Positions 1 to 64,000 of a stretch of 64,000 nt of DNA are shown piece by piece. This DNA comes from Bactericera cockerelli. Its lineage: Eukaryota > Arthropoda > Insecta > Hemiptera > Triozidae. The translations under genes were made by a program, and so were the position numbers. The stretch's first letter is position 1; each line of letters begins with the position of its first letter. The DNA lies in NCBI GenBank assembly GCA_024516035.1, contig CM044956.1, forward strand, positions 30,478,217-30,542,216, given 5' to 3'. A model generated the notes under the pieces. The model searched no databases and was not told where the DNA came from. It worked only from the letters and a program-made list of their open reading frames with translations.

Positions 1-130
1 CTCAAACTCCTCCCATCTTTTCAACAACACAATCTCCGGTATTTGCTCACATGCTCTCTGGATTCTTTCCATCATGTCCTCGCGAGTAATTGGAGCTTCT
101 TTATTTGTAATTTTGGCCAATTCATCTATT
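1..130 (-). pseudogene. Possible transposase C-terminal fragment
   Basis: A minus-strand frame runs off the left edge and reads [18 protein letters not shown]. It resembles, from memory only, the C-terminal helix of mariner-like transposases in insects. Upstream the frame is quickly closed, so this is a remnant at most. Confidence 0.25.
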
Positions 131-189
131 GATATTATTTTACATGATACTTACTACGTTGTAGCACATTTTCATTATTATTTCAATTT

Positions 190-469
190 TTTTTTTTCTT
201 TTTTAATTGGCTATAGAGAGATAGCAAGTAAATAGTGTAATGAATGTAGAAATTCACGTAGATTACGAATATGAAATAAAAAATGGGTCATTCTATTTAA
301 GAAAATGAAGTTGACCTTTATCTGACCTTGAAGGGTGACCTTGAGAAAAAATCCAAGGTCACCACGAGATTTCCCCCTCCGAGTTATGAAAAAGTCCTCA
401 GAATAAATTTTCTGTATCTCCAACAGGGGCCGAGTAAAACGGGTGCGTCATTTAAAATGGGCCACCCTG
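190..469. mobile_element. TA-flanked MITE, right part
   Basis: Ends in CACCCTG followed by TA. Its last ~50 bp and parts of its body resemble the complete element at 7376-7724 (shared ATTTT..GACGCA..CTCGGCC end region and the 'aaggtca' body). The left end was not found. Confidence 0.45.
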
Positions 470-1022
470 TATATTTTTTCAACAATATTTAAATACACCT
501 ATCAAATTATTAATCATCAAATATTTGAAAGGGATTTCCTCATGAAAAAGTCCCAAGAATGCCTTTATCCTAAAAGTCCTAAATATCAAAATAATATTTC
601 CTAGGTACCTACGTCGCACTGCCGTTCATTATCGGACTACATAGGTGGTAGGGTTTCATTGGAAAATACAAATCTACAATTTTGTTAATACTGCGACCTC
701 ATGAGATTTACGAGCATTGTGACCAGTTGATTTTATTTTTTGGTTTAAACAATCTGATTTGTGTAGGTGCCAAATGAGTAGGTACCTTAAAAAACCTTAC
801 ATTATTATAAGATCACTATTACTAAGTAGGTATTGCAGCTACAGGTAAAGTAGGTAATGTACAGCTAAGGAGCAAGGACTCTGATTGTTAAGTCTCCTCT
901 CTATGTATATAAACATCAATAATAAAATAAAAAAAATGTACAGCTAAATGAACAAAATGATTAGATTAACAAAGTAGCTGTTTTTTGGAGGTCATGGGCT
1001 GCTAGTACCCAATTGCAGATAC

Positions 1023-1266
1023 GCAGACGACAAGTAGATATTGTAAAGTTACCTGTTGATGTCCAATGGCAAGTAAAAGCAAAGCAGACGACAAGTAGAT
1101 ATTGTATATTTACCTGTTGATGTCCAATCGAAAATAAAAGCAAAGCAGACGACAAGTAGATATTGTAAAGTTACCTGTTGATGTCTAATGGAAAGTAAAA
1201 GCAAAGCAGACGACAAGTAGATATTGTAAATTTACCTGTTGATGTCCAATGGCAAGTAAAAGCAAA
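1023..1266. repeat. Tandem array, 61-bp unit containing a laminin splice donor (4 units)
   Basis: Units start at 1023, 1084, 1145 and 1206. On the minus strand each holds about 30 nt of the end of the LG2 exon (..GGACATCAACAG) followed by /GTAA and 28 nt of intron. The fourth unit is the real exon-intron junction. All four keep CAG/GTAA although the rest varies. Confidence 0.9.
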
Positions 1267-1407
1267 GCATCCTCATCAAAAGTTCGGAATGAGAGAGAAA
1301 CAGAGAAGAGATACTTGTTGTACGTGCTGATACTCTCGTGATGAAGCAGTGCATAGCCATCGCCTGAGAACTTGTACGCTAGCTCGTCCTGTCCATTCTC
1401 CTCGGCC
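1236..1407 (-). CDS. Laminin alpha exon: start of LG2
   Basis: 172 nt; acceptor TTGCTGAGCAG, donor CAACAG/GTAAATTT. Encodes LAYKFSGDGYALLHHESIS and FSVSLSFRTFDEDALLLLA, the start of an LG domain. No continuation is recognised in the remaining 1.2 kb, so the rest of the gene lies left of the window. Confidence 0.92.
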
Positions 1408-4400
1408 CTGCTCAGCAAATCAGAACGGAAAAATACAAATAATGAAGATAGGAATAGTGGGAATTCTCTGTACGGGCATTCATATTTTTCTCTGATAATG
1501 CTACCACTACTCGTTACTCATACAAGTTACTACTCATTTTTCAGTAGTTGCAAAAAAAATTCTATCCAGATTCAAAACCGGGTGACCTGCGTATTGACCA
1601 CGTGCGTTACTTACTCCGCCATGGTTACAAAAACAAAACACCCACTAATAGATAGTATACCACGTGTAATTGAGATACACGACTTAAATCTGTAGAAAAT
1701 TTCACGTTTTCAAAACAAATGAAACTTGCAGCTCAATAGCTTAGATTAGACCGCACAAGAGTTATGAATTGTGACTCAAACAGAGTTTAACTATGAAATA
1801 TATAAGTTCTCAGGAAAAACTTATAATTATAGGGTCAAGGGGGGTATTTACGAACAGGGGGTAATTACGAACAGTGGTCATTGTACCTAAACAGGATTAA
1901 GATATTTCGAATCTGGTGGTTGAATACTATTATTTTGAATTGTTTTTACAGGTTGAACACGAGTTTTCGATAGTATTTATTTTCAGTTGTAGTTAGTAAG
2001 CTAGTGAAAATAGATCTATCAAAAAAATTGTTTTTTGAAGTTTTTGATTTTTTTAAAACAATTTTTTAGGTAAGTGTTACTTGAATTTTTATCATTATTT
2101 TACTTTTAATTATTGATAAGCATGTTTTTGGTTATTATTTTATAAAAATAATTGTTTTAACCATTTTTTAAGTTATACTTTTTGGGTGTTCTTAATTACC
2201 CCCGCATTTTTTGCTATGGGGTAATTACGAACGCATATTTTGGGTGTTTGTTTTACCCTATAACTTTTTTTGTATTTATCAAAACACTCAGAATGACCCG
2301 GAACTACAAGATGAAGAAACCACCTCTTTTGTATACAGAAGCACAAATGATATCTGCTATCGTATTAGATGTTTTTAATGGCAACCTGGCTGTCAGAAGA
2401 GCAACGGCAGTGTTTTGAGATTCCGCAAACCAAAGTAGAATTTTCCAAACGTAAGGCTCAAAATCCTGAAATACTGGGAGGTTGTAAGAAGTACCAAGAT
2501 ATTAGTACCCTAATGTATTGGACCCAATGAAGGTATTTGTGTACTTGAACATAGCAAAAGAAAGGAAGAAAAATGAAAGTGTAGAAAAGGAAAAGAAATA
2601 TAGGGGGAACAGTTTCAAAAAAGAAGAAAAAAATGAAGGTAGAAGAAGACAAATCTGAGATTGACAATGACCTAGAAACTATTGATAAGACCAAAATCTG
2701 TAATAAAAAAAAATTAAAAAAATATATAAAACACCTTTCAAAAGCTCTCATAATTAACTATTACTATTATTATGCTTTTATTACCAGCCTCCGTGGCGTA
2801 ACGGTTGTGACTACTGCCCGTAGTCCAAAGATCCTTAGTTCGATTCCCGGTTGGAGCAGACTTTTCGCACAGAAAATTCTGTCCCCTCCGAACATGTGAG
2901 GCTGTCGATTCCGGCCCCACCCAGGCTGGGTGAGGTTAATGTGGGTAGATGGTACGATTCCCAGCGAATGGAGGGTGAAACCTCCGTCCTGTCTACCTCA
3001 AGTCAGGATGTTAAAACCAAATAGAATCAATGGACATGAAAGGAGCCTAGACATTGGATCTGGGCGTCCATATAATCCTCGCATCACCGTGATTTAGGTA
3101 TCTATACCTATCTCACGGACACGAAATTATTATTATTACTATCATTTGCAAGATAGAGATACCCTATTTGATAAGAGCTGACTACCTTCGTGGTTAGGAT
3201 TCAAACCACTATCCTGTGTGTCCATAAACTTTGCATATTGTCATACAGGTGGCTAAAGACACAAAGTACAATTTTGGTGTATTATTTGTACATAAAAAGC
3301 ACATATTGCCATTAAAATGTTCGTTTTTAATATTGTATAATGTGTTCGCATTTACCCCCGTCAGGCGGGGGTAAATGCGAACAGGCGGGGGTAAATAAGA
3401 ACACCACTAAACAGATACTACAGTATGCACAAAACTATTTATAATGCACCATTAGAATGCTAAATAAGTCTATATACCAAAAAAATCACAAGACATGGAT
3501 TTTACAAAAGCAACTCAGGGTTACAGATATGTTTATAAAATGTAGCTCAAAATCGTTCGTAATTACCCCCCTTGACCCTACACAACTCTTGGTAAAACCA
3601 ATAAACATCGAAATAATTTGAAGATAGAAAACACTTGGCTTTTTCTTGTTTTACTTAATTATTTATTTTTAAGTACTTTGTTATTTATTATGTTATTGTT
3701 ATTGTTATGAAATTATGTACAAATAAAGCACAATACTTGTTAAAAAAAAAAAAAAAAAAAATTATTTTCAGATGGCCATTTCGCCAGTTACGACATCGTC
3801 AGTGAACTAAAGACTAAATTTCAAAATAATCTAAGAGGTAACTTTCGAGCTAACTAAAGAGTTTTACTGCTAAAACCAATGCCAAGTAGCAGACTCACCC
3901 CTCTATACACACAGTGCAGGACAATGTCAAGTAGCAGACTCACCCCTCTATACACACAGTGCAGGACAATGTCAAGTAGCAGACTCACCCCTCTATACAC
4001 ACAGTGCAGGACAATGTCAAGTAGCAGACTCACCCCTCTATACACACAGTGCAGGACAATGTCAAGTAGCAGACTCACCCCTCTATACACACAGAGCAGG
4101 ACAATGTCAAGTAGCAGACTCACCCCTCTATACACACCGTGCAGGACAATGCCAAGTAGCAGACTCACCCCTCTATACACACCGTGCAGGACAATGCCAA
4201 GTAGCAGACTCACCCCTCTATACACACAGTGCAGGACAATGCCAAGTAGCAGACTCACCCCTCTATACACACAGTGCAGGACAATGCCAAGTAGCAGACT
4301 CACCCCTCTATACAGGACAATGCCAAGTAGCAGACTCACCCCTCTATACACACAGTGCAGGACAATGCCAAGTAGCAGACTCACCCCTCTATACAGGACA

Positions 4401-7400
4401 ATGCCAAGTAGCAGACTCACCCCTCTATACAGGACAATGCCAAGTAGCAGACTCACCCCTCTATACACACCGTGCAGGACAATGCCAAGTAGCAGACTCA
4501 CCCCTCTATACACACAGTGCAGGACAATGCCAAGTAGCAGACTCACCCCTCTATACACACCGTGCAGGACAATGCCAAGTAGCAGACTCACCCCTCTATA
4601 CACACAGTGCAGGACAATGCCAAGTAGCAGACTCACCCCTCTATACACACAGTGCAGGACAATGCCAAGTAGCAGACTCACCCCTCTATACACACCGTGC
4701 AGGACAATGCCAAGTAGCAGACTCACCCCTCTATACACACAGTGCAGGACAATGCCAAGTAGCAGACTCACCCCTCTATACACACAGTGCAGGACAATGC
4801 CAAGTAGCAGACTCACCCCTCTATACACACAGTGCAGGACAATGCCAAGTAGCAGACTCACCCCTCTATACACACCGTGCAGGACAATGCCAAGTAGCAG
4901 ACTCACCCCTCTATACACACAGTGCAGGACAATGCCAAGTAGCAGACTCACCCCTCTATACACACAGTGCAGGATTCGGACTGGGACCTGAAGTTCCACA
5001 GGCCCAGGGGTCTACCGTCCAAGGCCACTTGATGCAGGCACCCCACCAGGCCCGGCTGTCTGGACAAGAGCTGGGGGGGTCTATTCTCCGCCCCTCCTAC
5101 CCAGGCGCGGTCAGACGGGCCCAGGTCCAGGCGAGCTACACCGGGGGAGGAGGAGTTGGAGATGGGTAGGGCGGTGAGGAGGGGGGAGCCTAGAGGCAGA
5201 ACCACAGGGCGCACCAGCAGGTAACCCACGTTCGATATTCTGAAATCATAGGAGACAATTATGTCAAAATGGTTATAATAATAATAATAACATCGCCTGA
5301 TTTATACTGCCCGAAAAGGACTATTAAAGTCCCATTATTCCAGCAGTAAGCCCAAGACATATTATTATGTGGTACAAATCCCAAATGGGAGGATAACTTG
5401 TCATGTCCCGGCTGGGTTTCGAACCCACGACCTCTGGAACCTTTACCACTGAGCTACCGGGACAGAAAAACATGGGACCGACCTCAGTATTTTTACATCT
5501 TAATATATAAATGTCAAAGTCACTGACTGACTGACCACTGACTGATCATCGCTCTACAGCCCAAACCGTAAGTCCTAGGAAGCTGAAATTTGGTAGGTAG
5601 CTTTGTCTTATAGTCTAGATGTGCAATAAGGGATTTTTCGAAATTCCCACTACAACACCTGCCATTGGCGAAAAAGGATTTTTTGCTTTCACGGCCATGC
5701 CTCGGCCCGCAAAGCGGGCGACAGCCCGCTAGTATACGTATATGTAGAACTCGAGACACTTGACTCGTCGTCTTTTTGAAGTCAGTGCTTTCAGAATTAA
5801 TGGAAGAACATTGTATAAAAGTCGCGGGAAAATTTGAATGTGAATTAAGATGAGTTTGGTAGGTCTTTTTACTTTCTTACCTGAAAGATAAGATATTGTT
5901 TTCGGTCTGTTTTTTAAAAATTGAGCTGATCTTTTGTGGACGAGTTAGAGTATCTTGATTCCAAAAAAGTGATTTTTATCAACATGTCTGTTCGCACCAA
6001 GCAAAACTCTAGTTTTGCAACGCCAAGAAAACAAAACGAGCGTGCTATAATTGCTATATACAATCGTTTTCAAGGTAATTGTATTTTTTTTTTTTTTTTT
6101 TTTTTAATAGTCGTCTACACCTCATCACGGATAACAGAAACCTTAGGTTTCTGTGTGTCGTGTGAGGCAATAACTGACGCGTTACATTGGGTATTTATAT
6201 TATAAAATAATAATATGTGGTCTGACATTGTCATTGGTGTTGTTATATACATCAAGCGCTTGTATTATTGGGGACTTAAAAGTATAGTTGTCTTTACGGG
6301 GTATTTGAAATGGCTGTGCCCTGTTATCAGTCATTCTTAGTCGGGGGTCATTTGTTTTTCGGCACTGGAGTATTATCTGGTATATGTAAGGGCTGCAGAG
6401 TTTTCCGGTACTCACGTTTTGAATGAGTTTGATCTGGTCATTTCGTCTCCTCCCCTCAAGTGATTGCATGGGGAGATTTTCAGTGAGCAGATCATACTCG
6501 ATGTAGTTGGTATTTAAAGTAGTAGAGGTATTTAAAGGATTGTAATTTTCTTGGCGTCTTTTGCACACGTATTTTTGGGGAATGTATGTTATACAAAAAT
6601 CTCAAGAACAGTAAGTCCTAGAAGGATGAAATTTGGCAAGTATCTTGATAATTTGCAACGAGAACAATATCATGAAAATTGGACATTTGTTTTTTGGTTA
6701 TATCTCGAGAAAGAAAAAAATTCAAATAAATCTTTAACTTTGAGAGTTAAATTCAATAGAATAAAATGGTCCTGATACTTTACTTTACTTTCCGTGTCCA
6801 TGAAGGTTATGTGTCATGGTGGTGGAAGGATTGATGGGGGTATTACCCCCTTGGACGCCCAGAAATAATTGTGGGCTCCTTCCATGTCCTGTGACTCCTG
6901 TGTGGTGTTTGTTTAAAATATGAACAGTAAATTTTGATGTGAAAAATAGTCCTGATAAATCACAAGAACTTAGACTTTGCACGAATCTTACAGATAAAAC
7001 ATTCACTCGTACTACAATATCCTCACCTCTGGGCTTCTATCCTGTACCAGTGCTGATCATTGGCTAGGTCCCCTGCTGTCTGGATGTGCATGGGGTGAGT
7101 CACCTCCCCAGGGTCTCCCCCCAGGTTCCATACGAAGCGGATCTTACGATTTATCATCTCCACGGCCAGGAAATCTTCCTGCAAGTATAGAAACCATGAC
7201 ACGACTGAGCAATCATTTTTTTTTTTTATCTCTGTTTACACGCATATTATATGCAATTACGTAAACAGGTAACAGGATTAAAAAAAAAAAAAAAATCATT
7301 GAACTATTGTAGTGTACATACATTTTCATATGTATAGAGGTAAATTGTTAACTCGTACCTCTATACAGGATGGGTCATTTTAAGTGACGCAGTCGATTTT

Positions 7401-10400
7401 CTCGGCCTCTGTTCAAAATCCTGAAAATCTATTCAGAGATCATTTTCATAACTCACAGGGGGACACTTAATGGTGACCTTTGCGAATCTGCCAAGGTCGA
7501 CCTTGCAAGGTTAGCTTCAGAATCTTATCTTGACCTGAATTTTATTGCATATTCAGACTCTATAAAATTTTGAAAATTACTATGGCCTTGAAGGTCAAAC
7601 TTATCAGAATTGCAACTATCACCATAAGATATCCCCCAAGGATATATGAAAATTATCTGAGAATGGATTTTTTGTAAGTCCAGCAGGCCTAAGAAAATCG
7701 ACTGCGCCACAATGACTCACCCTGTATATTGTTTATTCATTTCCGCCAAATTAGCAATTCTTCAAAATACAGCAAGCGCAGTGCAGTATAAAAATCTCTC
7801 TTGTTTGTAATAGAAAGTCGTGCGATGTTCACACCAGCTTATTTTTTTATTTATAATAGTTGAAAATACTAAAAGTTTGAGAAAAACTCATTAATAATTA
7901 TCTGTTATCTGGGAAGACAGGGAACCTATTATATTACCGTGGATTTGCTCGGGAGATAAAAGAGCAACGCGTCTCTATGCTGACTGCTGATGGCATAGCT
8001 GAGTGTTATGTCGTTCCTGGTAGTGGGCTCTAGTTTGGGAGGTTGATATGACCTCACGCAGGTACCGGAGTCTTTCCTGGGAACAAGAGACCAGAAAACT
8101 CGAGTTTGGTTCATACATTTTTAAATAAGAAATACACAGGACTGCAAAGATAACATCTTCTGCTGTTGGTGGGGAAAAGGTAGCACTCGTGACTACGAAT
8201 TTCTAGTTTGCAGGTTTGATTTTAACCCGGAGCTAATATCTATCAAGAGACACTGTTGTCCAATCAGCTTTTTCTTCCTTGATACGAGTACATACCTTTT
8301 TTTATGATACTTAATACGTACCGACCCCAGAAGCTCGATTGACCTAGACTCAGAGCTAGTGGGTTAGGAGGTAGAAAATGCTTTGAACATTAACCTCGCC
8401 TGGTGGATGCCTTCCACTCTTCTTCTTCTTCTTTTACTCTGTCTTATCCCGCTCAAGCAGGGTCGACGTTGTTCAACCTCATGGTTGAGGTTGATTGGTT
8501 TTGGCACATTTTTTACGGCTGGATGCCCTTCCTAACGCCAACGATTCTATTTGATTTAACGTCCTGGATTAGGACGGGGGTTTTACCCTCCATTCGCTGG
8601 GAATCGTACCAGCTACCCACATTAACCTCACCCAGCCTGGGTAGGGCCGGAAATGGCAGCCTCACGTGTTTGGATGGAACAGAATTTTCTTCGAAAAGTC
8701 TGCCCCAGCCGTGAGTTGAACTCGGGAACTCTGGACTACGGGCAGTAGTCACAACCATTACGCCACGGAGGCTGCTTCCACTAAAGAGTATTATTATTTT
8801 ATTGATAAGGCGGCGAACTCGTAACTGGAGGTCGGTGGTTCGAGTCACATATTTAGCAAAGATTTAGTAAAGCTGGAGTGAGTAATTGTCATATCTGTTT
8901 GTGATTAACAGATGTACATATAATAGCCCAATACATATTTTTTTTGTGGATCGTTTGGACCATCTATGGGTCACGGATATCACGGATCAGAGTTGTGGTA
9001 ATCTCTATTCGCAGGAAGGTCAAAATAAAACTGCTCCTTTTGTGTCTTCAAATTTTTGATTGTTTTATAAGTTAAAAGTGTTTTATCTATGTTAAATTTG
9101 TGTTTTAATGACAAAACTAAGTGTTTGCTGTGAATTAGTGTTCGAATATCGTAATTTTATACGTTTTTTAAATAGAAAACTTAACTAACTCACCAGGACT
9201 AGAACATGTCTTTGTCTTCCTTAACATGGGACGGTTTTTGAAGATATAGTGAACTTTAACACATATGAGGCAACTAACTTTTCATTCCAAGTGATTTTTT
9301 TGGCTAAAACTTACTAATTCTACAAGAAAAAACGGCCTAAATGGCAAAATGAAGAAAATCAATGCAATTTAACTATTACTTTTTTGAAATAAAATAGCCC
9401 ATCTTGATTGTAGACATAACAAGTTCAAACAAAAACATAATTAAGAACAGACGAAAGATAGATAATTAACAAATAAACAACAGTTAAAACAAAAAGATAA
9501 AAATAAACTCATAACAAACTGCATTTTTAATTTCCTGTTTCGTTATCAACGACTGTTATCAATTTCTGTTAGATTTCAAAAATTCGAAATTTGATAACAA
9601 AGAAACTCGAGAGAAGTCGGCAACTTTCCGAAGCATAGCAGCTGTTCATCGAAGTGGAAATCTGTGGCAATCTGTTCTAATTTTTCGAACGCTCATCACC
9701 GAGTTCTTGGATCATGTGAACGGGGCCTTTCTGTTTGGATTCATCTTGGAGGAAGTAACAAAGAAACCATTATCACATATCACAACAGAGGGAATTTTTT
9801 AAATTTAAAATCACAAGAAGGAGATACCAATTTACAGGGATACTTTTTTGATTCTAAGCAACAAAATTAAAACTGCATTACCTAACTCTTAGCAATAAGT
9901 ATGTACATGTAATTTAAAATTATTAGTTAAGTCTGTCTATTAATTCAATAAGCCCTAGTACCAAGCTTACCTTTTAGTTCTTTAAACCTGAATGTCAAAG
10001 TTTCAAGAAGTACTAGTTCTGAATAGTTTATTTGTGTTAAGATGACAAAACCAAGAGGTAAGACTATTACCAACTAGAAAGGAGTTTCTTGTAGAAAAGT
10101 TGAAAACAAATATAGAAATTATTAGTTTCAGTACAGAAAACATTTACATTCGAAAAATATCAATATTTACTTGTAACAGTTTTATTATCTCTATCTAAAA
10201 TTGGTTTTGTGTATTTTATGTGTTCATCATGGGGGATGAGGCAACTAACTCACTTTTAAATCAAATTAAAGAAATGTTAAATGGTAAGTTAGATAGTGTA
10301 CAAAGAGAGGTGAATAAAAACACTGACTCCAAATTTTTAGGAGTACAGAATGTACTGAGAGAGATCCAAAATGAGAACAAAGATACAAGAGAGAGAGTAG

Positions 10401-13400
10401 AAAAAAATGAAGAGAGAATTAATAAACTTGAGACCAGGGAACAGCTAGATGAGAGAAAAGTAAGTCTTATAGTATTTGGTGTTCAAGGTGAATATCTATC
10501 AGATGTAATGAACCAAATTCTACTTGTTGTTAAGGAAATTGGTATAGATATGAACAAATATCAAATCAAAAGAATGTTTAAATTGGGTAGAAAAAAATGG
10601 AGTGAAGAGGGTCCCTTGAAAATAGTGCTTACTTCAAGTATTCTTAGGAATGATATATTAAAAAATAAACACAAAATAAAAAGTAACAATCAAATTAAAT
10701 TCAAAGAAGATTTATCAAAGGAAGAACAGCAAACAAGAACAAAATTAGTTAAATTTAGCTTAGCTGCAAAATCAAAAGGTGAAAATGTACACATGAAAAA
10801 TGACAAATTGGTCATAAATGGTAAAAGTTGGACCTTACAACAGCTGGAAGAAGAGGAAATCTCTAACCAGGAAGACTTTGAAATGAAGGATTCAAATCTT
10901 GATAACACAATTATTACAATCACTGAAGTGAGGGATAAAAATTTGAAAAGAACTTACGCAGAACATTCCCCAATATCCTCTACACAACCTCAACATGCTT
11001 CAACCCCTATAAGCAAGAAAGGTAGAACTAATACTTTGGATGGTAAAGAACAAAAGCAAATGAACCTTCAGGACATGTGGAGCCTCACACCCAAGAATAA
11101 TCAGGAAATAGAAAACAAGAATAAGACCATAGCTACCAATGATCTTTTCTGACTAGATACCAATCATAAAAAAATAAAAATCCTATTTTGGAACGTTCAT
11201 GGCTTGAATAATTTTTTTGATAGAAACGGTGATGCAGATGATGAACTAGAAATCCAGAGTGCAGATATTATTTGTTTGAGTGAAACATGGGAAACAAAAG
11301 ATTGGAACCCACCACAAGACCTGGATGTAACTCAGATGTATAATGTACATGCAATAAAAGATAGGAGCACAGGACGAGCAAGTGGCGGAATAACAACTAT
11401 GATGAAAAATAACTACAAATCAAAAATAATTGAAAGTTCTGATCTGTGGATGATTATAGAAATTACATTGAACCTAGAGATTATAACAATAATCAATTTA
11501 TACCTGAAACCTAATCTGGACTCTGAAGAAGTATTAACCCAGCTTGAACATTCAATTTCAAAACTGATTAATAATGATGAAGATATTAACTTAATTGTGG
11601 GAGGAGATTTCAACTCACGGATTGGACTACTAAACAACATTGATGAAGATTTTGCTGAAATGCTTCATGTCAACCATCACAGAAACAATGAAGACATCAA
11701 AATAAATGAAAGAGGGAAGATCCTAGTAGAGTCAATGGAAAAACTGGGGCTGTTGGTGCTAAATGGAAGGACTAAAGGAGATGGAAATGGAAATTTTACT
11801 TATACTAGCACCAATGGCGCGAGTACCATTGACCTGGTATGGGTCAACTTAAATGCGTTAAATTTGATAGATGATCTTTATGTTAGTGAAAAAAATAATA
11901 AATCTGACCACTTCCAACTAATACTATGTCTTAGTTCAAATACTTTAGAAACTGATGAAGATTCTCCCAAAAAAATAAGAAAGCAGGAAATCAAATACAA
12001 ATGGAAACCAGAACAAAAAGATCTGTACACACAAGAAACAAACTGTATAAAAATAAAAGATAGTGACAATGCTAATACAATATACAAAGAACTGATCAAA
12101 ACTATTAATAAAGCTTCATCAAAAACTGATATGGTACAAAGTGCACTCAAGTGCACAACAAAAAATCCATCTCAAAAATGGTATGATAAGGAATGTAGAG
12201 AAAGTAAATATCACATGATGAAAGCATTGAGAAAATGGAAAAGAAAACAGCAAGAAATAGAAGTATACTTGAAGGCAAGAAAACACTATAAGCATATATT
12301 AGCAAAAAAGAAAGATCTCTATGAAATCAAAATCCAAGAAATAGTAGCTAACATAAGAAACCCAAAAGAGTTTTGGAAAACAATCAATTCATTCAAAAAA
12401 AATAATTATCAAAAAAATAATATCACAATTAAACAATGGGAAAGCTATTTAAAATGTACTCTAAAAACAGACAGTATTACGCTAGAAAATAGACTTCTGT
12501 ATGATGCAAGACATCAAGAACTTGATGAAGAAATAACAGAAAAAGAATTAGAAAAAGCAATTATGAACTTGAAAAATAATAAAACCCCAGGTCCTGATGC
12601 AATATTAAATGAGCAACTTAAAAATTTAGGAGAAAATTGTTTAAAATCTTTAGTTAAAATGTATAATTTAATACTAAATGAGAAGGAAATACCTGAGAAT
12701 TTACCATTAGCCAATATAACTATGCTTTATAAAAAAGGAGAATCTGATAATCCAAACAATTACAGAAGCATTTCTCTGTTAAATGGAATCTTCAAACTAC
12801 TAACGTACATTTTAGCTCAAAGAATTATATATTGGGGTGAAAAAAACAAAATATTTAATGAAAACCAAGGAGGCTTCAGACCAAAACGAGGTTGCCAAGA
12901 CAATATCTTCACACTAGCTAGTATTATACAGATTAGACTAAATTCTACAAATAAAAAGCTTTACTGTGCATTTATTGACTTTAAAATGGCCTTTAATAAA
13001 GTCCCACATAACCTACTATGGCAGAAACTTTACAACAATGGTATATCAACAAAAGTTATTAACTGTATGAAAAATCTATACCACCATGCTAAATCTAGAA
13101 TAAAAGTTATAAGACCTCATATAAACAAATCTAACCGATGTAAGAGTCTTGGAGTGGAATACACGCAACTCGTAAATGTGGAAGTAGGTGTTATGCAAGG
13201 GGATTGTGCATCAAGTGTAGCTTTTATCCTCTTTTTAAATGATATGGAAGAATACTTTAGAAAAAATGAAATGAGAGGAGTGAGTATAAATAATCAAAAT
13301 GAAATCCTACTCCTACTGTATGCAGATGACTTAGTTCTATTTGCAGACTCAAGGCCACAACTGCAACGACAGCTGGACACATTAAAAAACTACTGCGCAG

Positions 13401-16400
13401 AGAACCTGATTGAAGTCAATGTAGACAAAACCCAAGTTATTGTATTTAAAAAAAATGGAAGAAAGAAAAATTCAGAAATTTTCCAGTATCAAAACCAAGA
13501 ACTAAAGGTTACAAGTGAATTCAGATATTTAGGCACAGTTTTTACATCATCTGGTAGATTTACAAAGCAAGCTGAAAAAGCAAAAGAGAGAGCTAATGTA
13601 GCCACAGGAGTTGCTAAAAGTATGCTAATAGGAGCAAAAGTTCAAAGCTGGGAAACCCGAAGAAAATTATATGAAGCCATAACAAAAGCCACTTTACTGT
13701 ATGGGAGTGAAGTATGGGGCCTAGTACACTCAGATGAAGTAGAGGTTGCTCAGCTAGCATACTACAAAAGTATATATGGAATGGCAAGAACAACGCCAAA
13801 CTATGTCGTAAGAGTAGAAATGGGAATCGAACATACAATGGTAACAATATTAAAATTATGCTTGAGCTGGTGGGAAAAACTTCTAACTATGGACAAAGAA
13901 AGATTACCTCGTATTTGTTATGAAAAACTTATAGAACTGGATCAAAAATCTCCAGATAAAAAATATAATTGGGTATCACAACTTAAAAAAATGTTAGAAG
14001 AACTGGAAGAAAATGACATGTGGTTGGACCAAAATGCTGAAAAAATCAAAATACATAAAAACAGAATAATTGAAAAACTAAGTCAAAAGATGAAGAACCA
14101 AGACTGGGTAAGAATTAAAAACTCAACGTATGTACCCCATTATCAATACATAAAGACCACTGACACTATCGAACACTACTTGCTCTCCAGAATACCATTT
14201 GACAGAACAAAACTTATTTGTCAAGCCAGGTGTGCTGGGACATTTATTCATTTCATCTCAGAAGGGATTTCATATAATTGGAACTCAAACAACCTATGTA
14301 CAATCTGCAACCTGATGGAAGAAGAAACGATTACCCACATTTTTGAGAACTGCCCTGTATACACTGTAGAAAGAAAAAAATACCTTAAAAATAATAATAC
14401 TAACAGAATACTCCAGGTTAGAGACCCAGAAGAGACAAAGTGCGTCTATTTGTTTTTGAAGTTTATGTTGAAGAAAAGATCAAAGTATAAATAAGTTGCC
14501 TATCCCCTGTGTCAAAAGTCAAAAGTGTGCAATGTGTGCATAATATAGTATTATCCATTTCTCTGTATTAAAAGTAAATGAAAAAAAAAAAAAAAAAAAA
14601 AAAAAAAACAAACAAAAAAAATGAAGTAAAAACGAAGGAAATTTTACCTCTCTATAATATAAAAAGAAAATAATAAGAAAGAAAGGAAAAAAAAAAAAAA
14701 AAAAAATCCTTTATTATAATTTATTTTTAACTTGTCTCTAATTATGTAATTGCCTACTATTTTGTAATAACACCTTGTTGATACAAATAAATCAAATATA
14801 TATATTTCTTTCATGATACAAAGTAAATTTACAGAGTGATTTACAAATTATAAATGGAAAAGCTAGACAATAGAGACAGAATTACAGATATTACGAAATA
14901 ATACAACTAGATAAGTACTAAAAGCAAGACCTATGCTAGAATGCTAGAAATACATATTATGTTATGAGGATTGTTGTTGCCTTTTTTTTCGACAGATTAT
15001 TTACTTGAGAGAAGTTTTCATGTGTACTAACTTGGAGGTTAGGCTGAGGCGGATTCCGTCGGCCAGATGTCTGGCCTCCTGTATCTTCGCCCTGAGAGCC
15101 GCTAGCCCCGCCCCTGTGCTCTGGTTCCACTGGGTGAACACCTCGGTGTAGCGCGTGGCGGCGGACTTGAGCGAGTAGAACGTCTCCTGGACTCTCTTGC
15201 TCGTTAGAAGAGCTTCCGTGATTTTTTCGTTTGCTAGATTCAAATTTTTAGCACCTGAAATATTAAAAACAATTTTACTTCCGAGAAATTTCTAATATTT
15301 CTATATTAAGAAAATCCAAAATTTTGGACAAAAAAGTCAAAAAATAAAGTCCACTACTTGCCGATACAGAATTTTTTGTAGAATCTAGAATGTAGGAAAA
15401 ATAGTATTCTACCATATAAAATAAATTTGAAGAAAATCGGTTAAGCGGTTTTGGAGATACAAGTGATTTAGTATAAAATCTCAAAATTGGCACGTGTATA
15501 CAATGTGAAACAATCACGAGGAAGTATTGTAACATAATTGGCAGTGTTTTTCTTTTATATTTCATTTCGAATAATTAAATACGAAATTGCAACACTTGTC
15601 AATCATAAGATGAAATTTCTTACTTCCAGCTTACCAAAATAGCACGATTTAAATCTCCCCCATGGGCAATTTTATTTTAGCAGCATCAGTGTAAGAACTT
15701 TATAGTCAGAGGATGAATAATAAAATGTAAATATAAAAAAAATCTATTTGATGTAGAGAAGAAGAAGATATTTCTGGTGGATTTTGGTAGATTTGAAAAG
15801 AAACACCCGGAGTCCTACCTTCTAGACTGAGCAGTTTCAGCTGAGGGCGCAACTCAGTCTGCGCATGTTCCCGCAGCATGGCTGCCTCCTCAAAGAGTTT
15901 ATCACTCGTGTCCAGGTATTTGTAAGCCAGCTGATTCAGACCCGCCATCTTGCTCGTCACATTGGCTCCACTACTCATCAGCATATCCTGCGCTGACTTG
16001 TCTACACTAGCAAGCTCCTTGCTGATTCCTGTAAACAGTGAGGTTCTATCAACTCCAGAAGGTACTTATTCTAATCTTCCTGTCAAAATAAAATTGAACC
16101 CTCTGAATACCAAGTGAACTAATATGTAGGAACATTATGTACAGTTAGATTTTAAATTTTCAGTAGTATGTGAACCTGTGTTGGTAGATTATTAGTAAAT
16201 TATCCTACCTCATTTAATTTTCATTCTCGATTTTTTCTGTTGAGTGCTTCAACACATCGTATATAAAAAAAATTGAAATCGGAGCAAAAATTTTTTTTTA
16301 ACAAAAACGACACACAAATTTTCCGATTTCTAATATTATAAATTTCACGGAAGTAATATATTTTTTCATGTAATGAGATTTTCTTTTTGAAGAAGCGACA

Positions 16401-19400
16401 CGAGCGACACCGGATCCATAGTGATGTACAATAATATATTACCCCGGAGCACGCTGGTCATGTTATGCACATTGGATCTCTGACTGTTCAGCTGCAGTTG
16501 AAGCTCGGTCACTTTCATCAGTTGAGACTCGGAAATAGTTTTCAGAACTCGAGATTTCTCTTCGGCCGAGGTGCTTTGATCCACAAGTGAGTCCGTGTCT
16601 GGAAAATAAGATGCAGTTATCTTAAGAAGAGTCATATAAATAAAGCCAAATTAGCTATAACGATACCGTAAAGTAAGAGTCTCAGAGTATCTAACTTCAA
16701 ATTATTAAAACTCAAACGGATTCTTAAACCTACAAGATTACACATAAGTCAATTACAGATTCACTAGTAAACATCACTAGTATTGTGGTAAGAAAATACA
16801 CGGAATATGAGCTTCAACCACCATTCAAAAACCATACAAATCATAATTTATTTTATTTTATTTATTTAATACATGACAAGTAAATGGTTCAAATATATAC
16901 AACAATGACAGTTTACATAATTCATAATATTTTTAACTGAACTTATGCTATTTTTTTTTTGGCTGTCGTCATCTCACACTACCTATGAAGTATGGTCCTT
17001 GTATCGTGGGATGCAGCCTTGTTCTAGTTTTTGTGTTACTTATAATTACTATCCTTTACTAATTATCTTTATTTTATAATAATGATCTTTATTTTTTTAT
17101 CTTTTGTATATACATTTTTGTGTTCCTATGAAGTATATATTGAGAAGAAGAGAACTGGTTCACTCACCCGAGCGCGCCTGAGTATATATTGAGAAGAAGA
17201 GAACTGGTTCACTCACCCAAGTATATATTGAGAAGAAGAGAACTGGTTCACTCACCCGAGCGCGCCTGAGTATATATTGAGAAGAAGAAAACTGGTTCAC
17301 TCACCCGAGCGCGCCTGAGTATATATTGAGAAGAAGAGAACTGGTTCACTCACCCGAGCGCGCCTGAGTATATATTGAGAAGAAGAGAACTGGTTCACTT
17401 ACCCGAGCACGCCTGAGTATATATTGAGAAGAAGAGAACTGGTTCACTTACCCGAGCGCGCCTGAGTATATATTGAGAAGAAGAGAACTGGTTCACTTAC
17501 CCGAGCGCGCCTGAGTATATATTGAGAAGAAGAGAACTGGTTCACTTACCCGAGCGCGCCTGAGTATATATTGAGAAGAAGAGAACTGGTTCACTTACCC
17601 GAGCACGCCTGAGTATATATTGAGAAGAAGAGAACTGGTTCACTCACCGGAGCACGCCTGAGTATACAGGGTGTCCCGTATACAGATGCAAATATTTTGA
17701 GGGTAGGTTCAGCCCACCGTGGACTATCATATGAGCGAAACTTGCAGTGGGGCATTTTGCTTCGTTAAAGAGTTATGGCCAAATCCCTGTTTTTCCCACA
17801 GGTCGAGAGGTCACTTAGATCGATGCACGTTTTTAAAGAAATGGTAGCCAGTAAGTAATTTTTGACTTCATGTATGGATAGTCATGCATATTTCCCTTGA
17901 AATGCAGTTGGTTGCATGAAAAAATATTGAAAGACCAGAGAGATATTTAATCATAAGTTCAATATTTTTCTAAAATTCAATTTTTCCCTGTTTTCCCTTT
18001 CGTGAATTTAGAGTACTTCTACAATTGCAATTCTGCGTATCACTAGGTAAAAAAATACCCTTTGCTATTTTGTTTCAATAAATACAAAGTTCTTTCAGAC
18101 GCGTGAAGGAACGAATGAGATACGCCTTATCAAACGGCACCAGAAGGAGAGAAGCACATCTTTCAAATTTTGAATCTGGGCGCTATTGCATTTTGAAGAA
18201 CACTCGAAGCCTGAAGCGGTCTGTGTGACTTTTTTTGTGCCAACTGCAAGTTATAAATGAAAATTTTCTGAGTACAATTAGTTCTATTAACTAACTATTA
18301 TCAATCAAATCTAATAGTTAAAATAACAAAGCGATCAATTTGTTCGGTGGAAGAGAAAGCCACAAGCTTTAAACCTCGCCCTTGGTTCACTACATATTCT
18401 TTTGGGTTCTTTTCATTTCATGTCCTGTGTTGCAGAATGTATCATGTTTGTAGTTTATCAATAAACTACAAACATGTATCACTGTATCACCACCCTTGAT
18501 CAGTCTTTGTTTATATTTATTTCACAAATTGTTACCATGTTCATTGTAAAAAAAAAAAAAATGTAAATAAAGCTTGGTCCAATTGTTTATAAAATAAAAA
18601 TAAAGTATTAATAATAATAGTAACCTTAAGGTTGGATGTTCGAGTTTTACCCAAGGTTAATTTTCGGCACTATTTGTTATGTTTTTGATATCATGATTGA
18701 GATAAACACAAAAATGATATTTTTAATTTTACTTCTAAAAATAAAATCATAATTTTTGTTGGTAGCGCAGAGTCTTTCTCCATGTGTATTCTTTTTCCAT
18801 AATTACACTACTGGTTGCTGCTTTCGTTGCAGCCTCTCTCATTTTTTCCTCATGATAACTATGTGATTCCGTAACCCCATTCACATAAAAGTTCACACCG
18901 AGCGACCACTGTGAATGATCAATTTCCCTCTGTTAAACATCCCAGAGCAGTGTATTTGTACCTCAAATTACGCGCCAATTCTGTTAAAATTCAGCCAACT
19001 TTGAGTTTTCCATCATGATTCAGAAGTGTTTTTTGAGCTTTGTGTGTACTGCGTTCCATGATCTTTAAAGTAATATAAATGAGCTTTCTTTTTTATAAAA
19101 CTAAACATAATAGGGTATTTTTTTACCTAGTGATACGCAGAATTGCAATTGTAGAAGTACTCTAAATTCACGAAAGGGAAAACAGGGAAAAATTGAATTT
19201 TAGAAAAATATTGAACTTATGATTAAATATCTCTCTGGTCTTTCAATATTTTTTTCATGCAACCAACTGCATTTCAAGAGAAATATGCATGACTATCCAT
19301 ACATGAAGTCAAAAATTACTTACTGGCTACCATTTCTTTAAAAACGTGCATCGATCCAAGTGACCTCTAGACCTGTGGGAAAAACAGGGATTTGGCCATA

Positions 19401-22400
19401 ACTCTTTAACGAAGCAAAATGCCCCACTGCAAGTTTCGCTCATATGATAGTCCACGGTGGGCTGAACCTACCCTCAAAATATTTGCATCTGTATACGGGA
19501 CACCCTGTATATTGAGAAGAAGAGAACTGGTTCACTCACCCGAGCGCGCCTGAGTATATATTGAGAAGAAGAGAACTGGTTCACTCACCGGAGCGCGCCT
19601 GAGTATATATTGAGAAGAAGAGAACTGGTTCACTTACCCGAGCACGCCTGAGTATATATTGAGAAGAAGAGAACTGGTTCACTCACATGAGCGCGCCTGA
19701 GTATATATTGAGAAGAAGAGAACTGGTTCACTTACCCGAGCACGCCTGAGTATATATTGAGAAGAAGAGAACTGGTTCACTTACCCGAGCGCGCCTGAGT
19801 ATATATTGAGAAGAAGAGAACTGGTTCACTCACCCGAGCTCGCCTGAGTATGTATTGAGAAGAAGAGAACTGGTTCACTCACATGAGCACGCCTGAGTAT
19901 ATATTGAGAAGAAGAGAACTGGTTCACTTACCCGAGCACGCCTGAGTATATATTGAGAAGAAGAGAACTGGTTCACTTACCCGAGCACGCCTGAGTATAT
20001 ATTGAGAAGAAGAGAACTGGTTCACTTACCCGAGCACGCCTGAGTATATATTGAGAAGAAGAGAACTGGTTCACTTACCCGAGCACGCCTGAGTATATAT
20101 TGAGAAGAAGAGAACTGGTTCACTCACCCGAGCTCGCCTGAGTATATATTGAGAAGAAGAGAACTGGTTCACTTACCCGAGCACGCCTGAGTATATATTG
20201 AGAAGAAGAGAACTGGTTCACTTACCCGAGCACGCCTGAGTATATATTGAGAAGAAGAGAACTGGTTCACTCACATGAGCACGCCTGAGTATATATTGAG
20301 AAGAAGAGAACTGGTTCACTTACCCGAGCACGCCTGAGTATATATTGAGAAGAAGAGAACTGGTTCACTTACCCGAGCACGCCTGAGTATATATTGAGAA
20401 GAAGAGAACTGGTTCACTCACCCGAGCTCGCCTGAGTATATATTGAGAAGAAGAGAACTGGTTCACTTACCCGAGCACGCCTGAGTATATATTGAGAAGA
20501 AGAGAACTGGTTCACTTACCCGAGCACGCCTGAGTATATATTGAGAAGAAGAGAACTGGTTCACTTACCCGAGCACGCCTGAGTATACAGGGTGTCCCGT
20601 ATACAGATGCAAATATTTTGAGGGTAGGTTCAGCCCACCGTGGACTATCATATGAGCGAAACTTGCAGTGGGGCGTTTTGCTTCGTTAAAGAGTTATGGT
20701 CAAATCCCTGTTTTTCCCACAGGTCTAGAGGTCACTTAGATCGATGCACGTTTTTAAAGAAATGGTAGCCAGTAAGTAATTTTTGACTTCATGTATGGAT
20801 AGTCATGCATATTTCCCTTGAAATGCAGTTGGTTGCATGAAAAAATATTGAAAGACCAGAGAGATATTTAATCATAAGTTCAATACTTTTCTAAAATTTG
20901 ATTTTTCCCTGTTTTCCCTTTCGTGAATTTAGAGTACTTCTACAATTGTAATTCTGCGTATCACTAGGTAAAAAAATACCCTTTGCTATTTTGTTTCAAT
21001 AAATACAAAGTTCTTTCAGACGCGTGAAGGAACGAATGAGATACGCCTTATCAAACGGCACCAGAAGGAGAGAAACACATCTTTCAAATTTTGAATCTGG
21101 GCGCTATTGCATTTTGAAGAACACTCGATGCCTGAAGCGGTCTGTGTGACTATTTTTGTGCCAACTGCAAGTTAAAAATGAAAATTTTCTGAGTACAATT
21201 AGTTCTATTAACCAACTATATCAATCAAATCTAATAGTTCTGTTAAAATAACAAGGCGATCAATTTGTTCGGTGGAAGAGAAAGCCACAAGCTTTAAACC
21301 TCGCCCTTGGTTCGCTACATATTCTTTTGGGTTCTTTTCATTTCATGTCCTGTGTTGCAGAATGTATCATGTTTGTAGTTTATCAATAAACTACAAACAT
21401 GTATCACTGTATCACCACCCTTGATCAGTCTTTGTTTATATTTATTTCACAAATTGTTACCATGTTCATTGTAAAAAAAAAAAAAATGTAAATAAAGCTT
21501 GGTCCAATTGTTTATAAAATATAAATAAAGTATTAATAATAATAGTAACCTTAAGGTTGGATGTTTGAGTTTTACCCAAGGTTAATTTTCGGCACTATTT
21601 GTTATGTTTTTGATATCATGATTGTGATAAACACAAAAATGATATTTTTAATTTTACTTCTAAAAATAAAATCATAATTTTTGTTGGTAGCGCAGAGTCT
21701 TTCTCCATGTGTATTCTTTTTCCATAATTACACCACTGGTTGCTGCTTTCGTTGCAGCCTCTCTCATTTTTCCTCATGATAACCCTGTGATTCCGTAACC
21801 CCATTCACATAAAAGTTCACACCGACCGACCACTGTGAATGATCAATTTCCCTCTGTTAAACATCCCAGAGCAGTGTATTTGTACCTCAAATTACGCGCC
21901 AATTCTGTTAAAATTCAGCCAACTTTGAGTTTTCCATCATGATTCAGAAGTGTTTTTTGAGCTTTGTGTGTACTGCGTTCCATGATCTTTAAAGTAATAT
22001 AAATGAGCTTTCTTTTTTATAAAACTAAACATAATAGGGTATTTTTTTACCTAGTGATACGCAGAATTGCAATTGTAGAAGTACTCTAAATTCACGAAAG
22101 GGAAAACAGGGAAAAATTGAATTTTAGAAAAATATTGAACTTATGATTAAATATCTCTCTGGTCTTTCAATATTTTTTTCATGCAACCAACTGCATTTCA
22201 AGAGAAATATGCATGACTATCCATACATGAAGTCAAAAATTACTTACTGGCTACCATTTCTTTAAAAACGTGCATCGATCCAAGTGACCTCTAGACCTGT
22301 GGGAAAAACAGGGATTTGGCCATAACTCTTTAACGAAGCAAAATGCCCCACTGCAAGTTTCGCTCATATGATAGTCCACGGTGGGCTGAACCTACCCTCA

Positions 22401-25400
22401 AAATATTTGCATCTGTATACGGGACACCCTGTATATTGAGAAGAAGAGAACTGGTTCACTCACCGGAGCGCGCCTGAGTATATATTGAGAAGAAGAGAAC
22501 TGGTTCACTTACCCGAGCACGCCTGAGTATATATTGAGAAGAAGAGAACTGGTTCACTCACATGAGCGCGCCTGAGTATATATTGAGAAGAAGAGAACTG
22601 GTTCACTTACCCGAGCACGCCTGAGTATATATTGAGAAGAAGAGAACTGGTTCACTTACCCGAGCACGCCTGAGTATATATTGAGAAGAAGAGAACTGGT
22701 TCACTCACATGAGCGCGCCTGAGTATATATTGAGAAGAAGAGAACTGGTTCACTTACCCGAGCACGCCTGAGTATATATTGAGAAGAAGAGAACTGGTTC
22801 ACTTACCCGAGCGCGCCTGAGTATATATTGAGAAGAAGAGAACTGGTTCACTCACCCGAGCTCGCCTGAGTATGTATTGAGAAGAAGAGAACTGGTTCAC
22901 TCACATGAGCACGCCTGAGTATATATTGAGAAGAAGAGAACTGGTTCACTTACCCGAGCACGCCTGAGTATATATTGAGAAGAAGAGAACTGGTTCACTT
23001 ACCCGAGCACGCCTGAGTATATATTGAGAAGAAGAGAACTGGTTCACTTACCCGAGCACGCCTGAGTATACAGGGTGTCCCGTATACAGATGCAAATATT
23101 TTGAGGGTAGGTTCAGCCCACCGTGGACTATCATATGAGCGAAACTTGCAGTGGGGCGTTTTGCTTCGTTAAAGAGTTATGGTCAAATCCCTGTTTTTCC
23201 CACAGGTCTAGAGGTCACTTAGATCGATGCACGTTTTTAAAGAAATGGTAGCCAGTAAGTAATTTTTGACTTCATGTATGGATAGTCATGCATATTTCCC
23301 TTGAAATGCAGTTGGTTGCATGAAAAAATATTGAAAGACCAGAGAGATATTTAATCATAAGTTCAATACTTTTCTAAAATTTGATTTTTCCCTGTTTTCC
23401 CTTTCGTGAATTTAGAGTACTTCTACAATTGTAATTCTGCGTATCACTAGGTAAAAAAATACCCTTTGCTATTTTGTTTCAATAAATACAAAGTTCTTTC
23501 AGACGCGTGAAGGAACGAATGAGATACGCCTTATCAAACGGCACCAGAAGGAGAGAAACACATCTTTCAAATTTTGAATCTGGGCGCTATTGCATTTTGA
23601 AGAACACTCGATGCCTGAAGCGGTCTGTGTGACTATTTTTGTGCCAACTGCAAGTTAAAAATGAAAATTTTCTGAGTACAATTAGTTCTATTAACCAACT
23701 ATATCAATCAAATCTAATAGTTCTGTTAAAATAACAAGGCGATCAATTTGTTCGGTGGAAGAGAAAGCCACAAGCTTTAAACCTCGCCCTTGGTTCGCTA
23801 CATATTCTTTTGGGTTCTTTTCATTTCATGTCCTGTGTTGCAGAATGTATCATGTTTGTAGTTTATCAATAAACTACAAACATGTATCACTGTATCACCA
23901 CCCTTGATCAGTCTTTGTTTATATTTATTTCACAAATTGTTACCATGTTCATTGTAAAAAAAAAAAAAATGTAAATAAAGCTTGGTCCAATTGTTTATAA
24001 AATAAAAATAAAGTATTAATAATAATAGTAACCTTAAGGTTGGATGTTTGAGTTTTACCCAAGGTTAATTTTCGGCACTATTTGTTATGTTTTTGATATC
24101 ATGATTGTGATAAACACAAAAATGATATTTTTAATTTTACTTCTAAAAATAAAATCATAATTTTTGTTGGTAGCGCAGAGTCTTTCTCCATGTGTATTCT
24201 TTTTTCATAATTACACCACTGGTTGCTGCTTTCGTTGCAGCCTCTCTCATTTTTCCTCATGATAACTATGTGATTCCGTAACCCCATTCACATAAAAGTT
24301 CACACCGAGCGACCACTGTGAATGATCAATTTCCCTCTGTTAAACATCCCAGAGCAGTGTATTTGTACCTCAAATTACGCGCCAATTCTGTTAAAATTCA
24401 GCCAACTTTGAGTTTTCCATCATGATTCAGAAGTGTTTTTTGAGCTTTGTGTGTACTGCGTTCCATGATCTTTAAAGTAATATAAATGAGCTTTCTTTTT
24501 TATAAAACTAAACATAATAGGGTATTTTTTTACCTAGTGATACGCAGAATTGCAATTGTAGAAGTACTCTAAATTCACGAAAGGGAAAACAGGGAAAAAT
24601 TGAATTTTAGAAAAATATTGAACTTATGATTAAATATCTCTCTGGTCTTTCAATATTTTTTTCATGCAACCAACTGCATTTCAAGAGAAATATGCATGAC
24701 TATCCATACATGAAGTCAAAAATTACTTACTGGCTACCATTTCTTTAAAAACGTCGATCGATCCAAGTGACCTCTAGACCTGTGGGAAAAACAGGGATTT
24801 GGCCATAACTCTTTAACGAAGCAAAATGCCCCACTGCAAGTTTCGCTCATATGATAGTCCACGGTGGGCTGAACCTACCCTCAAAATATTTGCATCTGTA
24901 TACGGGACACCCTGTATATTGAGAAGAAGAGAACTGGTTCACTCACCCGAGCGCGCCTGAGTATATATTGAGAAGAAGAGAACTGGTTCACTCACCGGAG
25001 CGCGCCTGAGTATATATTGAGAAGAAGAGAACTGGTTCACTTACCCGAGCACGCCTGAGTATATATTGAGAAGAAGAGAACTGGTTCACTCACATGAGCG
25101 CGCCTGAGTATATATTGAGAAGAAGAGAACTGGTTCACTTACCCGAGCACGCCTGAGTATATATTGAGAAGAAGAGAACTGGTTCACTTACCCGAGCACG
25201 CCTGAGTATATATTGAGAAGAAGAGAACTGGTTCACTCACATGAGCGCGCCTGAGTATATATTGAGAAGAAGAGAACTGGTTCACTTACCCGAGCACGCC
25301 TGAGTATATATTGAGAAGAAGAGAACTGGTTCACTTACCCGAGCGCGCCTGAGTATATATTGAGAAGAAGAGAACTGGTTCACTCACCCGAGCTCGCCTG

Positions 25401-28400
25401 AGTATGTATTGAGAAGAAGAGAACTGGTTCACTCACATGAGCACGCCTGAGTATATATTGAGAAGAAGAGAACTGGTTCACTTACCCGAGCACGCCTGAG
25501 TATATATTGAGAAGAAGAGAACTGGTTCACTTACCCGAGCACGCCTGAGTATATATTGAGAAGAAGAGAACTGGTTCACTTACCCGAGCACGCCTGAGTA
25601 TATATTGAGAAGAAGAGAACTGGTTCACTCACCCGAGCGCGCCTGAGTATATATTGAGAAGAAGAGAACTGGTTCACTCACCGGAGCGCGCCTGAGTATA
25701 TATTGAGAAGAAGAGAACTGGTTCACTCACCCGAGCGCGCCTGAGTATATATTGAGAAGAAGAGAACTGGTTCACTTACCCGAGCGCGCCTGAGTATATA
25801 TTGAGAAGAAGAGAACTGGTTCACTCACCCGAGCGCGCCTGAGTATATATTGAGAAGAAGAGAACTGGTTCACTCACCCGAGCGCGCCTGAGTATATATT
25901 GAGAAGAAGAGAACTGGTTCACTCACCCAAGTATATATTGAGAAGAAGAGAACTGGTTCACTCACCCGAGCGCGCCTGAGTATATATTGAGAAGAAGAGA
26001 ACTGGTTCACTCACCCGAGCGCGCCTGAGTATATATTGAGAAGAAGAGAACTGGTTCACTCACCCAAGTATATATTGAGAAGAAGAGAACTGGTTCACTC
26101 ACCCAAGTATATATTGAGAAGAAGAGAACTGGTTCACTCACCCGAGCGCGCCTGAGTATATATTGAGAAGAAGAGAACTGGTTCACTCACCTGAGTATAC
26201 ATTGAGAAGAAGAGAACTGGTTCACTCACCCGAGCGCGCCTGTTCGTAAGCCTCCCCGGCGGCGGTGCTGGCGTCCAGTGCGCCCCTCCTGGCCCCCTCC
26301 AGCACGTCCACTATAGTCTGGTAGGCCCTGCTTGCCTTCACCGCTATGTCTGCATCTCGCCGCGTCGCGTTGAACAGCCCGGCATAGCGCTGTGCCTCTG
26401 CGCTTAGTCTGAAACATGTTTTCAAAGGATATTACATATTATTATTATTTCGAGGTAGATACATTTTTTGCTTCTAAGTTAATAGTGAGGAGACATTTCA
26501 GTCTATCTCACTAAAACTATAACTAGTATGTTAAAATTATTATTATTATTATTTCGAGGTAGATACATTTTTTTTTTTTTTTGCTTCTAAGTTAATAATG
26601 AGGAGACATTCCAGTCTACTATTATTATTATTATAGATTTATTAGGTAGAAGAAAAAATATATACAGTAGAATACAATGAAAGAAAAACAAAACGATTAA
26701 GCAAATATACAAGAAAAAAAAGACAATTGAAATGTCTCTAAGACAGGAACAACATACCAGTACGGTGGTCAAAACTAAACTGATCTTTTATTTCCCCAAA
26801 CTACACTGGCCGCTCTCTCATCTTTCAAATCATCAAACCCTACTATACATATTACATTATTCCTTCCTCTTCTTTTTTCTTTTTCTTTGCCTTTGTACAG
26901 GTAACCAATCTTCATCTTTCGGATCTTCATAACTCTCTGATGATTCGGCGCTTTGCCAATCACTTAGTTCTTCACAATTTTCTTCTTTTTGTACAGCCTC
27001 GTCAATATCTTCACTATCGTTGTTTAGATCGCTTGCATCATCTTCTGGTACTCTTTTACCAGAATCATCTTCTGATACTCTTTCATCAGCATCATCTTCT
27101 GGTACTCTTTCATCAGCATCATCATTAATAATATTATTCTCTTCATTCTCTCCACAGAAAATATCATTGGGGGTGGACTGACTTCCGCGCAGAATAAAAC
27201 CAGAAGGATCAATATATTTCTTGACTTGAGAGATATTCCTTGTGTACTGTTTGTTTGTTAACTGGGAACGTACAGTTACACTGGTTCCATTTCTTGCGAT
27301 GACTAAGTAAGGCTCCGGATCATATCTACTGCAGAGTTTGTTGGTTTTGTTTTGCTGCAGCAATACTGTATCTCCCACTTTAATGTTACTTTCTTTCGCG
27401 TGATGATGTTTGTCATAGTACTGCTTGTTTTTCATTTTGTGTTGAAAATCTCTGTCAAGAACCACAGGGTCCACATTGTATGCTGACTCTACTGATGGGA
27501 GTTTGTCTCGGAATTCTCTAGCAAACATGAGAAAAGCTGGCGTCTTTCCTGTAACAGAGTGAGGTGTAGAATTATAATTGAAGATAAATGTTCTCAAAGC
27601 ATTGTCCGGGTCTTCGTTATTCAGCTGGGCTATCTTCAATCTTTTCAAGATAGTCCTGTTTTGACGCTCAACTTCTCCATTAGCTTGAGGCCATTCTGGA
27701 GTGTTCAGATGCTGTACAATGTTATTTCCAATGCAGAAATCTCTGAGTTCTCTACTGATGAACTGTGGACCATTATCAGATATTATAACTTTTGGTAGAC
27801 CAAATGAGGAGAAAATCTTCCACAGTGTATTGATGGTTTTCTTTGCTGTAATAGAAGTGAGAAATTCGCATAAATAATATCTGCTGTAATGATCTATAAC
27901 CACGAGAACATAAGTACCATTAGGGAGTGGACCAAGGAAATCAACAGCAATAGTACTCCATGGTGATTCAGGCATACGAACTATTTTCATGGGCTCAGGA
28001 GAGCTAGGGTTTCCTACCACCTGACATTCATGACAAGACTTACAATAACTCTCGCAGTCTTTTTCCATATTATGCCACCACACTTTGGTTCTCAACTTTT
28101 GCTTCATCTTCACAATTCCAGGATGTCCTTCGTGAGCTAGGGATAGCGTGTGCTTCCTGAGAGATGGAGGGATGAAAATCCTGGTGCCTCTTAATATCAC
28201 GTCATCCATTACACACAGCTCTGTCTTGATTAATTCAAATTTCCTGAACTCTACAGGCCATCTGTCACATTGTATGGCTTGTTTCAGTGAGGACATCCTC
28301 GGGTCTCGCTGTGAATGTTCTCGAATTTCTTCTAGGCTCATTGCCTTGGGAGTGGCTTCCAAGGATACCCATCTCACATAGCGGTCACTTGAATCAAATG

Positions 28401-31400
28401 GCTTACTGTTGGGTGTCGTGTCACATAGGCGAGACAATGGATCAGCTATGTTGTCTTTGCCCGGACAGTAAACAACAGTGTAATCGTAACCCTGAAGTCG
28501 CATCACCCAGCGTTCTATACGGGGAGATGGTTTTGATCTCTGTGAAAAAATAAATTCCAAAGGTTTATGATCAGACAATAATTTAAATTCTGCGCCATAA
28601 ACATAATAATGAAAACGTTCACAAGCCCAGACAATGGCTAAGGCTTCTTTTTCAATTTGGCTATAGTTCCGCTCGGAGTGACTTAATGAGCGGCTAGCAA
28701 ACTCAATGACTCTAGGGCCTGATTCCTGATATTGTATTAATACACCACCTAAAGCAACTGGGCTCGCATCAGCGATGATCGCAGTCTTGAATTTCTTCTC
28801 GAAAAATCCAAGCACACGACTGTCTGATAAGCTTTTTTTCAGAGAAATAAAGCTATTTTCATGTACTTTAGTCCATTTGAATTCAGCATTTTTCTTGAGA
28901 AGGTGTCGTAAACATTCAGTCTGAGTAGAATAATCAGGAATAAATCTACTGCAAAAACCCAGAAGACCAAGAAAACTCTTGAGTTCTTCTTTAGTTTGAG
29001 GGCTTCGGAACTCTTCAATAGCCTTCACTTTACTCTGAACAGGTTTGACTCCTTCCGATGAAATACGATGTCCCATGAATTCTAAAGTATTTTTACCAAT
29101 TTCGCACTTCTCATAGCTCAAAGTGAGATTCGCCTTTTCTAATTCAGACAGAAAAGCGATGAGTCTTCTATCATGTTCCTCTTGATCTTTGCCATGGACC
29201 AGCCAGTCATCAATGTACAGTTCAACTCCTTCCAGCTTGTCTCGTATTCCTTCAAGAGTCCGTTGAAACATCTCGGATGCACAGTTGAGTCCAAAGAAAA
29301 GACGTTTGAAGCGATAAGTTCCATCACATGTTGAGAAAGTTGTAATGGCTCTTGAAGAATCGTCTAACTCAATCTGGTGGAATGCAGAATTCATGTCAAG
29401 TTTAGACATTACATAACTGCCATGTAAATTAGCTGTAATGTCATATACAGTTGGAATTGGGTATCGCTCTCTAACCACAGCTTTGTTAGCCCATCTCATG
29501 TCAATGCACATTCGAAGTTCCCCATTTTTCTTAATTTTACAATGTATGGGTGAAACCCACTGGGAAGGCTCATTTACTTTCTCTATAATATCTTGCTCTG
29601 CTAGTTCTTTTAATTTAGATTTAACTTTATTTCTTAAATTTTGCGGAATTCTTCTTGAAGGGAGAGCAACAGGGGCAACCTTCTCATCAATCATGAGCTT
29701 GAGCTGGTAGTCTTTTAATTTACCAACATTTCCAGAAAAAACAGAAGCAAATTTTTCTCGTACGGATTCCAATGATAAAGGTGAGGGTTGTGACTTACCT
29801 TCAACTGAATTAATAGGTATTCCTATTTTCAAAATGCCAAGTTTTTTCGCCGTGTCACCACTCAACAAGGGTACACCATTGCTTTGACAGATGAAGAATT
29901 TCACATTTTTAAGCTTTGTCCCATTTGAAATGGAAATGTCACACTCTAGTTTACCTATGATGGGTAAAGGTGTATCACTGCCATAAGCAAATAGCTTCTT
30001 TCCTGTCTCTTCATAAAACAGAGAAGGATTCTTGCGTTTAAGGTAACGCCACGAATCGAAATCCAAAATATTGACAGAAGCCCCACTGTCAACTAGAAAT
30101 TTTATATTGACTTGGCCTTTCAAAGTTATGTTCATCATATCGGATTTTGATATCACAGTGAATACAGAAAAAGTGTTTTCATCTTGAGAGCTATCTGATT
30201 CAAGTTCTACTTGTCTCACTTGCTCTTGATATCCACCATGCCGTTTCGCATTGGTTTCATTTTTACAACATCTTGAATAGTGTCCTACAATACCACATTT
30301 TAAACATCTTGCTTCTTGAGCAGGACAGGATTTGTCTGACTTCCAATGACTAGATAACCCACATTTTGAGCAGTATTTGCCTCTATCATTCGATATTTTG
30401 CTATGCATTTCTTTTACTTTAGAAATCATATAATTAGGGTCAAGTTTACCTTCTATTGCACGCGCGTGATTCTCTGATTGTTCAAGTGTCCTAGCTACCT
30501 CTAGCAGTTTCTCAATTGTCAGCTTGTCACCTTCCTTCAACAGCAACCGCCGCAACTCAGACGATGTAGACTTTTCAATCACTTGATCGATTATCATTTC
30601 ATTCTCACCATAGTGTTCTGGATCACAATTCTTCACTTGAGTCTTAAGTCTCATGACGAACTGTGAAGTTGACTCTCCATCGTTTTGATTCATCTTTCTG
30701 AAAACATTTCTCTCGTACGTGTAACTTTTCTTTTCCTTGAATAATTCATTGAGCTTCTCGGAACAATACTTGTAAGGATCTTTCTTTTCTTCTTCTTCAT
30801 TGACATTCAGTGCAAACCAAATGTTTTGTAAATCTTCACCACCCAAGTGCAATAATTGCGCTTGTTTTCTCTTCGAATCCGTAATATTTTCCGCAGTGAA
30901 AAACAACTCGATGGATCTTATCCATCTGGTCCATCTTTGAGCAATTGAGCACTCATCACCACCACACACAAAAGGTTTTATGTTACAAATGACACTTGAC
31001 ATAATCAAACTTTACTCGTCGCCAATGAAATGTCTCTAAGACAGGAACAACATACCAGTACGGTGGTCAAAACTAAACTGATCTTTTATTTCCCCAAACT
31101 ACACTGGCCGCTCTCTCATCTTTCAAATCATCAAACCCTACTATACATATTACAACAATGAAGTTAATGTCCTAAATAAAGGGCGGGATTTTGCCTGTGG
31201 CAATTTCTTTCACCCAACGTATGTGTTCATCACAACAGCAAACCCTCTTTACTAAAATTTGCCATGCTTGGGACTCGAACTCCAAATTGTTTAGTGGATG
31301 AGCCATAGCATGAAGTTCATACGAGAAGGTTGAGAAACAAACCTGCTGTGATGTGTGAAAGTGAAAGGCAAAATGTTTGCGAAATAAATAAAAAACTACT

Positions 31401-32935
31401 AGTGTGAATCACATCAGAAAGCCATCTTTACTAAAATTTGCCATGCTTGGTACTCGAATTATCACACTCCTGATCACGAGTGCAGAGTACCTCGACAGTT
31501 GAGCTTCTGTAGTACCAACCTCATAAAAGAGATTGAAAAATATAAATCTCTTTTTAAAGTTAACAAATGAATGAAGTCTCACCTGGCCGCATGTCTCACT
31601 GCAGGCTCCACGAAGCGGTCTCTATACTGCGGGTTCAAGTTGAACAGGATTCCCTCTCTGTCTTCTACGGAAGAGGACAGGTTGAGAAGCTCCGAGCTTA
31701 GCTCCTCCAGTTCCTGAGAAAGCAATCAACCAAACATTAGGGGCACATTATATAAAAAAAGACAGGATTAGATTTACTCTAAGTGGGCATTATCTTTTAA
31801 CTCAGGCTATAGTGCGTTGTGATTGGTTGAAAACTCCGACTTGAGGTACTGTTAGGCTTTGCTTAACTTTAATCCTGTTTCATAATGTGGCCCTAAGTCG
31901 CTTCGCTAACTCGCTGCGTACGGCCGACGCGACGAGAAAAAATTTTGATGCAAATTTTGAAACTGAAACGTTTTTATCTTCTTGATGGGATGATCAATGT
32001 AGTAATTGTAGCCTGAAAGCACCTAGGAACAAATAATGTTCAGTTCCTCAATTTTGCACAAAATAGGTAAGTGAAAAAACATAATTGGAGATTATATGTA
32101 GGTAATTCATTTTCAGCTCTCTCGTACTAAATCGTGTAGTACTAGTACTTATACTTACCACAAAGTCATCCTCCGCCTCATCTAGAAACACCGATGCGGC
32201 CTGGTTCAGGTTTTCGCTACGATTGGCAGCATTCACCACTTCTTCCGCCATCTTGTCTATTTGTCTCACTCTACCCTCCAGACCAGTGTACACCACCTTT
32301 AACATTCAAAAAGTTGACCCCTTATAACCTCCTCTGGTAAAGCTAACTGTATCAAGAAGTATTTAATATTATTTCAAATAAAAAAGCATATGTTCAACAA
32401 TTTTTTTTCAAAAATAAATTAATTTTGTATAAAAAAAGACTGGAATTTCTGCAATATAATGGTCTTTAATGTAGCGAAAACAAAAAATCTCAAAATACTT
32501 CTGATGTTAAGTACTTTTCAGAAATGTATTACAAACAGGGTAGTTCTATTTAAGATTGCAATGTTGACCCAGTAGAAAATGGTTTCCCCTCGATATAATT
32601 GCATACATGTTTTAGCATTTTTCAAAATTTAAATCCGTTGTCTAGATATTTCATGTGGCTCTTATTTTTCTTGGTTGACCCTGTGTGTAGTTTACCAATC
32701 AAAAGATGTACGAACCACCCTTGAGTGCTCGGACCAGAATGAATATGTCAACAAGCAACAGAGACTGCTGGTGTCAGGAAAATTCCAAGAGCCCTTTCAT
32801 ATAAATCCACAAATTTACTACGACTTGGTCTCTATGAGTTGAAAACACTCACAAACCCAGATTGAAACTTCAACCCAAGACAGATCTTGAATTATACTAA
32901 AACTTTGCATTTACGATTGTTTTTATTTTTCTTCA

Positions 32936-32979
<44 letters not shown>

Positions 32980-35900
32980 GAACATTTATTTAAAGAGAGG
33001 TCTATAACAATCGAAGTCCTTGCCCCTCTTCATCTTTGTATACGTTTTTTAGGTCTGAGACCCAACATTAATTTTATCTCACTTGTAGCTGTGTAACTGT
33101 TATGGCTTTCACCATTTTTTTCCGTTTTCATAGAATTTTCTCTCTTCGTTTTTCCCTCCACCATTTTCATAACCACAACTTTCCTCTCTTCCTGTTTGGA
33201 CCATACCCTGTTGCTTTCTGTCAGTCGCCGGGAGTTGGTGTTGGACTGCAGGATAGCCACTATCTTCGAGTTCATATCTCGTATTCGCTCCAGCAGAATG
33301 TCTATGGAGTTATGTATGTGCTCCGTGGTAAGTCGGTTAGTCATCTTGTCCTTCACATGGTACAGGATATCCGTGCATTCACTGAAACAGAAAAAGTAAA
33401 AATGATTGTACAGATATAATAAAAAACTCAAACATTACACCAAATGTATTAATTTTAATAGTAAGACGCTGTGAACAGGTGCAAGAATAAACTGGAGTGA
33501 AACCACACAACTTTCTTTACCCAAAAAGAAGTCCAATTCAGTAAGGCGAGTTCGAGTAATAATGATAGTACAATCAGCCTTGTGATTAACACAAATATGT
33601 TTTTTTTTTCAAGGCTTTAATGACAGAATTTTAGAATGGGTCCTCACCCAACCATTTCTTGCTGACCAGTAGTCAGCAACAAGTAGAAATAGAAGGAAAT
33701 AAGAAGCCGTAGAGCAAAGGAAGGGACGTAGAAAAGAAGAATAATTATAATCAAGAGCCCTCGAGGTACATATATGTACCTCATGTCATGAATAAAAGTT
33801 AGCTGAGGTACATATATGTACCTTTTTCTTTTCTTCATGACATGAGGTACGTATGTGTACCTCAAGTATTTTATTATTCATGACATTAAGTAAGTATTTT
33901 TATTCGATGTGTCCCACTGAGTTTTTCGGTCCGAGACACTTGAAAATTGGTGCGAGACACTTGAAATGATAAATGAGCTTTAGGGCGGAATTAATAGACA
34001 ACATCAATAACTTAAGTCGTTGGTAAGTGTCGATTTTCCCTATCTTACACAATACGCAATCCGTGACTTAGCGCCACAGAGGTATTACAAATTTATTACT
34101 GCCCTTAGTCCCTCACAACGAATCTCTAATATAGGCTTGGCGCTAAACGTGTTAAAAAGTTTTGAAAAGTGATCACTCACTCAAACGTCTTGTTGGCGAA
34201 GCGCTGGGAGGCGGCCAGGTCACTCTCCTGGATGAAGCGCAGCAGCTGCCTGGCGTCCCCCAGGGCCCCGCCCACATTCACGAGGCCCGCGTCCTCGGCC
34301 ACATAGCCCCTCAGCTGGGCCACCAGGCCCCGGGCCCAGCTGGTGTTGCTGTGGGCCTGGGCCAGTGAGGCCTGGGCCTGGGAGTACAGGGCCGCGGCCC
34401 CCAGGGAGGTGTCGTTGCTGGAGCCGAACTGTTTCACTGACTGTAAGAACAAGCGGATTGAAAATAATATGTCTATGTAACATGTATATGTAAATGGATT
34501 GGGCTGGGTGGAAGAGATTGCCATAGGCAATAACCCCACCCTTTAGGTAGGACATTTCTCTTTTTTTTTCCTTCTTGTATATTTTGTTTAATCTTTTTGT
34601 TTTTCTTTATATTTCATTGTGTTCTACTGTATATATTTTTTGTTCTACCTAATAAAGTAAAAAAAAAAAAAAAAAATGTAACATGTATATTTATATGGAT
34701 ACATTTTTAAATATGTACGAGGGTGGTTCCAAAAGTTCGTGACTTAACCTATATGGAGAAGTAAAATAAAAAACTAACTGTGTCTTATTTTTCAACATGA
34801 TCTCTTTTGAATTCAACACATGTATTGCAGTGCTTGAGTAACATCTCTGGGCCTGTCAAATTTTAGTTTGCATCTATTTTTTTTCTATCATTTTATTGTA
34901 TATCTTTTTTCCAAGTAGAAAATAGCGATCCATCAGCTTATAAAAGATAAATAAAACATACAAATGAAAAAATATCTTTTATTTACATCGTCCTCTTAGC
35001 AATGGAAGAAACAATTTTCTGTGAAGCCAAATAGTTGTTAGGATTTTTATCACAGACGTTAAATGAACCTTGGAATTGAAAATATTTTTGTTAAGCTCTA
35101 CCTGTTCAGTATTGTAGGCTGCTCTGGACACTAGCTCTTGTTCTAACTGCTGAGGTAGACCGTTCATCCTCTCATCCACATCTATCCACAGTTGTAAGGT
35201 ATCCTCCAGTACAGAGGCATTAGAGTCCAGCGCTAGCAGGGGGGCCCAGGGAGGAGCTATGACACCATTCACGATGTGATCTGAACCTGGAAACATTAAT
35301 TATTACAAATTTCGGATTTTAATTAATTGAGCAGCGCGATAGCACTCTGCCTCGCCAAGTCAAGATATGCCGAGAGATATTGCACGATAATTATTTTTGG
35401 GCCCAAGATTTGGCGGTGAATTTTTATATTCATGGGAATTTTGAGTGTTTTTTTTAATAATGCTATCCACAGATGAAAAAAAATCAGGAAAAAGGCTCGT
35501 TGGTAGGGTTTATTTGAGATATAAACAAATCTCTAAAAACAAAGATTTCACTACCCAAGGTTAACGAGCTCTCGATAGAAAAGCATTCCTGATCTCCCGG
35601 CCTTACCTAGGCTGGATGAGTAGCTGGTTTGAGTTTCCAACAATTAAATTGTGAAACCCAATAACATCCCATGCTATCTTTAGTTTAAAAAAATAAAAGA
35701 AGTTGAAGTTTGCTTTCCGCTCTTCCCTCGGCTGAGTTTGTAGAAGTCTACGATCTGTAATTTTATTATTGTTTTTATTTACGTTTAACACAAATAACCG
35801 ACCTCAGTAGCTTGATCGATAAGGCGGCGGACTTGTAACCTGGAGGTCGGTGGTTCAAGTCACGGATTCAGCGTAGATTTAGTAAAGCGAGTTTGAGTAG

Positions 35901-38900
35901 TTGTGATATCACGAAAGTGAGAAACACAAATATGATAACTTTTACTTTTAACACAAATATACATTTGCGAATTATGAGACTTTTATATTAGTCCACACGA
36001 AAAAAAAAAAAAAAAAAGTAGAATACACACCTTCCTTGAATTCATTTGCGAATTAAGAGACTTTTATATTAGTCCACACGAAAAAAAAAAAAAAAAGTAG
36101 AGTACACATACACACCTTCCTTGAATTCATTTGCGAATTATGAGACTTTTATATTAGTCCACATGAAAAAAAGAAAAGAAAAAAAAAAAAATAAAAAAAA
36201 TAAGAAGAATACACACCTTCCTTGAAGAGGAGGTCGAGTTCAATAACCTTGTCGAGCAGCAGATCCGTGCACCCATCCTGGCAGGAGGCACAGCCCCGGG
36301 ACGTGAGGATGTGGCGCGGCTCACACTGGCTGCAGTCCCGGCCCGTGATGCCTAGCCTGCAGTTGCACTGGCCCGACTCCTCATGGCACTCGTCACTCAC
36401 GCTGCCGTAGGGGGAACAGTTGCAGGGGGCACACGAACCACTCGGCTGCGAGGGAAACCCGAAGTAGCCGTACGCACACCTAAATAAAATAAATAGATAA
36501 ATAAAGGCGACATGGATAAATAAAATAGCCTTAATTAAAAATTTCAAGGTTTACAAATTACAATATAAGTTATTTACATGCAATAACATATTAATATTAT
36601 TTTTTTTTTCAAAATAACTTAATTAAAAATTTCAAGGTTTACAAATAACAATAGAAGTTATTTACATGCAATAACATATTAATATTATTTTTTTTTTCAA
36701 AATAACTTAATTAAAAATTTCAAGGTTTACAAATAACAAAATAAGTTATTTACATGCAATAACATATTAATATTTTATTTTTTAAAGGTAATTGTGCCCC
36801 GGAACCGCTTTCGCATTACTTCAGGGCACTTTACCTTTACATCCATGCCATTTCGGAAACGGAAAACTCGGTTAGAATTTTCCGCTCCCCCCGCGATTCG
36901 AACCCACAACCTCCGGGTCAGCAACCAATGCTCTTAACCACTGAGCCACGGAGGTCGGCTAATACTAATAACATAACTTTTTATTCAATTGTATATAATA
37001 TACATACATACGAAAAAGTAAAAATATTATTTAGATGAATAAATCATCTAATTGAAGGCCTCCTATGGGCATCTAAACTCTGAACCTAAATTATGGTATA
37101 AATTCCAGATGCCCACAGGGAAGGTGTTACGTTCTTTAAATTGTAACACCCCTAATACAGGCGAGATACAGTGGAATAATGCAAAGTTATGGGAATAAAT
37201 AATATTTAATGAGTAAGTATGCATCTTTGCACCTACAATAGGTAACTACCTACTTTTAAAAATCAACAATGAGTGTGACAGTTGTCAGGGACAACCCATG
37301 ATACTCACCATCGCTTCAAATTTCCACAAAATCCAACCACTCTCACAGTCATGGACCTATGGGAAAAACCTAAAGACGTTGCGAAAGTCCTAGGACTTAA
37401 ACTAACAAATGATTGAAGGATGAGACTGCACACTAGCTAAATGTCGCTACAAAAAGAACAACTATTCTTAAAAACCAATTAGAGGAAGTTGATAAACATC
37501 CTTTAGTCTGAGGTACAGTGATTCAGGTGCTAGCGTTATTATTTCCATGACAATTTATTACTGTCAAGTTCATTTCTTTGTTTACTTCGTCAAGATCTCA
37601 GCTCTGGCCGCTACGTATCAAATCTTACCTATCACACAAGGGTCCAGTGTTCTAGGTCTAATGATCTTACCTATCACACAAGGGTCCAGTGTTCTAGGTC
37701 TAATGATCTTACCTATCACACAAGGGTCCAGTGTTCTGGGTCTAATGATCTTACCTATCACACAAGGGTACAGTGTTATGGGTCTAATGATCTTATCTAT
37801 CACACAACCCAGACAGCACGGCAGTTGACTTCCAGTCTGGATTTAAGGTGGAAATATCCAGGTGTATAAAGTCAACTGGACCTCCAACTGTCCCGACAGC
37901 TGGATTTTTCCATCATGGATTAAATCAGTTGACCAGCCACCTGGATATTTCCAACAAAAATCCATCTAGACTCAGTCACCTGGGCAGTCAGCTGGAAATA
38001 TAACGACTCTCTCCAGCTAGGACATGAGTAGAATTTAGTCAGTTGACCAGTCAGCTGGAAATGTTCCATATTTTTCCAGTTTACATAAAACGCGTCCTTT
38101 GTTGAAGACGCCATCTTTGATCTGTCGTAATTTCAGAAATTGTGATATTGGTGATTGTAAATTGTTTTAAATAATTAATAATTCTTTTAAATATTAGGTA
38201 TTTTATTTAATTTTGAACATTTTTAAATACAAATATCATTTTATTTAGTTTTGATCTTTTTTATAACTACTGGAAGTGTTTAGATAAAACTCGTAGATAA
38301 AACTCGTCCTTTGTTGAAGGAAATTCAGAAATTGTGATATTTTTGTGACAAATTGTGAATTGTTTTAAATAATTAATAATTCTCTTAAATATTAGGTATT
38401 TTATTTAGTTTTGAACATTTTTAAATACAAATATCATTTTTTACTTTGTCTTTGTGAAGAAAGAGGACAATCATAGTGTTTACTTTGTCATTTCTGAACT
38501 CCAAATTTGCTTTCGAGATGTTTCAAAAAATAGTTCTTTAGTTTATCTAAATCGTGACAGAAGAAAGAGGACAAGAAGCAGTTAATACTGGATCACCTTT
38601 TTCATCTGACAATAACCATCCATTTCTAGAGACATCCACTTGGACCCTAACGAACTTTCTGCACTCTCCTGTTCCTGGACCTTCAGTGGGATTAACACCT
38701 TCAGTTCACTTGGAATCATACCAGCTACCCATATTAATCTCACCTAGCCTAGCCAAGCCAAAGTAGGACCATGAATGCTAGTCTCATGTGTTAAGGGAAA
38801 CAGAATTTTTTATGCTCAAGATCTCTTGACCATAGGTTGGCTAAAAAAAGGTTCTGGTTCAAGCAAAGAAACAGCTGAATGCATAGTGCTAGATAGTGAA

Positions 38901-41657
38901 ATTTTTCACTCTGTGGATTTTATTTAGATGTACAATACATATTATTATAAAATGAATATTTCACTGATAGGTGGTTCTGCCACACTAAAAAATGATGTTT
39001 AGGTACTTTGTGACATGCTTCCTGATTACTTGATTTATAATTAATTGGCCAATTTACTGTGCACTGTTCATAATAACAATAATAACTATTGTGCTCTCTC
39101 TACCACCTTATTACTATGAAGGCCCTTAAATTTTGAGTTAATTTTATATCTATTTAAAAAAAGTGTTCCACACTATTGTGTTTTATAATTTCACTAGTCT
39201 TAACTAGTCAATTTTGTTTTAATTTAAGTATAACAATGTTTTTTGGTAATAATTCTCAAAGCAAACAACCCAGCAATTCTAATTAGCCACAGCAGTACAT
39301 AAATTGTCATGAAGGATTACAAATACATAATAACATTCACTAATCCATGTTCAACCCCGTTAGACATTGCTTAACTTTTGCAATTTCATGAAAACTGGTG
39401 TATTCCATGCCCCATCTTCATTTTCTGCTGGCTATTAGTTTATTTCTTTGTTATTTTTGGTTTCTCAAAAGAAATATATTTTAATTTACATAGTATTATT
39501 ATTTTATTGTGATTATGTACATGTTATGAGCATATTTTATAATTGGATATCATTATTTTATTTCTATACTAGCTAAAACCTGGCATTTTGTCACCATTAA
39601 GGTTTTTTCTCATGGCCGGTGTCCCAATAAAAATAATAATAACACTTTTAACTGGAAGGTAACCACCAGGTAAGGTTAAAGGTTATGCTCAAAGCATTTT
39701 CTACCACCTAACCCTCAGAGTCTTATTATTATGTGGTCACAACCATAATGAGGAAAAAATTGAAACAACGGAACCCTACGCTAGGTTGATTATCTGACTA
39801 GCGCATTAACCACTTGATTACCAGTGCACTTGAAAATTGTATTAGATATTTTAATTTTGATAATTTTCTAGTATGTTGAAGGTGGCTTAGGGGGGGTGAA
39901 CTCTCAGTACCGTTTGGTATTGTAACCCCAAGAGGACATAGTCAGCCAGACATGCATAACTTTGAGTTTTATATATAGAGATTATACCTACTTAGGAAAT
40001 ACTTTACATTGGTACAAGGTCTTGTGACATGATGGAAATTTGATAGTGCATTTTACACTTTTGGGACAATTTTTTTAATAATAAACACTCTTATTGTAAA
40101 AATATAATAATGTTAAAGAGTCTTATTTGAATTGTGTTGTTTAAAACAGATTAGTTATTTTCTTTTTCTTTCCAAATTTCTATATAAAAAAAATTATACT
40201 CAAAATTGTGTGTGTGTACGTGTTAAAAAAACCTATTTAAAATTTATTACCTACTTTATTTTTATACAAAAAAAAATATTCTTCATGAGATTTGAATGCA
40301 TGGCCTCTAAATTAAATAACTGAAATTGAATTTATGCCTAATATACATTTGTTTCTAGTATTTTTATTACTATTATTATTTGAAAAAAAAAGGCATATAA
40401 TGGGATTCGAACCCACAACCTCAAAACCAAGAGCGTAGCATTTGATTATTATGTAGTATAATGTACAGTATAGGTAAATAGGTATGTCAACATTGTGGTA
40501 GTGAGTTACTACCCATCCACTAGAGAGCGCTACAAGTAGCTGGAAATAAGTGGAACAAATCCAGTTGACTTTGGGCAACTGACTTCCAGTTAAAAGTTGG
40601 GTTACTTTCCAGTTCATTTCCAGTTGATTTCCAGGTGGAGGTCAGGTGGAAGGTGGAAATCTCCAGCTGATTTCCAGGTGGGCAAGTAGACTTTTTCCAC
40701 CTAACAGTATGGTATACATCCAGTTGACTGTGCTGTCTGGGAAGGGTCCAATGTTCTGGGTCTAATGATCTTATCTATCACACAAGGGACCAGTGTTCTG
40801 GGTCTAATGATCTTATCTATCACAAAAGGGTCCAGTGTTCTGGGTCTAATGCTCTTACCTATCACACAAGGGTCCAGTGTTCTGGGTCTAATGATCTTAT
40901 CTATCACACAAGGGTCCAGTGTTCTGGGTCTAATGCTCTTACCTATCACACAAGGGTCCAGTGTTCTGGGTCTAATTATCTTATCTATCACAAAAGGGTC
41001 CAGTGTTCTGGGTCTAATGCTCTTACCTATCACACAAGGGTCCAGTGTTCTGGGTCTAATGATCTTATCTATCACACAAGGGTCCAGTGTTCTGGGTCTA
41101 ATGCTCTTACCTATCACACAAGGGTCCAGTGTTCTGGGTCTAATTATCTTATCTATCACACAAGGGTCCAGTGTTCTGGGTCTAATGATCTTATCTATCA
41201 CACAAGGGTCCAGTGTTCTGCGTCTAATGATCTTATTTATCACACAAGGGTCCAGTGTTCTGGCTCTAATGATCTTACCTATCACACAAGGGTCCAGTGT
41301 ACCCCGGCTTACAGAAGCACTGGGTCTCATGATCTTACCTATCACACAAGGGTCCAGTGTACCCCGGCTTACAGAAGCATTGGGTCTCATGATCTTACCT
41401 ATCACACAAGGGTCCAGTGTACCCCGGCTTACAGAAGCACTGGGTCTCATGATCTTACCTATCACACAAGGGTCCAGTGTACCCCGGCTTACAGAAGCAC
41501 TGGGTCTCATGGCCAGCGGACACAAGGCAGGCCCGGGCGAAGTTCTGATGGGCAGAGGGGCAGGGGCAGGGCCGGCAGGAGCTCTCGGGAGGGGGGGCAC
41601 CATAGTAGCCTTCAGCACACGCCTCGCAGCGAGGACCTCCGGTGTTGTCCCTGCAGT
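1236..41657 (-). CDS. Laminin subunit alpha (partial gene, 15 exons)
   Basis: Basement-membrane laminin alpha chain, a secreted protein that forms a heterotrimer with beta and gamma chains through its coiled coil and binds receptors through C-terminal G domains. Exons, 5' to 3': 41657-41459, 36479-36217, 35286-35102, 34440-34181, 33381-33207, 32296-32159, 31713-31583, 26408-26230, 16598-16443, 16028-15819, 15254-15032, 8076-7938, 7178-7027, 5239-4952, 1407-1236. Every junction is GT-AG and phases agree throughout, giving about 957 codons without a stop. Residues 1-110 are cysteine-rich LE modules, about 115-705 the coiled-coil arm, about 706-900 LG1, and LG2 starts after 905. The LE/coiled-coil boundary reads CEPRHILTSRGCASCQDGC, closest in my memory to the vertebrate alpha-1/alpha-2 type (fly wing blister); the paralogue is not settled. 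Both ends are missing. Introns hold an intact LINE and an intact Gypsy element, and five introns begin with donor-containing tandem arrays. Confidence 0.95.
2293..2418 (+). pseudogene. Pogo-type transposase N-terminus (psq-like HTH), broken
   Basis: Starts MTRNYKMKKPPLLYTEAQM and continues through a helix-turn-helix-like stretch (NGNLAVRRATAVF) before a TGA. The pattern R-NYK-K followed by a repeated-helix HTH is that of pogo/CENP-B-like transposases. The catalytic core is not readable downstream (frames broken, low-complexity lysine-rich sequence), so it is non-functional. Confidence 0.55.
2786..3132 (+). repeat. tRNA-derived SINE, family 1
   Basis: Head reads CCTCCGTGGCGTAACGGTT, then a TTCGATTCCC B-box-like motif; the tail ends in an ATT microsatellite. 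Inverted and partial copies of the same family are at 8510-8776, 38690-38770 and 45893-45960. Confidence 0.75.
3880..4951. repeat. Tandem array, 45-bp unit containing a laminin splice donor (about 25 units)
   Basis: Each unit on the minus strand copies the last 23 nt of the LG1 exon (ending TATAGAGGG) and the first 22 nt of the intron (GTGAGTCTGC...). Three shortened 36-bp units sit near 4300-4440. Unit lengths are multiples of three and neither strand contains a stop in one frame, which produces spurious 370- and 381-codon ORFs. Confidence 0.95.
4952..5239 (-). CDS. Laminin alpha exon: end of LG1
   Basis: 288 nt; acceptor TATGATTTCAG, donor GAGGG/GTGAGTC. Encodes WVGG and then GLVGCLHQVALDGRPLGLW, the diagnostic LG C-terminal motif. 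The last 23 exon nt plus 22 intron nt are the unit of the adjoining 45-bp array. Reading past the first donor meets an in-frame TGA at once, so use of downstream donors would truncate the protein. Confidence 0.94.
5398..5465 (-). repeat. tRNA-like SINE head or tRNA relic
   Basis: Minus strand reads GTCCCGGTAGCTCAGTGG .. GGTTCGAAACCCAGCCGGGAC, with A- and B-box sequences and a paired acceptor stem, but at about 60 nt it lacks a full anticodon arm. Not a functional tRNA gene. Confidence 0.55.
5498..5732 (+). mobile_element. Non-autonomous Helitron
   Basis: Begins TCTTAATATATAAATGTC after an A and ends CTAG before a T, preceded by a GC hairpin (GCCCGC..GCGGGC). The interior has the 'cagcccaaaccg..gctgaaatttgg' signature of widespread arthropod Helitrons. 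235 bp, no ORF. A related fragment is near 6597-6660. Confidence 0.8.
6200..6545 (-). pseudogene. LINE reverse-transcriptase C-terminal fragment
   Basis: Minus-strand frame with SLEGRRRNDQIKLIQNVST, then GKLCSPYIYQII and ending FKSPIIQALDVYNN. This order (LE-RR..., C-P-, F-SPI-----YN) is the usual C-terminal tail of Jockey/CR1-type LINE ORF2 proteins. It is a 5'-truncated relic with no RT core. Confidence 0.6.
7027..7178 (-). CDS. Laminin alpha exon: LG1 core
   Basis: 152 nt; acceptor ATACTTGCAG, donor CAGAG/GTGAGG. Encodes EDFLAVEMINRKIRFVWNL and WYRIEAQR, the classic LG strand pattern. Confidence 0.95.
7376..7724. mobile_element. TA-flanked MITE, complete
   Basis: 349 bp between TA dinucleotides (7374-7375, 7725-7726). 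Ends CAGGATGGGTCATTTTAAG and, inverted, CAGGGTGAGTCATTGTGG share the GACTGCG/CGCAGTC core. No coding capacity. Confidence 0.75.
7938..8076 (-). CDS. Laminin alpha exon: start of LG1
   Basis: 139 nt; acceptor TTGTTCCCAG, donor ACG/GTAATATA. Encodes KDSGTCVRSYQPPKLEPTT and HRDALLFYLPS, the first strands of a laminin G domain. Confidence 0.92.
8510..8776 (-). repeat. tRNA-derived SINE, family 1 (inverted)
   Basis: Inverted relative of 2786-3132: head complement GCCACGGAGGCTGC at the right, then GGGAATCG and CCTCACCCAGCCTGGGTA. The left part carries GGCTGGATGCCCTTCCTAAC, a common LINE-derived SINE tail; similar tail-like sequence continues left to about 8400. Confidence 0.7.
8803..8920 (+). repeat. 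tRNA-derived SINE, family 2 (partial)
   Basis: Reads AAGGCGGCGAACTCGTAAC, GGTGGTTCGAGTCAC and a tail with AACAGATGTACATATAATAG. Same family as 35801-35950 and 46229-46392, and inverted copies at 57043-57152 and 58826-58937. Confidence 0.6.
8921..10228. other. Intronic sequence upstream of the LINE ORFs
   Basis: AT-rich. The last few hundred bases are probably the LINE 5' UTR, but the element's 5' boundary and target duplication cannot be found by eye. Only short unconvincing ORFs (9664-9870). Confidence 0.4.
10229..11152 (+). CDS. LINE ORF1 protein
   Basis: About 307 codons from ATG at 10229 (GTG at 10220 is in frame but less likely). The N-terminal 80 residues are a charged, heptad-like coiled coil (QREVNKNTDSKF, ERVEKNEERINKLETREQL). 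A basic middle follows (ERKVSLIVFGVQGEY ... KRMFKLGRKKW), resembling the RNA-binding part of transposase-22/L1 ORF1-type proteins, and then a low-complexity Q/N/K-rich tail. Role by family: RNA chaperone and ribonucleoprotein formation. No CCHC knuckle is visible. It ends in TGA followed directly by CTAG, with the endonuclease frame open beyond. Confidence 0.82.
   Translation: MGDEATNSLLNQIKEMLNGKLDSVQREVNKNTDSKFLGVQNVLREIQNENKDTRERVEKNEERINKLETREQLDERKVSLIVFGVQGEYLSDVMNQILLVVKEIGIDMNKYQIKRMFKLGRKKWSEEGPLKIVLTSSILRNDILKNKHKIKSNNQIKFKEDLSKEEQQTRTKLVKFSLAAKSKGENVHMKNDKLVINGKSWTLQQLEEEEISNQEDFEMKDSNLDNTIITITEVRDKNLKRTYAEHSPISSTQPQHASTPISKKGRTNTLDGKEQKQMNLQDMWSLTPKNNQEIENKNKTIATNDLF
11153..14494 (+). 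CDS. LINE ORF2: endonuclease and reverse transcriptase
   Basis: Open from the codon after the ORF1 stop to TAA at 14492-14494, about 1,113 codons. Domains in order: an AP-type endonuclease starting KIKILFWNVHGLNN at 11171, with E of CLSETWE, GGDFNSRIG (about 11597-11625), IDLVWVN and SDHFQL; then reverse transcriptase with AFIDFKMAFNKVPH (about 12968-13010), GVMQGDCAS and the catalytic YADDLVLFAD at 13318-13347; then a C-terminal C-x2-C...H-x4-C motif (CTICN ... THIFENC). There is no ATG before the endonuclease start: the first in-frame ATG (11336) falls after the first endonuclease motifs. Translation therefore probably depends on ORF1 readthrough or reinitiation at a non-AUG codon. Confidence 0.9.
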   Translation, partial: LDTNHKKIKILFWNVHGLNNFFDRNGDADDELEIQSADIICLSETWETKDWNPPQDLDVTQMYNVHAIKDRSTGRASGGITTMMKNNYKSKIIESSDLWMIIEITLNLEIITIINLYLKPNLDSEEVLTQLEHSISKLINNDEDINLIVGGDFNSRIGLLNNIDEDFAEMLHVNHHRNNEDIKINERGKILVESMEKLGLLVLNGRTKGDGNGNFTYTSTNGASTIDLVWVNLNALNLIDDLYVSEKNNKSDHFQLILCLSSNTLETDEDSPKKIRKQEIKYKWKPEQKDLYTQETNCIKIKDSDNANTIYKELIKTINKASSKTDMVQSALKCTTKNPSQKWYDKECRESKYHMMKALRKWKRKQQEIEVYLKARKHYKHILAKKKDLYEIKIQEIVANIRNPKEFWKTINSFKKNNYQKNNITIKQWESYLKCTLKTDSITLENRLLYDARHQELDEEITEKELEKAIMNLKNNKTPGPDAILNEQLKNLGENCLKSLVKMYNLILNEKEIPENLPLANITMLYKKGESDNPNNYRSISLLNGIFKLLTYILAQRIIYWGEKNKIFNENQGGFRPKRGCQDNIFTLASIIQIRLNSTNKKLYCAFIDFKMAFNKVPHNLLWQKLYNNGISTKVINCMKNLYHHAKSRIKVIRPHINKSNRCKSLGVEYTQLVNVEVGVMQGDCASSVAFILFLNDMEEYFRKNEMRGVSINNQNEILLLLYADDLVLFADSRPQLQRQLDTLKNYCAENLIEVNVDKTQVIVFKKNGRKKNSEIFQYQNQELKVTSEFRYLGTVFTSSGRFTKQAEKAKERANVATGVAKSMLIGAKVQSWETRRKLYEAITKATLLYGSEVWGLVHSDEVEVAQLAYYKSIYGMARTTPNYVVRVEMGIEHTMVTILKLCLSWWEKLLTMDKERLPRICYEKLIELDQKSPDKKYNWVSQLKKMLEELEENDMWLDQNAEKIKIHKNRIIEKLSQKMKNQDWVRIKNSTYVPHYQYIKTTDTIEHYLLSRIPFDRTKLICQARCAGTFIHFISEGISYNWNSNNLCTICNLMEEETITHIFENCPVYTVERKKYLKNNNTNRILQVRDPEETKCVYLFLKFMLKKRSKYK
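14609..15031. other. Intronic, A-rich retrotransposon-tail-like sequence
   Basis: A second A run at 14683-14706 and an AAATAAATC stretch suggest another retroelement tail. No gene is visible. Confidence 0.35.
15032..15254 (-). CDS. Laminin alpha exon: end of coiled coil
   Basis: 223 nt; acceptor AATATTTCAG. Ends ARHLADGIRLSLTSK, the conserved approach to LG1. Two phase-compatible donors exist: TCCAA/GTTAGTAC (chosen, because laminin alpha goes from the IRLS segment straight to the first LG cysteine) and CTCAA/GTAAAT 29 nt further on. Confidence 0.82.
15819..16028 (-). CDS. Laminin alpha exon: coiled-coil arm
   Basis: 210 nt; acceptor CTGTTTACAG, donor CTAGAAG/GTAGGACT. Encodes SKELASVDKSAQDMLMSSG through LKLLSLEG. 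Confidence 0.9.
16255..16375. repeat. Dispersed repeat, copy 1
   Basis: Contains AAATTGAAATCGGAGCAAAA and CCGATTTCTAATATTATAA..ACGGAAGTAATA. The same pair of motifs occurs at 42425-42535 and, inverted, at 52205-52350. Confidence 0.5.
16443..16598 (-). CDS. Laminin alpha exon: coiled-coil arm
   Basis: 156 nt; acceptor TTATTTTCCAG, donor CTCCGGG/GTAATA. Encodes TDSLVDQSTSAEEKSRVLK and ends SVLRG. Phase 1 at both ends. Confidence 0.88.
16850..17040 (-). repeat. Dispersed retroelement-like repeat, inverted copy
   Basis: Inverse of 41690-41855: shared CGTCATCTCACAC, AAGTATGGTCCTT, TCGTGGGATGC, AATGACAGTTTACATAATTC and TGACAAGTAAATGGTTCAAA. Confidence 0.6.
17667..19507. mobile_element. TA-flanked fold-back element, copy 1
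   Basis: 1,841 bp. Ends CAGGGTGTCCCGTATACAG, with about 400-bp inverted arms (17667-18063 and 19111-19507) and TA on both sides; removing element plus one TA restores the array unit exactly. The interior holds poly-A/T stretches and a degenerate SINE family 3-like piece (GTAGCGCAGAGTC..TTTTTCCTCATGA). No transposase. Confidence 0.9.
20588..22431. mobile_element. TA-flanked fold-back element, copy 2
   Basis: 1,844 bp, nearly identical to copy 3 and slightly more different from copy 1 (for example GCGTTTTGC versus GCATTTTGC near the left end), with the same TA insertion point in the 49-bp unit. Confidence 0.9.
23071..24914. mobile_element. TA-flanked fold-back element, copy 3
   Basis: 1,844 bp. 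The order of variant 49-bp units after this copy repeats the order after copy 2, so copies 2 and 3 arose by duplication of element plus array, not by separate insertion. Confidence 0.9.
26230..26408 (-). CDS. Laminin alpha exon: coiled-coil arm, source of the 49-bp donor array
   Basis: 179 nt; acceptor ATGTTTCAG, donor CGCTCGG/GTGAGTGAACC. Encodes LSAEAQRYAGLFNATRRDA through EAYEQARS. The last 13 exon nt and first 36 intron nt form the unit repeated about 73 times in the following 9.1 kb. Confidence 0.92.
26444..26628. repeat. Short tandem duplication
   Basis: The segment TTCGAGGTAGATACATTTTT..AGTTAATA(G/A)TGAGGAGACATT occurs at about 26450 and again at about 26552, separated by ATT microsatellite. 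Confidence 0.6.
26636..26727 (-). repeat. LINE 3'-tail repeat, part split by the Gypsy insertion
   Basis: Inverse of 34498-34676 and 58229-58399 (ATTAGGTAGAA..ATATATACAGTAGAATAC). The other part of the same copy lies at 31155-31215, on the far side of the LTR element. Confidence 0.6.
26728..26856 (-). repeat. 3' LTR of the Gypsy element
   Basis: 129 bp, TG...CA, identical to 31026-31154. On the minus strand it begins immediately after the TAA of the gag-pol ORF. Confidence 0.93.
26857..31002 (-). CDS. Gag-pol polyprotein of the Gypsy element
   Basis: One ORF of 1,381 codons from ATG at 31002 (an in-frame TTG lies two codons earlier). Approximate positions: Gag with two zinc knuckles, CSKCG at 210-225 and CLKCGIVGHYSRCC at 235-248; aspartic protease FLVDSGAS near 305; reverse transcriptase with YIDDW near 600; RNase H ADASPVALGG near 743; integrase with an HHCC zinc site (958-995) and D, D, E residues near 1021, 1077 and 1110. 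The C-terminus has an acidic 9-residue repeat (DDADERVPE and variants, DNA 27020-27125) and a basic tail RKRKKKRKE. Gag and Pol are fused in one frame, with no env. No stop or frameshift is seen. Motifs place it in Ty3/Gypsy, near elements with single fused ORFs; the clade is not settled. Confidence 0.94.
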   Translation of the reverse strand: MSSVICNIKPFVCGGDECSIAQRWTRWIRSIELFFTAENITDSKRKQAQLLHLGGEDLQNIWFALNVNEEEEKKDPYKYCSEKLNELFKEKKSYTYERNVFRKMNQNDGESTSQFVMRLKTQVKNCDPEHYGENEMIIDQVIEKSTSSELRRLLLKEGDKLTIEKLLEVARTLEQSENHARAIEGKLDPNYMISKVKEMHSKISNDRGKYCSKCGLSSHWKSDKSCPAQEARCLKCGIVGHYSRCCKNETNAKRHGGYQEQVRQVELESDSSQDENTFSVFTVISKSDMMNITLKGQVNIKFLVDSGASVNILDFDSWRYLKRKNPSLFYEETGKKLFAYGSDTPLPIIGKLECDISISNGTKLKNVKFFICQSNGVPLLSGDTAKKLGILKIGIPINSVEGKSQPSPLSLESVREKFASVFSGNVGKLKDYQLKLMIDEKVAPVALPSRRIPQNLRNKVKSKLKELAEQDIIEKVNEPSQWVSPIHCKIKKNGELRMCIDMRWANKAVVRERYPIPTVYDITANLHGSYVMSKLDMNSAFHQIELDDSSRAITTFSTCDGTYRFKRLFFGLNCASEMFQRTLEGIRDKLEGVELYIDDWLVHGKDQEEHDRRLIAFLSELEKANLTLSYEKCEIGKNTLEFMGHRISSEGVKPVQSKVKAIEEFRSPQTKEELKSFLGLLGFCSRFIPDYSTQTECLRHLLKKNAEFKWTKVHENSFISLKKSLSDSRVLGFFEKKFKTAIIADASPVALGGVLIQYQESGPRVIEFASRSLSHSERNYSQIEKEALAIVWACERFHYYVYGAEFKLLSDHKPLEFIFSQRSKPSPRIERWVMRLQGYDYTVVYCPGKDNIADPLSRLCDTTPNSKPFDSSDRYVRWVSLEATPKAMSLEEIREHSQRDPRMSSLKQAIQCDRWPVEFRKFELIKTELCVMDDVILRGTRIFIPPSLRKHTLSLAHEGHPGIVKMKQKLRTKVWWHNMEKDCESYCKSCHECQVVGNPSSPEPMKIVRMPESPWSTIAVDFLGPLPNGTYVLVVIDHYSRYYLCEFLTSITAKKTINTLWKIFSSFGLPKVIISDNGPQFISRELRDFCIGNNIVQHLNTPEWPQANGEVERQNRTILKRLKIAQLNNEDPDNALRTFIFNYNSTPHSVTGKTPAFLMFAREFRDKLPSVESAYNVDPVVLDRDFQHKMKNKQYYDKHHHAKESNIKVGDTVLLQQNKTNKLCSRYDPEPYLVIARNGTSVTVRSQLTNKQYTRNISQVKKYIDPSGFILRGSQSTPNDIFCGENEENNIINDDADERVPEDDADERVSEDDSGKRVPEDDASDLNNDSEDIDEAVQKEENCEELSDWQSAESSESYEDPKDEDWLPVQRQRKRKKKRKE
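31026..31154 (-). repeat. 5' LTR of the Gypsy element
   Basis: 129 bp, identical to the 3' LTR; contains the presumed promoter. Followed on the minus strand by the primer-binding candidate at 31025-31013. Confidence 0.93.
31227..31475. repeat. Direct repeat, about 185-bp spacing
   Basis: CTTTACTAAAATTTGCCATG followed by CTTGG(G/T)ACTCGAA occurs at about 31229 and 31424; related to the tails of SINE family 2. Nothing else is seen in this intron part. Confidence 0.5.
31583..31713 (-). CDS. Laminin alpha exon: coiled-coil arm
   Basis: 131 nt; acceptor GCTTTCTCAG, donor GCCAG/GTGAGAC. Encodes ELEELSSELLNLSSSVEDR and ends in the first two bases of an Arg codon completed by the next exon. Confidence 0.88.
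32159..32296 (-). CDS. Laminin alpha exon: coiled-coil arm
   Basis: 138 nt, phase 0 to phase 0; acceptor GTTAAAG, donor TTTGTG/GTAAGTAT. Encodes VVYTGLEGRVRQIDKMAEE and onward, an amphipathic helix with an acidic end. Confidence 0.88.
32939..32976. repeat. Long poly-T run
   Basis: 38 consecutive T, the minus-strand tail of a retroposed sequence or a homopolymer; it generates a false poly-Phe ORF. Confidence 0.8.
33207..33381 (-). CDS. Laminin alpha exon: coiled-coil arm
   Basis: 175 nt; acceptor CTGTTTCAG, codon split with the previous exon (GA/T). Reads DECTDILYHVKDKMTNRLT and ends TESNR. The donor AACAGG/GTATGG is weaker than its neighbours but leaves phase 0, matching the next exon. Confidence 0.85.
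33763..33863. repeat. Triplet of 20-bp palindromes
   Basis: GAGGTACATATATGTACCTC at 33763-33782, a near copy at 33805-33824 and GAGGTACGTATGTGTACCTC at 33844-33863, with TCATGTCATGA / TCATGACATGA inverted between them. Confidence 0.75.
33983..34100 (-). mobile_element. GGGCGGAATTAATAGAC MITE fragment
   Basis: Inverse partial copy of the family at 45238-45510 and 54511-54632 (shared GTCGATTTTCCCTATCTTAC, CCGTGACTTAGC, CAGAGGTATTACAA). Confidence 0.6.
34181..34440 (-). CDS. Laminin alpha exon: coiled-coil arm (GC-rich)
   Basis: 260 nt, acceptor TTCTTACAG, donor TTTGA/GTGAGT. Alanine- and glutamine-rich helix (for example ALYSQAQASLAQAHSNTSW). Much richer in G and C than the surrounding intron. 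Apparent ORFs in other frames here are shadows of this exon. Confidence 0.9.
34498..34676 (+). repeat. LINE 3'-tail repeat
   Basis: Reads GGGTGGAAGAGATTGCCATA..CTTTAGGTAGGACATTTC..TGTTCTACCTAATAAAG then A16. The same tail is at 58229-58399 and, split and inverted, at 26636-26727/31155-31215. Pattern of a 5'-truncated retrotransposon 3' UTR. Confidence 0.65.
35102..35286 (-). CDS. Laminin alpha exon: coiled-coil arm
   Basis: 185 nt between ATGTTTCCAG and donor GAACAG/GTAGAG. Contains the IAPPWAPLLALDSNASVLE segment typical of the start of laminin alpha domain II, then heptad-like sequence. Ends in phase 0. Confidence 0.9.
35801..35950 (+). repeat. tRNA-derived SINE, family 2
   Basis: Reads CCTCAGTAGCTTGATCGATA (A box), GGAGGTCGGTGGTTCAAGTC (B box), then a tail with TTGTGATATCACGAAAGTGA and AACACAAATATGATAAC. 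Confidence 0.7.
35957..36216. repeat. Tandem array, 85-101-bp unit containing a laminin splice donor (3 units)
   Basis: Junction copies CTTCCTTGAA next to the donor complement occur at 36031, 36116 and the real exon at 36217. On the minus strand each unit has TTCAAGGAAG/GTGTGTATTC, a T run and AGTCTCATAATTCGCAAATG. Only about the last 10 exon nt are included. Confidence 0.85.
36217..36479 (-). CDS. Laminin alpha exon: last LE modules and start of coiled coil
   Basis: 263 nt; finishes an LE module (RCAYGYFGFPSQPSGSC), contains another, then enters the coiled-coil arm at CTDLLLDKVIELDLLFKEG. Acceptor TTTATTTAG, donor GAAG/GTGTGTATTC. The donor and the last 10 exon nt recur in a three-unit array downstream. 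Confidence 0.94.
36527..36782. repeat. Tandem triplicate, about 88-bp unit
   Basis: Three copies of TTAATTAAAAATTTCAAGG..AGTTATTTACATGCAATAAC ahead of the acceptor of the LE/coiled-coil exon. Unlike the donor arrays it does not include exon sequence. Confidence 0.75.
36783..36960 (-). repeat. tRNA-derived SINE, family 5
   Basis: Minus strand: CCTCCGTGGCTCAGTGGTTA, GGTTGTGGGTTCGAATC, then a tail containing AAAGTGCCCTGAAGTAATGC. A and B boxes visible; not a functional tRNA because of the fused tail. Confidence 0.65.
36961..37619. other. Unassigned intron sequence
   Basis: AT-rich. No ORF, RNA gene or family recognised apart from short runs shared with nothing else in the window. Confidence 0.4.
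37620..41450. repeat. Tandem array, 42- and 60-bp units containing a laminin splice donor, split by a transposon
   Basis: Next to the exon are three 60-bp units (41271, 41331, 41391), each the last 52 exon nt plus GTAAGATC. Then come about 12 units of 42 bp (40742-41270) and, beyond the inserted element at 37808-40741, about four more (37620-37807). The 42-bp unit equals the 60-bp unit with about 20 exon bases removed and TC left. The GAT/GCT pattern of neighbouring 42-bp units gives an 84-bp dimer. Confidence 0.93.
37808..40741. mobile_element. 2.9-kb terminal-inverted-repeat DNA element, non-autonomous
   Basis: Ends CCCAGACAGCACGGCAG and, inverted, CCCAGACAGCACAGTCAAC. Both ends carry clusters of TCAACTGGA / CAGCTGGAAAT subterminal repeats (37830-38060 and 40550-40730). 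It interrupts the 42-bp array between CACACAA and AAGGGTCC, leaving at most a 2-bp AA duplication. The interior has duplicated AT-rich blocks near 38150-38430 and a SINE family 1 fragment (38690-38770). No transposase was found; the superfamily is not assigned. Confidence 0.8.
41459..41657 (-). CDS. Laminin alpha exon: LE (EGF-like) module
   Basis: First laminin exon in the window, 199 nt. Acceptor CCCCCCACAG, donor GATAG/GTAAGATC. It encodes a cysteine-rich run starting CRDNTGGPRCEACAEGYYG and ending KPGYTGPLCDR, the C-x-C spacing of laminin-type EGF modules. The last 52 nt and first 8 intron nt are repeated three more times just downstream, so which donor copy is used is ambiguous from sequence alone. 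Confidence 0.93.
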
Positions 41658-41689
41658 CTGTGGGGGGATTAATAGAATGCTAATGATAA

Positions 41690-41855
41690 GTAATATGCAT
41701 CCCACGACATAAGGACCATACTTCATTGGTGTGGCCCTTAGTGTGAGATGACGACAGGCAAAAGAAACTAGCATAAGTTCAATTAAAAATATTATGAATT
41801 ATGTAAACTGTCATTGTTATATGTATTTGAACCATTTACTTGTCATGTAATAATT
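41690..41855 (+). repeat. Dispersed retroelement-like repeat
   Basis: Direct-orientation copy of the sequence inverted at 16850-17040; lies between the first laminin exon and the assembly gap. Confidence 0.6.
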
Positions 41856-42268
41856 TTTTTTTATATATATATAAAAAATCTACATAACTGCAAAGCCCCC
41901 TGGCAAGACTATACATATACACAACGTCCAGTGGAAACATATCGTTCCCGTTCACCTACATTAAGAACAAAAAAATTGGAAACCCAGATCAAACACCTGT
42001 ACTATTACTTACACGAAATCCAAAATTATAGTACATAAGTCGTAGAAATCTTTACAAAATGATCACTTATCATGTATAGTAAAATTTATCTACATAATTA
42101 TACAGAAAATACAAAACATAAGGCTGCAGGGACAGGTGACAGTTAATGGAATAATAGCTAAGGGTGCAAATACAAAGTAGAGAGAAATATAGGTCTCTAC
42201 TAATAAAATTGTAATATTGCATGATCATGAATTATAATACTTATAATTGGTTATGAAAGAAATAAAAA

Positions 42269-42368
42269 NNNNNNNNNNNNNNNNNNNNNNNNNNNNNNNN
42301 NNNNNNNNNNNNNNNNNNNNNNNNNNNNNNNNNNNNNNNNNNNNNNNNNNNNNNNNNNNNNNNNNNNN
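42269..42368. other. Assembly gap (100 N)
   Basis: Exactly 100 N, the usual placeholder for a gap of unknown length. The truncated 5' part of laminin and the truncated 3' part of DGAT1 both face it. Confidence 0.98.
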
Positions 42369-42424
42369 ATTAACATACCGACAGACAGACACAAAGCCAA
42401 AGTTGCTCAGGAGGTTATAAAACG

Positions 42425-42535
42425 TCCAGAAATATGAAAAAAAAATTGAAATCGGAGCAAAAAATATTTTTCTTTTACAAAACGAACACAAAACTTCCGA
42501 TTTCTAATCTTAGAAATTTACGGAAGTAATACAAA
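42425..42535. repeat. Dispersed repeat, copy 2
   Basis: Contains ATTGAAATCGGAGCAAAA and CCGATTTCTAATCTTAGAAA..ACGGAAGTAATAC, as at 16255-16375, preceded by CATACCGACAGACAGACAC and GAGGTTATAAAACGTCC. Confidence 0.5.
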
Positions 42536-42912
42536 ATAATGTTCCAGAGAGATAACAATGATTTGTTTTCTTATCCAACTAAACCCATTTTATTGCCCTT
42601 TCAGTCTTCCGTGCAAGATGTTAAATATTATAAGAAGTAGGTTGATTCTAATTGGATAACAAATACCAAAACTACCTAACCTATGTTTGATAATAAATAC
42701 ATATTATAAGACTTTAAGATACATAGAAATAACTGCCGTGATTTGGAACATCACATATAACAATTCTATCAATGAACCTCTACGTCACTGCTACGATTCC
42801 TGCCCGGAGTCAACATGTGAGGCTGAATATTTGTTTTCATATTGGCTTCTGTGTAAAAAATTTCAAAACACAAATCCTCATCTTTTATATATTATGTATA
42901 GAATGACTATAC

Positions 42913-43087
42913 CGTTTTCGAATTCTGTCCGTCCGAGGGAAGTTCAACTCATAACACACAGTGGGTGCACACATAAAATAGAGAATATCAGTGAGTTTCA
43001 AATTATCAGGATATTCTACTGACTGGGGTATATCATCTGACTTCTTATCAGTAAGAATACTTTGGTCTTTCAGTTCTTTCACGTTAC
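42913..43087 (-). CDS. DGAT1: DGAT1 exon: conserved [11 protein letters not shown] segment
   Basis: 175 nt; acceptor TTCTATTTCAG, donor AAAACG/GTATAGTC. Encodes [15 protein letters not shown] and the hallmark [12 protein letters not shown]. Last recognised DGAT1 exon in the window. Confidence 0.95.
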
Positions 43088-46000
43088 CTGAAATAGAAAG
43101 ATTCATAGTTGATAATGCTTTAATTTAAATAAAAAAAAAAATAAAAAAGAGCGCACAAATAGCTCAGTGTTTAAGCACTCGCTTGCCATGGGGAAGGTCC
43201 CGAGTTCGAACCCCCGCGCCGACAAAAATTTATATTCATAATTTGGTTACAGTTCTTTGTAAGGGATACCTTCCGGTGCGCTCGTGTTGACCCAGCACCT
43301 AAATGGGAAGTATTGTGTCACTTCTCACCCATCAGAGGGCGACTACGGGATGGACAAGCTACAACACAGACCACAAGCGTCTACAGTAGCTCCTGTTTCA
43401 TGGCTACGAAATAAAAAAGGAAACACTCATCTTTTTTTTTTTAAAAAAATTGACATTTGAAGTAGAATAATAACGTTGGATTTAAACAGTAAAGACGAGA
43501 TCCCTGTCTCGCAACGTTGATTGCTCCACTCTTTTTTTTAGGATCAAATGAGATCGAACTGACTTGGCAACGCTTTAATACTTTGATGAAATTTCGCATG
43601 TAGTTGCAGGGTGTTAATCGTATGCACCCGGAATAATTTCATGAAAATCGGCCATTTTGTTCTGTAATTATACCTACAAAAATTTAAAGAAACACAACTT
43701 TCCTTATCACTCGAAAATAATTAAAAATTCCGACACTGGTGACTCACTGGTGTCCCTTCATAAATGTTTCGCGGTTCATGTGGTAAAATCAACACAATTT
43801 CAAGTCTTACCTTTCTCGAAAATTCGTGTTTACAGACGCGCGAAAACAATAAAATTTTCGACGAAAAAATACTTTTCTTACTATAAATTTTGTTTCTTCT
43901 TTCTCTAAGTCTTCGTAATCAGCAGCTCAAATTCATTGGATTTGATATGTCACAACCCCCATCTAAGATGAATAGTAAAAAAGTTAGTCCCCGTAAAAAA
44001 TTGTGATGTTCACACCAGTTTATTTTTAACAGCAGTTGAAGTTCAAAAATTCCAGTTTTCAGTTAAAATGAAGTGAAAAAAATTTCACTTCATTTTAACA
44101 AGGTAAAGTTTTCTTTTTAAAAAAAATTCAGGTGATTTTTTTTTCTTTCATATTTCGAAAAATTCTTCGAGATTATTTTAGTCTTAGAATGTCCCCTGGA
44201 ATTGATTTTGAAATATTCTATATAAAAAACTTGGACACCCTGTATAAGTTGTTATAGTGGCTTAACTTGAAGATATCTTACTTGTGGACATGCTTTGTCT
44301 TCTGTGATTGTTGTGGTTTTCTTGTATCCTTGCATGACGACACCACAGGTTAACCTGTATGTAGGACCATAGCTTGAGAAAAATGACTGAGTAGATGAAA
44401 CACACTGTACTCGCGCCCACTGAAAATAAAAATTATGTAGTAGTGCACTTAGTTTGCATGCTCTGTACTTCGGCTATTCGGGGTTTACTCATGCTTGTGA
44501 GGAAAAATTGGTGGTTATTTATATGAATGGCACCAGCGTAAAAAGAAAATGTAAAAGAAGCTCATTTTAATGCTGGCTACCAACATTTAATTTTCAAGTC
44601 TCTTGATCCATGACAAATAATTCATAATAATTATAGTGATGACCCTGATGACAATAATTAACACTTTCCGTGCCGGAGACTCATTTTGAAATTATTGCCC
44701 GGTGCCGTAGCGATATTTGGCCGGTGTTACCAAATGGTAAGACCGGCACAGGCTTGAATTTTTTTGAAGTTTTTCTTGTTCTGTGCCGGTGTTACTATTT
44801 GGTAACACTATTCCATGTAAGGTGTTACCAAAAGGTAACACCAGGGTCGAGAAGTAGATGTCCAAACGGTAATCAGTGTTACCAAACGGTAACACCATTC
44901 TTCTGAACAGGTGTTACCAAACGGTAACACCGGCACGGAAAGTGTTAAGACTAAACACATGCATGAGTTCACAGTATAAGTTTGCTCTTCAATTTTCTTT
45001 TCACTGTATTTCTTTCATGAAGTTTAGTTTTTGACTAGGTACTCTGAAGGTACTAAGAAGGAGTTTGCAGAGCTAATTAAAAGTAATATATGTATATTGT
45101 ATAATCCATTCGTAATCCCTATATAAAAAAAACACAATAATTTATTTTCAAAATAAATTTGAGGTTGAAATTGATAAACAATAAATTATGTCATACCTTT
45201 GTGGACTTGAGTCTAGATTTTCCGTATTGTTTTAAGTTGGGGAAATTAAGGGCGGAATTAATAGACGTTTTTGTAATACCTCTGTGGCGCTAAGTCACGG
45301 ATTGGGTATTGTGTAAGATAGGGAAAACCGACGCTTAGCAATGACTTGAGTTATAGACTTTGTCTTTTAGGGCGGAATTAATAGACGTTTTTGTAATACC
45401 TCTGTGGCGCTAAGTCACGGATTGCGTACTGTGTAAGATAGGGAAAACCGACACTTACCAACGACTTAAGTTATTGATGTTGTCTATTAATTCCGCCCTT
45501 AATTTCGCCTTTAATTCCTGACTCGGAACTTGTGATCCCGATTTTCTCTATTAATTTCGCCCATAGACTAAAAAATACTTACTCAAGCTGAACTTGTTTG
45601 AATAAACATGCACTGAGATCATTGGTGTCACTATAATGATCACAAGATTTAGAACTTGAAGAGTAAAACCTAGCTTTTCTGGTATCAATTCTTGAGCCAG
45701 ACCCTTCTCAATGACCAGAGCAAATATAATGGGGACAATGACATCTGGAATTGTTTAAAACAAAAAGAGTTCTTTTATTAAACAACTGACTAATTGGTTC
45801 TTTTGAGTGTTGTCCAAAATTAAACTCACAAGGTAAATAGAAAAGTTTCTTTTAGTATCAATGTATAAAACAACAAAAGTAGAAGTGTTCAGTCAGGCAG
45901 CATACATGGCGTAACGGTTGAGACTACTGCCTATAGGTATCTGTGCCCATCTCACAGACACAGAATTTGTGTGTGTGTGTGTGCAAGTGTGTCTGTGTGA

Positions 46001-49000
46001 ATCCTGCAAGAATGAGACTAAAGGGTCCCTTTATTCTCAGATGTGAATTGTTTGTGAGTACTGTAGGTGTGTGGTGTCTGCTGTAATGACTTGGCATAGC
46101 GGGTGCAGCCCAATAGTGTAATAAAAAAAGTATTTGTTTTTTTTTAATAATATAAAAGGGACATTTTGGCTGTATGGCAAATTCCCATGATAAGTAGGAT
46201 AACCAATGCAAAAAAAGGACATTTTTCTGTGACAGACCTCACTGGCTTGATCAATAAGGTAATGGACTTGTAACCTGGAGAATTAGAGATCGGTGGTTTG
46301 AGTCCCAGTTTTGGTAAAAAGTTAGCAGCATAAGTTAGAATAGTTGTGATATCACAAAAGTAACTGACACAAATTTAATAACTTTTCAGGACATTACTTC
46401 TTGTGTGCAAAAAAAAGAGTTGAAAATGTCATTTTATCCTGCTAAAGTATAGATGGGTGAATATTTCCAAACGTGGTTTTTTCAGGGCAACTTTTGTCCC
46501 ATGCCAATTTTTTTAAAATAACTAGCTGAATGTGGGGAAATCAAGTACCTAGGATATTAATATTTAGGTATTTAGAGGGTGCACTTCTGAGAAATTATTT
46601 TTTCTCTATTTTTCCCTGTTTTTTAAAAAATAGAGATAATAGGTACAAAATAGCCAGAGGAAGGACTACCAGAGGAGAGACATTTTGACTATAACTCTAA
46701 CTTTTAAGTGCAATATTAAAAGAAAAATATTAATATTGTTTTCGAAATGGAGAAATAATCTGCAAATAAAATAGAAACATCTCATTATATTTTTTTAAAG
46801 TAAAATAAATCTTTTCTTTTTACTTGCCAGAGGAAAGACAAGCTCTTCTGTGACGCACTTACGCACAACCTTACTTCCTGAAAATCTTCAAACAACCAAA
46901 ACATCGAACAAAACTAACGTGGAAATTAGAATCACAAGAGAGGTAGGAGACGATTCCCCTCCTTTCATAGAGTGACGTTACTTTCCCCTCTTTTGAAAAC
47001 GACAAAAAGTGGCTTGCCAGAGGAAGGACAAAAAGTATGGGGACACACTTTAAAGTCAAAAATAGAAATAATTGAAATGGTAATTAATAAAATAAAATTC
47101 AATGTTAAGTAGTTGTCTTCTTGGCTTTTGAAAAAATTATATTTTAATTTAATTATTTAAAAAGGAATTGAGCTATTATAAATTTAAACAATCTAAAACA
47201 AGCTGGGGACAGGCCAGAGGACGGACATTTGCTGATATCATGTACTTATTTTTTATATAAATAATAATAAAAAAAAATGTTTTATGTACTTTCAAGTTAA
47301 AGCTAATGTGTTCTCTTCATTTCACTAGTGGATTCCTTTATTTTTTCCTTACCGATTTGTTTTTATTCAATTGGGACATCAAAAAACCACGTTTGGAAAT
47401 ATTCACCCAGATATATCCTACGAAAATGTATACTTACATGTTAAGAGATACAAGGATGGATGTTCTGCTCCTCCTTCTTGTCTTCCAGTGAGAACTATCA
47501 ACCATTGTTCTGGATCCACACGTATTCCATACCTAAACACATTGAGGTAAATCTTTTACATATAGCTATTGAGAAATATGTACACCAAGTTGGTGACCCT
47601 GGCTTCAAATATCAGGAGAATCATATTTTTTAGGATGTGTATTTTGAATGGTATGGTGTCCACTCTCACCTTGCACCTCAAGAGGAAAAATGATAATCTT
47701 TGATGTGAGCAGAACAGTGGTGGAATTGTGCCATTATGGGTGATTTAAAATTGAATTCTGCACCAAAATTCCTTTATTACATATTGACTAATGTTGAGAT
47801 ATGCATAATTTATATTATATGATTGAATACATTTTTTTAAACAGAAAACAATATTTAATTTAATTTTTTCAAGGTCTATGTATTATATTTGACAGAATCT
47901 AAGATTTTCAATAATTTGTTTGCTTTAAAATAATAATATGTAGATCCTCATGTGTGTAATGGACAGCTAACTTACTTTATTAAATTTTCCAAGAATAGCC
48001 TCATTCCACCCATAAACAAGAGTAAAAATGCCCAGTTTACAAAACCAGTAAAATCACCAAATCCTGAAGACCATGAGAATAGAGAATCCCTGTGTTTGTG
48101 ACATCTGAAACAAGTAAGTTAGTCAAGAGATGTTTTACAATTTACAACAAGGTTAGGAAACATTGAAAATTGACAAATCTACATGTACCTATAGGTATTT
48201 AAAATTAAATAAAAAATAAATGATTACTGGCAAAACACATGGTATCTAGTCATGACAGTTTTAAAACCATAATTTTGGTGTCAAAATTCTGACCCCACTG
48301 AATCTTGGTCACTCAGCTGCCAGCAAGCCATATAAAAATACTTTCACAGAAGAATGAGTCTCCATGAACTGTTTTTTACAATAGTTTTTACTGAAGACTA
48401 TGAGGATATTAAAAGTAAAAAGAGCAGCCCAAACATGACTTTTGATAGCATTAATTAATAACACCTCCTCTTCTTGTATTCTTGATGTATAATATCTTGA
48501 ACATACATGCAAGCCACATAATTGTGCTACCCACTTAGTGATGGTGGCATCTCACCAAAGAACAAGTCTCCATGAAAAGTTTTGTAACTGGTCTCAAGTT
48601 GTTAATAATTTTCTGAGGACTATGAAGATAACAGAACAAGAGCAGACCAAACAATCTTTTAATGGCATTAATAAACATGCATATTTTGTATTCACTTACG
48701 GTCTGTCAGGTTGGTATCTCCTTTTTTTGTATTCTTGACGCTGAATATCTTCAACAACTGCTGCACTTTTTGCTCTCTGCAGTCTTTTATGAGGTTCTTC
48801 TGTCATTCTTGTAAATGTGTTTATAACATGTATTTAGGAGATGAGTGCTGAGTAACTAATGGGAAACATAAAGCAAACACAAAACCAGTTTAAAAATAAA
48901 TTCCCTAAATTTGAGATTATTATATAAATACCTGAATTGACACACTAAAAGAACTAACTTTCTACAGAACACAATAGGACAACAAAAAATATACTTATCT

Positions 49001-50301
49001 CTTCAATGATAAAAGTAACCTTTCCTGACTTTTTGAGTCCCAAGTGTTAAAATTGACCTTTAAAATTAGAATGCACATTAAACTCATTAGATTACCAACA
49101 GAACTACTAGTTAAGTGCTAACACTACTAACCACCTGGTTCTGTCGGTAATTAGATTTTAATTAACTAGACATGTATGATTAATGAGAAAACATGATAAC
49201 AAGAGAGCGGGCTGTAAAAACAGATCAGTCTATAATAAAGTACCTGTGGACTCTGTGGAGGTGGAGAGTGGAGCTTCACTGCTTTTGTTCACAACTACCT
49301 ACCTAAATTTAAAAATTTCCTCTTTTTAAATTCTCTTATCACAACATTTTATGATTACAAAAAATGGGGCCAATCAAAATCCGATGTGATAACACAAGGA
49401 GGTAGAGACAAGTGGAATACAATCAGAAAATGCAGCAAATTCCTGTTTGATAAAATCTGGCGCGAATTTAAAAATACAACATATTCCCAAAGGGAGAAAA
49501 GCGGAACCATCAAAAAATACTTTACTTTCGATTGAAGAGCTCTTTGGTTTTCAAGTCTTTTCAAAAATCTCAATGCAACCAAATCTCAACTTGCCATAAA
49601 TTAATGTTCTCACACATTACCCCCTGACCATAATTAATTACCTCACAATAAACATCAGAAGATCTGAGGTCGGCCTCGACTAAAACACCGTGTACAACAT
49701 GTACATAATATTCAAAACTGCTGTAACCACATGGGTACAACAAATAAAAAAATACAGGTGATGATTCTATTAAATTCAAAGAGGTCGTGACAACGAAACT
49801 TGTCCTACATCTACAGATAGGCAATAAATTGTCAATTTAAACAATATTACTTTTACGAGACCGAGATGGGTGTGGAAACGCTGAGAGGATATCGGACGTT
49901 AGATACGGGCCAGTCAGGTCATGATCTCAACGTTCCTCGCCAGCTCATCACCAACTCAGTCGGCTTATTGTAGGCAAATGATCATTCTAGGGCCGTAATC
50001 TTGATAAAATTTGGTCAGTTATTTGTTCGACCATTTTTATGCGTGATGTAAATAAGGAATAAAAACCTGCAATCACAAATATCGATTTTATTGCCAGCAG
50101 TCTTGTTTATGGAAGGTGAAGGCCAATACGGAAACGAAATAACGAAACACAAGACGTATCCTAGGTGCGAATATGTAATTACTTTGTTTTCACCACCTCT
50201 TTAGTCGCTAGCTCATCATTACAATACACCACATCATTTGCCCGAGTAACAAATTTCTTCTTGTAATGCCGCCTGGTGATCGGACCACCAGAAATGCTCA
50301 T
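42913..50301 (-). CDS. DGAT1: Diacylglycerol O-acyltransferase 1 (partial, N-terminal half)
   Basis: ER multi-pass enzyme of the MBOAT family that makes triacylglycerol from diacylglycerol and acyl-CoA (fly midway). Exons 5' to 3': 50301-50183 (probable), 48807-48700, 48104-47976, 47532-47438, 45744-45583, 44419-44282, 43087-42913; all GT-AG, phases agree, about 308 codons. Family signatures: [12 protein letters not shown] and [15 protein letters not shown], several hydrophobic membrane helices, then [19 protein letters not shown] and [15 protein letters not shown]. The last of these is the highly conserved DGAT1 segment before the catalytic half. The remaining ~200 residues, including the MBOAT asparagine/histidine region, are not found before the N gap, and laminin lies beyond it. 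The gene is therefore incomplete through assembly or truly broken; assembly is more likely. Confidence 0.93.
43147..43420 (+). repeat. tRNA-derived SINE, family 4
   Basis: Head GCGCACAAATAGCTCAG with A box, GGTCCCGAGTTCGAACC B box and a GCC-type anticodon-loop region, followed by about 200 bp of tail. Sits in a DGAT1 intron. Confidence 0.65.
43421..44281. other. DGAT1 intron sequence with a perfect hairpin
   Basis: No gene seen. GTTAAAATGAAGTGAAA and its complement form a perfect inverted repeat at 44063-44100. GATGTTCACACCAG(T/C)TTATTTTT is shared with 7823-7850. An end-like GGACACCCTGTATA lies near 44232. Confidence 0.4.
44282..44419 (-). CDS. DGAT1: DGAT1 exon: membrane helix and cytosolic loop
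   Basis: 138 nt; acceptor TTTATTTTCAG, donor CACAA/GTAAGATA. Encodes [19 protein letters not shown] and a basic loop [16 protein letters not shown]. Confidence 0.92.
44662..44944. mobile_element. TTAA-flanked MITE with five internal palindromes
   Basis: 283 bp between TTAA at 44658-44661 and 44945-44948; ends CACTTTCCGTGCCGG and its complement, pattern of piggyBac-type MITEs. Five copies of GGTGTTACC-N4-GGTAACACC or close variants fill the interior. Confidence 0.82.
45238..45510. mobile_element. GGGCGGAATTAATAGAC MITE with internal duplication
   Basis: Inverted ends GGGGAAATTAAGGGCGG and CCGCCCTTAATTTCGCC. The left ~119 bp is duplicated inside (again from about 45369). Related copies at 33983-34100 and 54511-54632. 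Exact boundaries are uncertain. Confidence 0.65.
45583..45744 (-). CDS. DGAT1: DGAT1 exon: two membrane helices
   Basis: 162 nt; acceptor ACAATTCCAG, donor GCTTGA/GTAAGTAT. Hydrophobic [17 protein letters not shown] and [17 protein letters not shown]. Confidence 0.9.
45893..45981 (+). repeat. SINE family 1 fragment and TG microsatellite
   Basis: CATGGCGTAACGGTTGAGAC joins directly to SINE tail sequence (CCATCTCACAGACACAGAAT) and (TG)7 at 45967-45981. Confidence 0.5.
46229..46392 (+). repeat. tRNA-derived SINE, family 2
   Basis: GGCTTGATCAATAAGGTAAT .. GATCGGTGGTTTGAGTC .. TTGTGATATCACAAAAGTAA tail. Confidence 0.65.
46455..47408. mobile_element. 954-bp terminal-inverted-repeat element in a DGAT1 intron
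   Basis: 28-bp perfect inverted ends starting GGGTGAATATTTCCAAACG, flanked by AGAT on both sides (46451-46454, 47409-47412). Four copies of GCCAGAGGA(A/C)(G/A)GAC occur inside (near 46650, 46828, 47015, 47212). No transposase. Confidence 0.78.
47438..47532 (-). CDS. DGAT1: DGAT1 exon: YGIRVDP segment
   Basis: 95 nt; acceptor ATGTGTTTAG, donor AACAT/GTAAGTATAC. Encodes [17 protein letters not shown] 954-bp transposon ends 29 nt beyond the donor. Confidence 0.92.
47976..48104 (-). CDS. DGAT1: DGAT1 exon: first membrane helix
   Basis: 129 nt; acceptor TTGTTTCAG, donor ATAAA/GTAAGTTAG. Encodes [37 protein letters not shown]. Confidence 0.94.
48309..48512 (-). pseudogene. Decayed duplicate of a DGAT1 exon and its donor-side intron
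   Basis: Aligns with 48535-48760: [14 protein letters not shown] here versus [14 protein letters not shown] in the live exon, and flanking AAGTCTCCATGA and AGGACTATGA-GATA motifs in the same order. The donor is lost and a stop follows, so it is not a usable exon. Confidence 0.65.
48700..48807 (-). CDS. DGAT1: DGAT1 exon: cytosolic N-terminal region
   Basis: 108 nt; acceptor ATTTACAAG (weak), donor AGACC/GTAAGTG. Contains an ATG at 48806 ([18 protein letters not shown]) that could itself be the start; it is in frame with the exon at 50183-50301. A decayed duplicate of this exon lies at 48309-48512. Confidence 0.8.
48808..50182. other. DGAT1 first intron (if the 50.2-kb exon is real)
   Basis: AT-rich, no repeat family or gene recognised. 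Confidence 0.4.
50183..50301 (-). CDS. DGAT1: Probable first coding exon of DGAT1
   Basis: ATG at 50301 opens 39 codons ([17 protein letters not shown] ... [10 protein letters not shown]) to a usable donor AACAAA/GTAATTAC. Phase 2 joins exactly to the next exon, completing a Lys codon before its ATG. The N-terminus of DGAT1 is not conserved, so the sequence itself gives no family match; the call rests on frame, phase and position. Confidence 0.5.
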
Positions 50302-50507
50302 AAACTGACATATTTATACATCATTTGGAGTACCTAAAATAATTAATAAAATAGATTTTTAGTGGATTCGTAGTATTCCACTGAGCACTAGCCCCCCAGG
50401 ATGTTCCTTGCGCTCATGACTTTTTTGGTTCACCGAAGTTATCTTTTGTTTGGGATGGCCTATTTTTAAATTTAGAGGTAAGAATTGTAAATAGAAATAA
50501 TAGTCAC

Positions 50508-50720
50508 CGTGTCAGAGTGAGTTAGCGCGCTAGGCATTGCACGCATGGTGACCTGGGTTCGATTCCCAGCGGGGCAGGAATTTTTCTGCTCTGTTCTTAG
50601 ATGTTCGGGGTCCACTCATACTTCGTGAGGAAAAATGAGTAGTTACTTGTATGAGTAACGACCAGTGGCGGCATTACCAGAGTAAAAAGAAATGAATGTA
50701 ATAGAATAATTCGAAAAGTA
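50508..50720 (+). repeat. tRNA-derived SINE, family 3
   Basis: GTCAGAGTGAGTTAGCGCG, GGTGACCTGGGTTCGATTCC, then GGGGTCCACTCATAC and a GGAAAAATGAGTAGTTAC tail. Inverted copy at 57650-57916; tail fragments near 1440-1545 and 44455-44560 and inside the 1.84-kb fold-back elements. Confidence 0.75.
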
Positions 50721-53710
50721 AAGGAGGCTCTTAGTAATGCTGCGCTACCCACAAAAGTTGTGAAGAGGCTTTGTGCTTCACCACAAATAAAATCATACAT
50801 ACATAGAAATATATTTTCAACAACATTTCGAGATTCGAGTTGTCGTATATAAGTTCCGGGCGCAAGAAGAAATCCTCGTCTCTAGGTAAAAGCGCAAAAA
50901 GTATTATCCGGTCGATTGCGGGTGAACGGCCTCAACCAAATTTTATTTTAAGCAAATGTTTGAACACGCAATTTCACTGACCTAAAAAAGTCAGGAATAA
51001 TTTTTCCTTTTAGATCAATTTTTTTATACCAAAATGACGAATAACCAAACAAATCAAGTGCCAAAAATTTGAGGTTTTTCGAATTTCCGGTTTTGGCAAA
51101 GTTGAAATTCGTGATCAGTGAACCTAAAATCATATGGGTACCAAAATGTAAAAAAAAACGCATAAACATTCCTACGGAGGGTCTTTCTTTCTAATTTGCT
51201 TAGGTAAACTAATTATAGAGTACTACTCTATAATTATAGTGAATTAATATTATAGTTGGCCTATCAAAAGGAGAATAGACGCACAGTCGAGATGATATAC
51301 AATACGACAAAATAATCTAATGTAGTGAGTTTTCTTTTGTAACCTCTTAGAAAACTCGTATCTTTGTAAACCCTTACCTATATCAAGTCAAAGTAAGTAG
51401 TAAGTAACAAGAGAGTCTTTCTTTTTTTACAATAGTAAAATATTATGTACAGCTATATTTTAGATTAAATACAATGTATGATTAACAAAGAACTATACAG
51501 AGTGATGAATTGATGATTTAATACTTGTGCCATGTTAAATTTATACGTAAAAACAGTTTTTTTAGCCTCAAAAGTCAACAATAGTTATTTACGTGGTGCA
51601 AAAAAGGGAAACATTGGCACTGGTTTAAAAGTTCCTGCACTTGGCACTTACAGTTCAAAACACACTAGAGAAATGAGTTTTCAATTCCTTATTAAAAAAG
51701 AAGCAAAAATCGCATTTAGGTTTTTTCGTATGAATGAAAAGACCTTTACTGAATTTTTTCTTAGAAACAATTCACCTAGTTCCTCAATTTCTGTTGTGGT
51801 CTTCACTGGGTAGTGCTCTTATGATATTTTCTCTTCTATTGCACAAAAGGTGATAAGGTTCAGTAGAAAATCAGATTGTCCCGAAAAAGTACACGTGGAA
51901 TAGGATTTAATTTCTCATAAAGTACATACATAATAAATATGAAATTTCATTCCTCTGGCGGGTTTTCAGTTCTGGCACTTAGAATCCAGCGCCAATTGAT
52001 TTCTCGATTCTCGAGTCAAATATCACCCATTTCCTCTTCTTGCAAAAATCTGTTTTTACGTGTATTTTTCCTGTGGCACAAATTCACCCTGTATAGGTAT
52101 GATACTGGTTTAGAAAATCATCATCATAAAAGTTAACAAGAGAACCTACATAAACAATAATCCAGTTAAACAAGCAAATAGAGGAGCCACCAGTGTTGGA
52201 ATACATTATAATGACTATCAGTTTACTTCCGATAAGTTTCTAATATAAAAAACCGGAGGGAGGTTGTGTTCGTTTTTTTTCTCACATTTCTGGACGTTTC
52301 ATAACCTCCTGAGCAACTTTGGTTGTGTCAGACTGTCGGTCTATTAAATTCATTCCTTGTAACGCACAAAGTTGACTGCTTATATTTGCTCAAGTGACTG
52401 GACTACTAGTAAAAAATGAAGTAAATCAAGCTGTCTCAATAATAAGTTTAGTAGGGGTACTGCAATCAAGCATTGTGTAGTACCTGTTATGTATTAAAAT
52501 TGTACATATTATTATAACAATACAATACAATGGGTATTAATGTATTACATTAAATACAAAACAAACATTACATGAAATCAGAAAACTTATCATTATATCT
52601 AGGTACTAAATTCATCACACATATTAAAGCAGTCCCTTGTTTTTCCTCTCAACAATCAATCTTTCCTCTGGGACTACGTCCAAAATGAACTGATTTGATT
52701 CTTCTTCTTTTTTCCATCAAAATTATTTTTATTAAAAAATTATAGTTGGCTTTTTTTTAAATGATTATTGTTTTAAAGAGAGGCTTGCTGTGTGTTTAGT
52801 TTGAATATTTTATACCTACATTTATAGTAGCAATTAAATCATTCTCAAAACAATTAATTTAACATTGTTTGGGGGATGGATCAAACAAGGTTTGTGGTAG
52901 AAATAGTAGATAACTAAGATATTCCTGAGTAGACAGGAATAAAAAATATCTCAATAATATAGTTCAAAGATGTTAAATACATGTCAAACATGTAGTTTCA
53001 AAAAGATACCAGAGTCAAAAGCATTTAAATATGTGCAATATTTACAGTAGATGTTATGAAATGCAGGTTTAATTTAACCAAGAGCCAGTTTAATTTTACT
53101 GTTAATGTCACAGTATTGCTCTACAGTAATTTTCTGGTACAATTACTGATGCTTCAGCTTAAAAGTAGGTCCTTGATCATTATTGTGAGGACTCAAATCT
53201 AAAATGTGGATCAAACCATACAAGAGCAATTTTGAGAGAAGTCTCAGAGTTTGTTTGATTACAAGAGAAATCTAAATATATCTCAAGTGCTAAATTATTG
53301 CAACACCTCTTTTTTCTGACTAAAAATGGATGTGTAACAAACTATAAAGGTGTTAAAAATCGGGTAAATAAACTAGAGTGAATCATACAAGACATTTTTT
53401 TACAAAAGGATAGGTCGAGGTATTAATCTGTACTTCAGATATACGAAAATCTAGATTGAACAAATCCTTAGCTCAAGAGTTAGCTTTCAGTCAACTCCTT
53501 AATTGTTCATAAAATATAAATTTCTCCAAATTATTATTATTTCTATACTCAAGATAGTCTTTTATGCTGATTACACATAAGATCACACTGTTATTAGTAC
53601 TCCATGTGCCATTACACCCATGACATCACACAGCAGAAGTGATATTGTCTGATACTTGTACCATATTATTTCACCATACTAGTAAAACATCACTGGGTCA
53701 ATGAAGAATG
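50721..53710. other. Intergenic region between DGAT1 and RBM39
   Basis: No convincing gene. It holds a palindrome TATAATTATAGAGTACTAC (about 51207-51240), a CACCCTGTATA end near 52086, and an inverted copy of the dispersed repeat at 52205-52350. The right ~1 kb is probably RBM39 3' UTR, with a minus-strand AATAAA at 52728-52733 as one candidate poly(A) signal. Confidence 0.4.
52205..52350 (-). repeat. Dispersed repeat, copy 3 (inverted)
   Basis: TTACTTCCGATAAGTTTC..GGACGTTTCATAACCTCCTG..CTGTCGGTCTATTA, the inverse of 42369-42535. Confidence 0.55.
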
Positions 53711-53820
53711 TCACGCAATTATTTTCCTGGTGGTCGCCAACAGACTAGTGTAAGTTATTGTATCAGGGAACAGACTATGATAGTTGATAATAGGTACGTA
53801 TGCCGCTGTGATGATTCGAC
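53711..53820 (-). CDS. RBM39: RBM39 last coding exon
   Basis: 110 nt; acceptor TTTTTCCAG. RIITAAYVPIINYHSLFPD and then TGA. The tail ends LATTRKIIA rather than the usual short basic end. Confidence 0.92.
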
Positions 53821-56800
53821 CTGGAAAAATAAAAACATTGATCATGAAATCGTAGTCCGTAGTATAAATTCGGAAATCTAGAAAAAAAGTGGAAAACCAA
53901 CATACTTGGAATCATATTTGTGTTTGTCACATTTTCTTAAAAAACTGATCTTACAAAAATCGGCTGAATTTGGATATAGAACCTCTGATATTCAATTTAA
54001 AAATGCGCTGAAATCAATCGAATCTGAGGTCGGGCAAAATCCAACATGATGACTAATATTTCGGGAGAGGAAAGTCATAATACGGCGTGTGAGGGCTCAT
54101 ATGAAAGCTAGGATATTCAATGATTTTTACTTTCCATTACCTATAAGGTATAGAGAGTATTGTTTTTTTTTTCAACTAAAAATACAAAAATGTATTATTT
54201 TTTTAATGTTGAAAGAACATTTACTCTTTGTCATTTACTAAACTTATGGCAATCCATGAGAAATAAATTATTTTTCTATAATATTTTGGGCTAATTTAAC
54301 ATCGAGTATGATTTATTATGTACCTGCAAACCAGCGTCCATGCAATGAGTTCACAGCGGCCACAGCAGTCTGCACCGTGGGACACTTGACATAGACATTG
54401 CCCTGAGGAGACACCTTGTCCACAAACACATGCAGCACTCCCCCGTGCTTATTGCACTCCTCTATCACGTCATCACGAATCTCGATGTCCCACGTTGGAT
54501 TCGTCTCTCTGTTGGGGAAATTAAGGGCGGAATTAATAGACGTTTTTGTAATACCTCTGAGGTGCTAAGTCACGGACGGCGTACTGTGTAAGATAGGGAA
54601 AATCGACACTTACCAACGACTTATCAATACTATTAATTCACTGAAAAATGACCCACTTTTACTTTCTACTACCTACAATTTTCATTCTTTGTAAAACACA
54701 TGGTCTGTGTGTGCTAAGTAATTATTCAAAAACATGGCCTTTTGAAAATAATCAGAAGAGTAACTATAAAATGAAGTCTTCCTCAAATAGTCTAACGAAA
54801 GAAGAAGTGAGTAAAAATTCTTTTGTGAAAAAGGATCTAGAAAAAATTGGAATCAAAATTAAGTTAGCAGTACTCGCGCGACTTACGTGGCGGGATCAAA
54901 CATGTTGGCGAGGAGGAAACACTGAGTAGCGATGGGCGGGGCCATGGCTGCAGCCTGCGCAGTAGGGTTGAGAATGGCATGCTGCGCAATGTTGAGAGCT
55001 GAGGCAGCCGCGGGGGGCAGCTCCAGTCCTGTGCCCTCGGCTAGCTTGAACATCAGCTGAAGTCTGCCTGTGGCGCCTGGGAATTACATAAAAACCATTC
55101 AATTATGGAATTCTTCAATTTCTAATGCCGGGTCCACACTAAGCGAACATTGTTAGCTAACAATGTTCGCAGTGTGGACCCGGCATTAGAAAACTAACTC
55201 AGTATTTACGACTTGTTTGAAATAACATTGTTAGCTAACAATGTTCGCTATGTTCGCGAACAATGTTCGCTTAGTGTGGACCCGGCATAAGAATAACAAA
55301 TACGTAGTCGCAATGTCGAATCAAATCAGTTTTTTTACATTTAGAACAATTTTCATCACTACAATTTATTTATGCGATATTCAACCCACAAACAGCCCAA
55401 GACGATAGTTTCGTTCTTATTTGAACTCATCAAACAACGGAGGCCGATTACAACTAAAAGAAGCACAAATGAAGGAACACTGAAAGTAGCAATTACAGTT
55501 AAAATTAATATTCCACTGACTTAACTCATGTAAATATGTAAGAAAATAAAATAGTAATCTGGCAGTAATTACCTAGGTCAAATCCTGCTCTCTCCATTTC
55601 ATCAGTGTCCAAATTAGTCTGGGACCCCGCCCCCCCAGCTCCCTGGTCTGTCCTGTCAGTCACTGTTCCTACTTTCATGGGTCTTCCTGCCAGCTCAAAT
55701 CCGTTCAACTGCTCCTGAGCTTTCTTTGCGTCTTCTGCACTGTGGAACTGAGGAGAAGAAGAAAGACATATGTTAGAACCTTTAGTTAGGACATATGTGT
55801 GTAACTGTGTATATATCTATCTCTTTTTTATTGTTTATATTGTTTCCATTTTTTCATTATTTGTAATTATTATTTTACTGTAAATATGTCCAATATGTCC
55901 ATTATCTATTAATTATTTTAATAATAAAAAAAAATTGGGCAACTTAGTAGGACAGATAATGAGATATCAAAAAATAAAAAGACGATAGACCATTATTTTC
56001 ACAGGATCTAAGTACTTTAGTTTTGTTTAACCATTTTATTTGTCTATTTATTGTCTATGCGTTTTCAACATTCTGAAAAGCTAATCCGAGGCTTTCGGTT
56101 ATCCAAAGATTCTTCAAAAACCTCTTTTAATATTAACAATAGAAAAAAATTAGTAATATAGAGGCTCGGAAGTTACATATTATGCCGGGTACACTCCGTC
56201 TTAATGTAACGCGAGCGTGTGACATGTAACAAAATTCTCTAGTGTGGACTGGATCCGAGCACAGACGCGAATATTCCGGGAATGTTCAGCTGAGATCCAT
56301 GAGGTTGTCGGTTTACTACCGAACATCTTTGATGTTTGTTACAAAGATATGGACGGGTATTGAGCGTGGTGCCAGGTGTCGAAATGAGTAGAGTAGGTAC
56401 TCGTCTATTTTAGTGTAATGAGATTTATTGAAACAAGTAAACCTTGAAGAACGGAGCACTAGGTGAGCGCAGGAGTGAGAGAAGGATATGAATGTTACAG
56501 TAATATACTCGCGTTACATTACGAAGGTGTGGACTAGAAATGTCTTGAGCAACACATCGCAGGTCAAGGCGCTATACTCACTGTTATAAAGCCGTAACCC
56601 TTAGACCGGCCAGTGTCAGGATCTGTCATAAGTTGGATGTTGTCTATTTTGCCAAAGGGCTCAAATATTCCTCTTAGCATTTCCTCAGTAATGTTGAAGT
56701 GTAGAGATCCAATGTAAAGTCGCATAGGCCCCGAGGTGCCTACACGAGATTGTAGATTAGGCAAAGAGTTATTCAGGCGATTCTTCTCTGCTTGCGTAGG

Positions 56801-59800
56801 CTGTACGATAATTGGGATCCCAAGCAGTTTCTGCCCATTGAGACCCATTGCCTGGAAAAAAAAAACAATTCAAAATAACGCAATTTTATTGATTCAACTA
56901 ATAGCCCAACAAAAGAAATAAGAAGTCTCCTGTTACCAGAAACAATAATTGATGGTCATGGAGAAAAAATACAGAATGTTCAAGTGTTATCAGGTTTACA
57001 ATATTAAAAATTCAGAACTGTTAGTTATCATATATAGTTGTGTTAATCACAATTACTCAAACTCACTTTACCAAATTTTTCTATAGCTTGGGACTCGAAC
57101 CACCGACCTCAGCAAGTCCGGTGCCTTAACGATCAAGTTGGTGAGGTCGGTAAAAAAAAATCGGTGCAGTTCAAACTATTTAAGAGTTATGGCTTGAAAA
57201 TTTGTTATTATAAAACTGGTGTCAGACGTCCCGTCGCCACGACGTCTTGGCTCATTTTTTATCAACACTAAAAAAGAAACTTTATTGTTCAAAATTTCAA
57301 GCGAGTTTTTCAATGATAACTAAAAACATCTTTAATATTAATAATGTTTTTCTTTGTCCACTATTATATTAGTGGTTAAATAAAAGCATTTTAATGTTCA
57401 CATCTCTTAAAAAAAGGTCACTTACAGTTCAATGTTATGTAATGTTTAACTGAGATTTTTTTCCCCTCTAATATCATTTTTATTGTACAGTTAAAAAAAT
57501 TCATAGCAAAATAATTACTAGACAAAATCAAGATCACAAATTTGAGTGAGAACATACATTTCACCATTTAAAAGAATACGGAAAATGGGGACATAAGTCC
57601 ACAGAGGTATAACAAAAATGTCTATTATAATAATAATAATGCTTTTTGTGTTATTATGTCACAATTTTAGTGGGTAGCGCAGAATCATAGGACTTTACCA
57701 CTTTAATTTACAATATCTTGTATTTTTTTTTGCCTATGATTCTGCCACTGGTCGCTGCTTGACATCAAAGCAGCTACTCATTTTTCCTCACGAGGTATGA
57801 GTGGACCCCGAACATCCAAGTACAGAGCAGAAAAAATCCTCCCCCGCTGGGAATCGAACCCAGGTCACCATGTGTGCAATGCCTAGCGCGCTAACTCGCT
57901 CTGCCACAGTGACTACAACATCTTTAATATTAACAATGATTTTCTTTAGGAAACCATTTTCATGTTCACATCTCTTAAAAAAAGGTCTCTTACAGTTCAA
58001 TGTTACATAAAGTCTACAATTTAACTGAGATTTTTTCCCTCTAATATCATTTTTATTGTATTTATTAGACAAAATCATGATCATAAATTTGAGTGAGAAC
58101 ATACATTTCCCCATTTAAAACGATACGGAAAATCGAGACACAAGTCCACAGAGGTATAACAAAAATGTCTATTCATTTCGACCTTTATCAAACTTTACAC
58201 CTCTAGGAATGGTCCCCAAGACTAAAGCGTTGGGTGGAAGAGATTGCCACAGGCAATAACCCCGCCCTTTAGGTAGGACATTTCTCTTTTTTTTTCTCTT
58301 GTATATTTGTTTAATCTTTTTGTTTTTCTTTATATATTCATTGTATTCTACTGTATGTATATATTTTTTGTTCTACCTAAGAAAGCTTTAAAAAAAAAGC
58401 GTACTCACGAGGGGCACTGACTCGGGGTCCTTGAACTCGATGTACGCGATGCCCTTGAAGCGGCGCGTCTTGTTGCACGTGATGAGCCGCACGTCCCGCA
58501 CCTTCCCCACCGAGGAGAAGAACTCCTCCAGGTCGCGGGTTCGAATCCGCTGCGACAGCTGCATGCAGAAGATGGTGCGGGCGTCCCGCTCCTCGGGGGA
58601 GAGGTCATCTGTGTAGGCGGGGCGCCTGGACATGGAATCAAGTACATGGATAAGTTATCATATTTGTGTGTGTGTTTTTTTTTCTTGTGAGAGGAGGTAA
58701 AATCTTCTATTGTTCAAGACGAAGTGCGGGGTTCCAGCGCTGGAAACAGTGCGCCATACCCGCTAAAACCCTCCTCTCCATCACCACAAACATACCCGGA
58801 ACCGTTTAGTACATTACTTCAGGTAAATCATATTTGTGTTAATCCCAATTACTCGAACTTGCTTTACTAAATTTAATATTTGCTCGACTTGGGATTCGAT
58901 CCACCGACCTTTATTGATCGAGCTACTCAGGTCGGTTAGAGGTTAGAGTACACCAGGAACTGTCACTGCTCAAGCAGACCAGCGAGCACTAACACCCGTT
59001 CCACTTGCCAATTTTTATTTTTTCCAATCACGATATTTTCATCGTAGGCGAACAGAAAAATGCCTAGTTTAACAACCCGTCCCCGCTAGAACAGAACTTT
59101 TTTTTTACGATTATTTTTTAATTTAATTTTTATATCGTGAGGCGTATAGAAAAGAATTATAATGTCCCCTATACCTACCAAAAAACACTTTTTCCCGACC
59201 GTCGAAGACGACAAAATCGGTAAGTTGGAAGGTTGTCTAACTAGCTGGCACATTTGATACCCAACAGGAAAAGATTTCATTAATAGTGTCTTATGCCTTT
59301 TGGGTACTTAATTTATTTATTTTTTAATGTTTTTGTTATAATTAAATTTAAAAAAAATGTTGTGGGTTCGAACAATTTGGGTATTATTTGTGTAAGTAAT
59401 TCTCCAAAATGGAAAAAAGGTATAGGATAGAACGAATTAATTGTTTAGAGACCATCAAAACAATTCGTTGATTTGAGTACCATCGCGGCAGGTGGTATGT
59501 AATGAAAAACACACAATATCAGGTTTGCTTGAAATGTACATTAAAACATGTCTCATCTCATAAGCTTCACCTAACATCACTTAACTTTTATCTTAATTGA
59601 TTCTGAGAAGAGTACAAAAAGATTTTTTTAAATAGCAGTAGACTTATATCAAGTTGAAAATTTTAATGACAAAGATTTCTTTCATTTCGTTAAACATCAA
59701 CATGGAATACATTTTACACTTATGATTTAAGGACTGTTACGAAAAAACTTTACTTTATACAGAATGTTGACAAAACATAGTAAATGTTATAACCCAATTT

Positions 59801-62800
59801 GTAAAAATGATACCTAATATAATAAACCATAAAAACACTACCATTATCTTAAAGAATTAAAGTTCATGCCAGTAAAAACGAAACCAAAGAAATGTATGTA
59901 CTTTGAATAAGCTGAAGATAAAACTGTTAAGAGACCTATTACAGAATGTTACTTACATATCTCGTGGTGGAGGAAAGGTTTTGGCAGGACCAAATGTGTT
60001 CCTAAACAAATAACAAGACAGGTGCTGTTACAATACCAAAATAATAATTGCACAATACATCAGTTGGAACTAAACTTATCGAGAAACCAGTAGATTGCTG
60101 TAGGTTGCCTTTATATAAATGTATCTTCAGGTACTTTAATAAAGACCATTCACTATGGGAATTCCAAGATCATTCTTATACCGATTTCATGCTGTTATGA
60201 GCAACATAAACATATCTTTCCATAAATTTGTACATTATCTTCGAAATGGTTCCTATAAAATGAAATACATTAATAACAATCCTATTTTTTAAGGACTAAT
60301 ATTTAATTAGTAAAATAGGATTGTATAATTTGGACTATGCTACTTTTCTGTGTATACAAAATGGTCGAAACTATTCAAACTATCACTATATGCTACAAAA
60401 ATTTAATGCTAAGATATTGTTTTAATTTTCTGATAGAAATACCATTTTCTAGCTCTATGTCTTCTATATTACGTTACATATAGAGGTTTATAAACTTCAT
60501 GACATGGAAAGGGGACACTTGATTTTTAATTTTCAACACCCTTTTATTTGCAAATAAAATTGTGTCAGTAAAACTAACATTTTTTTCTGCCTCACAAGTG
60601 AAATTTGTTTTAATAAGTGGTTAAATTCCACATTTATGGAGAATGGAAATGTAGCTTGTTTTAAGGTCGGATTTTCGCCATACAAAAGAGGACTGTCAAA
60701 ATTTCCTGATCTCTTCTTAATCTTTGACTATTAGTATGTTCAAAAAATCATAAACTAAAACTTACGCTCCATAAGGTGAAGACATGATTTTTTTGAAACC
60801 GGATCCTCTGTACACAACACACAAGAACAACAAAAAGATGCATCAGATACATATTACACAATAACACAAATGTACTAGAATTGTTTAATACCTTTAATAT
60901 CAGCTAAAACTTTGCTAAACTTTTTAATAACTAATGTTTTTCAAATTGAAAGGGAGGAAACCTTAACGAATTATTTCAGTGCAAGGTTGAACACTGTGAT
61001 GAGAGAAAAATGATATGCATCTACTGCTAAATTGTTTTGATGGTCATGCAGACCGGGTTGGTGAGAAATAGATTTAGTGTGTCGTGTGTTACTCATTTGC
61101 CATTTTAGCATTTTGGAAAAATGTACGAACACAAATATTATGTTTTAGTATACAGAAGTTATTTGTAGAGAAATACATATCTAAATTTTAGAGTTCAGTC
61201 GCCGCAAATTTTTCACCATGGCTGGCGTGAACGAGCCTTTTGAAAATAAGAAAAATAATAGATAAAACCTTGTGCATATTTTCAGGTATTGTCATTATGA
61301 AAATGAGTTAGACAGGAATTTTCTTTTTACAAATTAAGGAATCATGGATTTACTCAGTGAATTCCGTTGAAAATCTATTTCAATGTGATAAGCATGACTT
61401 ACCCAAATGCTGGCGAGCGCCTTCTCTCTCTACGCTCCTTCTCCCGTCGGCTTGGTAGATCTATGGGAGTCAGGGATCTCTTGCGGCGTCGCTCCTTCCT
61501 GTCCCTGCTGCGGGACCTCTCCCTCCCTCTCTCTCTCTCCTTGGACTTGTGCCTTCTGCTCCCTCCTCGCTCTCTCTCCCCTCTTGATTTACTACGGGAC
61601 CGAGATCTATGACGTCTGAAGCGTGAGACGGAACAATCATTACATTTATTTCTCTACAAGATTTTTTTCATGATCAGAAGCCACCTTTAGTTCTAGTGGA
61701 AAAGACAAACTATTTTTTGGTATAGATAAACAGATTTTTTCTCTTATTCTAGAATAGTTGGGATGAATGACGAAATTTAAACTCTTTAATGTCTACATTC
61801 TTTGACATAAGAAAATCCATTACAACTATTCTAGAAAATTACCATTGTAAATCTATACCATCTAGGAATCAACCTCATTGGTCATGAATTATAGTGTATT
61901 TTTTATTTTATTTGACAAATAATTATGATTATGGTCTTGACATATAATTATGAATGACCTGTAAAAAAAAAAAGATTAAAGAAAGGAAATTAAATATCAA
62001 GGGGGGGGGGGGGGGGGGAAAGTTTATGATTATTCTCATTCTATAGCTAACGTGCGTGTATTATATGACTTAGTGTGATGTGTGACGATCAAGCCTATTA
62101 GTTTTACCATAGCTAATGAATGATTAAGCTGTTTTAATTTTCAATAGATTGACATTAAATTAAAAGTGTAAATTCAAAAGTTAGATGGAACCTAAAGAAG
62201 AATACAAACACGCTATAGCTAATTATAATACTACTTGTACACAACACTTAGAATTAATAAAAAGATTACTTCTGTTATACACTTGAGAGCAGCAAAAACG
62301 AATCAAACTTTTTCCTCCACCAAATCTGCGATATCTTCGAAATTACTTCTTCTATCGAGTCGTGAGATATCTCTAAATGTTTTAAATTTTGTTTTTTACA
62401 ATTTCATAATTTGATTGTTTAAAAAAACCTTCCAGAAGCCGTCAAAATTAAATTTTACTACAGGATGTCCAAAAAGAAGAAAAACATGATTTTTTTATTT
62501 TTAACAAAAGACGTTCTAACCTGAGAAATCAACAAGATTCATTCATAACAATGGTAAATCAGTATTCTGTGTTGCCTCCCCGAGCTTTGATCACAGCATT
62601 CATTCGATTTGGTTTTGACTAAATCAAAGTAACGACAATTTCTTGAGGTACCCTCTCAAATTCTTCGGTGAGGGTGATCTTGAGCTCTGCTACAGTCTGG
62701 GGAGCCGGTATTCTGCCTCGAACACTTTGTTTGAGTTGGTTCCACAGATTTTCAATCGGATTGAGGTCGGTACTAAGAGAGGGCTAGTCCAAAGTGTCAA

Positions 62801-64000
62801 TATTCTCCTCACCCAAGAACTCCCGTACACAGTTACCTGCATATGGGCGGGCATAGTCGTGCATGAGGAGGAACTGGTCGCCCATAATTTGATCAAGAAG
62901 AACCACATGGGTCTGCAGGACTTCAAGAAGCTAGCATTTAAGCAAAGAGAACTTCAACTGGACCCAAACTCTTCAGAGAGCACAGGGAAAGGAGACTCAG
63001 ATTCGCCATAGAACAAGTGGATTGGACAGCCGAGCAATGGGGCTCTGTTCTCTTCACTGATGATTGTCGGGAGTGTTTGTTTGGTAATGACAGAAGGAAA
63101 AGAGTCCATCGAAGAGCAGGAGAAAGGTATGCTGTATAATGCATCACAGAAACTGTCAGTTTCGGCGGTGGTTCCTGTATGGTGTGGGGTGGGATTTCAC
63201 CTGAAAGAAAGACTGAGTTGGTTTTCATCACATGCGGTGCGGGAGGTGGCCTGAACAGTCAGTGATACATTGATAACATCCTGCAGACCCATGTGGTTCT
63301 TCTTGATCATATTATGGGCGACCAGTTCCTCCTCATGCACGACAATGCCCGCCCACATGCGGGTAAATGTGTACGGGAGTTCTTGGTTGAGGAGAATATT
63401 GCCACTTTGGACTAGCCCTCTCTTAGTGCCGACCTCAATCCGATTGAAAATCTGTGGGACCAACTCAAACGAAGTGTTCGAAGCAGAATACCGGCTCCCC
63501 AGACTGTAGCAGAGCTCAAGATCGCCCTCACCGAAGAATGGGAGAGGTTGCCCCAAGAAATTGTGGTTACTGTGATCCAGTCAATACCAAATCGAATGAA
63601 TGCTGTGATCAAAGCTCGGGGAGGCAACACAGAATACTGATTCACCATTGTTATAAATGAATCTTGTTGATTTCTCAGGTTAGAACGTCTTTTGTTAAAA
63701 ATAAAAAAAATCATGTTTTTCTCCTTTTTGGACATCCTGTAGTAAAATTTAATTTTGACGGCTCCTGGTAGGTTTTTCTTAAACAATCAAATTATAAAAT
63801 TGTAGGAAACAAAATTTACAACATTTTGAGATATCTCACGACTCGATAGAAGTAGTAATTTCGAAGATATCGCAGATTTGGTGGAGGAAAAAGTTTGATT
63901 CGCTTTTGCTGCTCTCAAGTGTAGAAAGAACATACCTTGAAGACGTCTTGTTTTCTTTAGAAGACGACGTTCCATTTTCTTTTGATCTCTTGTCATCCTA
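53711..64000 (-). CDS. RBM39: RBM39/Caper RNA-binding protein (5' end off window)
   Basis: Nuclear SR-like splicing factor and transcription co-activator (fly Caper), related to U2AF65. Exons 5' to 3': >64000-63936, 61615-61403, 60807-60766, 60001-59957, 58625-58409, 56851-56582, 55747-55573, 55076-54887, 54508-54324, 53820-53711; GT-AG, consistent phases, stop TGA at 53711-53713, about 504 codons here against ~530 for human RBM39. Order: acidic/basic start, RS domain (RHRSRSRSKSRGERERGG), RRM1 (LSPEERDARTIFCMQLSQR, KGIAYIEFKDP), RRM2 (GPMRLYIGSLHFNITEEML, RSKGYGFIT), linker (AGRPMKVGTVTDRTD), and a C-terminal RRM/UHM (GGVLHVFVDKVSPQGNVYVK, LHGRWFAGR, ITAAYVP). The start codon is outside the window. 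Confidence 0.96.
54324..54508 (-). CDS. RBM39: RBM39 exon: C-terminal RRM/UHM
   Basis: 185 nt; acceptor CCCCAACAG, donor TTTGCAG/GTACATAA. WDIEIRDDVIEECNKHGG through SLHGRWFAG. The acceptor tract is formed by the end of a MITE. Confidence 0.95.
54511..54632. mobile_element. GGGCGGAATTAATAGAC MITE abutting an RBM39 splice acceptor
   Basis: Begins GTTGGGGAAATTAAGGGCGG, as at 45236-45255, directly next to the AG of the RBM39 acceptor; the rest matches the 45.3-kb copy. Confidence 0.65.
54887..55076 (-). CDS. RBM39: RBM39 exon: linker to UHM
   Basis: 190 nt; acceptor GTAATTCCCAG, donor CCGCCAC/GTAAGTCG. ATGRLQLMFKLAEGTGLEL and CFLLANMFDPA. Confidence 0.95.
55127..55290. mobile_element. Palindromic MITE, double hairpin
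   Basis: Ends ATGCCGGGTCCACACTAAGC and its complement. Internal ACATTGTTAGCTAACAATGT palindromes occur twice, so the element can fold as one long or two short hairpins. Lies in an RBM39 intron. Confidence 0.75.
55573..55747 (-). CDS. RBM39: RBM39 exon: end of RRM2 and linker
   Basis: 175 nt; acceptor CTTCTCCTCAG, donor GACCTAG/GTAATTAC. FHSAEDAKKAQEQLNGFEL then a glycine-rich linker to DTDEMERAGFDL. Confidence 0.95.
56582..56851 (-). CDS. RBM39: RBM39 exon: end of RRM1 and most of RRM2
   Basis: 270 nt; acceptor TTTTTTTTCCAG, donor ATAACA/GTGAGTAT. LLGIPIIVQPTQAEKNRLN, then RLYIGSLHFNI and SKGYGFIT. Confidence 0.96.
57043..57152 (-). repeat. tRNA-derived SINE, family 2 (inverted)
   Basis: GTTAATCACAATTACTCAAA .. 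GGGACTCGAACCACCGACCT .. GATCAAGTTGGTGAGGTCGG. Confidence 0.65.
57153..57649. other. RBM39 intron, duplicated AT-rich segment
   Basis: The stretch around 57395-57620 (TTCACATCTCTTAAAAAAAG .. ACAGAGGTATAACAAAAATG) recurs at 57961-58172, flanking a SINE family 3 insertion; no gene. Confidence 0.55.
57650..57916 (-). repeat. tRNA-derived SINE, family 3 (inverted)
   Basis: Ends with GAATCGAACCCAGGTCACCA and GCGCGCTAACTCGCTCTG, the complement of the head at 50508. Confidence 0.7.
58229..58399 (+). repeat. LINE 3'-tail repeat
   Basis: Copy of the tail at 34498-34676, ending in a short A run 10 nt before the RRM1 donor. Confidence 0.6.
58409..58625 (-). CDS. RBM39: RBM39 exon: RRM1
   Basis: 217 nt; acceptor ATTCCATGTCCAG, donor CCCCTC/GTGAGTAC. 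DARTIFCMQLSQRIRTRDL (RNP2) and RRFKGIAYIEFKDPESVPL (RNP1). Noticeably GC-rich. Confidence 0.96.
58826..58937 (-). repeat. tRNA-derived SINE, family 2 (inverted)
   Basis: GTGTTAATCCCAATTACTCG .. GGGATTCGATCCACCGACC .. TCAGGTCGGTT. Confidence 0.6.
58938..59956. other. RBM39 intron
   Basis: AT-rich, no family or gene recognised. Confidence 0.4.
59957..60001 (-). CDS. RBM39: RBM39 45-nt micro-exon
   Basis: Acceptor TTTGTTTAG, donor GATAT/GTAAGTAAC. Encodes NTFGPAKTFPPPRD; phase 2 to phase 2, also a multiple of three. Confidence 0.75.
60766..60807 (-). CDS. RBM39: RBM39 42-nt micro-exon
   Basis: Acceptor TTGTGTACAG, donor GGAGC/GTAAGTTT. Encodes GSGFKKIMSSPYG; a multiple of three, so skipping it keeps frame. 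Confidence 0.7.
60808..61402. other. RBM39 intron
   Basis: AT-rich, nothing recognised. Confidence 0.4.
61403..61615 (-). CDS. RBM39: RBM39 exon: RS domain
   Basis: 213 nt; acceptor TTCAG, donor TTTGG/GTAAGTCA. Arg/Ser/Glu-rich, ending REKERRERRRSPAFG. Confidence 0.93.
61999..62019. repeat. Poly-G run
   Basis: About 19 consecutive G in AT-rich intron; potential assembly-length error and G-quadruplex. Confidence 0.8.
62280..63921 (+). mobile_element. Nested Tc1-type fold-back element
   Basis: Outer ends CACTTGAGAGCAGCAAAA and complement between TA dinucleotides (62278-62279, 63922-63923). An inner pair CAGGATGTCCAAAAAG and complement, also between TAs, bounds 62461-63739. Arms of about 650 bp on each side are inverted copies, so the left half repeats the 3' end of the transposase gene in reverse. 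Confidence 0.85.
62950..63640 (+). pseudogene. Tc1-like transposase, broken
   Basis: Recognisable DDE segments with stops between: WTAEQWGSVLFTDDCRECLF with the first catalytic D, FLLMHDNARPHAGKCV with the second, and ADLNPIENLWDQLKRSVRS with the E. The C-terminus MNAVIKARGGNTEY ends at TGA 63638-63640. In-frame stops after GERYAV (about 63137), near 63253 and near 63413. The N-terminal DNA-binding half is replaced by the inverted arm. Not functional. Confidence 0.85.
63936..64000 (-). CDS. RBM39: RBM39 exon: N-terminal charged region (cut by window edge)
   Basis: Donor CTTCAAG/GTATGTTC. Reads DDKRSKENGTSSSKENKTS in the frame that joins the RS exon. Confidence 0.8.

Follow-up and report, generated by a model that had tools for sequence, protein, structure and literature searches.

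The closest described relatives of the repeats analysed here are the 'mirages' of amphioxus, minisatellites located at exon-intron boundaries. In the portions of the published reports available to us they are described for Adh (Adh3) and the globin genes BflGb6 and BflGb9 among other loci (PMC3087553), and PGBD5 and troponin C add further examples (PMC3902484). According to the same portions, mirages are found at both 5' and 3' boundaries, splicing is reported to be undisturbed (PMC3087553, PMC3902484), and the edges of the clusters are excluded from homogenisation (PMC3087553). The original prediction for the locus studied in this work stated that no class of minisatellite seeded at splice donors had been described, a statement which, in the light of these accounts of the amphioxus mirages (PMC3087553, PMC3902484), has to be withdrawn. 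A class of exon/intron-boundary arrays is already in print, and the arrays described below, by their anatomy, fall within the definition of a mirage. It must be noted that our search for prior art was limited, and donor arrays may already have been published for organisms other than amphioxus.

Work by Zhuo et al. in 2007 reportedly dealt with human genes in which internal tandem repeats alter introns or exons. Human tandem repeats at exon-intron boundaries, involving splice sites, were proposed to create new introns or to alter exons, as stated in the accessible part of another report (PMC2812944). For Drosophila, the sections available describe intron gain by tandem duplication of an AG/GT-containing segment, in the form of single duplications proposed to give a new intron (PMC2891723). 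A paper on C. elegans intron minisatellites (PMC4039745) and a review on introns (PMC3488318) were, in the parts consulted, without direct bearing on the arrays.

The laminin gene and its surroundings

The window, i.e. the whole stretch of 64,000 nucleotides of Bactericera cockerelli DNA that was analysed, carries on the minus strand of bases 1-42268 a C-terminal part of a laminin alpha chain gene. We placed 14 exons, one fewer than the 15 predicted originally; when joined, they encode 910 amino acids in a single frame with 0 stops, and the borders are AG/GT throughout. E1 (41657-41459) and E2 (36479-36217) are laminin EGF exons (Pfam EGF_laminin, E=3.8e-20). E9 (8076-7938), E10 (7178-7027), E11 (5239-4952) and E12 (1407-1236) encode the LG domain part; E10-E12 matched Pfam Laminin_G_1, and the best PDB matches of E9-E12 were laminin alpha-1 (2.3e-33) and alpha-2 (2.4e-33). 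The remaining exons, E3 (35286-35102), E4 (34440-34181), E5 (26408-26230, in the coiled-coil part), E6 (16598-16443), E7 (16028-15819) and E8 (15254-15032), together with E4a (33381-33207) and E4b (31713-31583) between E4 and E5, are assigned to laminin by position and frame; for E3-E8 a Pfam query that left out E4a and E4b gave 0 laminin matches.

To the right of the laminin exons lie three exons of DGAT1 (45744-42913; PDB match 5.6e-22, Pfam match none). The seven exons of RBM39 extend from 61615 to about 53700; exons 2-7 matched Pfam RRM_1 and RBM39linker, and exon 1, which was outside the Pfam scan, was assigned from its SR-rich frame alone. The C-terminus of RBM39 has an arthropod-like look. 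A scaffold gap of 100 N at 42269-42368 shows that the laminin and DGAT1 sequences were joined there. The laminin exons to the left and the DGAT1 exons to the right are both partial at this point, and the join may conceal much sequence or be wrong.

The window contains several other repeats. A dispersed repeat (AGGTATTACAAAAACGTCTATTAATTCCGCCC...) was found at 45249-45489, about 33980-34110 and 54510-54560, twice in tandem and elsewhere. For RBM39 exon R6 the 3' splice site (54508) coincides with the end of one copy, so that a repeat seems to provide this acceptor. The E8-E9 intron of laminin holds LINE-like reading frames that are open (10199-14491, plus strand), and the E4b-E5 intron a Gypsy-like polyprotein frame, likewise open (26860-31011, minus strand); they look like young insertions. 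An Rfam tRNA match at 5404-5463 (minus strand; 30 bits, cut-off 29) is perhaps a tRNA-derived short interspersed element.

Five arrays at laminin donors

At 5 of the 14 laminin donors the donor is followed by tandem copies of the exon end, the junction and the start of the intron. The first intron bases of these donors are 1235 (E12), 4951 (E11), 26229 (E5), 36216 (E2) and 41458 (E1). These positions had been predicted exactly; all five arrays were recovered by TRF, and a junction probe agreed. Followed in the direction of transcription, every array begins within the exon and continues into the following intron, and all of them are on the minus strand. The E12 array (1023..1269) consists of a 61-bp unit, which reads tttgcttttacttgccattggacatcaacag|GTAAATTT... 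across the junction and includes the last 31 nt of the exon; there are 4 junction copies, and the donor at 1235 is CAG|GTAAAT. In the E11 array (3877..4974; donor at 4951) the unit is 45 bp with 22 exonic nt, three spacings correspond to 36-bp variants, and each of the 25 junction copies has GGG|GTGAGT. The exon-proximal block of the E5 array (24915..26242; donor at 26229) is made up of 49-bp units with 13 exonic nt and contains 28 junction copies; four spacings are 39 bp, and some of the 39-bp variants lack most of the exonic part. The E2 array (35962..36226) has an 85-101-bp unit with 10 exonic nt and 3 junction copies, spaced by 101 and 85 bp, its donor being AAG|GTGTGT at 36216. The unit of the E1 array (40742..41511), with 52 exonic nt and the donor TAG|GTAAGA at 41458, is 60 bp long in the first copies and 42 bp afterwards, as a result of an 18-nt deletion; this array has 16 junction copies, and an outlying block of 42-bp units (37622..37807) is located in the same intron. 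The unit sizes and the range of 10-52 exonic nt are those predicted originally.

When the five units were compared pairwise, at least 21 of 200 shuffles scored equally high in all ten pairs, which points to five unrelated units, again as predicted, and to independent origins of the arrays. The GC content of the units ranges from 22 to 52%.

The E5 family is the largest. Beyond the exon-proximal block it includes three further blocks of 49-bp units on the minus strand (22432-23070, 19508-20587 and 17132-17666, within 17132..24914), so that the four blocks stretch from 26242 down to 17132 (~9 kb) and take up the greater part of the intron in which they lie (26229 to 17132; the acceptor is at 16598). 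Between the blocks there are three copies of a 1.84-kb element that carries long inverted repeats at its ends, the copies being 99.6, 98.9 and 98.9% identical. In the segment 17667-24914 this element (ends CAGGGTG...CACCCTG, TATA site) alternates with the 49-bp blocks as a higher-order repeat. The simplest reading is that a single element would have inserted into an already existing 49-bp array and was later amplified along with it. At 26180-26200 a shortened E5 unit (...ctcAG|GTGAGT) forms an acceptor abutting a donor and resembles a recursive-splicing ratchet point. The E5 unit contains a pyrimidine tract, CAG, a 10-nt exon and a donor; the idea that the units are cassette micro-exons was set aside, as it would need 39-nt introns.

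The association with donors was examined with a 20-nt probe over every junction, allowing up to 4 mismatches, on both strands. The junction set consisted of 23 donors (14 from laminin, 9 from DGAT1 and RBM39) and 24 acceptors. Same-strand copies were detected at 5/23 donors (E12 3, E11 24, E5 68, E2 2, E1 20), always downstream, in agreement with the prediction that the arrays extend to the intron side, and, within the window, at 0/24 acceptors (Fisher two-sided p=0.022). On the opposite strand there was a single match, for the E12 donor. None of the 9 DGAT1 and RBM39 donors had same-strand copies, and the difference between these and the laminin donors (0/9 vs. 5/14) was not significant (Fisher p=0.12).

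For the comparison with chance we selected, from the TRF rows of bases 1-42268, those with 2.5 or more copies of a unit measuring 40 bp or more and merged them into six families, counting the four E5 blocks as one family and the E1 rows with the 37622 block as another. Five families cover a donor, none covers an acceptor, and one is purely intronic. The latter, an 88-bp AT-rich array of 3 copies (36522-36783), ends 42 nt before E2 and is the only large non-donor family in the gene. When six whole arrays were placed at random, with E5 represented by its first block and E1 by its main block, at least five fell on donors at a frequency of 7.8e-4 (200,000 trials), and a null model requiring only that the donor lie inside the founding unit gave P about 1e-8; these P-values describe this window, which was picked because of the arrays, and not the genome. 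Within the window, the placement of the arrays on donors is not due to chance. Introns with arrays were no longer than the others (4 vs. 9 introns, p=0.15; p=1.0 with the arrays subtracted; the E12 intron, which exits the window, was excluded), and the idea that longer introns attract arrays is not supported.

The exon-proximal donors give an open reading frame, whereas extension of the exon to a downstream copy left the frame open in none of the 71 copies scored (for E5 the first block only, for E1 the main block only). In the printed examples the stop occurs 1 codon (E1, E11), 2 codons (E5), 16 codons (E12) or 22 codons (E2) past the exon. GT is retained in 63 of the 71 scored copies, in line with the prediction that most units keep a donor, and many of them share the 9-mer of the donor predicted to be used. 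The scored downstream copies all lead to stops yet many keep GT, therefore the first donor presumably must prevail through its position or the exon context. All 8 losses of GT were found in the E1 array (8 of its 15 downstream copies), where GTAAGA changed to ATAAGA; in the E11 array all 24 downstream copies retain GGG|GTGAGT. Among full-length copies, changes were more frequent in the donor 9-mer than elsewhere in the unit for E5 (17/207 vs. 36/920, p=0.016) and less frequent for E11 (0/189 vs. 13/756, p=0.08), with no difference for E12 and E1 (p=0.34 and 1).

Origin and persistence of the arrays

The exonic part of the E1 unit lies within sequence that aligns to laminin gamma-1, and that of the E11 unit within sequence that aligns to laminin alpha-1 and alpha-2, which argues that, in these two at least, the array derives from the coding exon. 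The LG alignment of E12 to LAMA2 runs through FRTFDEDALLL and so reaches only the first few residues encoded by the exon side of the unit, and the exonic parts of E2 and E5, which are short or outside the matched domains, fall outside these alignments.

With regard to the growth of the arrays, in E5 and E1 the copies in the middle differ from the exon unit more than those at either end; the far E5 block has 1-3 and the outlying E1 block 1-2 mismatches to the exon unit. In E11 the core is identical to the exon unit, and differences are confined to the far end. Internal homogenisation would fit the divergent middles seen in E5 and E1. In partial sets the distance from the exon unit increased along the array (E11 rho 0.54; E1 rho 0.69; E5 first block, full-length copies, rho 0.74), but for the E5 block the gradient fell to rho 0.24 (p=0.23) when shortened copies were kept, and it was absent over all four E5 blocks (rho 0.06, n=69) and in the E1 core (rho 0.19). 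Growth with new copies always born at the exon was not upheld by the last two values. The suggestion in the original prediction that microhomology at AG/GT seeded the duplications was rejected: the junction is interior to every unit, with 10-52 nt separating it from the edge on the exon side and 8 nt or more from the opposite edge, and flank and unit end share 0-3 nt (the E2 value is approximate, its 101-nt first unit having been cut to 85).

The anatomy of the arrays, their independence, their extension into the intron only, the frame that is open with the first donor only and the element nested in the E5 array can be read directly from the DNA. On this basis we think it probable that the laminin gene contains five mirage-type minisatellites, each anchored in an exon and of independent origin, which grew after donor-spanning tandem duplications and were tolerated since the first donor works. 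The initial event would be a tandem duplication of about 45-100 bp across an existing 5' splice site, including the last 10-52 nt of the exon and the first nucleotides of the intron. The exon-side copy would stay coding with its donor, leaving the mRNA unchanged if the first donor is used, whereas the downstream copies would become intron, free to expand via slippage and unequal exchange, to diverge and to lose their donors; in the E5 array the intronic copies would also have taken up the transposable element. Duplications within exons or over acceptors would usually alter the mRNA and be removed, so that donors would be the places where exon-derived arrays can survive. The parts that we infer are that the first donor is used in vivo, that selection filters the duplications, and how and when the arrays were amplified. 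Such a survival filter would account for the preference for donors over acceptors and exon interiors, but not for that over plain intron, which is a real puzzle: the filter alone predicts mostly intronic arrays, yet five of the six families are on donors (P about 1e-8 for the founding unit). The excess over the larger neutral intron space needs either a raised rate of duplication at exon edges or a longer persistence of exon-anchored arrays. The filter argument is also weakened by the amphioxus mirages, which, in the portion of the report available, occur at acceptors as well (PMC3087553), and the explanation has to be judged on five events in one gene, with p=0.12 for laminin against the other donors.

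A raised duplication rate is what one would expect if donors were active duplication hotspots in this genome, at which tandem duplications arise from a process linked to transcription or splicing, such as an R-loop, a stalled polymerase or repair at the edge of the exon. The excess of arrays on donors over random placement, the 5/23 donors against 0/24 acceptors and the GC range of the units, for which base composition alone is insufficient, all fit this explanation. However, the process itself is conjectural, n is only five, 18 of the 23 donors have no array, and filters based purely on survival can also favour donors over acceptors; we consider such hotspots unlikely. Function of the arrays, as spare donors or as many U1-binding sites guarding splicing or preventing premature intronic transcript ends, could explain the GTs kept in 63 of the 71 scored copies and the intact E11 donors. 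It is made improbable by the more variable donor 9-mer of E5, by the loss of 8 of 15 GTs in E1, by the stop that follows each scored internal donor and by the array introns being no longer than the others. The donor sites are not consistently conserved, and selection for redundant donors, one of the causes put forward originally, is not supported.

The same anatomy would be expected if the arrays in the introns were older and the first unit later supplied the exon end, or the exon end slid into it. E2 and E5 are compatible with this order of events, but laminin domains align to the exonic parts in E1 and E11 and, in E12, to the beginning of that part, and five coincident slides within a single gene make it very improbable. 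Equally hard to credit is the view that the introns are newborn, through Rogers-type gain by duplication of an AGGT proto-splice site, even though, judging from the available parts of the papers, such a mechanism has been reported from Drosophila and from human genes (PMC2891723, PMC2812944) and the E5 blocks span most of their intron. Both ends of such an intron would stem from one duplicated segment of the exon, whereas junction copies were found at none of the 24 acceptors, and the introns of E1, E2 and E11 hold much unrelated sequence past the array. The scaffold join at 42269-42368 might raise the suspicion of an assembly artefact, but the arrays are all inside the contig to its left and their copies are distinguished by point changes, deletions and the nested repeated element. 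There is thus very little likelihood of an artefact, and the original prediction judged this correctly from the point differences.

Returning to the mirage-type arrays tolerated behind a working first donor, one may ask whether they reflect something wider, namely that in this organism minisatellites are seeded all over the genome at 5' splice sites but not at acceptors, with exon ends serving as selected master copies for repeatedly growing intron arrays and donor-specific intron lengthening occurring outside cephalochordates. This is possible, though we hold it to be rather doubtful. If it were true genome-wide outside amphioxus, donor-only seeding would make mirages a general mode of intron evolution, not a lancelet oddity. 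Five independent arrays in one gene offer a natural series for two questions: how the spliceosome chooses the first among up to 28 near-identical successive donors, and whether tandem duplication is raised at exon edges, a point relevant to how introns lengthen and to how they may be gained through AG/GT duplication.

Comparison with known boundary repeats

It is instructive to set the laminin arrays beside the systems named above, as these are described in the accessible portions of the respective reports. The human internal tandem repeats are proposed to create introns or alter exons (PMC2812944), whereas the laminin coding sequence would be unchanged if the first donor is used. The Drosophila intron gains (PMC2891723) and the laminin arrays have in common the duplication of an AG/GT segment; in laminin the result is arrays inside introns, not a new intron.

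The amphioxus mirages, as far as those accounts go, are more similar. In both cases a tandem unit spans the exon-intron boundary (units of 10 to about 160 bp in the mirages, 10-52 exonic nt per unit here), and splice signals are present in many but not all copies (here GT in 63 of 71). Mirages are associated with apparently normal splicing; for the laminin arrays the sequence shows a frame that is open only with the exon-proximal donor. The homogenised interior and distinct edges of the mirage clusters can be compared with E5 and E1, where the middles are most divergent from the exon unit, and with E11, where only the far end is. Length and somatic polymorphism is reported for mirages; the laminin arrays were read from one haplotype. 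Unlike the one or two clusters per gene, at both boundaries, described for mirages, there are five arrays in one gene here, at donors only, and one laminin family extends over 9 kb with a nested repeated element. What distinguishes the laminin case from the known mirages is thus the density, the restriction to donors and perhaps the taxon: the arrays are real, ordinary in kind, and unusual in their number and donor bias.
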